From assembly GCA_910574455.1 (NCBI GenBank), contig CAJSYZ010000011.1, positions 2,604,001-2,668,000 on the forward strand: DNA of 64,000 nt, given 5' to 3'. Below, one piece after another: positions 1-64,000 of this stretch. The notes below the pieces were generated by a model. It saw only the letters and a program-made list of their open reading frames with translations. It searched no databases and was not told the DNA's origin. How positions within the stretch are numbered: the first letter of the stretch is position 1; every line of letters starts with the position of its first letter. This DNA is from Trichaptum fuscoviolaceum. Taxonomy: Eukaryota > Basidiomycota > Agaricomycetes > Hymenochaetales > Trichaptaceae. A program made the position numbers and the translations under genes.

Positions 1-3000
1 GGAGCTCGTAATGAGCGGTCTTCATTCTGATAATGAATGCCGACAGTCTGAGCCGATCATTGCACAGTGACTCATTACGACTGGAGAACCTTCAGGATCG
101 CCACATCGACAGAGCAGATGAAAGCATCACAAATTCTGGCCGTATCAGGTGCATGGATGCTAGCAATCTGACTGAGGACGATGGTCGCCGAAATTCTCAT
201 CACGGACTAACTTTCGAAAGACTTCGACAAGCGTGGGGGCAATGTGATGTTTTTCGCTACGTTGTAAGTCGGGCGGTGATCGAAGGACTTCGTCCTACTG
301 AGAAGCTTGAGGGCCGGAGAGCTGTCTCGTCCGAAAGGAAGCGAGGATATTAGGAACTGGACGCTCATCGGCTATTGCTCGCGAGGGCTTCGATGGGGTA
401 CATGGCCTGGATGGTACCAAGAATCAACTCGGCAGGTCGGCAGTGCGAATCCGGAGTGAGCGAAGTCGTGTTCCGAGCTTGAACCTACATTAGACTTGTT
501 GGTTAATGTGGGGTGTAGGACCTGTAGGTGGATGCGAAGATGCTGCAAGTTAAGACGCCCATTTCTCGATCGAGCTTTCTCGACTTCCACGATTTCTACT
601 ATTAGTATGTAGGGACGCGAGTGTGAATGGACTGTCGAGCTGGACCGTCGGTGGGAAACGAGACTATACCCGCGAAACGCTACAACGCGTCATTTTTTCG
701 AAGTCACAATTCACCATAGCAGTACGCCCCGGATCCGGATTTCTCACCTCATGGCGAAACGTCTGCTTTGCGCTCTTCTTGGTGCCTTTCTGGATCCCCT
801 TATCGGTAAAATATTCCCATCCGAGAACGCCCAGGGAGGTTTGAACTTCCAGGCAAAGCAGAGCGATATGAGGTTCCTGGAGTAAGGCCACGTCCGGAGG
901 CTTTGTTTGGCAAGTGATGCTCTCTACATAAAGAGCCAAATGGTCTGCGAAGCCTGCTCCGAGTCGCTTTCGCGCGTAAAATCTCATGGTTGTTGACTAT
1001 CGACAATTCCGTCAAAGCAACTCAGTGGTCAGCGATTGCTTAACTTAAAATGCAGTTTTATCGTCTGTTGAGCGGCAAAGCGACCATTTAGACCCAGCCT
1101 CCTAGTAGAGCTCTTGGACCATAGGCGCAGCCACTGATGATCTACCGCCAAGGCCATGGGTGCTCGGGAATTTCCTCTTTTGTGTTGCCCCGGATCGGCA
1201 ACTGCATACGTCATTAGTCGTAGCCCGTTCTTGACACCGTTGAGTATGTTTCGACACGTATGCAGAAAAGAGGAACAAGTCAGGAAAGACTTCGTAAAGA
1301 GAATAGTGGCAATGAGGACAACAATCATTCGTCACGATGCGCACAGTTCTGGATTCCCCCAAGGAGATACGCAAACAACGTATACCTTAACACCGTGACA
1401 AGGAATAAAAAGGCAGAACTAAAGGGGTTATTAAGGAGGTTAGTCAGCTGCAGTCATTATATGATCTCCAGACTGAGATCTTTATGCATCTGATTTCATT
1501 CAGGATCAGCTTTCAGAAGCTTTCTTCATGATGCATCTTAAAACCGGTACTCTGATGTACTGCACTTGCACATTCGAAACCTTTCCGATCGGTGAGGCGA
1601 CACTCAGCTTGTACGACTTCATGGACTAATCGATACCGAATGTTGCAGTGATCAAACCTTGTGCGTGAAGCAGCTTCGATACTATACAGGCGAACTCTGC
1701 ACAAACTGGTCTTGAACGGATTGTGTGCCTAGAGCAGCGCTGATGGCCGATGATTGCCCTATCCAACTCATTACGCTGTCTTGGCTTACAGAGGCCGCTC
1801 GATCATTAGTCAATCGTCGACAGCGGCCTTCACTCATGGTATCGACTCGGATGCTATGTTTATATTGATAGGTTTTGCACTTAAAGCGGCATACTAGTTC
1901 GTGTCAACATGCCATCCGGTTGACAGAACATCTCCAGGACCTGTAGCTGCAACTAGTCCATGCCACCCAATTCCTGCCGTGATCTTCAGACCTCAGCCAA
2001 TCAGAAAGTATATCCCAAGGTGCCCAGACAGCCTCAAGCTACCTGAGTCAAAACGCCCGATCACGGCTGTACCCACGACCGTCTGCGTAGACACACACAC
2101 TCACAGTCTATCACGAACGGCAACGTTTGATGGCATGTTGAGTTACATGCGCTGGAGGAAAGCTATGGACGCATGCTCCCGCACCGGTCCCAAACGGCGC
2201 CGGCAGGCTCAAAACAGGATATATGCGTAGATGCATAACAACCGTGGTCAGTGACTATTTAAGCTACACTCGAGCTGCAAGCAAGTTTACGTTTCTCAGA
2301 CAGATTGCTGATAATATCATATGATGTGAAATTATCTATATAGTATGTACACTTGAACTGAAATGGGAACTAGGACCTGGGCTGATCTCGGATTCAGCAC
2401 GAAGGAATCCAGAGGTTCTGTATGTATAGGCAGTGCGTGATACGATCGACGCCGACGTCAGACCTCAACGCCACGTACATTTTCAAATTGCATTAGAGTC
2501 CATTCCAAGAGCTGAACTAGCTGCATTCATGCCATCAGAGGGTCGAGGAGGGTATATATTACCGAACTTCCTTGTTCTTTGAAGCCATACTTACTATCCA
2601 CTGAGCTCTTGGCTCTTGTACTCGTTATTCGGCCATTTGCTGTACAAGCAACCCGGTTCCAGTTAGAACTCGCAATCATTTGAATTTGACGGAGAACGCA
2701 GATCGTCCGTTGCGCCCGAGTACAGGTACTTAGCTGCCTATGTATTAAGATGATTAGGAGCGCCCGATTTGATCAATCCGACGAAGACAAGCTGGTATTA
2801 CGGAAAATGTAACTTGTGCTCGAGGTTCATGAGATGGTAGAGTCCTTAAAATATATTGTTATGATTGCATATATCTCAGTGGCTTGCTAAAATGATCTTT
2901 TATCTGATGCAGGAGCTTTATATGACGCTGCGGCCATCAACAGGAGCCTGGGACAGAAGGAATTAGGGCGGTATATTGAATGAAGCAACCCGTGATGTTC

Positions 3001-6000
3001 TGCGTACGCTTTTCGGGCTCAGACGCCTGATCGCAGTGGTGATCACATGTATTGTTAACTGGATGGGACTGGATAGCAGAGCCACCAGATATAAGGGCGC
3101 AGATTTCGAAGCAAATTGTGCTGCCAGTGATGTTGATGGTCGCATTTAGTGGCGCGGATGACCCTCAGACTGGGAGAGACCCAAAACCGGGCGGTGCAGT
3201 CGTCGTGCTACCTTGTTCGGCGACTTACGACCTGCTTGCGACCTGAATATAGCACTCGTATAAAACCAGTACCATTGTGTAGTTCTCCTTGTGCTTTGTT
3301 CTCCCCGTATAGTAAGCACAGCTACAACAGCGGCAGAGGCACATACATATATTTGCGAGTCCGCTTGTATAGAAGCTCGTTTTGGGATCCGTGATTGATT
3401 AGTCAGCTACCACTCAGGCTGGCAGTATTGGTACCAGTAACTTTAGAGTCTACACTTTTCAAGTTGTCAATGCCATTGCGCTGAATATTTGCTGCTCTTC
3501 ATTTGCGCAACTTCAAGCACTTTCGGGCGTCTACTTTCTGCGATCGAGAGAAAGGCGCGCATCGACTCGGAAGCGATCCCCATCAGATTAGTATGAACTT
3601 GAAAGAGATGCGAGCGCTCTCTCGAGCGCTGGCATTTAGTGGCTCTGCTACTACTACTATAGTAGTAGTGCGATACTATCTAGACGCTAAGGCCGGATAT
3701 AAGCGCACACTGGCAGGCTCTTCTGATGGCACTACTCGTACTAGTATCCGTGCGCGATGACTTGGAAACAGACAGGCGCCCGACGACTGTTTCTACTACT
3801 CGAACACAACTTGAACAGGTTCAATGCAATTCCCGTAATCTCGGGCGTTTACTCATTCGTCAACAGGACGAATGGAACAAGCGCGAATACCGGAGGAAAC
3901 CAATCCCGCAACTCTGATTCTTCGAAATTACTGCTCTGCGAATATATCTCGACGGGTTTGCCCGTGGTCACGGTCATATTAGAGGGTGATGGAGTTGGGA
4001 ACAATGGTTCCTGTCAATGGAAGGGGAAGACTCAAAGGACGCCACGAAAACTTTAGGTGATGTAACGAATAACAATAGTCCAATTCACCCCCACTGGCAT
4101 GTCTGTGCTGTTCTGTTCTTACTTTCTATGAAAGGTCTTTGTTAGCATGCTTGGAGGACACCTTCACAATCGCCTCCTATTCGTTATCGTTCCTTGGACA
4201 CGGGGTTCCTATCATGCTCCAGCACAGCGTCTCATACGTGCGGGACAGCATTGCTCTGAGTCTGAGCTTACCGTGACTAGGAAAGGAGGACGAGTCTATC
4301 TACGACGACTCAAAGTGACGCTAAAGCCATCATGGCTCCTGTCTCGTGAAGAACTTCCCAGAACCCTCGACTCCTTTTCCAAAAATGCCGTGCGCTCGAG
4401 TCTATACTCGTGTAGTGTAGCGACTGCGGACCAAGCTCGGACTCGAAAACCCCACTCAACTCTCACGTCCATTCACTCTCTACGGACCCTCTCCGGGCCA
4501 TTCTTATACCACTGGGTTCCAGCGGAAGTCAATCGCGCGAAGGTTCGGCGGGGGGAGAGCTCTCATTTCGAGGGATATTATCGTGACGCACAGTCGCCGA
4601 AGGTCGTTGGAGCTTGATACAGTCAGTCCACTGTAATATGAAAAGACCTTGGCCGGAAGAAGATCTTCACAGCCTCGCCAAAAGAAGGTCGAGTCAATGC
4701 AACGTGCATTAAGGGGTCCATCACTCAGCCGTCCTTTGAACACAGATAACCTCTACGTCCACATAATGCGCGTGCGCAGGCTCTTCGAATGAACAGATGC
4801 TTTGCCTATTACGAACCGGCTGTGTACAGCCCCCTGTAATATTAATTGTCAGTCAGTGAATTGCACTCACTCCTCAATGCCGCACAACGGACTCAAAGAA
4901 GTGCTGTAGAACCAGCCTGGATCATACTGCACCAACGTGCGCAAGGCTTCATTCGGTATCTGCGATTACACACAGCGCGATATCAGTACCATCCGGAGAC
5001 GAGAGATAGATCCGACCAGACGCCCCGAAGCTGGAGGAAGAAGCATCTGGCACACCGGTCACGGTCATGATCGCGGGTATATTGGTTCCATCTATAACCG
5101 CCACTTTGTTTTCCACCAGCATTAGAAGCTTCTGCGTATCCGATTCCTGTGAGCTGAGAGGAAAGACAATGATCCTTGTATGTGGTACGTAACTACGCGA
5201 ACCCTTTTGGACGTAAAACCAAGCTCGGATGCGGCGATTTGTACAGTTTCGGAGACTCAGACCCATGTATGTTTTTGCTGCCAATGACTGAAAACAAATA
5301 GGCAAGCTAGGACATCGGCACTGAGAATAGATGCTTTGTGGAGCACGTGTGTATCTGTGATATATACATATAACAGAAGAAGGGGAAGATCGGCAGATAT
5401 GAATACCAAGAGATTGGAATAGGATGCGGCTTGTGGTATACGCCTCAAAGCTTGAGCCCTCAGTGGGTGTGGGGCGTATGGGTGCGAGCTGCATTGAGCA
5501 TCAAGCTTAACTAGAGATAAGTACAAGATAGATCTAATGCCAGTGACGTCGACGTCGACAGGAGCCCAATTTACATCTGTCGGTAAAACACACAACACAT
5601 AACACATACACAGACCGGCCGGTAACCATCAACCCTCATACCAGCTCCCATTCGAGTTAAACCCACTCTGTTTCGACGTGGCATTGCATTTTGTTTAGAT
5701 CTACATACATATATCCATGTCCGGCCGGCGGACGCGCCTGAAACGATGAAACGCACATTGGTTATTGTTCCGAAATGCCCCAACGCTAAACGTCAAGTTG
5801 GTTATATGGCTGCGACTGGCATGTTCAAGAGATAAACAAACTATCACAGCAGGAGGAAGATTCGCCGCCCGGGATTGGAGGTTCCCGGCTGTCAGAGGAA
5901 TTTGACTCCGGCCGGTCTCCGGAATTTGTCCATCCTGTCCATCTGCCAGTGTCTGACATGTCGTAACTGCATCAAGAAAATGCCTTCATTTTATTCATCT

Positions 6001-6119
6001 TTTACAACTTTTTGTGGATTGTTCTCAGCAATGTGCACGAGAACACCCATGAGAACTAATATATACGATGAGCTTTTCTTAGTTACAGATCCGGTAAGAT
6101 ATAAGTACGTATTGTGACA
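1..6119. other. Stretch with no supported gene
   Basis: I find no convincing coding gene here on either strand. Open frames are short, lack recognisable domains and do not join through plausible introns. The best of them is a minus-strand open stretch around 4950-5200 whose C-terminal part is Ser/Gly-rich, but I could not extend it upstream. A small triplet palindrome (CTACTACTA/TAGTAGTAG) lies near 3649-3670. The segment may hold intergenic DNA, non-coding transcripts or old transposon remnants too decayed to read by eye. Confidence 0.5.
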
Positions 6120-7760
6120 AGAATGGAGGATTGAGATGAAGAAAGACACAAGAAAGTAGAAAAATTAAGAATGTAAGAAGAGGAGAAAGGGGGAAGGAGG
6201 AAAGCAGCGATCCGGGCTGAATATATAGCTGAAGATATCATCAAAAGCGAGATAAAGCGGTATGGGATGTGGTGAGGTGAGGCAAGCAATGCAGTAGACG
6301 TAATGCATGAAGGACGAGGTAGGATTGGCGTAAGTACGGAGGATGGAAGGTATGAGACTGCAAATAATCGAGATATAAAAGCAGAGAGAAGAAGAAAAAG
6401 ATGTCCATGGAGAAGAAAGGAGAAAAGCAAAGAGTTATACATTCATTATTACATACACCAGAGACAAAGAGAGAGGATTGCACAAAGAAAACCACAGAGC
6501 AGCAACGACAGCAGCTTCCCGCAGCGGGGTGGAGCGAGCCAAGCTAAGACCAGGGATGAATCGAATCTTGAATCCGAGAGTATACGCGAAAGCCACTTCC
6601 ATAATACGGGAAGAAAACGTAAACGCGCATGCGCAGGACGACCAGAAAGTGCTAAGACGCAAACGACCGAAGCCCGTAATATGTACGACCCAATGTACAG
6701 GAAAAAAAAACCCCCGGTCCGCACCACCACCAGACCTCATGCCGCACACACGCACACAACACGTTTTTAAAAAAAAAGGGAGTCGGATGATTCAGGGGAG
6801 AGATAAAGAAGAAAAAAGGGAAGAAAGGGTGCATAAAGGGGGGCATAAAGAGCATAATTTGTCGACTGTTTGACTGACTTTTAACATGATTTGGCATAAA
6901 ACGTAAGGACAGGTCGTTCAGGAAGGAGGAGTGAGGAAGAGAAAATCGTTCAGGTTCATGAAATCCATCATATACGTGTGCGAGAGTGCGAGGAAAAAAG
7001 ATATTACATGATTGTGTGTGTGTATGTGCGGTGTGTGCGTGCGAGATGCATATAAAGTAAGGTGATATGTATACGGCTTGAAAAAAAGCAATGCGAGGTG
7101 GGGCTGGGTGTATGCAACAAATAAGTACCAAGGTGAATGGCCAACAAATAATCACAGAGGGAGAAAAAAAGTACACAGAAGATGGACGCAAATATAGTGC
7201 AACAAACGATGGATGCGAGAAAGCTTTTTGGTACAGATGTAGGTGTTATGTGCATGGTATGCGTGCGTGTCGATAGATAAGTAGGAGGTGGTAAGGGGTT
7301 GAGGTTGTCGCTAATATAATAATCCGCTGTAATTGTCGCTGAGAAGATCGCAAGAGGTCGCAATAAAGAAGTAGCTTCCGCAAGCGCATAAGATATCCAC
7401 CATATGTTTCGTCGCATAAGATAAATTGGCCATAGCAGATCGCGCTGCGCAGGGCGGGCCCATCCACCTCTACACTCTCGTTGTCAGAGAAAAAGGTAAA
7501 GTCAGGGCCGCCGATTGCGTCCTCTTCGGAGGGCGAGGAAGGCGTGGGAACTCAAAAAAGGACCTGGATATATGCGCTATTTTCCTACGCGCAATCGAGG
7601 ACATCCCACATCGCCGCCTTTTCTTGTCGAGGGCGGCGCGCCCTCCGCCTCGCTGACGGGACAGGACAATGTTACAGTTCAGCATACAACGCACTCACGC
7701 GCATGGCCAACACAGGCGAGTAACTGCCCGGATCAGCCAACGCGCGGGCCCAAGCTTGGA
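6120..7760. repeat. Purine-biased tract downstream of the cyclin gene
   Basis: From about 6120 to 7250 the plus strand is strongly purine-rich, with many A/G runs of 10-20 bases (for example near 6130-6200, 6370-6430 and 6780-6850). The minus strand is correspondingly CT-rich. A TG/CG-rich microsatellite-like patch sits at 7012-7050. The tract lies just 3' of the minus-strand cyclin gene, so it could be its 3' UTR or the terminator-side spacer. Long open frames on both strands here come from the composition bias and have no domain logic. From 7260 to 7760 I see no further gene. Confidence 0.55.
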
Positions 7761-9757
7761 TTACCAAACGCACGGCACGGTGAACGTTCTAAGCGCTTTG
7801 CTCCTCTCGCCAGTCCTTGAGCTCGAATTGCTTTCCTTCTTCTGCTGCGCGGAGCTACTCATCGTGCGCTCGTTCCACTCCATCCGCTCGCGCTGTTGCT
7901 GCTGCTGATGTCTACTGCGTTCCTCTCCCTGTCCTTGTCTCATGCTCATACTCAAGTCCTCATCTGACGTCTCCTTCTTCACCGACACGCCGTGCCGCTG
8001 GTGCTGCATCGCGCCCAAATCCAAGTCTTCCTGACTCGCATTCGCACTGCTCATCCCCGATGCGCCGCCCCCGAAAGAGGGCACAGCGATCGCGGACGCA
8101 CTCTGGCTGCGCGTCGGCATCTGGTGCACCTGCGTGTGCTGGCTCCCGTGCTGCGTCGACACCGGCGGGATGGTCACCATGTTCACCATAATCGGCATCT
8201 GCTGTCCCATGAAGCCCTGCTGGCTGGCGAACTGCTGCCCGTAGTTGACGGCCGCGAACTGGTGCGCCTGGTGCGCCGCGGGGAGCGAGTAGCTCTTGAC
8301 GAGCTGGCCGGCGGAGTTCATCATCCGGTTCATGTACGCACTCGTCGTCATGCCCGGCGCGGAATTCGGCGGCGTCTCGAGCACACTGCTCTCCGTCGAG
8401 CTGGGGCTCGGGCTCGCTTCCTTGTCGCCCTGCGACAAGTCCGACGACGTCGACGACGAGGGCGGCGGCGTGCCGGGGGGCGTGGGGTACGTGCCTTCCG
8501 TCGCATTGCTGGAGCTGCGGACCGGTACCGGTGCAGCCAACATGTTGTATGAAGGCGCGCCCGACGAGATCGCCGTGTTGAGCGGAGGAAGCACCGGCTT
8601 GCTGATGGCATTGTGCACGGGCGAAGTGTCCATCGGCACACCCGCTGAGATCGGCTTGACGCCCTGTGCGAACGGCATCTGCACACCGTAGTCCGTGGGC
8701 GTCGGGAGCTGCTGGTTTCCGGCGATTCCTTCTTCCTGCTTGATGTGCACGGGTGACGGTGCGACTGACGAAGGCGACGGGATGGGACTCGGGTTCGATT
8801 GCTGCGCATTCGACAAAGACGCCGGGGGCGCGAGCAGCGGCTGTCCACCCACACCAAACGCCAGCTGCATCTGCACGCCGTGGGCATACGGGCCCGGTCT
8901 GGAGTATATGCGTCTCACCTCGCCCTCAAACCTGCGCAAGTCGTCGCCGGGGACATTGAGCTGCCACTCCAAGTACGCACACATCTCACGCTCCATCTGG
9001 TTGATCTCGCGGAGGGCGAACATGGCCTGGCCGACGACGGCCCAGGACTTGTTGCTGTACGTGTCGTCGCACACGACCTTGCTCGCGATCATGAACGCGG
9101 AGAGGAAGAGGCGGTGGCCCGAGGAGCCGCGTGCGGCGGGAAAGCGGGTCTTGAGGCGGTGGAGGAGCGCGAGGGCGGTGAAGGTGACGGAGGGGTGCAG
9201 GCGCGTGCGGTGGAGTGCGTAAGCGACGAAGTGGGCGAGTGTGAGCGGGATGTTCGGATGCGAGGTCGAGGAGCCTGCGGCCGGCTGCGGAGGCGGGAGC
9301 GTCTCGGGACAGTTGAAGGTGTGTGCGACAAATCGGGCACAGAGTTTCGCGGTCTCTTCGTGGCCGTAGTACGTCTCGGGACCATGGTGCTGGTGGGCTG
9401 AAGCTGCCTGGCTTGCACTGCTCGATCCGTGTCCGTGCGCACTGCTGCTCTGCTGTTGCTGCTGAGTAGTCGAAGACTTGGGTAGGTGAGAAACAAAATG
9501 GAGGGGGCTTGGAGACAACTACTCACGGAAGACTTGTGCGGGACGGGCGGTGCCTGCTGCTGCTGTTGCTGCTGGTTTGCACTCTGCGCTTGCGCCAGAG
9601 CCTGCTGTTGTGCCTGAGCCTGAGCCTGCGCCTGTTGCTGCTGCTGGACGCGATAAGCCTTGCGGAACGGCGAGTGGGACGAATGCGGGGCGGAGACGGA
9701 GGAGGTGGACGCGGCGGAGTGATGGCGGGGGATCTGGGGGCCGTATACGGAGGCCAT
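7761..9757 (-). CDS. PCL-type (Pho85-family) cyclin
   Basis: Predicted 648-residue protein from two exons (9757-9527 and 9476-7761) joined in phase 0 across a 50-nt intron with a GTGAGT donor and an acceptor ending CCCAAG. The N-terminus is Gln/Ala-rich with poly-Q runs. A single cyclin box follows at roughly residues 113-255. It contains the sequence CDDTYSNKSW, which I associate with fungal Pcl1/Pcl2-like cyclins, then an EINQMEREMCAYLEWQL helix. The remaining C-terminal ~390 residues are disordered and rich in Ser-Pro, Gln and Met, with several SP sites that could be CDK targets. Such cyclins activate a Pho85-type kinase in G1 progression or morphogenesis. I chose the start because it gives the first ATG in frame with the box. 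The last ~20 residues are not diagnostic, so the C-terminal end is less certain. Confidence 0.9.
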
Positions 9758-10017
9758 GGTCGTTGCTAGTCGTGTCGTCGTCGCTGTTGCCGCGTGGGAG
9801 AGAGTCGTTCAAATCAGGTGGGCGCTGTTGCGATGGCGCTGGCGAATGGGGGGGTCTGACGCTGACGAAGGCGTAGACACCGAGCACGACGGCGGACGGG
9901 GGGCGAGGGCGGTGATGGGATGGGATGGGCGGAGGGGAGAGGACGTCGAGGGATATCTGGAGCGGTGGACCTGTGGGTGGGGTGATGAGTGAGGTCGAAC
10001 ACAAACATCCAGGGACC

Positions 10018-10025
10018 CTATATAG
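10018..10025 (-). promoter_or_regulatory. Possible TATA box of the cyclin gene
   Basis: On the minus strand the sequence reads CTATATAG, about 260 bases upstream of the cyclin ATG. It is the only clear TATA-like element in the proximal upstream region. The spacing would leave a 5' leader of about 200 bases. No transcript evidence is available, so this is a motif call only. Confidence 0.3.
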
Positions 10026-13000
10026 ACTCGAACACTCGCAGGCATTCGCAAACAGAATTCGATTTGGAAAACGGGGCCCTGGCTGTGCCATCTACACGCT
10101 GCAGTGCAAGACAGCGTGTCGTCCTCTTTAGGCCTTCCGGTCTCGGGGCCCCACTATCCGACACCCAAACATCCCGGGCACCCGATACAAACAAAGTTGA
10201 CTAAGCACCCGTGGCGGTGTTACCCATCAGAAACAGCGCAGAGCCACAGGAACACGAGAAAAGAGTCAGAAAAGAAAAAGGTTCCGCTTACGCACCTCAA
10301 GCAGTATGGGAACCGTGACGCTGAACAAACGTTCACAGTAAAGTTTATCGACTCGCTCTCGTCGTCGTCCTCCAACGTGTCTTCCGCACAATCGAAAAAC
10401 AATGCTTGATGGGCTCAAACTTCCCTTTCCTTCTGTCTCCTTATTTGTTCGGCTTGTGCCTCTTTTCGCCGTAAAGAGCTGTCGCCTTCTTTCAATCTGA
10501 GTAGTGGGCGATGGTACAGTCCCAGTGGCGCTCCATCTTGCGCTTCTTATATATGTTGTCGAGAATAAGCGTGTGGCCCTGTATCATTATCCATCGTGAC
10601 TCGGGCGTGCGGTTATCTTTTTCTTCTGCCACATCCAGCCAATAATCAAAACGCAGAGATTAGTGAAGATCTCGGCTAGTAATCGTGGCAATTTGTTGCG
10701 TCTTTCGGTAGAAACTTTGAATGATCCAGCTTAACCGGACAGTTGCAGCGGGCGCGTCGCGCGTCGGCGTGTTCGATCTAAGCGGACGCAGAGACGAAGA
10801 CGGTGCAGATCACGTTTGTGTCCCGGGGCCATCACAACTTTGAACCGGCGTATCATTTTGCAACCCATACCAACAATTCCGGACGAACCGAGCACTTCCG
10901 AGCCCAACGCACATACCAGCGCCCAAGCGCCCGCCCGTCGGGGAGGGCACGGCGGGCGACGGTGAGCATGCTCGAGATCGGCGGTGTGCGTTCCTCTGCT
11001 CTACCACACACTGCAGCGTTCTCAGCGTTACCGAGTGAGGCCGGCCGCAACTCAGGTTTCTTTCTCCATCCGTATGTATCACCTCTAACGCCCATTGGTC
11101 CGCGCTCGGTGGACCCACATCCGCACCCGAAGCACCACCTCGCCCTTCCCCGCACTCGTCACCGCAACTCTACCACTCCGTACGGCTCCTACGCGCCTCA
11201 CACAACAACAATGAACGCCGGGCTCAACATCTAGATTAAACGCTCATCCGTAGACCCAAAAGCTTTCCGAGCCCTCCATAAGTCGACACTTAATAGAGCC
11301 TAATAAACTGTTCGCCGGACGCCCATCACGCCCCGTGTCCACCTCCCGAGCCCACCCAGCGCCATACGAGCCATCGAGCCATCGCAGCCCTCGGGCTTTC
11401 GTCCCCCACGTTCAGTAATTGCTTACTTGAGTCCACATTACCCTTCTTAGAGTTCCACCCCCATCGCGTCCGAGTCCGAGATGTCAGAACTGTACCAACC
11501 TACAACAGACGTAGTGCTCCGTCCGTCTCTGTACAGTACGCGCCGGATACAAAGTATGTACATATGTACATCTGCTGAGCTCCGTCCTATCACGCCGGGT
11601 TCCACAATCCTCCGCTCCGAGTAACGAACACGAATCGACGGCTCGATCGTACGATACGGATGCACGATACATATATACGTGGCATTTGGCATTTAGGCAT
11701 CCTGAATTCGGATAGGCGACCAGAGGCGCGATAATACACGTAAAAATACGCATCCTTTACATACTGATCCACGTCGGCTGCATGCATACACTCAGCGCTT
11801 CGACGACCAGTAGCACCTCTATTTGAGTAAGCTTAATACCCCGCTCGACTCCATCATGAACTCCAGCTTCGTTCCAACTCATGTAGGTAAAAGTAGTACA
11901 GAAGATTTAACCAATTGCAAAGTTGTAGGTTTCATTTGCCGGAATGAGTGGATCCCCCTTCACAGCTTGAAATACGCGGTCTAATCAGAAACTTGCAGAC
12001 AGAGAGAGAGAGAGAGTACAATGCACATCATGCGTGCCCTGCTCTCAGGCTCACGACCACTGCGAATGACGTGGGCGAAGAAAAAAACCCAATGATAAGC
12101 GTGAGTGAGTGAGTGTGCGTGTATGTACATAGGAAAGAAAAAAATGGCTTTAGAAGATTCATTTCCGAGTCGTTTAGTCTGCAAAGGCTGTACGGAGCTG
12201 CGTCCCCTTTTTCTCGCAGAAGATTCATACAAACACCATGCTCCAAGGCCTCTCAGGCTGAGTCTCTTCTTCACGCTATTCCCGTGCGTTGTGTGCCGGT
12301 GTGAGTGCCGCTCGTGTCCTCAACATATTTGTTTTCTTAGCGCATGCCGCCGAGAGCACATTCAACACTTTCGTTTCACCACGTCGTGACTCTCTGCGAC
12401 TGGCACTGAACATGGTTAAGCTGACGCGGACTGTCAGTATATCTGCAGTTTAAGCGAAGGCCGGCGCCCGTCAATGTAATGTACATATGAACTGTATGTA
12501 TTTGATTCCGTTCCGCGTGCGCGCGCGTGCTCGAGAAACAATGAATGTGTGGTATATACATACTCTCCTGTGTACGAGTAACGGCGGATGACCGTGACTG
12601 GCATGACCATGAGACCCCAAGGTCCCAGGTCCTGATCCTGATTATCCTGAACTCCTCGTGTCCGCGTCCGTATCCGTGAGTGATTCAAGGAAAAGAATAT
12701 CCCGCGCGCAGGCTCGTGCCCACTTGCGCACTCCATCGCGTGTTCCGCCTCGGGGCTCAGGCCTCCATGATCTGACAGCACTACTTGCAGTGCGTCGTGA
12801 CAGCGCACACACTGCAGGCCATCCCGACGGTGAAGCTTGGCTTCTTTTCCCGAGAGGGGACTTGAACGCCCTGAGGCCGTTCGGCAGCCTGACCCCGGCC
12901 GGGCCACTGTGCAGCAAGCAAGATGAATATGAAGTTGGCGGAAAAGAGACAGCCGGATTCAGGCGACGAGGAACCGGGAATTGGCTGGCTTGCAGGGTTG

Positions 13001-16000
13001 CGTCCCGAAAGAGCATAGGGGCCTATGCGACCGACGACCGACGATCGGTGACTAGACAAGACAATTGCAAAGCAAAGCGATAGAAATAGAGAGAAAGTAG
13101 CTACAGAAAAGAAGGGATCGGAGCCGGTCCACCGATAGATAATTATGAATGGGATCACACATTGTGCATTGCTCTAAACAGCTCTAACAGCTCTAATACT
13201 CTAGTTCTGTACTAACACCCATACCTGCCAGGATGGGTCGACCATCCCTTAGCAGCAGGTCTTCGTGTCCACTGCATCAAAGAAGGCCAAGCTTCGTCTA
13301 CCAGGGCTCTTGGTAGACCGTCGATAGCCCTGGGACGGGATGCGCAGGCCCACGCAGGGCCAACGCGTACGCGGCCAGTATACGCATCACTACATCCTCA
13401 CCAAACCAAGTCGCGGGTGGGCCGCCGGTGTCGCCACGCTCGTGATGCAGCAAGTAGCTTCGACTTCGATGGCCCGGGCGTGATTCAGAGTGAGCCCGAT
13501 TTTCCTTCCGAGCCGGCTACGGTGCGCCGCCCTGCCAGGCCTCGCAAAACTCTTGATGGGTTCTTGGGTTGAATTATGCCGCTAGGGCCTGAGGCAGCTG
13601 CGTGTCTGCCACCACCAGCTGCCAGAGTGATCTGATCCTGTCAGCTTAGTGTTCGGCGCTCGAAGATCAAGAACCCATGAACCCGTGAAGAGTTCGAAGC
13701 GCGTTTGCTTTCCCTGTTGAAGAAGCTCTGGATCACTGTTCAGGTTCAGGTTTGCAGGAGGGTGGGTTTGGGTTCCCCAGTTTGAGGCCATTGGAGTTGT
13801 GTCGTCGCTGTATGAGCACACGACACACGACACGACGCAGGACATTTGAGACAAGCACTTGGACTAGAATTTGACGCGAGATTGATATTTGAGAGGGGTG
13901 TTCTGCCACCAGGGATGATCAGCGATCAAATAATCAGAGATCGCCCTAAACAAGCTCAGGGCAGGCCTTCAATTTGAAGTCTAAACACGCATTAATCAAC
14001 GTCACGGTGAACCAGCTACACTCAAGAGTCAAGAGATCAGCGCATATAATTCCTATTGCACTCCTCGCCGAGCATACTCGAGGATCTGAGGCCCATCCGC
14101 CTCAAACCACCTACATGTATACATAACTGTACCTACCAAATCAATCTCAATCCGCTGCATTACGCCAGCTCTCCTCATACGGCACTAATTGCGACCTATG
14201 CACTGGCACACGATGCCCACCGCCATCGAAAGGAGAGCACAGGGCCTCTCCTCAGGAGGTTCGATCGATCGATTTGGGAGTGAGTTTGATACTGACACGA
14301 AAACGATATCGCTTGCCAGTGGCACAGTGCGCTGTTTTCGGTGCGACTACGAGTACAGTTCGCGCCCATTGTGGCACTGGTTATAGTGGTAACGGTCTGC
14401 TGCGGTGCGGCACCACACCGTATTAGTGTCCCTCCTTTTTACATACCCTTCTTCTCTGTTAGAAGGTTCACTTGAACCACGGATATCGGCTTGACTAACA
14501 TCGGCTTACGCAGTATGCATGTACTGGAAGCGCCCTCTCGCCGACTGCGCACCCGTTTGAAGAGGAGGCCGACTCACGGAAGCCGTGGCCGGACGGTCTG
14601 GAGAGCTTGGGGTTTTAAGACGACGCGCGGCCGCAGTACGCGATACGCGAACCCATATATCGACTATTAGAGTCCACTATATCGTCGCATAATTGATTCA
14701 ATGCGCCCAAGGAAGTGATCTTAGAGCACCCGAATTCCCCGGTCGCACCGGCATATGCATATCGGATATGTACAGTATACTGATGCGTACAGTGGGCCTC
14801 AGCCGACAACACCGCCCCCGCCGTCGCCATCCTTTCCATTCGCATCCAAACAACAAAAACCTACGCACATGCCGCATAGTACCTTGTCGCACTCTATGCC
14901 ACGCCACGCCATGTCACGATCAGGACAAAAGTCAAATTTCCAGCTGAAAAGCACTGATCTCTCAGGACCTCTCGAGTCAGATCTATCCAGAGTCCGAGTC
15001 CAAATCCCGGTCCCATCGGTATACAATATGATCATGATATAGAGTTGCTCCCTGACATCATTTATATACAGATTATATCAAGCTCAGTCACTATCCTGGG
15101 AATTCCCGTATACAACCTCGAAAAGGGACAAGCGATGTCAACATCAGCCTGAGGATCAAAAGATAGCGCAGATTGTTTTGATGGTTCGTGATTGCCAGGC
15201 ACCGAGGCGGCCTAGGGGGAGCCCGACCGACCCGATCTGTCCAACTTGAAGGCGGTAGCTACCTCGCACTATATGCGGACGACCCCGTCTGCAACGAGAT
15301 ACGGGTCGATAGCGACGAGGGCGACGGCTCTGGCCCGTCAGCAACGTTCGTCTTGATTCTTGTTGATACGACAATCAGATTAGACAGGCGCACCGCTACG
15401 GCTGCGTGAGGATCGCATGGGATGGCATAGCCGGAAACACAGATAGAGGTTCGGTAAGGGCATGGATATCCGGATGCTGTCGCAGGCTATGTGCGGTATG
15501 AGGATTGCGAGGACGACTCGATGATCGCGCAGCTCTCATTCATGCACGTGCATGTATGTATAACTAATGCCATGCATCTCAGGCTTCAGCTGCCCAGTAT
15601 GCGCATAGGCTTGGTATGATTTAATCAAACGCAGTCCGAATGATGAGGAATCCTGGTAGCGAGCCTCCCGGCGCCGCATATTTGGCCGCCGAACACCGTG
15701 CCACGAGGATCGCAGCAGCAACAAAGGACAGCGTTCAACATTTAAGCACTGTACCCGTCTTGATTACCGCCCATACTTCCGAGCCCGGGTGCACTATTTT
15801 TGTTACTACAGCGTATTAGCGGACCCGGTCGAGACCAATAGACCAATGTGCGCTGGCTGTGCTGCTGGTAGTGTTGATAGACGAACGCGATATAGCTGTA
15901 AGATATCCCTGCGGTGTTAGAAGCTTGTATGGGTGATGAAGGGAGATATGGGATCAGGAGCTTTGGAAGGACTTGTACACAGCAATCCGATAGCTTCGAC

Positions 16001-18600
16001 TGAGCTCTATCTGTGCATAAGCTCTCAGTAAGTCCATCGACCGCTGATCATCGGGTAAGTGAAACTTCATGACAAAAACAAAGCCAAGGCTTCCACCACA
16101 GCCCGCAGTGCATGGGTTTTCCTATACTTGTGTCGGTAGTGACATTGTCAGGTCAGCTGATAGTATGCGGTGTCCTTGTACAATATCAGAGTTTGCTCTG
16201 ATTCACGGAACATAGTTAGGAGAGGTAGAATCGATAGTAGGCATAAAGGTAGTACATGTACTATAAATAACAGAGGACCAGGAGACCTGAGCTACGAAGG
16301 CGACCCAGGCTTAAGCTCAAACTTAAACTCAGACTTTGACCTGCAGACTTCAAGTCTTCACATAAAAATCTTCATTGTCGCCTGTACCTTCTAGCCAGGG
16401 CAACCGTCTCGGGGTACATCGCCCATCGTTTAATCTTCTTAGTATGATCATAAGTCCGATCTACTCAAGCACCGTTGTCCCTCTTCTACCGCAAGACACA
16501 TCTTCCATGCACCGCTTTGCCACACGATTAATACTTTGCCACAAGTGCCGCACTTCCACCATACATGGCTGCTGGGCGGCGTTGTGGCAGAATGCTACAA
16601 GCGCCTTCGGAATCCACATCCGTAGCCCATTAATCAGAATCGTATACCATGCATGCGATTGCTTCCGATACAGCAATCAAAAGTCAGAGATCGAAGGCGA
16701 GTACTGAAGCAAGTAGAAGTAATCCACAGATCTTCAGTTTCGCATCCATTATGCTGAAACTTCGAACGCGGGCATGCGTGGCACGCTAGCATACGCTTTG
16801 ACACCGGCGAATGCGCACGTATTTTTAGGAGTAACGTTCAAGCCCCGTCTCGTATACCTTCCAGGGCGGGGAAGCGCCTTTTCATAGACAGCAGTGTGCC
16901 CAGATCCGACGGACGTGCCTATAGATACGCTCTGCGAAGTGGATGCGTGTGTACGCTCAGGCTGCTGGTACCTGATGGCCGATCAGCGTAATACGGAACG
17001 GACCGGCGGCTTTGGAGGATCGGGCGTCGATGTAGTGCAGAAGAGCGCGGAGGGCGTGCCCGGGCTGTTCCTGCAGGAGATGCATTCGTTAGATCCCCAA
17101 CGACGTCCGAGTCCGAGGATGACCGGGAGTCTGAATCTGCTCGGAAGACATGCATAATGAACTTTGAGCCTGCTACCTTCACAAGATTGATGCTTTCTCG
17201 TCGGATTTCGAAATCGTTTCGATGATGTCGGGCCGGATAGTGTGTTGTGCAATAGCACTAGAGGCACGCATCGGAGGCGAGCCCTCGGAAGTTATCCATG
17301 CATAACGTTCGGGGATGTCTGCTTTAATGAATGAGCCCGAGGAGCCGTGATGTCCGGACGCTACGATGACACTCGATCGAAACACCGAGTAGGGAATCTA
17401 AGCTGCAATAAAGTATAAGACAATGCCAGTCTTGCTCAATCAGCCCGGAGCTACCTTGATAGAAGATTGAAGTAGTCAGAGATCTTTTCACAGAGCATGC
17501 TAGAGCGACCATGGACTGTGCTACATGAGAGGGAGGCTATGGGAGACCGTCGGCCGGACCTCGTCCAGGTCGCTTCCAGGCCTCGCGCACGAATATGAGT
17601 GGGATGGATCTGCGTAGAGTCTGGACGTTAATCCTCCAAATGAAAAGAGGAGTGTTTGCCGTCGGAGCTGCACAGCGTCCAAGCGCCAATTAGCGCCCCC
17701 GAGATCTTTTTTGAGTGGTGTTGCCCTCGGCCGGTTCCTCGGCCGGACGCCACGAACCTGTGCTCGGGTCTCTCCGCCAAGGCTCGCGCTCGAGCTCAAG
17801 GTCACTATCATCCGACTTTGCACTTAGTGCGTGCATGCCACTCACGCTATGACCTTCATTTGATTCAACGGTGGCCCGAGCAGCCTTGAGGTCGACAATT
17901 GCGGAGGCCAGCACGCCACGTTGGTTGCCTACTACATGTACAATAGAGATTTAGTCAATCATAAGCCATGGACCATACCAGGGCATGCTCGCTCTCTTGC
18001 TCGCACACGTCACGAAACCGAGCTGAAATTCCATGCTATGCATGTCACCTCTCGAACACACAACCCGCCGATTTTGTCATGTAAGAATGGTATTTGCATC
18101 CTGCGGATATTTTCCTATCCCGACGGGTAAAAACGATCCTGGAGTCATTCGATCTCCATACGGAATCTAAATCTGAATCTGATACAGCAAGAGCGATGCG
18201 TCGTCAGTCTTCTTCAGGTTTCAGTTCATATGATTCATATTGACTCGCCGCGTATGAGCAATATGGGAGGTAAATGAAAACTACAGTATATACGAAAGAC
18301 AAGCGAGGACTTGACATTTTCAACTCCCGACGCCAGAACTTGAAAAGGCAATTCAGGGCTCAAGCCTGAGTCAGAATTAGTCAGGCTTGTTTTGCCTTGA
18401 TCTTTGTCTATCTCGTCCTCGACCGATTATTTTTTATTTTCCTGGCTGCTTCCACCTACGCAACGAAGGCTCGAGCCTCTTCTCTGTACAACAATTGCGG
18501 GAAGTGTCTGAAGGCTCAATTCGCTTCCGCGGATGTCTCTGAATTATTAACATAACTCAATTGTCTGCTTGTGGCTCTGTGATCGAAGTTCAAGTTACGG
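10026..18600. other. Gene-poor stretch upstream of the cyclin gene
   Basis: No gene is supported over these 8.6 kb. Open frames are short, often overlap on opposite strands and show no domain. Minor structures are an (AG)n run at 12000-12016 and a perfect 8-bp-stem hairpin (GTCTACCA / TGGTAGAC) at 13296-13318. The proximal 1-2 kb may be an extended cyclin promoter. The rest could contain non-coding RNA or decayed repeats that I cannot recognise. Confidence 0.5.
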
Positions 18601-21600
18601 GTAATGCAATGGTCAATGGTCTAAGGCCTATCCACTGATCGGTGTTAGAGACAGACATATTGGCATTTTGCTTCCGCGAAGGCCCTGGCAATTTCTGCAT
18701 GTCTCATATGGGCATTGGCCACCGACCCTTCCGACACGCATAGGCCTACACCACACACCACGCACGAAATTTCTGACAAAAGAAGCATTTCTTATTTTTT
18801 TTTCGAAATTTCTGTGCCTGGGCCTTCTTGCGCCACGAAGCGGACGGGACTCAAGCCCCACTTCGATCACAGCAACCGTAGGAAGTGTCGGCCTCACCGC
18901 TCGGAGGATTTTGTCTGACGACGGGCGGCACTGCCACCACCCCCGCTCCGTACGTCGGGCCTTACCCCTTTCGGTCACTCACTAGCCCAACCACAGGCCA
19001 CCACCGAATGGATTATTCTTGCGGCTCCTTTCCGCTGAATGTTTTCTTGTCTCCCTATTCGCTCGACAGCGACTGCGCATTTTTTTGTGCTTGGGTCTCT
19101 GACTGTGAATGACTAGTACTGTCTCTGAGTCGCACAGGAGAGTCGGAGGCTGGGCCCATCTCCCCGCGAGCGTTTGCCACCACCGGTTTAGCCTGAAGAG
19201 ATTGCAGCCCTTGGGCCTCGATGTCGGGTGAATCACACACTTGGTCCGCCGTTTTCTTCGATACTGTCAAGAGTGGCTGTATAGTTTCAAGTTCATGGTC
19301 CGAGTCCTGGTCCGAGAGCCCAAGTCGAGTCAATCGGTCTCAGATGAAGCACTACATGCCACCACCATCCACTTCATCCACCATCCATTCTTCAGGAAAC
19401 CTGTGCTTGCTTCTTTCTCCGAATGGCCGACGTGAAAACGCGTCCAATTGTTATTTTTGGGAAAGACTTACGCGTCTTGGCCTCTGGTGATTCGAGTTGA
19501 ATCATTTTCTGTTCGTCAGCGACAAGATGGCCTGCTGCGGAGGGCTGTGAGGCTTGTCGCGTCCATATCGTCCACAGAGAACAAAGTTTTGCAGCTGCAG
19601 GCTCTCAATTGGCTCATTGGAATAACTCGGCATGGCACAAGCAAGGTCCACCCAAGAGAAAGTCATCTCCAATCAGCGTTGTGGTTCTTTAACATCCCCC
19701 CTTTCGTGGTTTCCCCCTCTTTGATCACTATGCTCTTCGTTATGATCACTGTGCATTGTGGCTCGTTGCATTGCCTTTTGTCCTTGGTCATGAAGAACTT
19801 GGCTGTCCTCGATTCATCTCAACTTTCTATCATTTAGGCTAATCACAACGTGGGGGCCAGGTTTAGGGAGAAACACATCACTTAGCAACAGAGTAACAGC
19901 CACATGGTCTAAGACTAGTGCTCGTATACGTTCCGTCCTAAAGCTAGCATGTACCAGTGATGCGCAGTAGGCCCAGTAATCATGACTTCCGTCCTCTCGC
20001 ATCTTCCAAGGCTGATAGAAGCTCAACGGAAAGGGGGAACGCCAAGCGTTTGATTCTTCTACTGCACTGCAGTACAGTGCTTTGCGTTCTTCAGTACCCC
20101 ACGCTAACATTTCCTCGTCCTCTAGAATGCCCTGCCGGACTTGATAGTCCAGACTGCTGCGCAACTCTGCCGATCCTTGGGGTTTAAAGCCACGTGACTC
20201 AAGGCTATGTTAACTTCTACTTTGCCGTCAAGCAGAAAATCAAGGCTCGAACCTTACGTCCTTACTAACGCACTATGCATGCGATATGCAGAGTCCTGCG
20301 CTTCAATTACTGGCGGCCTTCTGTTCCCCCGTGGAAGCTCGCTTATATGCGGCGCGAGTAGGATTGAATATCAAACTCAAATATCGCTCCTTCAATGCTG
20401 TCAATACTGGGGACATCGAGGCTTATTACAGCATTTACTTCACGATAAACTGAGATGCCGGTCGATCCTGCAAGAAATCTTATTGATTGAAGAGATTCGT
20501 TTCAAAAAGATCTTCGATCCTACCTCAATAATCATTCAGTGGTATCTTCCCTTTCAGATAGTTGCAAGATTACTTGGCAATGGGTACGCAAGTCCTCTTA
20601 TACATGCTCCAGATGTTTGCTAATAGTTCTATAGATCATGGCCGGGGTTTTTCCTGGTACATTTGAAAAAGCGTTCCAGCGACATCGGAAAGACGAATAA
20701 GCAGGACATGAGCAGTCATCTTGGGATCTCTGGGATATAAAAGCGCTTTGCAATGTATCAAGGCAGCCTGTTACATGGAAGCGTTTTCAGTTTCACAGCT
20801 TTGGTCTGAAACTTAGCTATGAATGCGGATGGCAAGGCGTTTAAAGCGGTACATAATTGTCACTTGCTTACAAACTCAATCAGCGCCTGCTTGAACGTTT
20901 TGTTGGCTGTCTCAGGTCCGTGTACTTCGTTCCCAAGACTCGATGAATCATTCCTGAAACCCACACAGACATAACCAGGTTCACGTTATTCACCGACAGG
21001 GTCGGCGTAGAATTCGGAATGCTCTCAATGTTCTTTGATGACTCTCGGATTTCAATTCGGAGACGCTCGATCCCTTCGCCTTGCATGCTTCTCATCATCA
21101 TACTTTATCTGACAAGTAGTGGATTAAGAGAAGACGTACGCTACTCTGGTTCCTTAGGCTAGTCCCTCTTCTAAGTCACTTCATGCGATTTATTTCCGCT
21201 TCTATCATCGCTCAATAGACGGTGTTGATCGAGTGGGCCATGCATTCGTATTACGGATGTAGAACGGATCATGTTGCCAACTTCTTCGTTCCTCGCAGTC
21301 TTTTGTGAAAGCCGCATTCTTGCAAAATGCAATTATAATTTGACACCGTCATCCGCGCACAACTGAAAATGCGCCGATGAGCCCGCACTTCCGTGCTGTA
21401 TACTGCGGCCGCTCGCTCGTCGAGAGCTACAAGTTCATATGTATAGACGAAATCAGACGCTGTACTTGTTACCTCACCATCACTGGCGCGTTATCTTCTT
21501 CGTTATGCCAGTGTTCGCATTCAAAATCCGCAAACCCCGTCTATTCGTGCAGGACCGCGGTAACCCACCCATTCTCCTCGGTGAACTCTGAATTGTTCAT

Positions 21601-22689
21601 TCGACTGAATGTGATTCTATCGAGGACAGCCTCATCAGTGATGAGATGAGATAACCTTCGAACGTTTCCAAGACGCACCACCCACCCATCTTGGAATGCG
21701 TCATCGGAGACCCGCAGGAATTCCGGGTCGTGAATAATATGATCAAAGCGACATCAGCTCCAGGTGCGTAGAACAGCCGCCAATACAGACATATAGAGTA
21801 CACGCACGCCATTGAGTGAACTGCGGAATGCTTAATCCCACGAGGCTCCATTGGTCCACGGAATAATCTGGTACTATGCTCGCCGTGAGATGAGCGTCTT
21901 CGCATGGGTAATATCATGATCTTGAAGGCGGTTGCAAGCCCTGCTCTGTGATAACCAAGCTTGGGAAGCCACGAACGTTCTCATCTCGATACTCGACATT
22001 TAGATGACCCTTAGCAGTGTGCGACAGACGTAAGACACCGGCACGAGGTGAGCTTGTTCGAGCAAGTCTCGTTGGCAGTGCAAGCCAGGCGAACTTGATT
22101 TGAAGAACTTTCTGGCCAGTCCAGTCGCGACTTGGGGTAATAAAACAGGCACAATGGGCACGGATCAAATGAAGTCCACATTATGTCTATGATTGGCCTA
22201 GTCAAGCAAAGGCAGTAGTAAACTGCCGGTGGGTGAATAATAGAGCATGCACAGGCTCCTTCAAGTTTTTTGAATCATTGTTCATGACGTCATGGGGAGC
22301 TTGAAGACCGATTGCTTTCAGAAACAGTGAAGAGGACGCCCATCTGGGAAACTGATAGCGATATCAAGCACTTCGCTAGGACAGGGGGTAGTATGTACAT
22401 ATCTTAGTTTGTTTGCCGCAGGCACAGAAGGTCACGGGGAAAGCATTCGACGTCAGAAAGGAGCGAGAGGCGGCACAACAGTTTCGATAACAGCTGGAGC
22501 ATTCGTGTTGCGGTGCTTAGACGAAGCGTGCATCAGCAACTGATCAAATGTGCTACGTTCAGGAGTCTTCTGGAATAACGGGGAAAAGGATTCAAAGTAG
22601 CCAGCACTGGGTGGAGATGAGAAGTGACGCATGTAGAAAAAGATAAAACCGCTCACTGACGTAGTCCATTCACCCACCACCACCGAAAT
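18601..22689. other. Weak coding signals only
   Basis: Several moderately protein-like fragments occur but none joins into a gene. They are a hydrophilic minus-strand frame ending near 19055, a plus-strand frame at 20207-20623 (138 residues, no domain seen), minus-strand pieces between 21540 and 22170, and a minus-strand frame at 22453-22683 whose last ~60 residues look protein-like. These may be remnants of genes or transposons. I do not assign a function to any of them. Confidence 0.35.
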
Positions 22690-23965
22690 CTATCCTTGAA
22701 GGAAAGAAGGGGGTAGGAACATGTCATCGATCAGTTGCGGGTTGCGAATGAGCCACTCGGAGAGAGGGGAGGATAGTGTTTTGAAAACAGGATGGTGGGG
22801 CATATAGATACCAGCGGTAGAATGATCATAGAAGGTCATAATGATCTACGTGGACATTTTCTAGTAGCATCCAAATCGTCGCCAGCTATTTATTTCACTT
22901 CAGAGATGCAATTAAAGCGTGAAGTTTCGGAAGTCAGGAAAGCACCAGGATGTTGGGCCTTCAGAGCAAAGCCACACCCAGCTGAGCTTCTGGAAGTATT
23001 GTGGGAGGTTTTGTCAAAGAGTAGTCTCAAAAAAAGCGAACGGGTAGTGAACTTAGGGCAGCAGGCGTCGGGACTCGGCTCTATGTTAGACGCACAGTAG
23101 TCGCCTACCTGCCCTTCGCTAAACCTAGATTAAAGTGAGAGAAGTTAAGACTATGTAAATCAGAATTGATCTATGGTACAAACCTTCATATCACTGTACA
23201 TTTCGAGACTTGTATGTGTTTTTCATTCTGAAATCGGATCAAGGCAATATTATTGTAAGACGCAAGCGTGCTTCACGGTTGTTGTCCTATTCAAACTCAT
23301 ACCAATTGGAAGAGATCGACTGTGATATCAAGCCCGACTCCATGCTGGTCGTGAAGTTATCTGCGTGAAGTCAGATTACACGTGCACCCAAAAGAAACGA
23401 GGAATGAGTATGAGGAGACGATGAAGAAGCTTGGATGTAGTGAGACAACTAGCCTTTCAGAAGGTACAATTTCATTTGCACCTATCAGAGTACCCATATC
23501 TTGAATTTGGAACTCCTTTGTCAACAGTATACCAGGCAATTCAGGAAGAATGTAATTTTCTGGGTCGCTCGTGACACGTGGAGGTTCCCTGCGATGAAAA
23601 TTTTCGACCCGTGTAATGAACATATTATTTTCACCTATTCATATGGCCACATTTTGTAGGATACACAGAACAATAGAATGGCCTAAGTCGTCCGTAAAGC
23701 GCTGTATGCCAATAGAAAGATCTTGAGACATAGACGAGTTGAAGAGCGAAGATCGTGAACGATATTCGAGTAATAGGCCGGAAAACGAAGGTAAAGCCCA
23801 GACTTCACTCACCCAATTTTGCTGAGAAACGCATATAGAATACGATGTATTCCGAACGCTGATTCATCTTCCTAGCGAGATTATGGTGGACAAAGGGTGT
23901 CGCCCTCTGCAAGCATGATAAAAGTTGATGCACTAGCGCTAATTTTATGAAATGTTCATACCCAA
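22690..23965 (-). CDS. Unrecognised multi-exon gene, model incomplete
   Basis: Several exon-like blocks on the minus strand read in protein-like sequence just downstream of BUB3, on the same strand. They lie near 23965-23790, 23735-23650, 23625-23360, 23130-22905 and 22844-22690. The last junction is clean: an intron with donor GTGAAA and acceptor CACGTAG joins in phase 0, and the frame then runs to a TAG at 22690-22692. The third block holds the segment RVTSDPENYILPELPG. I could not find junctions for the middle exons without very short or non-canonical introns, so the exact model is unknown. I recognise no family. It may be an ordinary fungal hypothetical protein or a decaying gene. Confidence 0.4.
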
Positions 23966-24027
23966 ACAAATGACAATATGATACATAAGTACAGAGGAAT
24001 GGATCACGGGCCCTTCCAGTCTTTCGG

Positions 24028-25437
24028 CTACACGAAGCTCGCAGAAGTTAGTATAATGTGCATTACATAAGAATTAACAGGAGAATGGCTCGCCTTCAAC
24101 TCCGGTCCTACTTCACGAATGAACACACTCGGGCGTTCTGCGTGCTTAGCGCCCTCCGCGCCCTCATCCCAATTATAACTGACACCAATCGCGAGTTTCG
24201 TACCATCACAGTTGAATGAGACAGATGGGACGGCGGAATGGAACTTGGTGAATTGACGCAGCCGTTTCTTGGACTTGTGGTCCCAAACGGAGACCGTGCC
24301 GTCTGAGCCAGCGGATGCAAACGTGTTGTATCTATTAGTTATAGTAGCAGATGAGGAACGGAATCAGGATGAGGCTAATGAAAAAGAAACGTACATGGGG
24401 TGGAAGTCGAGAGCATTGACGGGCCATACTTGATCCTCGCCATTTGCAGACACGCGATGGCACTTGTAAGCATATTTTTGTTCCTGGACTTCAGGCTTTG
24501 GGTCGAAGTATTCAACCGCTATTCGCCCCTCCACTGACGCAGTCGCATACCCTGTGTACGTGATTCCAAGTTCGACTTGACGATCAGTTGTAGCCAGCTC
24601 AGAACTCACCTTGGCCATCAACCATACATGCCAACGCCCTCGTCAAAAACTTCAAACTACTTTCGCGCTCTTGTGCGGGCATGTCCATCTTCCGAATATC
24701 GTATATATGGAAGAGGCGACTTGCCATTGCGACAACGAGTAGGTTACCCGTCGTGTCCATGTTGTAGACTCGCTCGGGCAGGTTATGTGATAGCTGCTGA
24801 GCATTTGCCGCGCGGGGATCCCATAAACGAAGAGTACGGTCCCAGGATCCTGTTATTAGGACATCTGAAGGAAACAGGTAAAAATGTAAATGGGATGCAC
24901 AAAGAAGAGGAGGCACGCGTACTGGAGTCTTTAGCATATGTTACTCGCGATACAGGCTCAGCGTGTTGTCCAAAGTGGCGAGATGTCTCTGATTCAAGGT
25001 CGAATCTAGTAAACTTGTAGCATTAGCATCATTAAAGAGAAAATATCTGCAGACATACTCTCTAACGAGCGTGTCCAAGCCTCCACTGTATCCACGTCTT
25101 CCGTCTGGCGAGAAGCAACAGTCCAGAACAGCTGCCCGATGATCAAATTTACAACGTTGTTCGTTCGCCTTCGTGTCGTAGAATCGGACAGTCTATGGAT
25201 TCGGTCCGGTCGTGTCAAAACATTAGCATGGGCGAGCTGTGAAGAAAGGTATTTGGCATACCGTATCCCATGATGAGACCAGCAGGTGCGAAGGGTTATT
25301 TGGCGAGAACTTTACGGTCGAGATACCGTCGAATGGAGGAGATTGCAACTCGAATTGCGACTCTATTGTGTTTCTTATTAACGATGTAAGGAAGCGCCCG
25401 GACGGATTCAGAGCCAACCTTTGCCTTTCTCCGCCAT
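24028..25437 (-). CDS. BUB3: Mitotic checkpoint protein Bub3 (WD40 propeller)
   Basis: Seven exons (25437-25419, 25362-25262, 25192-25059, 25005-24923, 24864-24610, 24551-24395, 24331-24028) join with consistent phases into a 350-residue protein. It is a WD40 beta-propeller with Bub3-specific stretches: FELQSPPFDGISTVKFSP near the N-terminus, SWDRTLRLWDPR, the central GYATASVEGRIAVEYFDP, FHPIYNTFASAGSDGTVSVWD and FNCDGTKLAIGVSYNW. Bub3 binds phosphorylated KNL1 MELT repeats at kinetochores and recruits Bub1 and BubR1/Mad3 for the spindle checkpoint. The first exon is only 19 nt with a weak GTTGGC donor, so the first six residues are the least certain part. The C-terminal ~17 residues before the stop are not typical and could reflect an undetected last intron. 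The upstream gene, a reductase, is divergent. Confidence 0.93.
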
Positions 25438-25745
25438 GTCGTTACAGCAAGAGTAGTTTGTGTATTGAGAAGCCCAACCGAATCTCAGAAACTAAACAGA
25501 AATTTTGGAGGTCAATTGAGGTTCGCGGTCACGGTGAACGGCTCATCTCACTTCAAGTTAAAGTTGAGCTGAGGGCGGGAGTCACGTGACTGTTTACATT
25601 AAAAACAACAATGGAAAAGAAAACATACAAGTATGTAGGCAAGCATGAGATTGTTAAGAAGAGAAAAAGTTCAGAAGAGTACATCGACGCAATTATTTCG
25701 AATCTCTTCACAAAGCGAGCTTGGCCGTACTTTACGTACAACTCA

Positions 25746-26743
25746 AAACATAGGTAGCTGTCTGAAGTGAAGACAGGGCGTGTGAAGCTGTGTCCCTTCT
25801 TTAGAATGCTGTTATTGCGCGTGACAGGTATTCGAGCCAGATTAGGTGTTTAATAGTTAAAAAGGTAACCCGTGAGAAATAAAGTCAGTCTGGCTTTGTT
25901 TAAGGGAAACAGCTGTCTGAAACAGCCACTTGAGCCAGCCTTTCTGTGCTGCAGCAACACAGCTTTGTCACACAGTTTATCTGTCTACTTTGATGTCAGA
26001 AAGGCTGTCTTAATGGGCTGTCACACGCTGTGTCAGCCGAACTGTCTCATTGTAAGTCAGACACACGTGACAGCATAACTGTCTTCTTTGACTGACTTGC
26101 ATTCAGACACCTGTGTTAGTCACTTCAGCTGACTTTATTAGAAACAACAAGGCTACCTTTACTGCCTGTCTTTCTTACAGATAGTCTGTCCAGACAGCCC
26201 AGCTGTTTCAATTGTTAAGAGTGGGCTATCGAGTGGAGTACTGAACGGGACAATAAGCAGGCTACTGCTGTCTGAAAGTAAAACAGCTGGGCTGTCTGGA
26301 CAGACTATCTGTAAGAAAGACAGGCAGTAAAGGTAGCCTTGTTGTTTCTAATAAAGTCAGCTGAAGTGACTAACACAGGTGTCTGAATGCGAGTCAGTCA
26401 AAGAAGACAGTTATGCTGTCACGTGTGTCTGACTTACAATGAGACAGTTCGGCTGACACAGCGTGTGACAGCCCATTAAGACAGCCTTTCTGACATCAAA
26501 GTAGACAGATAAACTGTGTGACAAAGCTGTGTTGCTGCAGCACAGAAAGGCTGGCTCAAGTGGCTGTTTCAGACAGCTGTTTCCCTTAAACAAAGCCAGA
26601 CTGACTTTATTTCTCACGGGTTACCTTTTTAACTATTAAACACCTAATCTGGCTCGAATACCTGTCACGCGCAATAACAGCGTTCTAAAGAAGGGACACA
26701 GCTTCACACGCCCTGTCTTCACTTCAGACAGCTACCTATGTTT
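25746..26743. repeat. 1-kb near-perfect palindrome (fold-back element)
   Basis: Two 463-bp arms (25746-26208 and 26281-26743) are reverse complements with only two mismatches noticed by eye (near 25806 and 26100 in the left arm). They flank a 72-bp spacer. The arms are packed with the short words CTGTC/GACAG, CAGCTG and TCAG. The repeat fills the divergent intergenic region between BUB3 and the reductase gene and ends 29 bp before a TATA-like box. I see no clear flanking duplication, so its transposition class is unknown. Open frames inside it are mirror copies of each other and are not genes. A transcript through it would fold into one long hairpin. Confidence 0.93.
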
Positions 26744-26771
26744 GCCGTGGTATGTTCAGAGTTGCTGTTGC

Positions 26772-26779
26772 TATAAATA
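26772..26779 (+). promoter_or_regulatory. TATA-like box of the reductase gene
   Basis: The sequence TATAAATA lies 139 bases upstream of the reductase ATG and just outside the right arm of the palindrome. The position suits a fungal core promoter with a short 5' leader. This is a motif call only. Confidence 0.45.
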
Positions 26780-26917
26780 GTAGCACTGTGATCTGCTGCA
26801 GTGCCAGTGTTCTAAATTTGGATTAACTTTGACTTCACCACGATGCGGCGTTCGTCTTCGGTTTCCCCCTCCCTCCTTTCAAATTCCCAACTACCAGCCT
26901 CTCACCATCTATAATCA

Positions 26918-27870
26918 ATGAAGTTCGTGGCTCTCTACAAAGGTACCTATCACAATCCACAGAAATTTGCTTGATCTAGTCTGACAAATGGAAATACTTC
27001 GAAGAGGCTTGCAAGTGGTTCGCGATTTACCCACCGTTCATATGCCTCGTAACTCTCGTGGTTGATGCGCCGTTCGGACGTTTTGCATTGGACGACAAGG
27101 CGTGGCTGCAACTAGATGGTAAGGATCTTAAAATGCTTTACATTTAGACAACTGTATTAACAGATGCACCAGCAATCAAGTCTTGGATGGCCATGGAGAT
27201 CGTTTCACCTGCCGCTTTCCTTTACACACTTTCTTCTGCACCGCTAGGGAGCTCAGAGAGTCTCAACAGGCCCTCCATGATACTGGCAGCTCTCTATCTC
27301 ATCCACTACACGAACCGGGCGGTAATCAATCCACTGCGGACTTCGTCCCGCTCTAAAATGCACATCAGCGTCCTCCTTTCCGCTGTCTTGTTCAATTCCA
27401 TCAATGGATCACTCATGGGCGCGTACATATCATCCAGTACGGCACAGGCATACCTCTCGCGCGCATTTGAACGTCCGTCTTTCTGGGCTGGTGTAGCAGC
27501 ATGGACAATAGGATTCGTCGGCAATGTGTACCACGACGAAATTCTACTTAATATCCGCAGGAAAGCTCAGCACAAGAAGACAGAGGACACAAAACCTCAC
27601 TACGCTATTCCTTACGGAGGGCTATACCGATTTATTTCATACCCGAACTACTTTTCTGAATGGGTCGAATGGACCGGGTATGCGGTCGCTGCAGCGCCGA
27701 TACCAGCGCTCTTATCCGGTGGGTTCACTCTGATGTCCCCGCCCTGGTTGTTTGTCTGGAACGAGGTTCTTCTTATGGCACCTAGAGCATGGAGAGGGCA
27801 CAAATGGTATCACAACAAATTCCCGGACTACCCGAAGGAAAGAAAAGCTGTTGTGCCTCTAATCTTGTAA
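26918..27870 (+). CDS. Steroid 5-alpha-reductase (SRD5A1)-like membrane enzyme
   Basis: Three exons (26918-26942, 27005-27118, 27164-27870) join in phase into a 281-residue polytopic membrane protein. Family features are WFAIYPPFICLVTLVVDAPFGRF near the N-terminus (first part WFAIYPPF), SWMAMEIVSP, and the C-terminal NADPH-site region with IPYGGLYRFISYPNYFSEW followed by WNEVLLMAPRAWRGHKWY. The family reduces the delta-4 double bond of 3-oxo lipids or steroids with NADPH in the ER. In fungi the substrate is usually unproven, and a sterol or fatty acyl role is possible. The first intron needs an AAG acceptor to keep frame. The conserved sequence starts right after it, so residues 1-8 are the least certain. 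The gene is transcribed away from BUB3. Confidence 0.9.
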
Positions 27871-28023
27871 ACGCACTGTGCCTTGATTGAAGTGATGGCC
27901 GTCGACTGTCTCGAAACGCAGATAGCATTATAATAGTCTAGTAATTGTAGAACAATATAGGGAGAAAACATTGGACATCTCAAGAGCGTTTTCACATCCA
28001 CTGCGAAGTCCGTTTTGAATCGG

Positions 28024-28866
28024 TCAAATGGCACGAGCATTTCCGTACCGAGTTTTCCGTCCGAAGTCGAAGGGAATGTACTTGTACTTGATCATGTGTC
28101 TGAAATGATGCCTCTCGTTAGGGTTGGAAGAAGGGAGGATGTGGCAGCTACGCACTGAATTTGCCTTCGCATCGTAAGCGCAAACAAGATGCAAAAGTAT
28201 AGGACAAGGATAGGCCAGTATACAGGCACATCGAACGCTGTAAACAGGGAGCAGAAAATTGCAATGGAGATCGAGCGTGTCGAGGAAAGCCAGAAATTCC
28301 ATTCGGGTAGACGCCTCACAAAGGGCCTGAATTCGTCGTCTTTTTGCGAGGGTAAGCTAGGAATCGCGTCGAGTCCTTCCTCTATTTCGTCTGCCTGAAG
28401 ATCCGCTTCGAGGGAAGGGTCAAATTTGGGTTGGAGGAAGGCCAGAAGGAGGTTGAGGAGGTAGATTCCGAGAGCGTCTAAGTGAAGGTGAGAGTCAGAG
28501 AGAAGCCGAAGGAGAGCGGGAGGCGTGTTGTTACTTACAGCAAACTGCGAATGAAACAGTCAGTCAGTTGAACACCATAGTGCATAAGAGACTAACATAC
28601 CGATATACCACTTTAAACGTTGAAAGTAGCACCCATGAATAAGAGAGTGAGAATGTAGTTCGGGAAGCAGAACTCACCCCTTGCGCAACTAATATCCTCA
28701 GCATGAATAGCGCCAACAAACCTGCCGTCCCCAACCATCTATACAACAGATGAGGGGCCGCACGGTCGAGAAGTTGTCGGTACTGTCTCGAGATTCGAGT
28801 ATAGTGGGCTTTTAAAGGCTGCAAGGGCCCGAGGTTGAGCGAACTAGGGGGTTCGGAGTTCATCAT
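28024..28866 (-). CDS. RER1: Rer1 retrieval receptor
   Basis: Five exons (28866-28678, 28610-28601, 28544-28539, 28477-28156, 28099-28024) give 200 residues, matching the usual Rer1 size. Rer1 is a four-helix Golgi membrane protein that returns escaped ER membrane proteins by COPI transport. Diagnostic parts are RQYRQLLDRAAPHLLYRW, WYIVCYALGIYLLNLL, FRPFVRRLPEWNFW, FDVPVYWPILVLYF and TMRRQIQHMIKYKYIPFDFG. Exons 2 and 3 are only 10 nt and 6 nt long. Both have good splice sites (GTATGT, GTAAGT and TCGCAG), and their inclusion is required to rebuild the conserved WYIVCYALG segment. The start is the first of two adjacent ATGs. It lies tail-to-tail with the reductase. Confidence 0.94.
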
Positions 28867-29189
28867 CTTGTCGTGTCGTGTCGGACTTGAACTTTTTTTT
28901 TGTTGATATTGAGGTTTCCTATATCGTTGGAAGGTGGAACTAGAAGCTTTCCATTCGTTAGATGTTTGAGAAATTCCGACGAAGCATATTCTTACAGTCT
29001 TCTTGTCTTGACTCGTACCTTCAGGTAGTGTGCGGCAGCGGTAGAGTTGAAGACTTCCTACGTGTTTCCTCTCACCAGGCTGCGCTGCCACTGCAGTGTC
29101 CGAATAAGGCAACTTGAAGTCTGCATGATTATGTCATAAACTTGAATGCTGTACATGGTACCGTACGGTATATTCTTTTGCTCTCATAA

Positions 29190-29686
29190 GAGCGCGTTCG
29201 GTTGCAAAATCTCGCGCGATTCTCCCCGCCAAATTTGAGATTGTGATCCCGCGGGATAATTCGAGATACTCGACCCATTCGGTAGCGAATATCTCAACAC
29301 AAAATCTCAACTCCGGATTGAGATTCTTTCGATAAAAAGAGAAACAGGTCAGAGCTGTTTTTCATTTTGAGATTCTGTATCTCATTTGCATTTTTGATCA
29401 AAAGAAGGCCAAAATATTTCTGAAAATTATGTAAATATTCCTAACACATCTTTTCAAGCACTATGATATAGAAACACAAATTTTAAAAAAGCATATATTT
29501 GATGTTGTAATTTTTTTTTGCTGGTTCTTGTTGAACTGTCATGCGTTGAAAATGAAGGTGCATTCGGGCTATCGAACATATTAAAATCTTCTTGCGTGGG
29601 AACAAAGCTGTATCTCAATCTGCACACCTGCAGATTATGATCCCGCGAGATCATGGTCGCGCGAGATTTTGCAGCCGAACGCACTC
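29190..29686. mobile_element. TAA-flanked MITE (PIF/Harbinger-like)
   Basis: A 497-bp element with terminal inverted repeats of about 30 bp. The left end reads GAGCGCGTTCGGTTGCAAAA and the right end, reverse-complemented, reads GAGTGCGTTCGGCTGCAAAA, continuing into ATCTCGCGCGA in both. TAA is duplicated at 29187-29189 and 29687-29689. A 3-bp TAA/TWA duplication with GAG/GGG..GTTCGG tips fits PIF/Harbinger non-autonomous elements. The interior is AT-rich and has no coding capacity. It sits in the divergent promoter region between RER1 and the permease gene. Confidence 0.82.
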
Positions 29687-29689
29687 TAA

Positions 29690-30383
29690 CCCAACTCATA
29701 CGATCACCCATGACGAGCTTCAGCTCGGTTATGCAGTTCTTGAGGCTACAATATAGAAATGTCTCTCTCTTACCATCTACCTGATCTTGAACGACTGTCA
29801 GTTGGGGATCATCACAGCTCAGATCATCTCCCAGTGCTGCGCACGACGCAAATCATATCACTCACAACCGCGACCACGAAGAGTTGACCAGCTTCTAACA
29901 GCTACGTAGAACGTCGTAGGGTATGAATGAGTCTCGTTCGTGAGCAGTTCAATTCTATCTCTTCAATATTTCCCAGGATTAACTCGATGCTATTTTTAGC
30001 ATCATAACGGATCAGGTTTCCGTCTAGGCGGAAGCTTTATTGCAAGATTCGAGTTTTATCTCGCCATTGAGCGGCTCGTCGAGTACGGCCGAGGAGCTTA
30101 ACGAGGAGGCAGGGACGACTTCGAGAGCATGTGGCTCCTGAGACATACAGACTAGGTTCAGGAGCAACGCATCAAGACTCTTGTATCAAATCGTGTCCTT
30201 GGTGGGGCAAAGCGGTGAAGCGCAGAATGGCGTTATCTTGCCTCATGTTGGTGTATTACGCTTGAGAAGCGCTGATATGGAAACCTGGCGGGCTAAAGAA
30301 GGCGGGAGCTGAGCTTCGCTCGGATAACTTGAAGGTATTCTCTCGGTTCTTCAGAGCGCTGTCCTTGGCTCCCAACCACCAGG
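29690..30383. other. Permease upstream region
   Basis: This 0.7-kb spacer between the MITE and the permease start shows no open frame worth calling. It probably holds the permease promoter. I see no strong TATA element close to the start codon. Confidence 0.4.
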
Positions 30384-33208
30384 ATGTCTATTTTCTTGAA
30401 ACTTCTGCCGTCCAAGGGTTCTAGAAATGACAGTACGGCCGGTGCTGCTGCATCTGCAAACTATCCAGACTCTCCCACTACTCCGGCCGATTTCAACGAA
30501 AAGCAGAAGCGGGATAGCGATGTACTGTCGACTACAGGCTCGGTCCAAGAAGAGCTTACTACCGTTGCTGACCCAAGCTTGAATCCCGGGGTTTTATCGT
30601 TTGAAGAGGGTTGGCAGATATCGTCTCTTTTCTTATTCTTTTAGTTCTGATTAATCCGAAAGATGCTAGAGGAGGCATGGGTCGCCATCTTGGTGTCTTC
30701 AGTTGTACTTTGCTCATGTGAGTCTAATCTACATCTGCCGAACACATACTCCTCACGCTTCTGCAGAGTCGGACGTATAATTGGCACGGGCATCTTTTCT
30801 ACTCCCTCCTCGATCCTCGGCTCTGTCCACTCTGTCGGTGCATCTTTGATGCTCTGGACGCTCGGTTTCATACTATCCTTCTGTGGGCTTTTCGTCTGGC
30901 TCGAATACGGCACGATGTTTCCTCGGTCGGGGGGCGAAAAAGTATACCTCGAGGCGGTATACAGGAAACCAAAGGCTCTTGCGACGTTCATCTTCGCGAG
31001 TAATGCCATTTTACTTGGTTTCACGGCGAGCGGTTGCATCGTGTTTGCAAGCAAGTGAGTAATTGAATTCGTGTGTCTCTATGTCAATGGAAGATCTTAT
31101 ATCGTGCTTTCAGTATCCTTGTTTCGGCGGGCAAGGAAGCGACCCGTTGGTCCGAGCGCGGAATAGCTATAGGAGGTTGGTGCCTTGAACGAGAGATAAG
31201 AGTTACTCTACAATTTGGCCCCCGTAGTTATCGTTTTCGTGACTCTTGTTCATGGGTTAACACCACGATTCGGGATTTGGCTCATGAATGTTGGTGTTCT
31301 TATCTTATCTATGCTAACTGTGACTAATTAAATATGTTGCATCCAGGCTTTAAGTGTCTTCAAGATCGTCATCTTGCTCTTTGTTATTGTAACAGGTAGC
31401 CTTTCCATTTCATCGAACGAAATTAGTCTCATCAATCTCATATGTTTTGCCAGGATGGGTCGTACTAGGTGGAGGCACTCACATTAAAGATCCACACGCC
31501 AACTTCCGTGATGCTTTCGCTGGCAGTTCGCACAGTGGTGGAGACGTACGTTACTTTGTGCAAATACTTCAATTTCGTGCATGCTAATGTACACTACTAC
31601 ACGTAGTATGCGACTGCCACATTCAAAGTACTCAACGCATATGCTGGCTGGTCAAATATCAACTACGTGCTTAACGAGGTGCGCGACCCGGTGCGGACGC
31701 TTAAAATCGCCGGGCCTCTAGGCTTAGGAATCTGCGCAATATTATATATGTTTGCAAATATCGCTTATTTTGCGTGAGCAACCCCCTTCACCCTCTTTCA
31801 ACCCTTGTAACTATACATGCGACTGAAATTTTTAACATTCCTTGTCGATAGTGCCGCAACTAAGAGTGAAATTCAACACACTGGTGTCACAGTTGCGTCG
31901 CTGTTCTTCAAGAATGTTTTCGGCACAGAAGCACAGAGGGCCCTCACTGTCTTCGTCGCTTTAAGGTAGCCATTGTTACTCCTGTGCTCTAAGAATCTAT
32001 CTTCTGATTAGTACGTATGCTATTGCAGTGCTCTAGGGTCAGCTTTCCAGCATTTTCTTCATTCTATAATCATACCGAAAGCTAATTGGTTGTGAATAAA
32101 TTATACAGAGTATGTTCCTGTATCATAGTCCTTGTATTAATAACTAATGCATCCGCTGACTCGGCAGAATGTGTTAACGGTGGTATGTATCCTTATACTC
32201 AGCCAAAAATCCGCGTTTTGACAACGTATTAGACATTTGCTCAATCCAGAGTAAACCAAGGTTACTTCACCCTGCTTCATACCTCTCATAGCACTTGTCC
32301 TAAATGAATTCTCATTGCACAGAGCTTGCAAAGGAAGGACTCCCGCTGCCCTTCGGAAACAAATTCTGGGCGTCGAACTGGCCAACAGGCAAATCGCCTC
32401 TTCCGGGTTTGATTATACATTTTATTCCGTCTGTAAGCACCAACCCTCGCACTGTCTACATGCCACACTCACGATCCATCATATCAATAGCTTATTGTCA
32501 TTATTGCCCCTCCACCGTCTGTTGCTTACCCGTTCATCCTCGATGTCGAAGGCTATCCGGGTCAAATCATAAATCTTTTTATCGTCGTGGTCAGTGAAGG
32601 TTTCCTACGTTGTACTCTAATCCCGAGAGGTCTGACAGAGCTGTCCAGGGCCTTTTCTATCTTCGCTGGAAGAAGCCCAACGCAGTACGGCCCTTTAAGG
32701 GTATAGCTTGAATTCATCCGTGTGGATGATCCATCACTGATACATATGTACATCGCGATAGTGTGGTGGCCCTTTGCTGCATTTTTCTTCGCTGCGGCCG
32801 TCTTCCGTGAGTACTTGGTATCCTCCCACATCACCGCAAAGCTGAAAATTAACTCATCGAAAGTACTCGTCGTTCCATTCCTTCGCCCTTCAAACAAGGT
32901 CGGAGACACACCGCCTCTTCCATACTATCTGTACGCCCACTCGATGTCAAGTGCCACCCATACTATGCTTACAGAACTTCCACCAGGTATTGCCTTGTGG
33001 GCATCGGAGTAATGGTGTTTGGTATACTCTATTGGGCTCTTTGGAGGGTCATCCTTCCAAAAGTCTTGAAATACGAGCCTGTGCCTGTGAAAGAGACGTT
33101 GTCGGATGGTACAGTGGTGACAGTGGTATGGATTGATTTCCCTCAGTATTCGAACTGCATCACGAAACTGAACCTGAACTGTAGTTCCAGAACAAGAAGA
33201 TCGAATGA
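30384..33208 (+). CDS. MUP1-like high-affinity methionine permease (APC/LAT family)
   Basis: A multi-exon gene for a 12-helix amino acid transporter at the plasma membrane. A disordered Ser/Pro-rich N-terminus (start 30384) is followed by GGMGRHLGVFSCTLLIVGRI, whose GTGIFSTPSS is the APC helix-1 motif. Further conserved parts are NILVSAGKEATRWSERGIAI, AYAGWSNINYVLNEVRDPVR, FAQSRVNQELAKEGLPLPFG and FILDVEGYPGQIINLF. The last exon encodes FQNKKIE and stops at 33208. Exon phases agree throughout except near 32030-32165. There the exon encoding SALG ends GGGTCAGC, which gives no in-frame GT donor to reach the next exon encoding NVLTV. One extra G would repair it, so this is a lesion, a base error or a non-canonical junction. 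Such permeases are typically induced by low methionine and endocytosed when it is abundant. Confidence 0.85.
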
Positions 33209-35356
33209 CCGTACATCTGCAAATAGTCGATTGGCGGCTTGGTTATATGAATCTGTGTTATGCATCTCAGCACATGTTTGATCACGATATGGGAAAATGG
33301 GAAAATGACCTATGCTACTTTCTACCTTATTGTGCATTGCGTATGTGGGCGATGCTAACTTCGGGATGAGAAAGAAGACGATATGTAAGAAGTTCCATCT
33401 TCACACCTTCGGGTCACGAGTTCGCGACCGGAAACACTTCGTCGCTCTCCTCGACTCAGAGATGATGTCCATCTGATTATTGTGGGCGCCGAGTTGAAAG
33501 TCCACAAGACTCACGCGAGCCTAATAGCATCAAAAGCCATCCATGGCGGTGGACATCTATGGCCTGAGGGATGTTTTCGGACCCAGGAACTGGATCCTAA
33601 CACCTTCCTAGTCCATCAGAGAGATCCTGCTTCCTCGTATCTGCTTTGTCGTACCCGAGTCCTTGCTATGTCACATTTTACACACTGAAGCTGACGCAGG
33701 TCATCCAGTACCATTAGCTAATTGCTGCAACGAAAATACCGGTATAGGGAAGAACAAATTTGAGCAGAACTTGTATATAGTGTGATGTGGAGGAACTGCA
33801 GTACAGCCCGATTTTAGGTGCCTTTCACTGTGCGGCAGTGCACCAGTGTATACTCCTGGGCCCAAAGTCTTCAACCAAATATCAGCGACTTTTAGCGTTT
33901 GCGCCCTTGTATTCGGTGGCTATGCCATCAGGTATGATCCACATTCATTCGCCATCATATTTTCTACGCTGGGTGTCTGCCAGTGCGCGCATGATATTAG
34001 CACGGTTTGATTTGACTTGAGCTTCATTCTATGTGCCGCAGCAGCATCATCTACTAGGGCCCCTGGCTCGTGCCATCCATAGTCTTAGCGCCAGTCGTCG
34101 TGCACATCAAGCCACTGACACATACAGTATGTCAATACCTATATATTGTTTGGTCTTTATGTCTCCTGAGTATACATACTAGTAGCAGTGTCAAACATAA
34201 GAAGTAATCGAAGTGAGTGTAAATGCCAATGGACTTATACATAACCGGCTTCGTACCTTTACTCTAGCGAGTCTACCTATACATAGGTGCAGCGGACAAT
34301 CTGGCATCTCGGTCAAACAGGACCTCGCTCCCATTTTAGACCTTTCCAGAGAAACCATATTATGGAAGCCTTGACGTGCCCGAGAGGTCGAGAAAGAGGG
34401 TACCACAACTTGCTAATTCTCTAATTATAGAGCACAAGGTATGTTTCGGAACTCTGGACAAGAATGAGCGTCAGATAACTTCGTATCTGTCGTCAATCGA
34501 TAGTCTTGCATTAGAGGGCTGTAAACTAGCACACAACCATAGTACAGCTCAGATAGCAGCTGACTGTCATCGCCTGTGCAGTGCAAGACCATGTCCGGTG
34601 CGCAACATTCATCTGTTAGCGTGACAGTTACTAGCTCCTGGGATAGACGATAAGGGATTGTACAGCTTGCATTGAGTCGACGGATGTGATCAGGTTGTTG
34701 GTTATTACCAGGCCTGTTTGTTGAAGCCTGTAGTTCACATCAAGGTTTGAGAGGGGTGGGATAGCAGCAGCTGCAGGCCATGGCGATATACTTGTCAACC
34801 TGATAGATACGCCATGCATATGCACTAATGATGTATGCAGTTCACAAGACGTTCTCATTCTCAGACTGTAAGTGTAGGCCACTGGTACCCTTTGATCTTG
34901 ATTCGCTCGTGAAATGATGGAACGGTATGTGATTGCGTCCAATACGATTTTTTGATAGAGCAATCATCGAATATCAGCGTTTCCTCCTCCAATTATCATT
35001 TTAGGCCTTGTTCGACGCACTGTATACCAAGAGTTCGCCTAGATACGAATAAGCATCCACAAGATTAGTCAGAGCTTTCGTTGCTTGAATTCAATATTAC
35101 TACGACAAATTGGTTAGCCCTTGAAGTTGTATAAGCTGAGCATCACCTCACCCATCAGGAAAGCGATAAAAAGATAGAAACGTACTAGTAGTACATCAGA
35201 GCACTGTCACTGAGATGCATCACGAAGAGGGCTTCAGAGAATTGATCGCGCACGGAATCAATCGCAGAGAGATAGTAGCTCAGTCTGCAAATCATATGAT
35301 GACCGGACCTCTCCTAGCGACCGCCTCTTTGATTTCGCTCCAGTCCTTCATCACAT
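33209..35356. other. Stretch with no supported gene
   Basis: About 2.1 kb between the permease and a repeat. Short open frames exist on both strands but none has a domain or joins by plausible introns. I see no RNA gene. The segment may include the permease 3' UTR in its first few hundred bases. Confidence 0.45.
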
Positions 35357-35760
35357 CAGGGAAACTACTTTCTGCTGAAAGTGACTTAAGTGTTACTTAA
35401 ACGTCCTGAGAGACTGAAGTCTTAAATAAGGCAAGCTTTACTTATTCATGCATGTCCTCCCATTATTCAGGACAAGTTGGCTGAAATAAGTGTGGGCTGG
35501 CTTAAATAAGGAAAGATGGCTGAATCAGTGCTCTAAGTGTTTCAGGCATTCAGCACCCCAGTGCTCCAGTGTATCATCCTTTAATTACAGCAGTAGACAA
35601 GTGTTGTAAGACGAATTGCAGTGCTCAAGAGTCTAAGTGCATAAGAACGATCCAAGTATTTCATTGCATCAGAAATATATAAGACAACATTATGTAGCTA
35701 TCAGTGCCTCAGCGTTCAAGTACATCAGTCATTTACACAAGACTAAGCATAGCAGTCGCT
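35357..35760. repeat. hAT-like repeat end with word-rich interior
   Basis: The stretch starts with CAGGGAAACTACTTTCTGCT, an exact 20-base match to 58879-58898 at the centre of the second palindrome. It continues for about 400 bp with a biased vocabulary (CTTAA, AGTG, CAGTGCTC, TCAG, AAATAAGG) much like that palindrome. CAGGG tips are typical of hAT transposons. I see no matching right terminus or flanking duplication, so this may be a truncated copy. Confidence 0.5.
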
Positions 35761-35962
35761 ATCATGGGATCCGCCACGACATTATCCCGAACCTCTGCCG
35801 TGACGGGCAGTGGCAGGCCACATTTCGCTGCCGTGCCTTCAATTCTGCATGTTCTTTGGCGTACCAGTAGAAACGAAGGCTGCTCTGCAAGTCGATGGTA
35901 ATATAATATTGAGCGCACGGACAGAAACGAAAAGAAGAGGCTCACCAGTGATCGATTTGCCC

Positions 35963-36039
35963 TTAGAAGTCTACGCAGTCCGTAGCCGAATCCCATTTTG
36001 AAGCGTCGTCCTCCTCATGATCACCATCTCCACCTAAAT

Positions 36040-36074
<35 letters not shown>

Positions 36075-39000
36075 CCCTCGCCCTCAATCTTGTCAACACC
36101 CTCGTCCCCGCTCTCGCTCAGGTTGTCGTCACCCTCAGCATTAGCATGCTCGTCCTCTGCATCACCTTCCACCTCGCCTCTATACTCAGCCCCCTCACGC
36201 TCTTCGCCCTTATCGTCGGTTCCGTCGGTTCCGTCTTCCCAATTATCAGCGCCTTCGTCATACGCTTTCTCGCAGGTCGAATCTGCATCTACAACGTCAA
36301 AATACAAGGAAAAGTCCCTGCCAGTGATACCCGATCCAACAAGTTCGGTGTTCTTTCTCGTATCGATATCTGTACTGGCATCGTAAGCTAGGAGGCGGGA
36401 TCGAACCTTTTCCCAGTTTGATTCAGTGAAGAAAGAGGGATTCGACAACAAGTTAACATAGTCGTCCGTATGAGGCTGCCACAGAGCGCTAGTGAAATAC
36501 CACTCAGCGCCGCCAAGTTCTTCTTTGATATTTTGCAACCGAGCCACCTGTTTATCAATGGCAACCTTGACCTATCCATGGGAAGATCAGCGAATAAGGA
36601 CAATATAAAGTGCTGAAAAAAGTAGATACCGCTGTTGCCGCAAGGGCGAGGGCACCGATAGGCTTTCCTATGGTGTTTCTGTCCAGTATTTTATGCCGAC
36701 CCATGGCCAAGACAATGTGTACGGACAACACTGAGACCACAAGGTCAGAGCAGAACAGTCCTTGCTTCTGTACATTTAGGGTCAATGCATGGACACAAAA
36801 TGCAACAATAAATACTCTTTTACTTACCCTCTCCATACTATACCAGCTTTCCCATAGAAACGGTTCGGCTTTCTTCTTGTCAACTAGCGTCTGCAACATC
36901 TTCACAATTGCTTCGTTTTGCATTGACTTTGATTGTTCGCCGCTGATAAAACTAGCAACTGATTGCTCAGCTTTCTCAAACAGCTTCTTGCGCCAGCTAT
37001 CAGAGCATCTCTGGGCCGCCTGAAATACGAGGATTGCATCTCAATTTGGTAAAGTGATTTGAGAATAAGTAAAAATGACTCAACTAGAGAACAGATATCG
37101 GCGAACTGAGTTTCGTAAATGAGTTCCACAGAATCAAACACTTTCCCCCACAATGAGCTGATGAGCTTATTGTCCGGGGTTTGCCATGGTGTGACGGACT
37201 TTCCAACTGCGCGAAATAGTGAAGGTAATAGAATATGAGTCCATCCTGCCTGAGTACCGGGAGGGAGACACTGGTTCGTCGCCCTTTTCCTGCCTGGCAC
37301 GCGAGATCCTTCCCTTCCTTCATTTCGATCCTTGTCCTCAAGTCCCACTGATGTCTGCATATACGTACATCAGCAAAATATGTCATAGAAATGAATTTGA
37401 TTCGACAAACTGAGCTAGTAGTCCGAGAGACTTTGCGATGACCTTGATAAGCCCCAGTCACTATCACTTCGGGTCCGGGGGTGCGGGACGCTCTCGTCAT
37501 TGCAAGCGACGGTGCTCGAGGTGCTAACGACACATCTTTCGACCACCAGACTATTAAGAAAAGAAGGTGAATGCTCACGTTTAGAGTGTATCAATCGACT
37601 CTCACTTACTTCATTATCAGCCACCAGCAACTGCCTCTTGCGATTAAAGGTAGCGGATCCAATCTCCGGCTGCAACACGTCAGAAAGCTGTTATCCATGG
37701 CAAGTGAGCAGATCGAAAAGAAGCACTTACCGTCGTGTCGGCCTCAGGCCGATAAGGAATATCAGAGGGGTTCCTCTTCTTACTCAAGTCCTTTCCGCCT
37801 GATCAGATACGAACTTGAAATGCCAATTACCATAGAATTGACACTTACTGTGGCACCGGCCTGTGTGTCCATGTCAATCAACAATGACTTATTGATCTTG
37901 ACAGTCTTATTAGCCTATTGAGATGGTTCAAATTAAGTAAACATGAAATGAAGGAATTCATTGCACGTGAAGGTAGAAGAATTACCACATTAACCTGAGA
38001 GTCGGTGTCTGGTGGCGACTTCCTCTTTCCGTTCTTTGTGACTGTGATGTCCTATTCATATGCACACATTAGCGATCGACTCGAAGTGAAGAAGGAAACG
38101 AATAGTTGCTACAGGAGAGCACCGGACGTGAGCCTACGGTGCATCGACGCTCACACATACCTGTACACGGGGTTCCAAAGCTAGTGATCGCACCTTACGA
38201 CCATAAATAAAGGGGGGAACGAGAGAAGTTGAAATAAGATAGACTTACCGGTGCGCTAAGCTGCGAGTTAGCAGTCCTCTTGTTTGCATCCTATGCAAAT
38301 ACCAATTCAGCAATGAAGGATATAGAATGAAGATCACTGTGCTTCGCTGTCTGGCACTCACCTGTCCACCTGGTTTTATCTCGTTGTTCTTATCCTCGAG
38401 TACGGGAAGGGATTGCTTAGTAGAATGAAAAATGAAAAATGATATGACATCGCTTACCGTTGAAACCTGCGACCCGGAAAGAGTGTCATGCAATAACTTC
38501 CTTTTCTTCGAGTTGAGGTTGCTGCTACCTCCATCCTGTTCATGACACGGCAGTTGGCAGATAAATAATAACGAAGGGATATGAACAAACGGTCATGGAG
38601 TAACTGACGTGAATCGAACAGAAATAAGTCGTACTCACACAAGCTTGAGCCGGCCTTGTTAGCCTCTTCGGATTGCTTCCGCCCTATAAACAAGTTATTC
38701 AGACTGCATTTGCCATTCTAATGCTCCGTCAACTCACAACATTTGATTCCGAATCGACAAGATGTGCCTTCTGTTGCACACTGATTGTGCTATTTTTTAC
38801 ACCATGATAGCTTGTAAGGGTGATTGTTTCTCCTTCATCCTCCCAGGGACTTAAGTTTTCATCATCTGGCAATGAGATGGTGTGTCTGGTGTAGCTTTGC
38901 GTCAGCAAGGCTCATAATACAGTGGTAACAAGGACAAGAGCGTCAATATTGCAGGTGAAGGACTTCCAAGTCGGGTCTTGGCCCGGGAGCGTCACGGTCA

Positions 39001-40197
39001 ACTTGAACCGCTGGCACCGTGACCGCAGTGACACTGGCAGCCTGAGTGGCAGGCTCATTAGTAATCTAGTACTACTACTAGTAGTAGTCGGGATGATGTT
39101 TAATCGCACTCACCATTACATTGACTTGACAGTACAAGATACTGATTCAGACGCAATGCAAGATTCAAACTTCAAACTCACAAATTGATCCTTTCTGAGT
39201 CTATCCCTGCCACTGGCACCTCAAGACCTCCACCCTCTTCACCGATGAAAGTGGAATCATCTGTGTTGCGAAGCGCCCTGACAGGGCGTTTTGTCTTGTC
39301 GTTCCGCCTTGACGTAGCGGGCGAGTCTATTATGTCCGTTTCTTCACCAGAAAGACTCTCGTTCGGTCCTGCAGGAGCGTGAAAGAATGCGTCGCTGGGA
39401 GTGGCGGCAGACCTGGACATCTTTGCGGTCTGCACACGTGTGCGAAATGGAAGTTCACCTTTGGAGTCTTCTTTCCTAGCTTTTTTTGCAGGCTTCCCGT
39501 TTGGCTCATCCATACTCGCTGCTTCGCATTAACGTGAGTCACAGGGTTCAACCTCCAAGCTTTGAGATCGTCTGAAAATGTATAGGTAATGTTACTCACG
39601 AATATCCAAGTCTTCGTTGTGTCCATCTTCACAATCCGATATGTCTTTAACATCGTTCTTCGAGTCTGTTTATGCCAGTTCAAATCTGTGTCATCACTGA
39701 TCTAAAGTTGAAGACTTACAACTAGATTCGCCTTTTGGCTTTCTACGTCCACGTTTGCCAGTGAGTTTGGGCACTGTTGAGCCCATCTGGGTGCGTGTCT
39801 CAAGAGCCTTCGACAAGTTGTTTTCAAGCTCTACGGTCTCTAGCATCGCTGCTTCTTGGTTCTCTGCTGCAGTCACCTTCTTGCGAACCTTGTCAGCTGC
39901 CTCTTGTTCTTTTGCTGCCCGTTTTTGCTCCGCAGCGAGTTTTTTCCTCTCTTTCGCAACCGCGACTTGCTGGGCCGCAGCTCTGCGGAAAGCTGTCCGC
40001 TCTTCCTTCTGCTTTTCCTTCTCTTCCTTCTCCTTCAATGCCTCATCCCGCCTTTCTGCCTGCCGTACTTTCCTTTTCTCTTTTTCTTCCTTCTCCCGCA
40101 ATATCTCCTCCTGTGTTCGTCTTGTTCTGAGTTGGTCAACAACTGCTCCGGGGTGCTTTTCCCTGTTCTTAGCCCTTGTCTGTCTTTGAGTTGACAT
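35963..40197 (-). CDS. Coiled-coil gene with DUF6532-like C-terminal domain, many mini-exons
   Basis: The first exon (40197 to about 39714) encodes a charged Lys/Glu/Arg/Ala coiled coil of about 160 residues beginning MSTQRQTRAKNREKHPG and ending in a basic GKRGRRKPKG patch that could be a nuclear signal. A Ser/Lys/Arg-rich disordered middle is encoded by a string of very short exons. Eight of them are phase-0 and multiples of three (38535-38458, 38394-38362, 38290-38249, 38193-38161, 38051-37986, 37914-37849, 37790-37731, 37669-37610). The C-terminal part (about 37300-36380) reads KVFDSVELIYETQFADI, KAEPFLWESWYSMERV and IGKPIGALALAATAV. From memory this resembles the DUF6532 region common in Agaricomycetes. 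The tail is acidic (Glu-Gly and Glu-Asp runs) and stops at 35963. Function is unknown. Such genes are often multicopy and transposon-associated. Junctions at about 39.6-38.9 kb and 37.6-37.3 kb are unresolved. Confidence 0.65.
36040..36086. repeat. Hexanucleotide microsatellite in a coding exon
   Basis: CTCGCC-type hexamer repeats (preceded by CTCGTC units) encode the alternating Glu-Gly and Glu-Asp tail of the minus-strand gene. Repeat-number change here would only lengthen or shorten the acidic tail, in frame. Confidence 0.85.
38925..39110. repeat. Word-array island A (inside an intron)
   Basis: A short stretch built from a recurring small set of words: ACTTGAA, CACTGGCA and its inverse, CCGTGAC/GTCACGG, CCTGAGT/ACTCAGG and the triplet palindrome CTACTACTAGTAGTAG (39070-39088). 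It interrupts the minus-strand coiled-coil gene between exons, so it is probably intronic. The same vocabulary recurs at 40330-40469, 46890-47480, 47730-48250 and 61040-61260. Confidence 0.7.
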
Positions 40198-40329
40198 TTT
40201 GTGCAGTGTTTTGAGACTTGTATGATGATAAGATGTGTCGAAGGTGCAAGTTCAAGATCAGGGAGGCGGGGGCGTCTATCTTAGACAAGTTGAAAATTTA
40301 CGCCCACTACTACCGTGACTACTCTATGA

Positions 40330-40469
40330 CTAATTTTAACTCAGGTTCAAGTTCACTGGCACTCCGAGTCCGACTCACTGCCAGTGCTAGCAGCCTGCCA
40401 GTGCCAGTGAGGCTCAGCTGTGAGTCCCAATTGTCGACGTGTACTACTACTGAGGTTACATTCAAGTTG
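40330..40469. repeat. Word-array island B (divergent promoter)
   Basis: The same word set as island A fills the gap between the start of the coiled-coil gene (minus) and the start of the Plavaka-type gene (plus). GGTTCAAGTTC, CACTGGCA, CTCCGAGTCCGACTC, GCCAGTGCCAGTGAGG and TACTACTAC are visible. It ends at the transposase ATG. The position suggests it acts as, or inserted into, a shared promoter. If the element is CACTA-like, it could also be a subterminal motif array. Confidence 0.65.
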
Positions 40470-43400
40470 ATGCCAGCGACACGGAAAAAGCACGATCCCT
40501 TTCATTTTCCACCAACTATTCGATGCACCTTGCCTGGCTGTAGTAGGATGTTCAAGAGTCAATCTGGAAGAGCAAGACATGAATATTCAGCTCATCCGAC
40601 GTCATTCTTGGCAAATTCTTCTGCCTGTGGTCATGAATATGAATCGTCACCTATTCGACCCATACGAGCTCCAAGTCCTCAACTTGAAGCTCTCCTGAGG
40701 TCGTCCGAACTTCCATCAGAGGGTCATCTTGAGAGCGGCTCTGACTCCTACGATTACGATATTTCCATGCTTACACAGGATATCTCGATGCTCAGTATAG
40801 GCCGAGACGAGCTGCTTCAAGATTTGGACAGACCTGATTCTCTGTCCCATTCTGTCACCGGAAGTGACAGTGGCCGTTCTGAAGACTTGGATTCCGACAT
40901 TGGAGATTATAAGGAGAGCGAGGATAACTTGAAGGTGTATCACAGATACTTGAATGGTGCGCGCCAAATCAATTGTTCCCGGTTTACTGTAGCATTTTGA
41001 CACCAAACATTGTGCAGCCACTCCATGTGATGCAGAAGGGAACTTCTTAGAATACGAAGACTCACCCGCTCCGCGAAACGAATCTGCGTCAAATGACTGG
41101 TTTCCATATTCGTGCCGAGCAGATTTTGAGCTCGCAGATTTTCTCTATCGGGAAGAGCAAATGTCTGCTGGGAACATAACAAAGCTTCTGGGAATCATGA
41201 AGGCTTATCAGCTGATTCAGGAGGCGGAGAATGTAAAATCTTGCGGATGTTCCGAATTGGATGCGACCATTGCCTGACGATGACTTGGATCTGGGTTCAA
41301 CTAGTACGCTACTCGATGGAGATGCGCAAAAAATGTATAACGCCATTGATGCTACGAAAGTCGGTGATGTGTCTTGGAAATCCTTTAGTAACTTCTACAC
41401 GGACGATCATAGCCAAAAGGCAACAAACGAGAACACCGAGTCATGGAAGAGGAAAGAATATGATGTATGGTATCGGGATCCTTTGGAAGTGATCCGGAAT
41501 TTGGTGGACAATCCGGCGTTGGAAGGCGAATTTGACTATGTCCCGTTTCGTGAGTATCAGCCGAAGGAGGACTCTGATGACAACAAAGAACGAGTCTTCA
41601 GAAACTACATGTCCGGAAACTTTGCTTGGGAACAGGCTGTAAGTCATGAATCATGCAGCATTCAAAGTTGGAAGAAGTGTATTGATAATCCTTGACTTAG
41701 AACAAAATCTTCGCCGAAGATAAAGCGGTCCATGGGTCTATGTTCGTTCCGGTCATCTTAGGGAGCGACAAGACAACAGTCTCCGTTGGAACTGGCAACA
41801 ACGAATATTATCCGTTATATCTTTCAATAGGAAATGTATCTAACAAGGCCCGGCGGTCCCAAAAGCTGAATACAGTCCAGCTCGTAGCATTTCTAGCAAT
41901 ACCAAAGAGTGTGTGTCAAAAACTGAGCTATCCATTTGTGTTCTGATGCTTTGCAGCTGAACGGCAGTACGAAAAGTCGGATGAATTCCGCCGCTTTCGA
42001 CATCAAGTCTTTCATTCATCTATATCGAGAATCTTGAGACCACTGAAGAGCGCAATGTCCATAAACAACGAACAAACCATTTTCCGGTGCCCTGATGGTC
42101 ACTTGCGTAGGTCGGTTCTCGGACTCGGCTCGTATATAGCCGATTATCCGGAACAGGTGAGTCTATGCGCAATATGCACTGGATGGTGCTGCAAGTAAGT
42201 ATTGTCCTTTCCAAAAATCACATCCGACTTGAGTTCGAGGAAATGGCTTAATGCGGCTACTATATAGATGTACAGCACCTCACAAGAACCTAGATAATCC
42301 GGAATTTGTTACAAATCCTCGAACAAAAGAGCTGCACGAACGATTGATAGAACAGGTGGATGACAATAGCATAAGTAGAGCCACAATTCGTAAGGAGTAT
42401 GGGTTCCACCAAGATATCGTCGTATGTGTTCCAACTTCAAGTTGTCCATTAGATGCACTTACCGCAACTTGAACTATGTCCCGTAGCCCTTCACCAATGA
42501 TTTTCCGCGTGCAGATATATGCGATCTCATTTCTCCAGACTTACTGCACCAAATCATCAAAGGCGTGTTCAAGGATCATCTTGTCGAGTGGATTTGCCAG
42601 AGCATGACCACAACAGAGCTGGATATTGTGGATAAAAGGTACTATTCCCTTACAAGTCGTGTGAATACCATTGCTAACTTTCACGTAGAATCAGAGTTGC
42701 TGCTCCTTTTCCCGGACTTCGCAGATTTCCCGAAGGTCGAGGCTTCAAGCAATGGACAGGTAATGATTCAAAGGCACTTATGAAAGTATGTGGTATTTTC
42801 ATCATGATCTTGTTTGAGGTGGTGGTTTGCTGATATCTGATGCAATCCGCTTACTAGGTGTATCTTCCGGCTATTGTGGGCATTGTACATGATGATATAG
42901 TTCACGCATTGAGTGCATTTCTGGACTTCTGTTACCTTGTGCGTCGGTACACGATTACAGCCTCAACTCTTGATCAGATTAAAGCCTCTCTGGATCACTA
43001 TCATCAATATCGCAAAATATTCATAGCTAAGGGCATCCGGGATAACTTCTCACTTCCACGACAGCATGCCATGATTCACTATCCTACAATGATCCCTCTC
43101 TTCGCTGCACCAAGCGGGCTGTGCTCATCAATCACAGAGAATAAACACATTTACGCGGTCAAGGAAACGTGGCGACGCTCAAACAGAAATGATCCTTTGG
43201 GTCAGATGATCACAGCAAACCAACGTCTCAGTAAACTTATTGCATCGAGGGCAGACTTCAAGAGGCGTGGAATGCTGGAAAGCCTCTGGCTGAGGCTTCA
43301 TGGAGAGCTTTGCAAGATGTTCTGCGCAGGAATATGTCAGAGTCGGAGACAGATGACGCTGAGAGGACCCGAATTCGGAAGGAGCAGATGCACCATCATG

Positions 43401-44456
43401 ATACACCCGTAGCTGGCGCAGCTGATGATACAGAGGACTTCTTCGATGACATTGTGGGCAATAATGAACTCAACGAAATTGCAGACCTGGAAGATCCCGA
43501 AAACGTAGTGTATGGGCCACATCATCTTGCGGTTCATGGCATACTACATGCTGAACGCCAGATCCGCTTGGGTGGCAGAAATGACCCTTTGAGCTTGATC
43601 TTAATGGCTTCCAAGCAACGTGGGTATTACTTGGTAACCCATGCTTTGGTGTTGCACATCTGACTTCTTTGTTGTCATCCTTGCAGAGTCCAGTAAGGTG
43701 TATCCTAAACAGCTCAACACGCTTGCGGCGATAAAAGGTCATCCAGAGCTCCGACAGCTCCGACAGCTCATAAAAAAATACTTATTCAACAAGTACGAGA
43801 ATCACATCTCCAACTCAAGGGGCTCCTCTGGCAGAGCCCAACCAGCAGTTGAATTGGACACAAGCAATGACTTTTCAATATTCCATTCAGCCACTGCTTT
43901 CTTTGCCTACCATGGCGAATCGATCCCTATAGAACAAGCAATGAGGGAGGCGATCAGGTCCAATCCCTCTTGGCGCGGAAAAGCAAGACGTGATGCAGTC
44001 CTTGTTCGAGTTAGCTCCTGCATAAAGGGGTTTGCAGGAATGAGAGTTGCCCGGGTTATGCTTCTTTTTTCCTTCACCGCTAAAGGGGAACGTCAGGACT
44101 GCGCTCTCGTCCAATTTTTCAAGCGTGTTGGAGATTCACCCGACCTGAAAACAAGAATGTGGATAGTCGAACCGGAGTATGAGTTAGAGAGCTCTACCAC
44201 CTGTGTCGGATGCTGTACTGGAGTGAATGCCAGTGGCAGATGTCGCTATCACCGCGACTGCAAGGCTCCGAAGCAATCTGTGATAGATGTAGGGGACATC
44301 CTCCGTTTGGCCCACCTCCTGGGGGTTCCGAAGGGTGATGAATGTCCTCCAAAGTCATTGACACCTGAGGAGACCCTGGATTTTTATGATAGATTCTATG
44401 TTAACCGATTTGCTGACATGCACATGCACCAAACACTGTACGAAGCTAGACAATAA
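40470..44456 (+). CDS. Plavaka-type transposase gene, probably decaying
   Basis: From the ATG at 40470 the frame encodes a C2H2 finger (C19, C24, H37, H42: CTLPGCSRMF...HEYSAH) and an acidic linker. An intron at 40957-41017 leads to FELADFLYREEQMSAGNI. The core then has EYDVWYRDP, GEFDYVPFREY, FVPVILGSDKTTVSVGTGNN, EYYPLYLSIGNV, RCPDGHLRRSVLGLGSYIAD, SPDLLHQIIKGVFKDHL, AFLDFCYLVRR and LCSSITENKHIYAVKETWRR. The C-terminal part has PSWRGKARRD, VARVMLLFSF, CALVQFF and FYVNRFADMH. This matches my memory of basidiomycete Plavaka transposases (CACTA-like). Two places need a 1-2 base shift (about 41260 and 43280), so it is probably not functional unless these are base errors. A Cys/His-rich insert (CVGCCTGVNASGRCRYHRDC) occurs near the C-terminus. 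I could not identify terminal repeats. Confidence 0.82.
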
Positions 44457-44689
44457 TTACTAAGTTAAACTCTTCCGTTAGCACATTCAAGTTGCCACAT
44501 AGTACTACAAAGTGTATTGAGACTTGTTGTACAGTTTACATTGCCAGAGCCAGCGGCGACGACATCATGGTATTCATTGTTCGAGGTAATATAATTATCA
44601 ACAAATCTCAAAGCAACAAAGGGAGAAACTGGAGATGCAAGCATACTGTGTCCATTGTCAACCCACCACCTACGAGAGGGCTAATTCGG

Positions 44690-46870
44690 CTAGTAGTTGA
44701 GGCAACCTTGAGGACTTGAAGGCTTGGAGTCATCCTTTGACTTTATCGCCAATTCTAAATAATTGCGATACCCTAGAACTTCTTTAATATCAATTTTCAT
44801 CGCGATGCCCTTCGGGGTTTGTCTATCGAATGACGAGCACACCGCCTCCATCAGATACATTTGGTATCTGTGCATGTCCGCCTCCTGCAAGAAAGTTGTT
44901 CGAGTCGTCTGGCTATCTAAGGACCCTGCTGACGTCGATGCTGCCGTGTCCTGTCTTTCCTTCCCCTTGCCCTTCAAGTTCGTTTGATAGGCCTCCAATT
45001 CGTCCCTGTTATAGGCTGCTAACATATCAATAGAATCAAGGACAGCATCAGTCGACTCCTGCCCTTGATGTATGATCTTGTTTAAGAGCCCTTTTATGAC
45101 CACGCCTTTCCCATTCTGCATGACGACATCGAAAAGACCCTTTGTGGAGGCAATTTGCAACCATCTCTTGACAATCCTAAGCGCTCCTATCAATCTCCTC
45201 TGAAGATAATCCAATTCCTGGAAGCAATATTGAATCTTGTCAGCAGAATTATCTGCCAAAATTGCTGCTTCGGCGTTTTCCAAAAGCTCCAGAATATCTC
45301 TTGCCTCGAAAATAATTGCATAGTCGTTGGAGGTAACAGCAAATGCATCCCTCCTCTGGAAGAATGCGTCGTGAATATTGCACAGATTAATCGCCATTTC
45401 CCAAGATTTCTGCGTGTTGTCAAACTGTAGTAGCGTTTGATTGACCTCAGTTTGCTGGGGCTGAAAATGAAGCTGTCTAACCGCAGGCGTATTGTATTTC
45501 GATTGCAAACTCCCTGCTTCCGATATCGGTTGATAGAATGGCCTCAATGTCAGGGGCCGAAGATCGGGACGACGACGATTGGGAGGCTGAGATTGAGCCA
45601 CGAGAATCTTAGAGATGTCGACTGACATTCTTTGGAGATCGGCGTCAATGATTGCGATGAGTTCGTAGATTACGTCGTAGTAGGCCTGGAAGAGCGGTAT
45701 GAAGAATTGGAAAGCCTTAAGATTTTCGGCATCCCTATCGTATGAGTTCAATACTGCGAAAAACCCTACTGCCTTCTCTTCTCTATAATGTCCATATTGA
45801 GATAGCAGTTCTCTAAGACCTTCCGAGCCGTTGCGAGAATGAAGTCGGTAGTATTTATTCATGATTTTCTGAAACGCGCCCTCGTTCACCTCGAAGTAGT
45901 AGGAACCGAAGGGATCTTCAGTGCTCCGGCTGTCAAGGCATTTCTGTATGTCCGAATCTTTGAACCCAAGGACAATTGCGGAGGATTCCATGAAGAAGAA
46001 CCTTAGACTATCCAAGGTCTTCCTTACTCTAACAGCGTCGCCTGCTGCCCGTGACTAACAAGCGTAGGTTATTAGACGTTCTTTTTCGAAACATGATCCT
46101 ATTACTTACCCCAGCAACATTACTAGTCAAGAGATCGACATAAGAAGATATCTTGCTAAGAGTTTTTTTCATCGTATCAACCTGACCCTCCAAACTCGCA
46201 ATCCATCATCCGATGAAAGGCCTGGATGGCCTGAAGTCGAGCGAACCGACTCGTTGCCTTCTATGCCAGTGTGCGAAGCACTTTGTGCCATATTTTTAAG
46301 CAGTTCACCTATACTATCTCCGCGATCTCCGCCAGTGACAGGTGTTTGGACAAAACTGCCAGGTCCCGTGACGCCACTCACATTATCGGGCAGTGATGAT
46401 GGTGGCCTTGATGGTGGTGGAACAGATACCGGGAACGGTGCCCGATGACTCGGCGTTTCGTCCTCCTCAACTTTACGCCTTTTGCTGTCACTGGCAGGAG
46501 TACCTTCAGGTTCATTGTGATGGTGGCTACTAGGACTCCGAGTTGAAATGCGATCTTGAAGACTCGGACGTTGGCTACCACTACTCCGTTTTGGAGGGCC
46601 GGCAGAAATGCGATCTTCAAGAGCCTGAGGTCGGCTATTAGGACTCGGACTTGCAGGGCCGGAGAAAATGCGTTCTTGAAGAGAGCCATGACTCCCAGCT
46701 GAAGGGTTGTTCGAAGATCTATGTGCGTACGCTCTAACCCAGTCTGGAATTTGCGACGGGGGGCGCGATTGGTGCCCCCAGTTGCCTCGACCTCCATGAT
46801 TTGATCTCGCCCGCGGGGCAGATGTGCGTTCCTCAACTGTCTCATGAACGGGCCGTTTCCTTTTATCTAC
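44690..46870 (-). CDS. Unrecognised gene: disordered repeats, coiled coil and helical C-terminus
   Basis: The last exon (ends 44690) encodes about 450 residues of mostly helical sequence with no domain I recognise. It has a Lys/Gly-rich KGKGKERQD linker and stretches such as FEARDILELLENAEAAILAD. A phase-0 intron with a GTAAGT donor separates it from an exon encoding SLEGQVDTMKKTLSKISSYV, a likely coiled coil. The N-terminal exon (about 46860-46205) is Ser/Pro-rich with three imperfect repeats (SLQERIFSGP, ALEDRISAGP, SLQDRISTRS) and a DSKRRKVEEDE nuclear-signal-like patch. A one-base shift is needed near 46205 to join the disordered part to the coiled coil, by a missing G or decay. The true start is upstream in an exon I could not place, possibly inside the word array at 46890-47480. 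It lies 3' to 3' with the transposase gene and may be cargo of the same block. Confidence 0.55.
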
Positions 46871-46889
46871 AATTTAGCTATTGTCAGAA

Positions 46890-47480
46890 CCAACAAGGGG
46901 GTTCGACTCAAACTCAGGCTCACTGGACATTTTGGATATTTTGAACAAAACTGTGACTTGAAGCCTGATAGGAGGTTGTTTCGCTTTCTCCAACAGCTTC
47001 AAAATGGAGTTAAAACTGGTGCAATAGTATAGTAGCTGTGAGCCTACCAACTCCGAGTCCGACTCCGAGTCGTCGGAACCGAATAGTAGTATCTTGAACT
47101 TCGGTTCAAATTTAGAGATCAAGTTGCCAGTATACTAGTAGTAGTAGATAGTACTACTCAGGCTACAACTTGAAGTTTGAAGATCTCAGTCAGCGGATGA
47201 AGTTGAACTAGGAGACTGGTTGACTCACCGCCAGCCTGAGTACCGCCAGTGGCAGCCTCTGAACTAAAATTTAGGTGGCAGGGACTTCGACTTTAAGGTG
47301 AGAGGGCTTCAAGCTGTTGAAAAGAACAACCTTGAGTACTACTAGAGTACAGTACTACAGAGTATAGTAGACAAAGACACAATACGTCGATGCCACTGGC
47401 AGGGCATGGGGTAGTCAGGCTACTAAATGCGGAACTTGAATCTGAACTTGAAGCCAGACTTCTCAGGCTCACGCCACTCA
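46890..47480. repeat. Word-array island C
   Basis: About 590 bp dominated by the recurring words ACTTGAA, ACTCCGAGTC, CTCAGGCT, GCCACTGGCAG and TACTAGTAGTAG. The order and spacing are irregular, so it is not a simple tandem repeat. A minus-strand frame through part of it reads an acidic Ser/Asp/Glu peptide, which may be an incidental product of the ACTCGGAGTC word or a first exon of the neighbouring gene. Confidence 0.7.
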
Positions 47481-47743
47481 GCCACTGTATTTGGCAACAA
47501 TTGTCGGAGATGCGCACCTCCGGTTACGGTGATATTCATTTCGGATTCGAATCACAAAAGGATGATGCAGTGATGTCGGAACTTGCGGAATATCATCCAC
47601 AGATTAAGGTAACTAGGGCTAACAAGGGCTCGAGTACATGGAAAGCGTGGTTTAATGAGGAGCACCACAAGGTTGAGCGGGAACGAGCAGCATTGGAACC
47701 TTTTAATTCACTTAAACCGCAGACTCGGAGTCAGACGAAGTAG
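47481..47743 (+). CDS. Short unrecognised open frame between word arrays
   Basis: About 85 residues of protein-like sequence, including GYGDIHFGFESQKDDAV, HPQIKVTRANKGSSTWKAWF and a basic C-terminus ending in TAG at 47741. It sits as an island of normal complexity between two word arrays. The frame opens upstream into the array, so the true 5' end is unknown. It may be a surviving exon of a larger gene. No domain recognised. Confidence 0.3.
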
Positions 47744-48250
47744 CCTGCCAGTGAGGACTCAGGCTTGTACTCATACTATTTCTAACTGTTTTCTTTTCGT
47801 AGTATTACCTCATACCAGTGCATACCACTAGTATTCAAGTTGTGTCTTTGTATGTTTGTCTCCTGTTCTGTGTTCGTCGACCTTATACTTGTGTTTTCTG
47901 TGCATCGGTATTCAAGTTGTTGTATGACTGTATGTAAATAAAAAACGATATGAATTGTTTACTAACTATTCCGAGTCGGACTTGGACTCACTGGCACCAG
48001 TGATGCTCTAATTACTGCTTGATAAATTCACGACTGGCTCGAATCCGGGTCTACCAACCTGAAGACCGAACATCGTTACGGGTCACTGTTCGGCAACTTG
48101 AACTTTTGAGCTGAACTTGAAGTCCCACGACTCGGTCTCAGGCTCAGACTCGGAAGTTCTTCCGACTCGGAGGTCAGCTTGAAGTCGGAAACTACTAGTA
48201 CTAGTAAACTAAGCCTGAGGGGCGAAGGTCGGTCCGGCTACTACTACAAC
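47744..48250. repeat. Word-array island D
   Basis: The same vocabulary again: GCCAGTGAGGACTCAGGC, TTCAAGTTGT (twice), CCGAGTCGGACTTGGACTC, CACTGGCACCAGTG, ACTTGAAC, CTCAGGCTCAGACTCGG and ACTACTAGTACTAGT. It is interrupted by more ordinary sequence at about 47800-47960 and 48010-48090. No gene is visible inside. Confidence 0.65.
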
Positions 48251-48879
48251 TGCTCTGCTCGACAACTATTAGGTATAATAATTTTAATGGAATGACCGGT
48301 TGTTATTCTCGGGACGTTCTAGGTCAGAGGGAACTGGACGGCTTGACTTATGCTATTGCCTTCTGGCAGACGACGGAGGAGCTGGATCAAATGGGCTTTG
48401 CGACCAACCTTGATTCAAAGACAGACACGCAACTTGGTAGTATTGTTTTCCCGACTCCGAGTCAGCAAGAGCCCGACGTGGACATCGCCGCTCGCCTTTT
48501 CCCAGACTGAGCCCCTTCCTCAACTCCCCCACCATGCGCACAAACTCTCTCATCTCATCCTCTTGCACTACCTTGAGGCTTGTCATTTTCTTCAACCTTG
48601 GCGCTGTCTCCTTCACATACGACATCTTCCATGCGCTGCTCTCCTGCACTTTGTACTAAATTATGTCGTAACAGATCTGGGCGGAATGGGAGACAGAGGT
48701 CTGCACGAGCATGGCACAGGAGTTCAAGGCTGGTGAGTTTATTCTCCTTCTCAATCCTTTTACTTCACGTTATTTACATACCATTTGATACAGAATCCTA
48801 GCTCACACCGTTTACAGCGCACGCAAGATGGTGCAATTCTGGAACACCGCCAGACAGCACCACCACCATTGCCATCGCA
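48251..48879. other. Coding remnants upstream of the BCS1-like pseudogene
   Basis: Short plus-strand frames (48292-48510; around 48660-48740) look partly protein-like but do not connect and show no domain. They may be leftovers of an older gene or the 5' part of the BCS1-like gene. Nothing else is recognisable. Confidence 0.3.
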
Positions 48880-50250
48880 CTCCTGCTACTAGTAGTACCC
48901 AGCATCGACATGATGACTTCCCACGTGGGGTCTGACACTGGCATCACAGGCCCTCCGTCGTCCGCTACCACCACTGACAGCCATGGTCAGGTTGGAAACC
49001 AGAGACTTCCGGAGACACTTTCATTGTTGTGGGGACTGGTAAGTAGCCCTAGTAGTTATCCGCTATTGCAACAATAGCTCATGACCCGATGAACACAACT
49101 ACATGACTGGCTGATGCTATGGTTGTTGAAGCGCTTAGAATGCCAGCACGCTTACGAGTTCGAGACGACAGCGCGCACCATCTTGCCGGGCAAGTCTTCT
49201 TTTAGAGACAAGTCATTCGGAGATGAGGAGCTCAAAGGCTTCCAGTTTGCCTCACCAGACGACCATCAAATTCATATCTATTTCGCTGATTCCATGGCTC
49301 ATGGCGGGGATTTAAGAGATGCTCCTTGCCGACACAAGGGACTTCTTGCAATCAGAGAAGGTATGTACATGAAGTGCCACACATCGACTGAAAGTTTAAC
49401 CTCTCTTTCTGAATCAGTGGTGCGCTGACCGTGGTAACCACTCTCGTCGCGACAATTTCCTCTATCGTGTCCCTGGCTTGGGCAGATCATCGTTGATCCA
49501 TGCCCTTGCTGGCGCGCTCATGCTCGACATTCTCGCCATCTCACGTTCCGCTTTTTGGATGAACGATGTGACGTTGTCGTCGCTTATGGGCCGTGTGCCT
49601 GCCCCGTGTATTGTCCTTCTCGAGGACCTTGACGCTGCATTCACTCGCTCAACTTCGCGCGACGGGTCCTCAACCTGTGTTCCTGGTGGTAAGAAGAAGA
49701 GATCTTTGTTGTCCGACAACAAGGATAAGATGACGATGATGACGACAATGAAGAAATTGGCAAGAAGAAGAAAAGCAAGAAATATGACACTCTATCCGAC
49801 GTGAACACGCTCTCTCTTTCTGGCCTTCTTAATGCACTTGATGGTGTCGCCGCTGCTGTTGGCCGCTTCCTCGTCCCGTCGCAGCGACGAACCATCTTGA
49901 GCGTTTCGACCCCGCGCTCTCGCACCCCGGTGGTATGGATGTTTGGATCGAGTTCAAAAGCGCAAGCCCTAGGCAGGCTCAAGCGCTCTTCTGCGACTTC
50001 TTCCTGTACGCGGACGTCAAGAAGCCCGAGATCACCAAACGCGAAGGCGAGCTCGATGGGATCAGCCTCCCCACCCCACCCCATCCTCTGGATCGATTTC
50101 GGAAATTCCGGTGTCGGTATTTGCGTCCGATGCCTCGAGTACCGCAACCTTGAGCTCGAGCTCATTGATGAGAGGTGCGTCAAACAGTCTACCTGACGTT
50201 GGCAAAGCAGCTCACGACGCAAATTGCGAATTCATCAAACGGGAAAAAGT
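48880..50250 (+). pseudogene. Decayed BCS1-like AAA ATPase gene
   Basis: Order of remnants on the plus strand: a BCS1 N-terminal-type piece (LMLWLLKRLECQHAYEFETT, about 49105-49170), an AAA module with a degenerate Walker A (VPGLGRSSLIHALAGAL, about 49470), GRVPAPCIVLLEDLDAAFTR with Walker B (about 49590-49640), SGLLNALDGVAAA (about 49820) and, in another frame, NHLERFDPALSHPGGMDVWI (about 49890-49950). BCS1 inserts the Rieske protein into complex III. Agaricomycetes also carry many BCS1-like paralogues of unknown role. Here the Walker A Lys is replaced by Arg, and frame changes occur around 49730 and 49880. The gene looks non-functional, though single-base errors cannot be excluded. Confidence 0.75.
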
Positions 50251-51019
50251 ATTACTTCATCTTAGATATCGTTCAAGTAGTCATGTCCTATTCCTCGACA
50301 AACACCTCTGTGCCACCACCATTGCCGCCGAAACGGAGATCGCTCGGTTTCAATATGCAGAATAAGTCGATTATCGGCCGACAGCGCAATCCCCCCAGCT
50401 CTAAGGACAAGAAACGCCCTTCATTTAAACTACTTCTTCCATAGCGGATTGGGATGCATTGATCCCATTTCCCACATTGGCATGGTTCCGGTTTCGAGTT
50501 GTATCCAGGGATGACTGATTGTATGACGGCTTACTCGTGGCTTTGCCTTCTAGAGCTGATGGAACAGCTTCTTGTGCAGTGGGCTATGTCTTCCTGACTT
50601 CTTCGGAGTTAACCTGACTCACTTTCTTGTTTGTTTGTGCATAAAATGAAAAGAAGCCTCATAATCGAGTCATCTAGAAGAAATCCTTCTTATCTCCTGT
50701 CAGTTCAGCTTGAGGTTTATCCGAGCCATAGTATAATGCACTGATAGATTCCTCTCTTCTTTTCCCAGAAGAATAAGGCATCAGAAAAATGCGTGCAAGA
50801 GCTTTGTATAAATGTGAACTCGGAGTGGGTGTCGCCCCTCCCCGCCACCCACCCACCCATTCAACCCTTCGCCATGAACTTTTATCACATTCTGTTGGGG
50901 CTCCACATGCTCCTATTGATTGACCATGCTGTGCTTCGAGTACGCATCGCGCGAAGACTTCCTTGGACACAAAGGAGGATATCTAGGATGCAAAAAATCG
51001 TGCTTACTTTCCATTTCCT
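50251..51019. other. Spacer before the exonuclease gene
   Basis: The first ~200 bases still contain fragments resembling the BCS1-like tail (LAKQLTTQIANSS). Beyond that I see no coding gene. The 5' exon(s) and promoter of the exonuclease gene probably lie around 50850-51020, but I could not fix the start codon. Confidence 0.35.
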
Positions 51020-51373
51020 CTCAAAATCACTGCACTGACTTTTTGCCAGCTTCACAAACAGATGCAACATCTCCTCGACTACCTGGGGGTTCCGCCAACG
51101 CCTCTTCTTCAACTTCGCAGTTATACACTCGGACCTCTTGTTCCTGAAGTATGTCTGACCACCGCGACGATGGAGAATGCCGTAGACGTCATCTATGCTT
51201 CCTTGCCGGATGCCCCGGAACGACGCTTCGTTGCCCTCGACATTGAATGGGCGAGTAACGTACCAGGACTATATCGCGTGGACCTCATCCAACTCGCGGT
51301 TCAGCAACATGTGTTCCTCCTCCGGACTCATCTACTTAATGCTCTTCCCCCAAGATTGGAACAATTATTAGGT
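51020..51373 (+). pseudogene. DEDDy 3'-5' exonuclease gene, 5' part (split by retrotransposon)
   Basis: The plus-strand frame encodes the N-terminal half of an RNase H-fold 3'-5' exonuclease of the WRN/RNase D type. Exo I is present as FVALDIEWA (D and E), followed by YRVDLIQLAVQQHVFLLRTH. The frame is interrupted at 51373, after LEQLLG, by a complete LTR retrotransposon and resumes in frame at 57701. The target duplication TAGGT (51369-51373 / 57696-57700) marks the insertion. The true start is upstream and unresolved. The gene is neighbour to a decayed BCS1-like gene on the same strand. Confidence 0.82.
51369..51373. repeat. Target site duplication, left copy
   Basis: TAGGT immediately before the left LTR. 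The same five bases follow the right LTR at 57696-57700. A 5-bp duplication is typical for Ty3/gypsy insertion and shows that the two LTRs belong to one event. Confidence 0.93.
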
Positions 51374-51953
51374 TGTTACAACACAGAGTGGTTCTATGCG
51401 TTCTCAGGACCTCGGACAACGTAAATCGGACGATCAGCGGCTATGCGAAGCGGTTCCACACTCTGGGAAGCACTTGACAAGTCAATTAAGCTATTCTACA
51501 CATCAGAAGCACAAATATAACGTCACCTGGGAAGCACTTGACAAGAGGCCAAAAGTGGAGTGCTTCTCAGGCGGACGGGCGCTTTTGGCAAGCGCAGGAG
51601 GAACTATACAGTTCCTCCAAGCCACCGTCCGTACGGACCCGTGGTCCGATCCGAATTTGAAATACAAATAGAAAGATGAATAAGCATCGCTGGCGCGCCG
51701 GGTTTGAACCCAAGCGCACCAAAAGGTGTCCGTTAGTGAATAGAATGAAAAGAAACAATAATCCCGTGTGCAGACAGATGCAAAGGTGTACGCGCCGTAC
51801 GGGCTTCGTACCGAGCGCGTACCGCTGACCGTACGAGACCGTACGAGTGTCTCGTACGATGTCAGGAATCGAAAGTAAATAAAAACATCAGTAAATCATA
51901 AGTAAACGGAAAATAAAAGAAAACAATAAGTAAATCCGTGGCGATTCCTGACA
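51374..51953 (-). repeat. 3' LTR of the chromovirus
   Basis: 580 bp, matching 57116-57695 with no differences noticed. It contains a dense patch of CGTAC/GTACG words (51785-51860) and the perfect palindrome GGGTTTGAACCC near 51700. The U3 promoter and polyadenylation signals could not be placed by eye. Confidence 0.95.
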
Positions 51954-51967
51954 TTACCCCCCTCCAA
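51954..51967 (-). promoter_or_regulatory. Polypurine tract
   Basis: On the minus strand the bases just 5' of the 3' LTR read TTGGAGGGGGGTAA. A purine run in this position is the usual primer for plus-strand DNA synthesis of LTR elements. It supports the assignment of orientation. Confidence 0.75.
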
Positions 51968-52010
51968 GGACGCTGCTAAACAGCGTGCGTGTTCGTACCG
52001 ATCCGTACGG

Positions 52011-55000
52011 TCACCGTACCGCCAATGGGTATTTGCGATGGAAAGCACGAATTCGAGCTTGTGCGTGTTCCATATTAGCCGCGTCGAGCCAGGTATCTTC
52101 GTCCGACTGGTAACCCTTCCATCGAACCAAATACTGAAGTTTCTGCGTACGGCCCGTACGACGCGAGTTCAGTATCTCCTGAACTTCGTACTCAATGTCC
52201 CCATTGATTGGTACGGGCTCGGGAGGGTTCTGTACGCGTCCGGGGATCGTGTCCGACTGGTACTTGGTCAGGAGCGAGACATGGAAGACTGGGTGCACCT
52301 TCATTGAAGCTGGAAGTTTCAGCTCATAGTTTAGCGGACTTAGCTTTCGTACGACCTCGTACGGACCGAGTCGACGATGGTTGAGCTTCCTCGCACCTGG
52401 CAAGGCTATATTGCGAGCCTCGAGCCAGACACGATCACCTGGTTCGATGTCCGGTACGTCCGTACGGTGCTGGTCGTAGTAGCGCTTCATACGATCCGCA
52501 GCAACTTCCAACGCGGCCTGGGCATCGTCCTGAGCCTTCTTCAGCATGTCTAGACGGTCATCAGCTGCTGGTACGGTCGAAAGACCCGTACTCGGTACGA
52601 TGGCGAACCCGGGCTCGTACCCGTACAACAGCGCGAACGGCGAGGTCCGAGTGGCTGAATGCGCACGAGTGTTGTGCGCAAACTCGGCCATAGGCAGCAG
52701 CCGAGCCCAGTTCTCCTGCCGAACATCTGTGAAGGCTCGAAGATACTGTTCGAGCTCCTGATTTACTCGTTCGGTCTGACCGTCAGTCTGAGGGTGGAAA
52801 GAAGTCGAAGTAGCACCTTTAATACCAAGACACTTGAAGAACTCCTTCATGAAGCGTGATACAAACTGGGGCCCTCGGTCCGAGATGATTTTTCGAGGCG
52901 TACCATGGTGTTTCCAAACCTCGGACACGAACAGTTCGGCCGTACGAGTCGAGTCGATGTCGGACGTCGTTGGTACGAAGTGCGCCTGCTTGGTGAGCCG
53001 GTCAACCACCACAAAGATCGCGTCGAAACCCTCAGACGGTGGCAGCTGCGTGATAAAGTCGCAGGAGATGGTCTGCCATGGTCCGGACGGTACCTCGTTC
53101 GGTTCGAGCGGTCCGACGGGTCTTTGGGGAATATTCTTGGTGCGCATACAGGTATCGCACCCGGACACGTACCGCTCGACAAAAGAAGACATCCCTGGCC
53201 ACCAATAGTTGCGACTCACCAGCTCGTACGTCTTCCACCGTCCGGGGTGTCCCACCGGCAGAGAATCATGATGTAATTTCACAATATCTCGCCGAATTTC
53301 CTCGTCCTTCGGTACATAGACCTTCCCTCGGTACAGCAGTAGTCCATCCTCCGTGTTCCAGTCCTCCAACTCCTTCTTCAAGGACACAGGGGCCTTCCCT
53401 TTCAGTGCCTCGATCGCCTCTACCAATTCCTCATCCCAACTCTTCGAACTCCGGATCCTTCGCAACAACGCCGTGTCCCCCTCGAGCCGTACCATGCCTC
53501 GACGCATCGCGTGCAGGCGAAACAAGTCTCTGTCCAACAGAGTCCGGTTCGTGTTGTCCGGACCATTTGGTTCGAGGTCGGTACGACGTGACATCGCGTC
53601 TGGCTTGCCCCCAAGCCGGCCAGGGCGATGTCGGATCGTGAAGTCGAACCGACTGAGAAAAATACTCCAGCGAGCTTGTCTGCGAGTGAGATTGCGAGCT
53701 TCAGAGAAGTAGAGCAGGTTCTTGTGGTCCGAGACAACGTCGATCTTGTGTGGAGACCCTTCGAGATAATGTCTCCACTCGTCGAGCGACCGTACGATAG
53801 CCAGTAGCTCCTTATCATAGATCTCATAGTTTCGCTCCGCATCATTTAGCGATTTCGAGTAGAAAGCCACCGGATGAATCGTACCGTCCGTACCGACCTG
53901 CGACAGTACTGCACCTGTCGCAAAGTCAGAAGCGTCACACTCAAGAATAAATGGTTTCTCGAGGTCAGGCATGGCCAGTACCGGTGCTTGAGTGAATCGA
54001 CGCTTCAACTCGTCGAACGAGGCTTGTTGTCTCGTACCCCACTCGAACCGGACGTCCTTTCGAAGCAGTTCGGTCATAGGCCGTACGATCCGGGAGTAAT
54101 CCTCGATAAACCGGCGATAGAAGTTAGCAAAGCCAAGGAAGGCTTGAATATCCTTGACCTTTGCAGGTGTAGGCCACTCCAGAACCGCACTGACCTTGGC
54201 CGGGTCCATCGAAACCGTACCGGCTCCGATAACCATGCCTAGGTATTCCACAGAAGACTGGTGGAACTTACACTTCTCCGGCTTGACAAACAGGTCGTGC
54301 TTCTCGAGCCGTTCGAGTACGGTACGAACGTGCTCGACATGATCTTCCTCATTCTCCGAGAAAATCAGCAAATCGTCAAGATAGATGATCACAATCACCC
54401 CATTCAGATCTTTGAAGATGTCGTTCATCATGTGCTGGAACGTCGCCGGAGCATTGGTGAGTCCGAAGGTCATCACCGTCGGTTCGAAGTGGCCTTCCTG
54501 CGTACGAAAGGCCGCTTTCCACTCGTCTCCTTCCTTCATCCGTACGTTGTGGTACCCGGATCGAAGGTCTAAGGTCGTAAACACCTTTGCTTTCTTCAAG
54601 GCATCGACTAGCTCAGTGGTGAGAGGCAGTGGATACCTGTTCTTCACAGTCATCGCATTGAGCTTGCGATAATCTACCACCATGCGCAGCGAACCGTCCT
54701 TCTTCTTGATAAAGAAAACCGGAGCCGCAGCCGGAGACTTGGAGGGTCGAATGTACCCCTTCCTCAAGTTCTCCTCGATGAATTCCTTCAGCGCCGTACG
54801 CTCGTTCGGCGCCATGGGGTAGATCTTGCTGTAAGAAGGTACCGCACCCGGTACGAGGTCGATAGCATGGTCGTACGGTTTACGGGTGGGGAGGCGTTCT
54901 GCCCGGTCCTTCGAGAAGACTTTGGCGAAATCGCGGTACTGCGGCGGTACGAGTTCTTCGAACGACTTCTCGCCTTCCTTCACTGCAGTCTTCTCAGCGA

Positions 55001-55826
55001 TTGCCTGAGACCAGGTGTACGAAGCGGCGATCCGCTGTGCGAAATCCGGGTCATCCGTGACAAAGAATTCCTCAGAATCGTGATAAACATCCCAATACTT
55101 CTCAGAATACCGGAAGCCTGGCGGAACCTTATCTCTTTCGCTAACCTGTTCGTCCGTACCACCCGAGTCGTACGGTTCGTCCTCGAGCTCAGCTACCGTC
55201 ACTCGAGTTCGAGGAGGTGGCCGAGGCTTCGCGCGGCGTGCGCGGTTCGAGGTCTCCGTACGAGCCGTGCGCACTGCGTCTGACTCCGGGGGACCTTCCA
55301 TCTGAAACTCCGTACGGTCCGTACGAGGCTGACAGGCCTTCACACAGCGCGTAAAGGTCATCTGGTCGTTCGCCCAGTCGATCTCTGGGTTGTGGAGTCG
55401 CAGCCAGTCGACCCCAATAATCAGGGGATAGTCCCCAATGTCCGCCACCACTGCAGTCACGTTCTCAGTGTGCGATCCGACCGTTAAACTAATCGGCACT
55501 TCATCTGTGAGCCAGCCCACATTGTTCAAGGAGTTGTCGGCATTGTACAACCGCGTACGAGGGACCAAGGGTCTCGTACGGAGCCCGAACCGTTCGACAA
55601 CCGTACGGTTAATAAATATCGATGAGGCCCCACTGTCTAAGAAGGCTCTCATCCTTAAAATCTTTCTGCCATCGCTGACTCTCACAGGAAAACGAATGAA
55701 CCGGCGCAACTTCTTGTCTATTGACTGTATACTAGTAGACATAGAAGGGACTGGGACATCATTTTCTAAACAAGAGAATCGGTTATGGGTCTCGAGCGGC
55801 GCGATGATGCGCTGAGACCCTAGTTG
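52011..55826 (-). CDS. pol: Chromovirus pol (PR-RT-RH-IN-chromodomain)
   Basis: The frame is open from the gag stop region to 52011. An internal ATG at 55742 would give 1243 residues. Numbered from that ATG, the aspartic protease motif DSGASS is at residue 36. Next come the RT core (MVVDYRKLNAM, then the YLDD box in IIYLDDLLIFS), RNase H (ILECDASDFATGAVLSQ), the integrase HHCC zinc region (LHHDSLPVGHPGRW ... CDTCMRTK) and the integrase DDE core (CDFITQLP, IISDRGPQF, QTDGQTERVNQEL). A C-terminal chromodomain (LQYLVRWKGYQSDEDTWL) ends the protein. All these key residues are present and I see no stop or shift, so the protein looks functional. Pol is in the -1 frame relative to gag and overlaps its end, so it is most likely made by frameshifting rather than from its own ATG. 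Confidence 0.96.
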   Translation of the reverse strand, partial: QLGSQRIIAPLETHNRFSCLENDVPVPSMSTSIQSIDKKLRRFIRFPVRVSDGRKILRMRAFLDSGASSIFINRTVVERFGLRTRPLVPRTRLYNADNSLNNVGWLTDEVPISLTVGSHTENVTAVVADIGDYPLIIGVDWLRLHNPEIDWANDQMTFTRCVKACQPRTDRTEFQMEGPPESDAVRTARTETSNRARRAKPRPPPRTRVTVAELEDEPYDSGGTDEQVSERDKVPPGFRYSEKYWDVYHDSEEFFVTDDPDFAQRIAASYTWSQAIAEKTAVKEGEKSFEELVPPQYRDFAKVFSKDRAERLPTRKPYDHAIDLVPGAVPSYSKIYPMAPNERTALKEFIEENLRKGYIRPSKSPAAAPVFFIKKKDGSLRMVVDYRKLNAMTVKNRYPLPLTTELVDALKKAKVFTTLDLRSGYHNVRMKEGDEWKAAFRTQEGHFEPTVMTFGLTNAPATFQHMMNDIFKDLNGVIVIIYLDDLLIFSENEEDHVEHVRTVLERLEKHDLFVKPEKCKFHQSSVEYLGMVIGAGTVSMDPAKVSAVLEWPTPAKVKDIQAFLGFANFYRRFIEDYSRIVRPMTELLRKDVRFEWGTRQQASFDELKRRFTQAPVLAMPDLEKPFILECDASDFATGAVLSQVGTDGTIHPVAFYSKSLNDAERNYEIYDKELLAIVRSLDEWRHYLEGSPHKIDVVSDHKNLLYFSEARNLTRRQARWSIFLSRFDFTIRHRPGRLGGKPDAMSRRTDLEPNGPDNTNRTLLDRDLFRLHAMRRGMVRLEGDTALLRRIRSSKSWDEELVEAIEALKGKAPVSLKKELEDWNTEDGLLLYRGKVYVPKDEEIRRDIVKLHHDSLPVGHPGRWKTYELVSRNYWWPGMSSFVERYVSGCDTCMRTKNIPQRPVGPLEPNEVPSGPWQTISCDFITQLPPSEGFDAIFVVVDRLTKQAHFVPTTSDIDSTRTAELFVSEVWKHHGTPRKIISDRGPQFVSRFMKEFFKCLGIKGATSTSFHPQTDGQTERVNQELEQYLRAFTDVRQENWARLLPMAEFAHNTRAHSATRTSPFALLYGYEPGFAIVPSTGLSTVPAADDRLDMLKKAQDDAQAALEVAADRMKRYYDQHRTDVPDIEPGDRVWLEARNIALPGARKLNHRRLGPYEVVRKLSPLNYELKLPASMKVHPVFHVSLLTKYQSDTIPGRVQNPPEPVPINGDIEYEVQEILNSRRTGRTQKLQYLVRWKGYQSDEDTWLDAANMEHAQARIRAFHRKYPLAVR

Positions 55827-57019
55827 AAACCCGATTCCTTCGAGAGGTGCGCCATAAGGACTTTGGCAGCATCAGAAACAGAGATTGGGTGTTCGGTCGT
55901 ACCGCTCGGTACGAGGGGGGTCTCGTCCGAGACGTCAGAGATCGAAGCAGTGGGAGCTGGGGCCGGTACTTGGGGTGTCGAGGCCGTACTGACGTTCGTA
56001 CGGTTCGAGGTATTAGACGCGTGGCGCTTGGGGCACTTGGCGGACATATGACCTTTCTCGCCACAGTGGAAGCATAACCCCTTGCGCAGCGCCTCTTCCC
56101 TACTGATCTGGTCCACCTCCATCGCGTTCGGATCACGGTGGCTCGAGCCGGTACGAGGCTGGTTCGAGTTCGACGTCTGACGCGTCTGGAAAGCAGTTCC
56201 AGTGCGCTGAGGGATGGGGTTGGTACGAGTTGTGGCACGGATGGCTCGCAGCTCATCATCGTAGACACAACAGGCCTTCACATACCCATCAAAGTCCTCA
56301 GGCATCTTCTTGAGCGTCAGGTCCGTACGAAAACGGTTCGAAAGTCCGTACCGGAACCAAGCAATCCATGGTTTATCGTCAGCAACCCACTTGGTCTTGA
56401 CCTTGAGAGCCCTGTAGCGAGCAGCATACTCAGCCACGGTTCCAGTCTGCCTGAGAGCCATAATTTCGTTCTCAGCAGCAGCAACAGCATCAGCTTCACC
56501 ATATCCAGCAGCCAGAGACTCCAAGAAAGTGTCCAACTTGTCGAAAATGGCGACCGGCTCGCCCTTGTGGATCGAGTCCATGTAGGGACGCACCCACTCG
56601 TCTGCAGGGCCTCGAAGGTAAGTCGCAGCGAACTGGCACTTCGTACGCTCGTCCGGGAACTCGTGCGGGCGCATAGAGATGTAGTTCCGTACCTGACCGG
56701 ACCAAGCTTCGTACGAAAGCTTGTCCTTGTCCGCGGCATCGCCCTTGGGGCCGTAAAACAAGCCTGGGGGTGGAATCTTCGGACCCTTCGTACCGCGCGG
56801 TTCGGCGACGCGCGTTTCGAGCGCTCCCTTCAAGTATGCATTCTGCTGAAGTAACTGATCGATCTGCTCCCTCCAGGGGGCCATATACTGGTTCAGCATA
56901 GCCTGAGTCGCCTCATCCATAGTTGGGGGTTGTGGGGGTATGGGTGCCTGCACGGGTGCGACGGGGGGCGCTCCAGGAGGGCCTCCGGGCGCAGGAACAG
57001 GCGGTGTAGTGTTCTGCAT
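55820..57019 (-). CDS. gag: Chromovirus gag
   Basis: A 399-residue frame with a Pro/Gly-rich N-terminus, a capsid-like retrotransposon gag region in the middle (YEAWSGQVRNYISMRP ... FAATYLRGPADEW) and one CCHC zinc knuckle, CFHCGEKGHMSAKC, near residue 310. It forms the particle and binds the element RNA. The frame ends in TAG at 55820-55822, nine bases after the start of a GGGTTTC slippery heptamer, from which pol can be reached by a -1 shift. The start ATG at 57017-57019 lies about 100 bases inside the 5' LTR boundary. Confidence 0.94.
   Translation of the reverse strand: MQNTTPPVPAPGGPPGAPPVAPVQAPIPPQPPTMDEATQAMLNQYMAPWREQIDQLLQQNAYLKGALETRVAEPRGTKGPKIPPPGLFYGPKGDAADKDKLSYEAWSGQVRNYISMRPHEFPDERTKCQFAATYLRGPADEWVRPYMDSIHKGEPVAIFDKLDTFLESLAAGYGEADAVAAAENEIMALRQTGTVAEYAARYRALKVKTKWVADDKPWIAWFRYGLSNRFRTDLTLKKMPEDFDGYVKACCVYDDELRAIRATTRTNPIPQRTGTAFQTRQTSNSNQPRTGSSHRDPNAMEVDQISREEALRKGLCFHCGEKGHMSAKCPKRHASNTSNRTNVSTASTPQVPAPAPTASISDVSDETPLVPSGTTEHPISVSDAAKVLMAHLSKESGFN
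55826..55832 (-). promoter_or_regulatory. -1 ribosomal frameshift site at the gag-pol junction
   Basis: On the minus strand the gag codons read TCG GGT TTC AAC TAG. The heptamer G GGT TTC fits the X XXY YYZ rule for -1 slippage. Moving back one base at this point continues as CAA CTA GGG, which is the open pol frame. A downstream stem-loop or pseudoknot, usually within 5-9 bases, was not modelled. Confidence 0.8.
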
Positions 57020-57115
57020 CGTACGGGCGTTCGAGCGAAGCGAGCGTCGGCAGAATGGTTCGAACGGTACGAGTTTTTTCGCGCGAGGTAGTGAGAAAAA
57101 AGACTTTTGGCCTAA

Positions 57116-57695
57116 TGTTACAACACAGAGTGGTTCTATGCGTTCTCAGGACCTCGGACAACGTAAATCGGACGATCAGCGGCTATGCGAAGCGGTTCCA
57201 CACTCTGGGAAGCACTTGACAAGTCAATTAAGCTATTCTACACATCAGAAGCACAAATATAACGTCACCTGGGAAGCACTTGACAAGAGGCCAAAAGTGG
57301 AGTGCTTCTCAGGCGGACGGGCGCTTTTGGCAAGCGCAGGAGGAACTATACAGTTCCTCCAAGCCACCGTCCGTACGGACCCGTGGTCCGATCCGAATTT
57401 GAAATACAAATAGAAAGATGAATAAGCATCGCTGGCGCGCCGGGTTTGAACCCAAGCGCACCAAAAGGTGTCCGTTAGTGAATAGAATGAAAAGAAACAA
57501 TAATCCCGTGTGCAGACAGATGCAAAGGTGTACGCGCCGTACGGGCTTCGTACCGAGCGCGTACCGCTGACCGTACGAGACCGTACGAGTGTCTCGTACG
57601 ATGTCAGGAATCGAAAGTAAATAAAAACATCAGTAAATCATAAGTAAACGGAAAATAAAAGAAAACAATAAGTAAATCCGTGGCGATTCCTGACA
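57116..57695 (-). repeat. 5' LTR of the chromovirus
   Basis: 580 bp, the transcriptional 5' end of the minus-strand element. It matches the other LTR throughout the segments I compared. The element leader follows at 57115 and contains an A-rich stretch (57096-57103) before gag. Confidence 0.95.
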
Positions 57696-57700
57696 TAGGT
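57696..57700. repeat. Target site duplication, right copy
   Basis: TAGGT directly after the right LTR, equal to 51369-51373. The host exonuclease frame resumes at the next base. Confidence 0.93.
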
Positions 57701-58246
57701 GATGAAACTGTATGGAAAGTGTCAGCAGGAATCGCTGGTACGACAATCCCATTTCTTCTCTCATTATGCGGCATAACTGAACTAATTGGCAGGTGATGCG
57801 ACTCGCATCAGGAATAAATTTGACATTCCCGTATCCTCCTGTGTCGATTTGACAGATTGGGCGCGCTTCGTTTACCCCGATTTCTGGCCAAGAACGCCAA
57901 CTTGGCTCCAGCTGCTTCTGAACCCCCGTCTCTGGTTCAAGTTTCCGCAACCGTTTATAAAGCTGGAGGAGATGGCGGGCAGGCTCCTGCAGACAAACAT
58001 CGAAAAAGATGTCTTGGTCACGATGAGCAATTGGGCCGAAGTTGAGCTGTCGGCTGCTCAAGTCCATTGTAAGTTATCCTTTTCAAGTTGTCACTCAGGC
58101 TGACCATCTTCTCACTTGCATCTGCTCTATTAGATGCGGCAATCGACGCGCACAGCACGTTTGCTGTTGCTTCCGTCTTGAATCAAGATGCCTTGGCCTT
58201 ACCGGATACAATAATCCATCACTTCCCAATGCTCGATATTGAGTAG
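57701..58246 (+). pseudogene. DEDDy 3'-5' exonuclease gene, 3' part
   Basis: The host frame resumes with DETVWKVSAGIAG and crosses a 55-nt intron (57738-57792) into GDATRIRNKF, which holds the Exo II Asp. DLTDWARFVYPDFW and a basic helical stretch follow. A second intron (58069-58133) restores VHYAAIDAHSTF, the Exo III YxxxD motif. The stop is at 58244-58246. With the 5' part, all four DEDD residues and the Tyr are present, so the gene was probably functional until the chromovirus inserted. In WRN-like proteins this domain trims DNA 3' ends, whereas RNase D-like relatives act on RNA. The sequence does not decide between them. Confidence 0.82.
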
Positions 58247-58696
58247 GCTGAGGCCCGTTTGAATAGTGCTAACGGTGTTATCTTGTTGAGTAAATTGTTG
58301 AGTGCATGCTCTTGTCTTCAAAAGTTGCCAGGAGCATCGTGATTGTATCTATTATTGAATTGCTTCTCGTTGAATGATCATTGTAGACTGAGGTTGTCAA
58401 TGGTGTTTGCTGTCGCTTTCAAGATGTCATGAAGATGAAGGTAGCTTGAAATCTCAAAACAGAGGTTCAAGTTCACTTGAGTACAGTAGTGGTAGTAGTA
58501 GTAAATCTCACTTGAGTCTGACTTGCCACCTGATGTACAGCTTCCCTCCTTACGCACTGATTTTGTCCTGAAACGCCGTTTTAAGGCCATCAGGCAGCCA
58601 GGCAACACTTCAGGCAGGCATGACAACGCTTCAACCCATTTAAGGAAGCTCCAGGACGCGCCAGCCGCCGTTAGCAATCTCTGATGTATTACACTT
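58247..58696. other. Spacer with word-array fragment
   Basis: No gene. At 58455-58540 a small patch carries the island vocabulary (GTTCAAGTTCACTTGAG, GTAGTAGTAGTA, CTTGAGTCTGACTTGCCA). The rest is the exonuclease 3' flank and the approach to the palindrome. Confidence 0.45.
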
Positions 58697-59065
58697 GAGC
58701 ACTGAAATCCTGACTTGCATTCTGATGCACTGAGAGACGGCTTGCATCCTGAAACACTCCTTATTTCAGTGAGATAAGGCAATCAGTGTATTTTCAGACG
58801 AAGTAGCGACCCTTCAGACAGGTGCCAGCCAAATCAGGACGCGTCAGTCGCCGTAAGCAAAAGGAAGTTTCCCTGATGCAGGGAAACTACTTTCTGCTTA
58901 TGGCCACTGACGCGTCCTGACGCGTCCTGATTTGGCTGGCACCTGTCTGAAGGGTCGCTACTTCGTCTGAAAATACACTGATTGCCTTAACTCACTGAAA
59001 TAAGGAGTGTTTCAGGATGCAAGCCGTCTCTCAGTACATCAGAGCAAGTCAGGATTTCAGTGCTC
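58697..59065. repeat. Second palindromic repeat, hAT-like tips head to head
   Basis: The arms 58697-58875 and 58879-59065 are near-perfect reverse complements around the 3-base centre ATG. The right arm carries one extra 10-bp unit (GACGCGTCCT) and the outer parts differ by a few bases. The centre reads TTTCCCTG-ATG-CAGGGAAA, so two CAGGG tips face each other. The right arm start (58879-58898) is identical over 20 bases to 35357-35376. Words such as TTTCAGTG, CAGTGCTC and AAATAAGG recur. There are no open frames of note. Confidence 0.9.
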
Positions 59066-59570
59066 TGCCAGTCACGGTGGTGTATTACTACTACTAGTAA
59101 GCACAAGCATGCACAGCCTGAGTTCAAGTCCAATGGTAAGTATAATATATGTTCTTTAAATTAGATATCATCCATGCTCATATACTATCACATCACGGTC
59201 CTTCAATTTGTCGTACTTGTGAGCCACCGTCCAAACAGACACCTAATTGTCCACTTTGCGTACTAAGGGGGCGCCGTACAAGCGTATGTGCGATCCATGA
59301 CAAGGAAGTACGAGTTGGACAAGGAGCTGTCATTGCTTCGTGCGCCGCAATACATCGCACTGCAAACATAATCTTGATGTGGTTAGTCGCCTGTCTGATC
59401 CTCCACTTGCAAGGGTATTTTTCGGCAGTTGTAGCTACAGAGTAGAGCTACTGCCAATGTCCTCATAACATGTACAGACATTTCCCTGAGTCCATGTTGC
59501 AAATCTAAAGAAACCCATAAGCATTGATTATTCAGAAAGAAATCAAACAATTTACACTACAGACAATGCG
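59066..59570. other. 3' flank of the membrane protein gene
   Basis: A short word-array patch (CTACTACTAGTAAG, GCCTGAGTTCAAGT) lies at 59085-59135. A plus-strand open frame at 59149-59445 is Cys-rich but has no start context or domain, and I treat it as chance. The segment probably includes the 3' UTR of the minus-strand gene. Confidence 0.4.
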
Positions 59571-61059
59571 CTATAACGCTTCCCACATCCCAACACCTGT
59601 GAAGACAAGCCCCAAGCTAACAAGGAAAGTGATGTACGCAGCGCCATGTTTCATTACGCTACGTAAGAGTAGGACAACGAGGATGACACGAATGGTGGTG
59701 AGGACAATGAATGCAGATGGAAGGGCATTCCAGTGAGAATGGATTCGTTCTATACTATGATCTCTGTCCCCCAAAGACAGAAATTCTACAACATCTAAAG
59801 GAGGACTTGCCCTTGCACGAGATTGATCACTCAGGTGAGCGAAACCGAGAATCAAAGTGATCCCAAGGCTCAGCAGAACACTGTTAATCCGCTGAACAAC
59901 AGCGATAGATAGTACTGGTACTTGGTCTCCATAGGCCATTTGAAGGCGAAGGTATCTTTCAAGTGATTTGCGCGCTTTGACACCGTGACGTGCCATCGAC
60001 ATTGAGGCATTCGAGTCCTCGCCGTTTGTTACCTCTCCGCCCATGACTCTAGAGATAGAGGTATCTTCGAGGTCCAAATCATCAACATCGGGCATGTTCA
60101 CTCGACTCAACACAACATTTTCGAGTGAACCTCCATCATCCGATACCGGGAGTCCACGTTCAGCCATATCCAGTCCCGAGTCCAAAACTGATTCGACGCT
60201 GGAATATAACGCAAGATGATCGTAGTCTTCCCCGATTGCCGTACACACTTCAGCCAATGACCACCCAAGGGCCAGGAACCAGAGTATGCCGAACGTACGA
60301 TCATGGACGTGCATCTGCCCTTCGCCATGTTTCCCAGGATGTGGACTATCACAGACAGGAGACGAGTGGATGTTGAGTATGTAAAAAGATGTAAGCCGCA
60401 GAACCTCTTGCAATGTCACCAAAAAAGCAGCGAGAATGTATCGTGCCCACAAAGCCACCCAATGTTGAACATGTCGCCTTTCTTGCACGTTTGAGAAAAA
60501 AAGTATCGTATAGGAGCTTGAATATATAAGGGGGAATGTTCGAGCACGAAGGCAGTGTGAAAAACACCAAAGCGATGCACCTAGAAGGACACTTCTCATT
60601 GATTCCGAGAGCGAAGGAGATTGATGCAATTTGTGAGGCCAGATGACTGCTGGCATTGATGCAAGCACGACGAAGAAGAGGAGGGATGTGAGAGGGACCA
60701 ATACATATAGTTTTTTGGTGCGCAAAAATGCCTCGACTACAAAAATGCATATAATGCAATTAGTCTATACTGATCCGAAATCGAGAATTTTGTAGACAAA
60801 GACCTCTCAGCGTTTCTTCATCGTTGTCCTTAATGTCTCCGTCGCCAAGCCCTTCTTGATCTCCCTCTGCAGTCTCGCCCATCGTGCTCGCAGGCGGTGA
60901 TCCACCAACTCGCTCTTGTGCACCAGGGGTTTGTGGGTTGGCAATGGAGCCATAGTTTTTGACCGAGAGCAAGTCGTCGGCGTTCGATGCGTGCTGCAAT
61001 GGTAAGCCGCTGGCACTGCCAGTGGCGTTCATGATAGCTTCAAGTTGAAAGTGAATCAC
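59571..61059 (-). CDS. Polytopic membrane protein of unknown function
   Basis: Exon 2 (about 60735-59571) encodes roughly 380 residues with seven or eight hydrophobic helices, for example LYVLVPLTSLLFFVVLASM, FGILWFLALGWSLAEV, LSLGITLILGFAHL and FIVLTTIRVILVVLLLRSV. A cytosolic acidic loop (DVDDLDLEDTSISRVMGGE) lies between helices. Exon 1 gives a soluble Ser/Gly/Asp-rich N-terminus starting at MIHFQL (61059) or at the inner ATG (61032). Two introns are possible in phase: a 34-nt one (GTATAG donor) or a 67-nt one (GTCTTT donor), both ending TTTTGTAG. I recognise no family. A fungal-specific membrane protein of unknown location is the safest call. Word-array sequence (GCCACTGGCAGTGCCAGC) reaches into its first codons. 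Confidence 0.7.
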
Positions 61060-61260
61060 TTCAAATTCAAGTTGAACGCGTCCGAGTCAGGCTGTGGCAC
61101 TGGTGGCAGTGACCGTGACGTGACTCCGAGTCCGTGCCAACTTGAATGCCAGTGACTGCAACCGCCGTGACACTGGCATCACTGGCATGCCGGTGTCCAC
61201 TACTAGTAGTACTATTACTAGTACTACTACTAGTACTTATCTATGTACTAGTATGTAAAT
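61060..61260. repeat. Word-array island E (upstream of the membrane protein gene)
   Basis: Dense copies of CACTGGCA, CACTGGTGGCAG, TTCAAGTTGAA, CCGTGAC, ACTCCGAGTCCG and a long CTAGTAGTACTATTACTAG-type triplet palindrome (61200-61245). It occupies the expected promoter of the minus-strand membrane protein gene. Confidence 0.7.
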
Positions 61261-63489
61261 CCAGCACAAATGAACTTAATTCCAACATCTTTCTCACGTC
61301 ATCGTGCAAAGCAGCGGAGATTTAGGTCGAAGCAGTGATAATCAGCCACTCGTCGTGTGCATGGTAGGTCACAGGACACCTTGACTTTCAAACATAAGAG
61401 CCAGGCAGGAGTGTCAAAGAGCAGAATGTCCAGGAGTGGTGGTCGTCATTGCAGTCTTTGGTGGAGTCTTTGCGCGAGAGCGGGACTCGTGAGCGCGAGA
61501 ACGAGTGCGCTTAATGGGCGACCTTGACAATGACGAGACTGAGCTTGGCCTAGGCCCAGTCTGTCTAGTCAAACCTTGCAGCATTAGATCTGGCCTAGAT
61601 CTGCCGCTGATGAGGAAATGCATGGCCTGGGCAATTCCCCCAGCAGGACTGTGCACGGTCCTGCTGTTGACAAGGCACCACAGGGAGTGGGTGAGAGGGT
61701 CGATTGACTGGTCGCTGCTTGGATTCCATTGCTAGACCGAGACTCTTGAGACCTCAGGACGGGGTGGCTCTACTCTTGATGACTTCTTCGGTACTCTGCT
61801 TTCTTGGCTGCTGAGAACTGCTGGAATGGGTCCCTTTCGATCACTGTTATGAGGAGTTAGGATGACAGCGCGTAACAAAAGACAGGTGCACCTACAATTT
61901 CGAAGAGGGGCAGCAAGTAGTAAATGTCGTGCATCACGGGACTTGACACAACGCTCGCCAGGATCTTGTCACTGGCAAGCAAGGGTGTGTTTGACGCTAG
62001 CCCAACAGGTCGCATGTATCGTAGGTCGCTGACAGGCGAATATCAGAAACCCGAGGAACTGTCGTGACGGGCGCGGTAGCGGATGATTAACGAGGTTGCT
62101 CAGTGGACGCAAGCTTGGGTGCATCGGTATCTGCACCAGGATGGTTGTTGAAGGCTAGATGACAAACTTCCTAGACTGAGGGTGAGATAGGTAACAAGCA
62201 AATAAGAGTGTAAATGCTCACAATTTCAGAAGTGGTCTGCCACTTAACAGATTGGACTCAGGATCGGACCCAGGACTATGGGTGGCTACTTCCTACACTG
62301 CGTCTGATAGTTAGAATGTTATTCAAGAACAGTAGAAGAATAAACTAACGTTTTCGGAAGGGGGACTGCCGTCTAAACTAATGGACCCGTGGCGTACACT
62401 AACTCTCAGGTTTAGTATGTGATCGAAGGTCGAAGAAAAGTACTGCTTACGATGTATTAAAAAGCCTCTACTATACTGGCAATGGGAGCAAACAATGCCA
62501 ACTCTAATTGCCCCGCGAATCAGTATCCTTAGGAGTCGTGACGGAGTACATGCTGGCGTGGCGGAGCATACATTGATGAGTGACACATCGATGGAGGGTT
62601 GTCCCGGGTGCATCAGAAGCAACACCCCGTGCGCAGAGGAGGCGAATCAGTCGACGAGTAGCACAAAAACTTGGCGGACGTTTTGGGGGTTGGGGTGCTT
62701 GAATAGCGATAACTGGGCTGGTCCGGCCACTGATCGGGTGGCATGCGCGGTGAAAACAGGTGTCGAGGAACAGGTGTTCTTCTATTGAGGTTCAAAGGTT
62801 GAATGTAAGGTAGTGTCGAGCAGACACCACGCGAGTCAAGATAGTGACGAAGCAGAGAGCCTGAATGGCTAGAACGCAATAGGCGAAGTATAAGCGGAGT
62901 TGGAGTGGTTGGAGAGCTGTAAATTGCTGATGAGTTTGTCATTGCGAAGTTCCTTGGGAGTGATGCGACGTGAGCAAAGAGAAAGGGGAGAATATGCAGC
63001 ACACACCATGTCAGGTTACCCGGACGCTGGCATCCCAAGCAATGGCAAGTACTAGCACTTGGCTCGGTAGCTAGTAATATCACTGACATATGGGGTTGTC
63101 CTTCGGATGACTTCTCATTGGACGAATAAAGATCTCCAAAACAATAAGAAAGAGTTCAGAGGGTATGATCAAAGTGAGGTATCATGAGGGTATCATAAGG
63201 CGCAGTGTTGCTGGAGAAATAGGGGAGCGCATACAGTTACAGGAATGGTTGTTGATACAATATGTCGGTGGTAGTGTTGATACAGTGGCGCTCGGTTGGG
63301 GGAAACTGCCTTGGAAAGGCGTCCTGGGTGTGTAAATAAAACAAATGATTGAGTGAGAAAGAAGCGAGGAATAAAGAAAGCCGGGTTCATTGCGCCACTG
63401 TGATCGGGAAAAGGTGGGGAAAGCGTCCCGCGTCCTTAATGTGACGTAGGACTAGTTCGAGCCTGGGTTGATCACAATGTGAGAGGTTT
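61261..63489. other. Stretch with weak minus-strand coding signals
   Basis: Minus-strand frames at 61414-61656 (Ser/Arg-rich, SRSPIKRTRSRAHESRSRAK) and 62613-63089 (Pro/Ser-rich) might be exons of a disordered protein, but I find no convincing splice chain or domain. The rest shows no recognisable gene, RNA or repeat. Confidence 0.35.
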
Positions 63490-64000
63490 ATTGTTGAGTG
63501 ACGTTCAGAGTGCTCGGTTCAGCGTAGGATCGGCACGTAAAGAAGTAGTGGACCGTCTTGGCACTTGGAACAGAGCGGAGAGTCAGTGCACCGAACGCAA
63601 GCTAAGAGGGCATTAAGGGGTGCGTGGCCTGTGTGATAATTGCACACTCGTTCCGACTCCGGTCCTTCAAGTTGTAGATGCCGCGGACTGCTCGGCGGGA
63701 TGGTGCAGTATAGTCAACGGCGCCTAAGCTCCTCCAGCTCTTAGACTTGAGCCACACCGTCTTCCAGCGCAGGGAGGATTGGTGTTTCCAGTCCGCAATA
63801 AGCCCGGCCGAGCTGGTGGGTATGCTTTTAGTGAATCATATGAGGTGTCCGGTATGACTCAACTCGGGAAATTGTGCCGCAACTTTGGCTTCCAAGTCCA
63901 CTTGCTCGTTAGCGGCCATGTCTTCGTAGCCCGGGACCCAGTGAATGGTGATAGACAGAGTGGTTCGTTGCTGCTGAATTCGCCGGAGTCCTGTCCAGAA
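63490..64000 (-). mobile_element. Decayed 3' end of a LINE (RNase H and Cys-rich tail)
   Basis: Entering at the window edge on the minus strand, the frame reads LSITIHWVPGYEDMAANEQV followed by DLEAKVAA, the C-terminal RNase H pattern HWVPGHxxxxGNExAD..AK of Tad-like non-LTR elements, with GNE and AD altered. After a stop (near 63840) and frame changes come TGHAPLNALLACVRCTDSPL with CSKCQD, then TVHYFFTCRSYAE, which match the usual zinc-ribbon tail. Stops and shifts show it is dead. The 5' part lies outside the window. Confidence 0.8.

Follow-up and report, generated by a model that had tools for sequence, protein, structure and literature searches.

The window, meaning the whole 64,000-nt stretch of DNA that was analysed, contains two nested PlavakaB transposons, A and B (Table 1). 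Element A sits in the tip of B, with a target-site duplication (TSD) of CA at 35352-35353 and 58879-58880, and B is split by A within the window. At 71372 bases from the window start, B is interrupted by a third element, C; an end of B at that position was ruled out, as other B copies continue further. CATCA..TGATG termini were found at both ends of A and at the left end of B, and Pfam PF18759 matched the three open stretches of the A transposase with E = 4.8e-25, 6.2e-27 and 4.2e-16. The passages on PlavakaB in PMC12730594 describe such ends together with 2- or 3-bp TSDs, and assign Plavaka to a clade that also includes EnSpm, Transib and RAG1. Among protein matches for the host, the highest to a named entry reached 61% (Suillus paluster), while two unnamed database proteins reached 95% and 76%; on this basis the host can safely be called only an agaricomycete.

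Islands of short recurring words had been predicted to sit mostly in promoters or introns of accessory genes. Most of the listed islands fall instead in the two PlavakaB transposons, and the islands as a whole lie mostly in these nested elements. Their predicted positions were reproduced when 250-bp bins with at least four words from a set of 44 were scored, with bins at 39.0, 40.25, 46.5, 47.0, 47.25, 47.75, 48.0, 59.0 and 61.0 kb among those reaching the threshold; only the patch at 58.5 kb fell below it. The 61-kb island of B had eight matches with 97-100% identity.

Table 1. Elements, word islands and polymorphic sites in the window
Feature	Position	Strand	Remarks
Element B, first five bases (CATCA), left of A	35349..35353	+	five other B copies start CATCAGGGAAAC
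Element A, PlavakaB transposon carrying a nested LTR retroelement	35354..58878	+	termini CATCAGGGAAAC..GTTTCCCTGATG; near-identical copies
Word island	38980..39100	.	8 words removable, two levels
Word island	40300..40470	.	9 words removable, two levels
Plavaka transposase of A	41237..42780	+	open stretches 41237-41692, 41701-41943, 42487-42780
Word island	46900..47450	.	9 words removable
Hot spot, plain in window	47482..47487	+	26 of 28 copies plain
Words near 3' part of A	47720..48150	.	
Polymorphic candidate footprint TGCCAGTG	47746..47753	+	in window and 10 of 15 other A copies; plain TG in 5
Site plain in window	48126..48133	+	GA to GACTCGGA in 5 other A copies
Ty3-type LTR retroelement inside A	51374..57696	-	LTRs 581 bp, 100% identical
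Element B, remainder, continuing past window	58879..64000	+	long alignments
Small word patch near B left end	59030..59130	.	
Site plain in window	59333..59336	+	TG to TGCCAGTG in copy cp2; surroundings unrepetitive
Word island in B	60995..61255	.	14 words removable
Candidate footprint CACTGGCA in window	61178..61187	+	copy cp7 has plain CA
Site plain in window	61247..61252	+	TA to TACTAGTA in cp4, cp5, cp6

Form, enrichment and nesting of the words

The six words of the original prediction are one form, XY-C-Y'X'-G-XY, where XY is a dinucleotide and Y'X' its reverse complement, together with nested versions and extensions. In four regions (window positions 1-35348, A, B and the C region) this form was counted 245 times against 23.2 expected. 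The same C..G frame with other middles reached only 1.27-1.57 times expectation in these regions, and C..G frames of other lengths 1.00-1.45 times. The words span six dinucleotide classes, all under one complementarity rule. A reading as a fixed motif was rejected, since the rule is one of complementarity and not of sequence.

The recurrence of the words beyond chance was borne out. Within the 64-kb window, AACTTGAA occurred 36 times and CACTGGCA 30 times. When the window was shuffled five times under an order-3 Markov model, the most frequent 8-mer of each shuffle reached 11-13 occurrences. Across the genome (59 Mb), CACTGGCA was found 15,070 times compared to 1,397 for its reversed control, a difference of about 10-fold. 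The words are thus not limited to the predicted stretch, and window positions 1-35348 also held 52 of them against 8.9 expected (5.8-fold), with a single cluster at 3.5 kb. The Ty3-type LTR retroelement in A is a young internal control without word enrichment, its count being near chance (3 against 1.7 expected). As predicted, the islands are not tandem repeats, except for TACTACTAGTAGTA-type stretches.

Nesting was assessed by removing the words and counting second-level words against a null of 300 trials. B gave 12 (null 0.8, maximum 4 in 300 trials) and the C region 6 (null 0.3, maximum 3); the counts for window positions 1-35348 (1) and A (3) were inside the null range. Older words are exposed by removal beyond chance in two of the four regions. 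Among the original proposals a novel kind of accreting repeat comes closest, in that additions of 6 bp are seen, with nesting in these two regions only. No observation pointed to a need for shared regulatory modules, another of these proposals.

Six-base changes and the target dinucleotides of PlavakaB

Thirteen six-bp indels were found between near-identical transposon copies, 11 in the main comparison and two in other alignments, and 12 of them (10 and both, respectively) turned XY into XY-C-Y'X'-G-XY. Words had therefore arisen de novo, duplicating target bases, in copies that are the same in other respects, as expected of an excision footprint. A random 6-bp insertion fitted the rule in 158 of 200,000 trials (approximately 0.0008). 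The indel at 70216 was a misfit unless a neighbouring substitution was allowed. By size, the gap sites of the main comparison comprised 37 of 1 bp, 6 of 2 bp, 4 of 3 bp and 11 of 6 bp, with no distinct site showing a gap of 4, 5 or 7 bp. At the hot spot, CA had become CACTGGCA in one copy and TG had become TGCCAGTG in another.

In the older alignments between A and C, only one of ten 6-bp gaps showed a clear fit, and two more were flagged by the script merely through a word nearby. Between A and C the alignment is interrupted at two islands, those at 38.9 and 40.3 kb, and C has islands at corresponding places. The original prediction was to fall if word counts equalled composition, which they do not, or if the islands were unrelated on alignment, which is partly the case. 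The breaks do not refute the finding, because independent accretion predicts them.

PlavakaB elements have C as their first and G as their last base and duplicate 2 bp of a varied target. Of 19 fetched end pairs, 17 showed such a TSD (16 of exactly 2 bp, one matching 5), one was masked and one had no match; eight different dinucleotides were represented. The dinucleotide classes of TSDs (n = 56) and words (n = 245) were correlated (Spearman 0.83, p 0.003), with CG and AT more frequent in TSDs and AC more frequent in words. Word density was 7.7/kb beside 18 insertions (16 in 2,088 bases) and 2.9/kb beside 38 further insertions (21 in 7,334 bases), compared to 0.5/kb in 20 arbitrary stretches (3 in 5,860 bases). 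Among the bases surrounding words, G was raised at +1 and +4; in 36 insertion arms G was not clearly raised at these positions, giving no target motif beyond the dinucleotide. If TGT..ACA (PlavakaA) elements also left scars of this kind, words with T..A separators should be enriched. Observed and expected counts of these were 6 and 4.1 in A, 2 and 2.3 in B and 4 and 3.2 in C, none of them an enrichment; window positions 1-35348 held 16 against 8.1 (z 2.4).

A candidate excision mechanism and its rivals

The words are best explained as a new variant of transposon footprint and not as a binding-site array. We propose, with a probability of roughly 85%, that each word is a footprint of 6 bp left by the excision of a DNA transposon of PlavakaB type or of a non-autonomous relative. 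The proposed route would start from the observed insertion, in which an element with C first and G last duplicates XY, and end in the observed 6-bp change of XY into XY-C-Y'X'-G-XY. In between, the transposase would cut one base inside each end, leaving C and G on the flanks. As the palindromic product suggests, each flank would then be sealed as a hairpin (XY-C-Y'X'), as with RAG, Transib and hAT enzymes, and opened two bases beyond the tip. Since both flanks carry XY, the 3' ends so created would be complementary, and pairing over 2 bp followed by fill-in would add exactly 6 bp. Passages of PMC13041557 describe hairpin joining in V(D)J recombination as imprecise, so that a product as uniform as this one is unusual and counts against the footprint model. 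The model requires no role for the C2H2-like protein at 40470.

Insertions sit in word-rich ground, and scars would therefore form beside and inside scars, building islands and palindromic 11-mers. It is also probable, taken jointly, that each excision of a fungal element related to the RAG/Transib/CACTA clade leaves behind the same 6-bp P-nucleotide scar, that elements return to places already scarred and scars nest, that tens of thousands of scar words genome-wide form a layered record of jumps, and that coding hits gain two codons without a frame shift. An element at a scarred site in another copy was not found at three sites, and no series of filled, empty and scarred copies was obtained. 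All 59 intact copies were plain at the L041 insertion site, the search pattern gave no match at one PlavakaB site, and none of 32 copies held an element at the hot spot.

The same footprints could stem mainly from another C..G-ended family with 2-bp TSDs, for example that of the elements CAGTAGAAACTGCG or CAGGGGGTTGCC; two such inserts, one of 2.35 kb and one of 1.34 kb, both flanked by TA duplications and with CAG..CTG termini, were present in copies of B and A. This origin is unlikely, since both inserts are at TA, yet TA makes up 25 of 245 words; only these two insertions were seen, and PlavakaB is the family shown with varied target dinucleotides. It is more doubtful still that transposons are not involved and that, after breaks at dinucleotides, polymerase snap-back copies XY and adds C-Y'X'-G-XY. 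The self-complementary product and the failure to find a filled-and-scarred site would suit this process, but it leaves unexplained the fixed C and G, the constant length of +6, the match to the TSD dinucleotides of PlavakaB and the raised word density beside insertions.

The original prediction had also offered subterminal binding arrays of CACTA-like elements. The islands do belong to CACTA-like (Plavaka) elements and, as with CACTA subterminal repeats, numerous words are found close to the termini of A and B. However, arrays bound by transposase or a host factor and maintained by selection are very improbable, given the six dinucleotide classes under one rule, the words outside elements, the gain at 59333 in sequence without words, and the islands of A and C that do not align. 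A process of ordinary slippage, or of 6-bp units duplicated in tandem, explains two of the 12 fitting indels equally well (48128, within the site at 48126..48133, and 71201) but hardly deserves credence, as the other 10 are not tandem duplications and the 59333 event lies in unrepetitive sequence.

Should the footprint reading hold, sequence alone would suffice to read the excision chemistry of a RAG1-related transposase clade that is little studied, and nested scars would allow the order of jumps to be reconstructed. Many short-word patterns of a mushroom-type genome that now lack an explanation would then be transposon debris and not regulatory code, and the genes hit are predicted to gain a uniform two-codon insertion. 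In that case, such words should not be labelled binding sites.

Comparison with known systems

Among the matches listed from the open-access literature, no title or abstract described this footprint or these words. The elements resemble PlavakaB, as portrayed in passages of PMC12730594, in their CATCA..TGATG termini, 2-bp TSDs and Plavaka transposase; the term "footprint" does not occur in that source, and its passages on PlavakaB mention no excision footprint. Insertions and excisions in Marasmius oreades are described without such a footprint in the relevant passages of PMC9674265. Ac/Ds (hAT) footprints are likewise palindromic and derived from the flanks, which is taken as a sign of hairpins (passages of PMC4561436), and hAT TSDs are 8 bp as a rule (PMC12730594, in part). 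In contrast, words and insertions here show a 2-bp duplication, with one terminal element base kept per side and a uniform +6 product.

Tc1/mariner and Stowaway elements also retain a 2-bp TSD together with element-derived bases (excerpts of PMC2874221 and PMC4561436). Their target is TA, and the Sleeping Beauty footprint given in that part of PMC2874221, TAG(T/A)CTA, has no reverse-complemented TSD between the element bases. Here, TA accounts for 25 of 245 words and 10 of 56 TSDs. CACTA (En/Spm) elements carry subterminal repeats near their ends, each a copy of one fixed motif. The words resemble these repeats in being short, in occurring in both orientations and in lying close to the ends of a CACTA-like element, whereas their motif varies by dinucleotide class, in XY, under one complementarity rule. 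The closing comparison is with the P nucleotides of RAG-mediated V(D)J recombination and with Hztransib, for which sections of PMC6941560 and PMC13041557 describe flank hairpins; opening at the apex or 2-4 nt from it would yield palindromic additions of this kind. The junctions in those accounts are diverse, whereas one product is seen here, possibly because both flanks share one 2-bp TSD.

Form and enrichment of the words

The original prediction described dispersed islands written in one small vocabulary of short words at 38.9, 40.3, 46.9, 47.7 and 61.1 kb, with smaller patches at 58.5 and 59.1 kb, and the words were indeed found at these islands, with counts in the window that exceeded those of Markov shuffles. 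The words AACTTGAA, CACTGGCA, GACTCGGA, AGCCTGAG, ACCGTGAC and TACTAGTA all conformed to a common form, XY-S-Y'X'-S-XY, where XY is a dinucleotide, Y'X' its reverse complement and the separators are C and G; extended versions were 11-mers such as TTCAAGTTGAA. The genome (59 Mb, 12 contigs) is that of an Agaricomycete, and its best match to a named protein, from Suillus paluster, stood at 61%. Across this genome, CACTGGCA occurred 15,070 times compared to 1,397 for the reversed control, and the 15-mer CACTGGCAACTTGAA, consisting of two joined words, occurred 20 times compared to 0. We propose that XY-C-Y'X'-G-XY is the 6-bp excision footprint of a PlavakaB-type transposon (the scar rule). Eight-mers of the CCGTACGA/ACCGTACG type were also over-represented in the window (14–17 copies) and disobeyed this rule.

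Words with C..G separators were counted in four regions, namely window 1-35348 (52 versus 8.9 expected), element A without its LTR retroelement (66 versus 4.9), element B up to 71372 (79 versus 5.4) and the C region, the first 15.7 kb of C2, which starts with element C and may contain part of a B copy (48 versus 4.4). Over the four regions the reverse-complement middle dinucleotide was found 245 times versus 23.2 expected; the same frame with other middles was at 1.27–1.57 times expectation and C..G frames of different lengths at 1.00–1.45 times. A and B pooled, with the LTR retroelement excluded, held 145 versus 8.1 expected, the flanks of six B copies 36 versus 10.6, and the young LTR retroelement in A 3 versus 1.7. 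With any C/G separators, the dinucleotide classes AA, CA, GA, AG, AC and TA were at 5.2–13.3 times expectation, AT at 2.9, CG at 2.4 and CC and GC at about 1.

Outside the retroelement, C..C and G..C separators were likewise elevated (1.2–5.7-fold), as nesting of words would produce, and mixed separators reached 3.1-fold in B. All words were then removed and the newly exposed words counted, with 300 trials as the null. Second-level words numbered 12 in B (null mean 0.8, maximum 4), 6 in the C region (0.3, 3), 3 in A (0.6, 3) and 1 in window 1-35348 (0.3, 3), and B had two words at a third level. These counts against the null demonstrate nesting for B and the C region, but not for window 1-35348 or A.

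Six-bp indels and PlavakaB insertions

When 29 full or partial copies of A and B were compared with the window sequence (at least 96% identity over at least 200 columns), distinct gap sites numbered 37 of 1 bp, 6 of 2 bp, 4 of 3 bp and 11 of 6 bp, with a few longer and none of 4, 5 or 7 bp. Ten of the 11 six-bp sites followed the scar rule exactly; the indel at 70216 did not. Two further fitting indels lay outside this comparison, one in cp1, a genomic copy of B, next to the C insertion, and the other, at TT, in a lengthier A variant, giving 12 of 13, with TG, CA, TA, GA, TC or TT as XY. Two of the 12 (48128 and 71201) could equally well be simple tandem duplications. When 6 bp were inserted at random into eleven sites of this kind in a simulation, 158 of 200,000 insertions fitted. 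At a hot spot, 47482-47487, separate scars lay on adjacent dinucleotides in 2 of 28 copies.

A duplicated dinucleotide, in eight spellings, was present in 17 of the 19 PlavakaB end pairs fetched (2 bp exactly in 16, a match over 5 in the remaining pair); of the other two, one was masked and one lacked a match. Target site duplications from the end pairs, the insertion of A in B and 38 distinct left flanks (40 fetched in listing order, two duplicates dropped, read from one side only) fell into the classes AA 16, CA 11, TA 10, AG 6, CG 4, AT 4, GA 4, AC 1, CC 0 and GC 0. The word classes were AA 60, CA 61, AG 42, GA 31, TA 25, AC 17, AT 5, CC 3, CG 1 and GC 0, giving a Spearman correlation of 0.83, or 0.70 once divided by background. 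Words were denser beside insertions (16 in 2,088 bases; 21 in 7,334 in a second set) than in 20 stretches taken arbitrarily, which held 3 in 5,860 bases. The complement dinucleotide stood one base off at 5 of 18 insertion sites, with about 2 expected by chance. Filled, empty and scarred states of one site were looked for at three sites and not found.

Elements A, B and C and their copies

A is inserted in the tip of B with a CA duplication, and B extends rightward past the window, where C interrupts it. The identity of its LTRs marks the retroelement within A as recent.

Mobile elements in the window and in copies of its sequence
Feature	Position	Characteristics
Element A	35354-58878	termini CATCAGGGAAAC..GTTTCCCTGATG; Plavaka transposase matches; nested Ty3-type element
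Ty3-type LTR retroelement within A	51374-57696	chromodomain; 581-bp LTRs 100% identical
DNA element, 2351 bp	B copy at G000 C7:949501-969500 (window 63453)	ends CAGTAGAAACTGCG; 2-bp TA duplication
DNA element, 1338 bp	L041 (window 42475)	ends CAGGGGGTTGCC/CAGCCGGTTGCC; 2-bp TA duplication
hAT-like insert, 1381 bp	B copy at G000 C11:2460501-2480500 (window 59810)	inverted ends TAGAGCATGACACGGGTG; 8-bp duplication

Part of A had at least 28 near-complete matches among the 40 of 204 candidates scored, one site in its transposase region occurred at least 59 times, and two end types occurred 220 and 150 times. The B island had eight near-full matches, five of them on contig C7; the B copies cp5 and cp6 have a common left flank and so may be a single insertion. 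Islands lay at corresponding positions in A and C, and the A–C alignment broke at them. Sequence from 47488 rightwards was found at no fewer than 12 other places with a different left side (L042, L043 and L104-L107 among the loci concerned). In four A copies additional sequence separates the 47482 hot spot from 47488, so that the window's own A seems to be a version shortened internally that includes a gene fragment. At L102 and L103, PlavakaB ends occurred as tandem pairs, spaced by 24 and 34 bp.

The CA class made up 61 of the 245 words in the four regions; if it were a quarter of all words, a very rough total for the genome would be 50,000. The arbitrary stretches, with 3 words in 5.9 kb, point to about 30,000, chance ones included. 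Many of these are passengers copied with amplified elements and not independent events, and part of the TA class may come from elements other than Plavaka that have C..G ends and duplicate TA.

A putative excision mechanism

The C and G kept in the scar would be the terminal bases of the element, and the middle Y'X' would be a fold-back copy of the flank, of the kind that a hairpin yields. We infer that the element is cut a single base in from its end, that the hairpin is opened two bases beyond its tip and that the two 3' dinucleotides pair, steps that together would give exactly the observed product. RAG and Hztransib are described as forming hairpins on the flank (PMC6941560), and Artemis as opening hairpins at the apex or 2–4 nt off (PMC13041557). 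Ac/Ds footprints are reported to be palindromic flank sequence (PMC4561436), and EnSpm, Transib and RAG1 have been grouped with Plavaka (PMC12730594).
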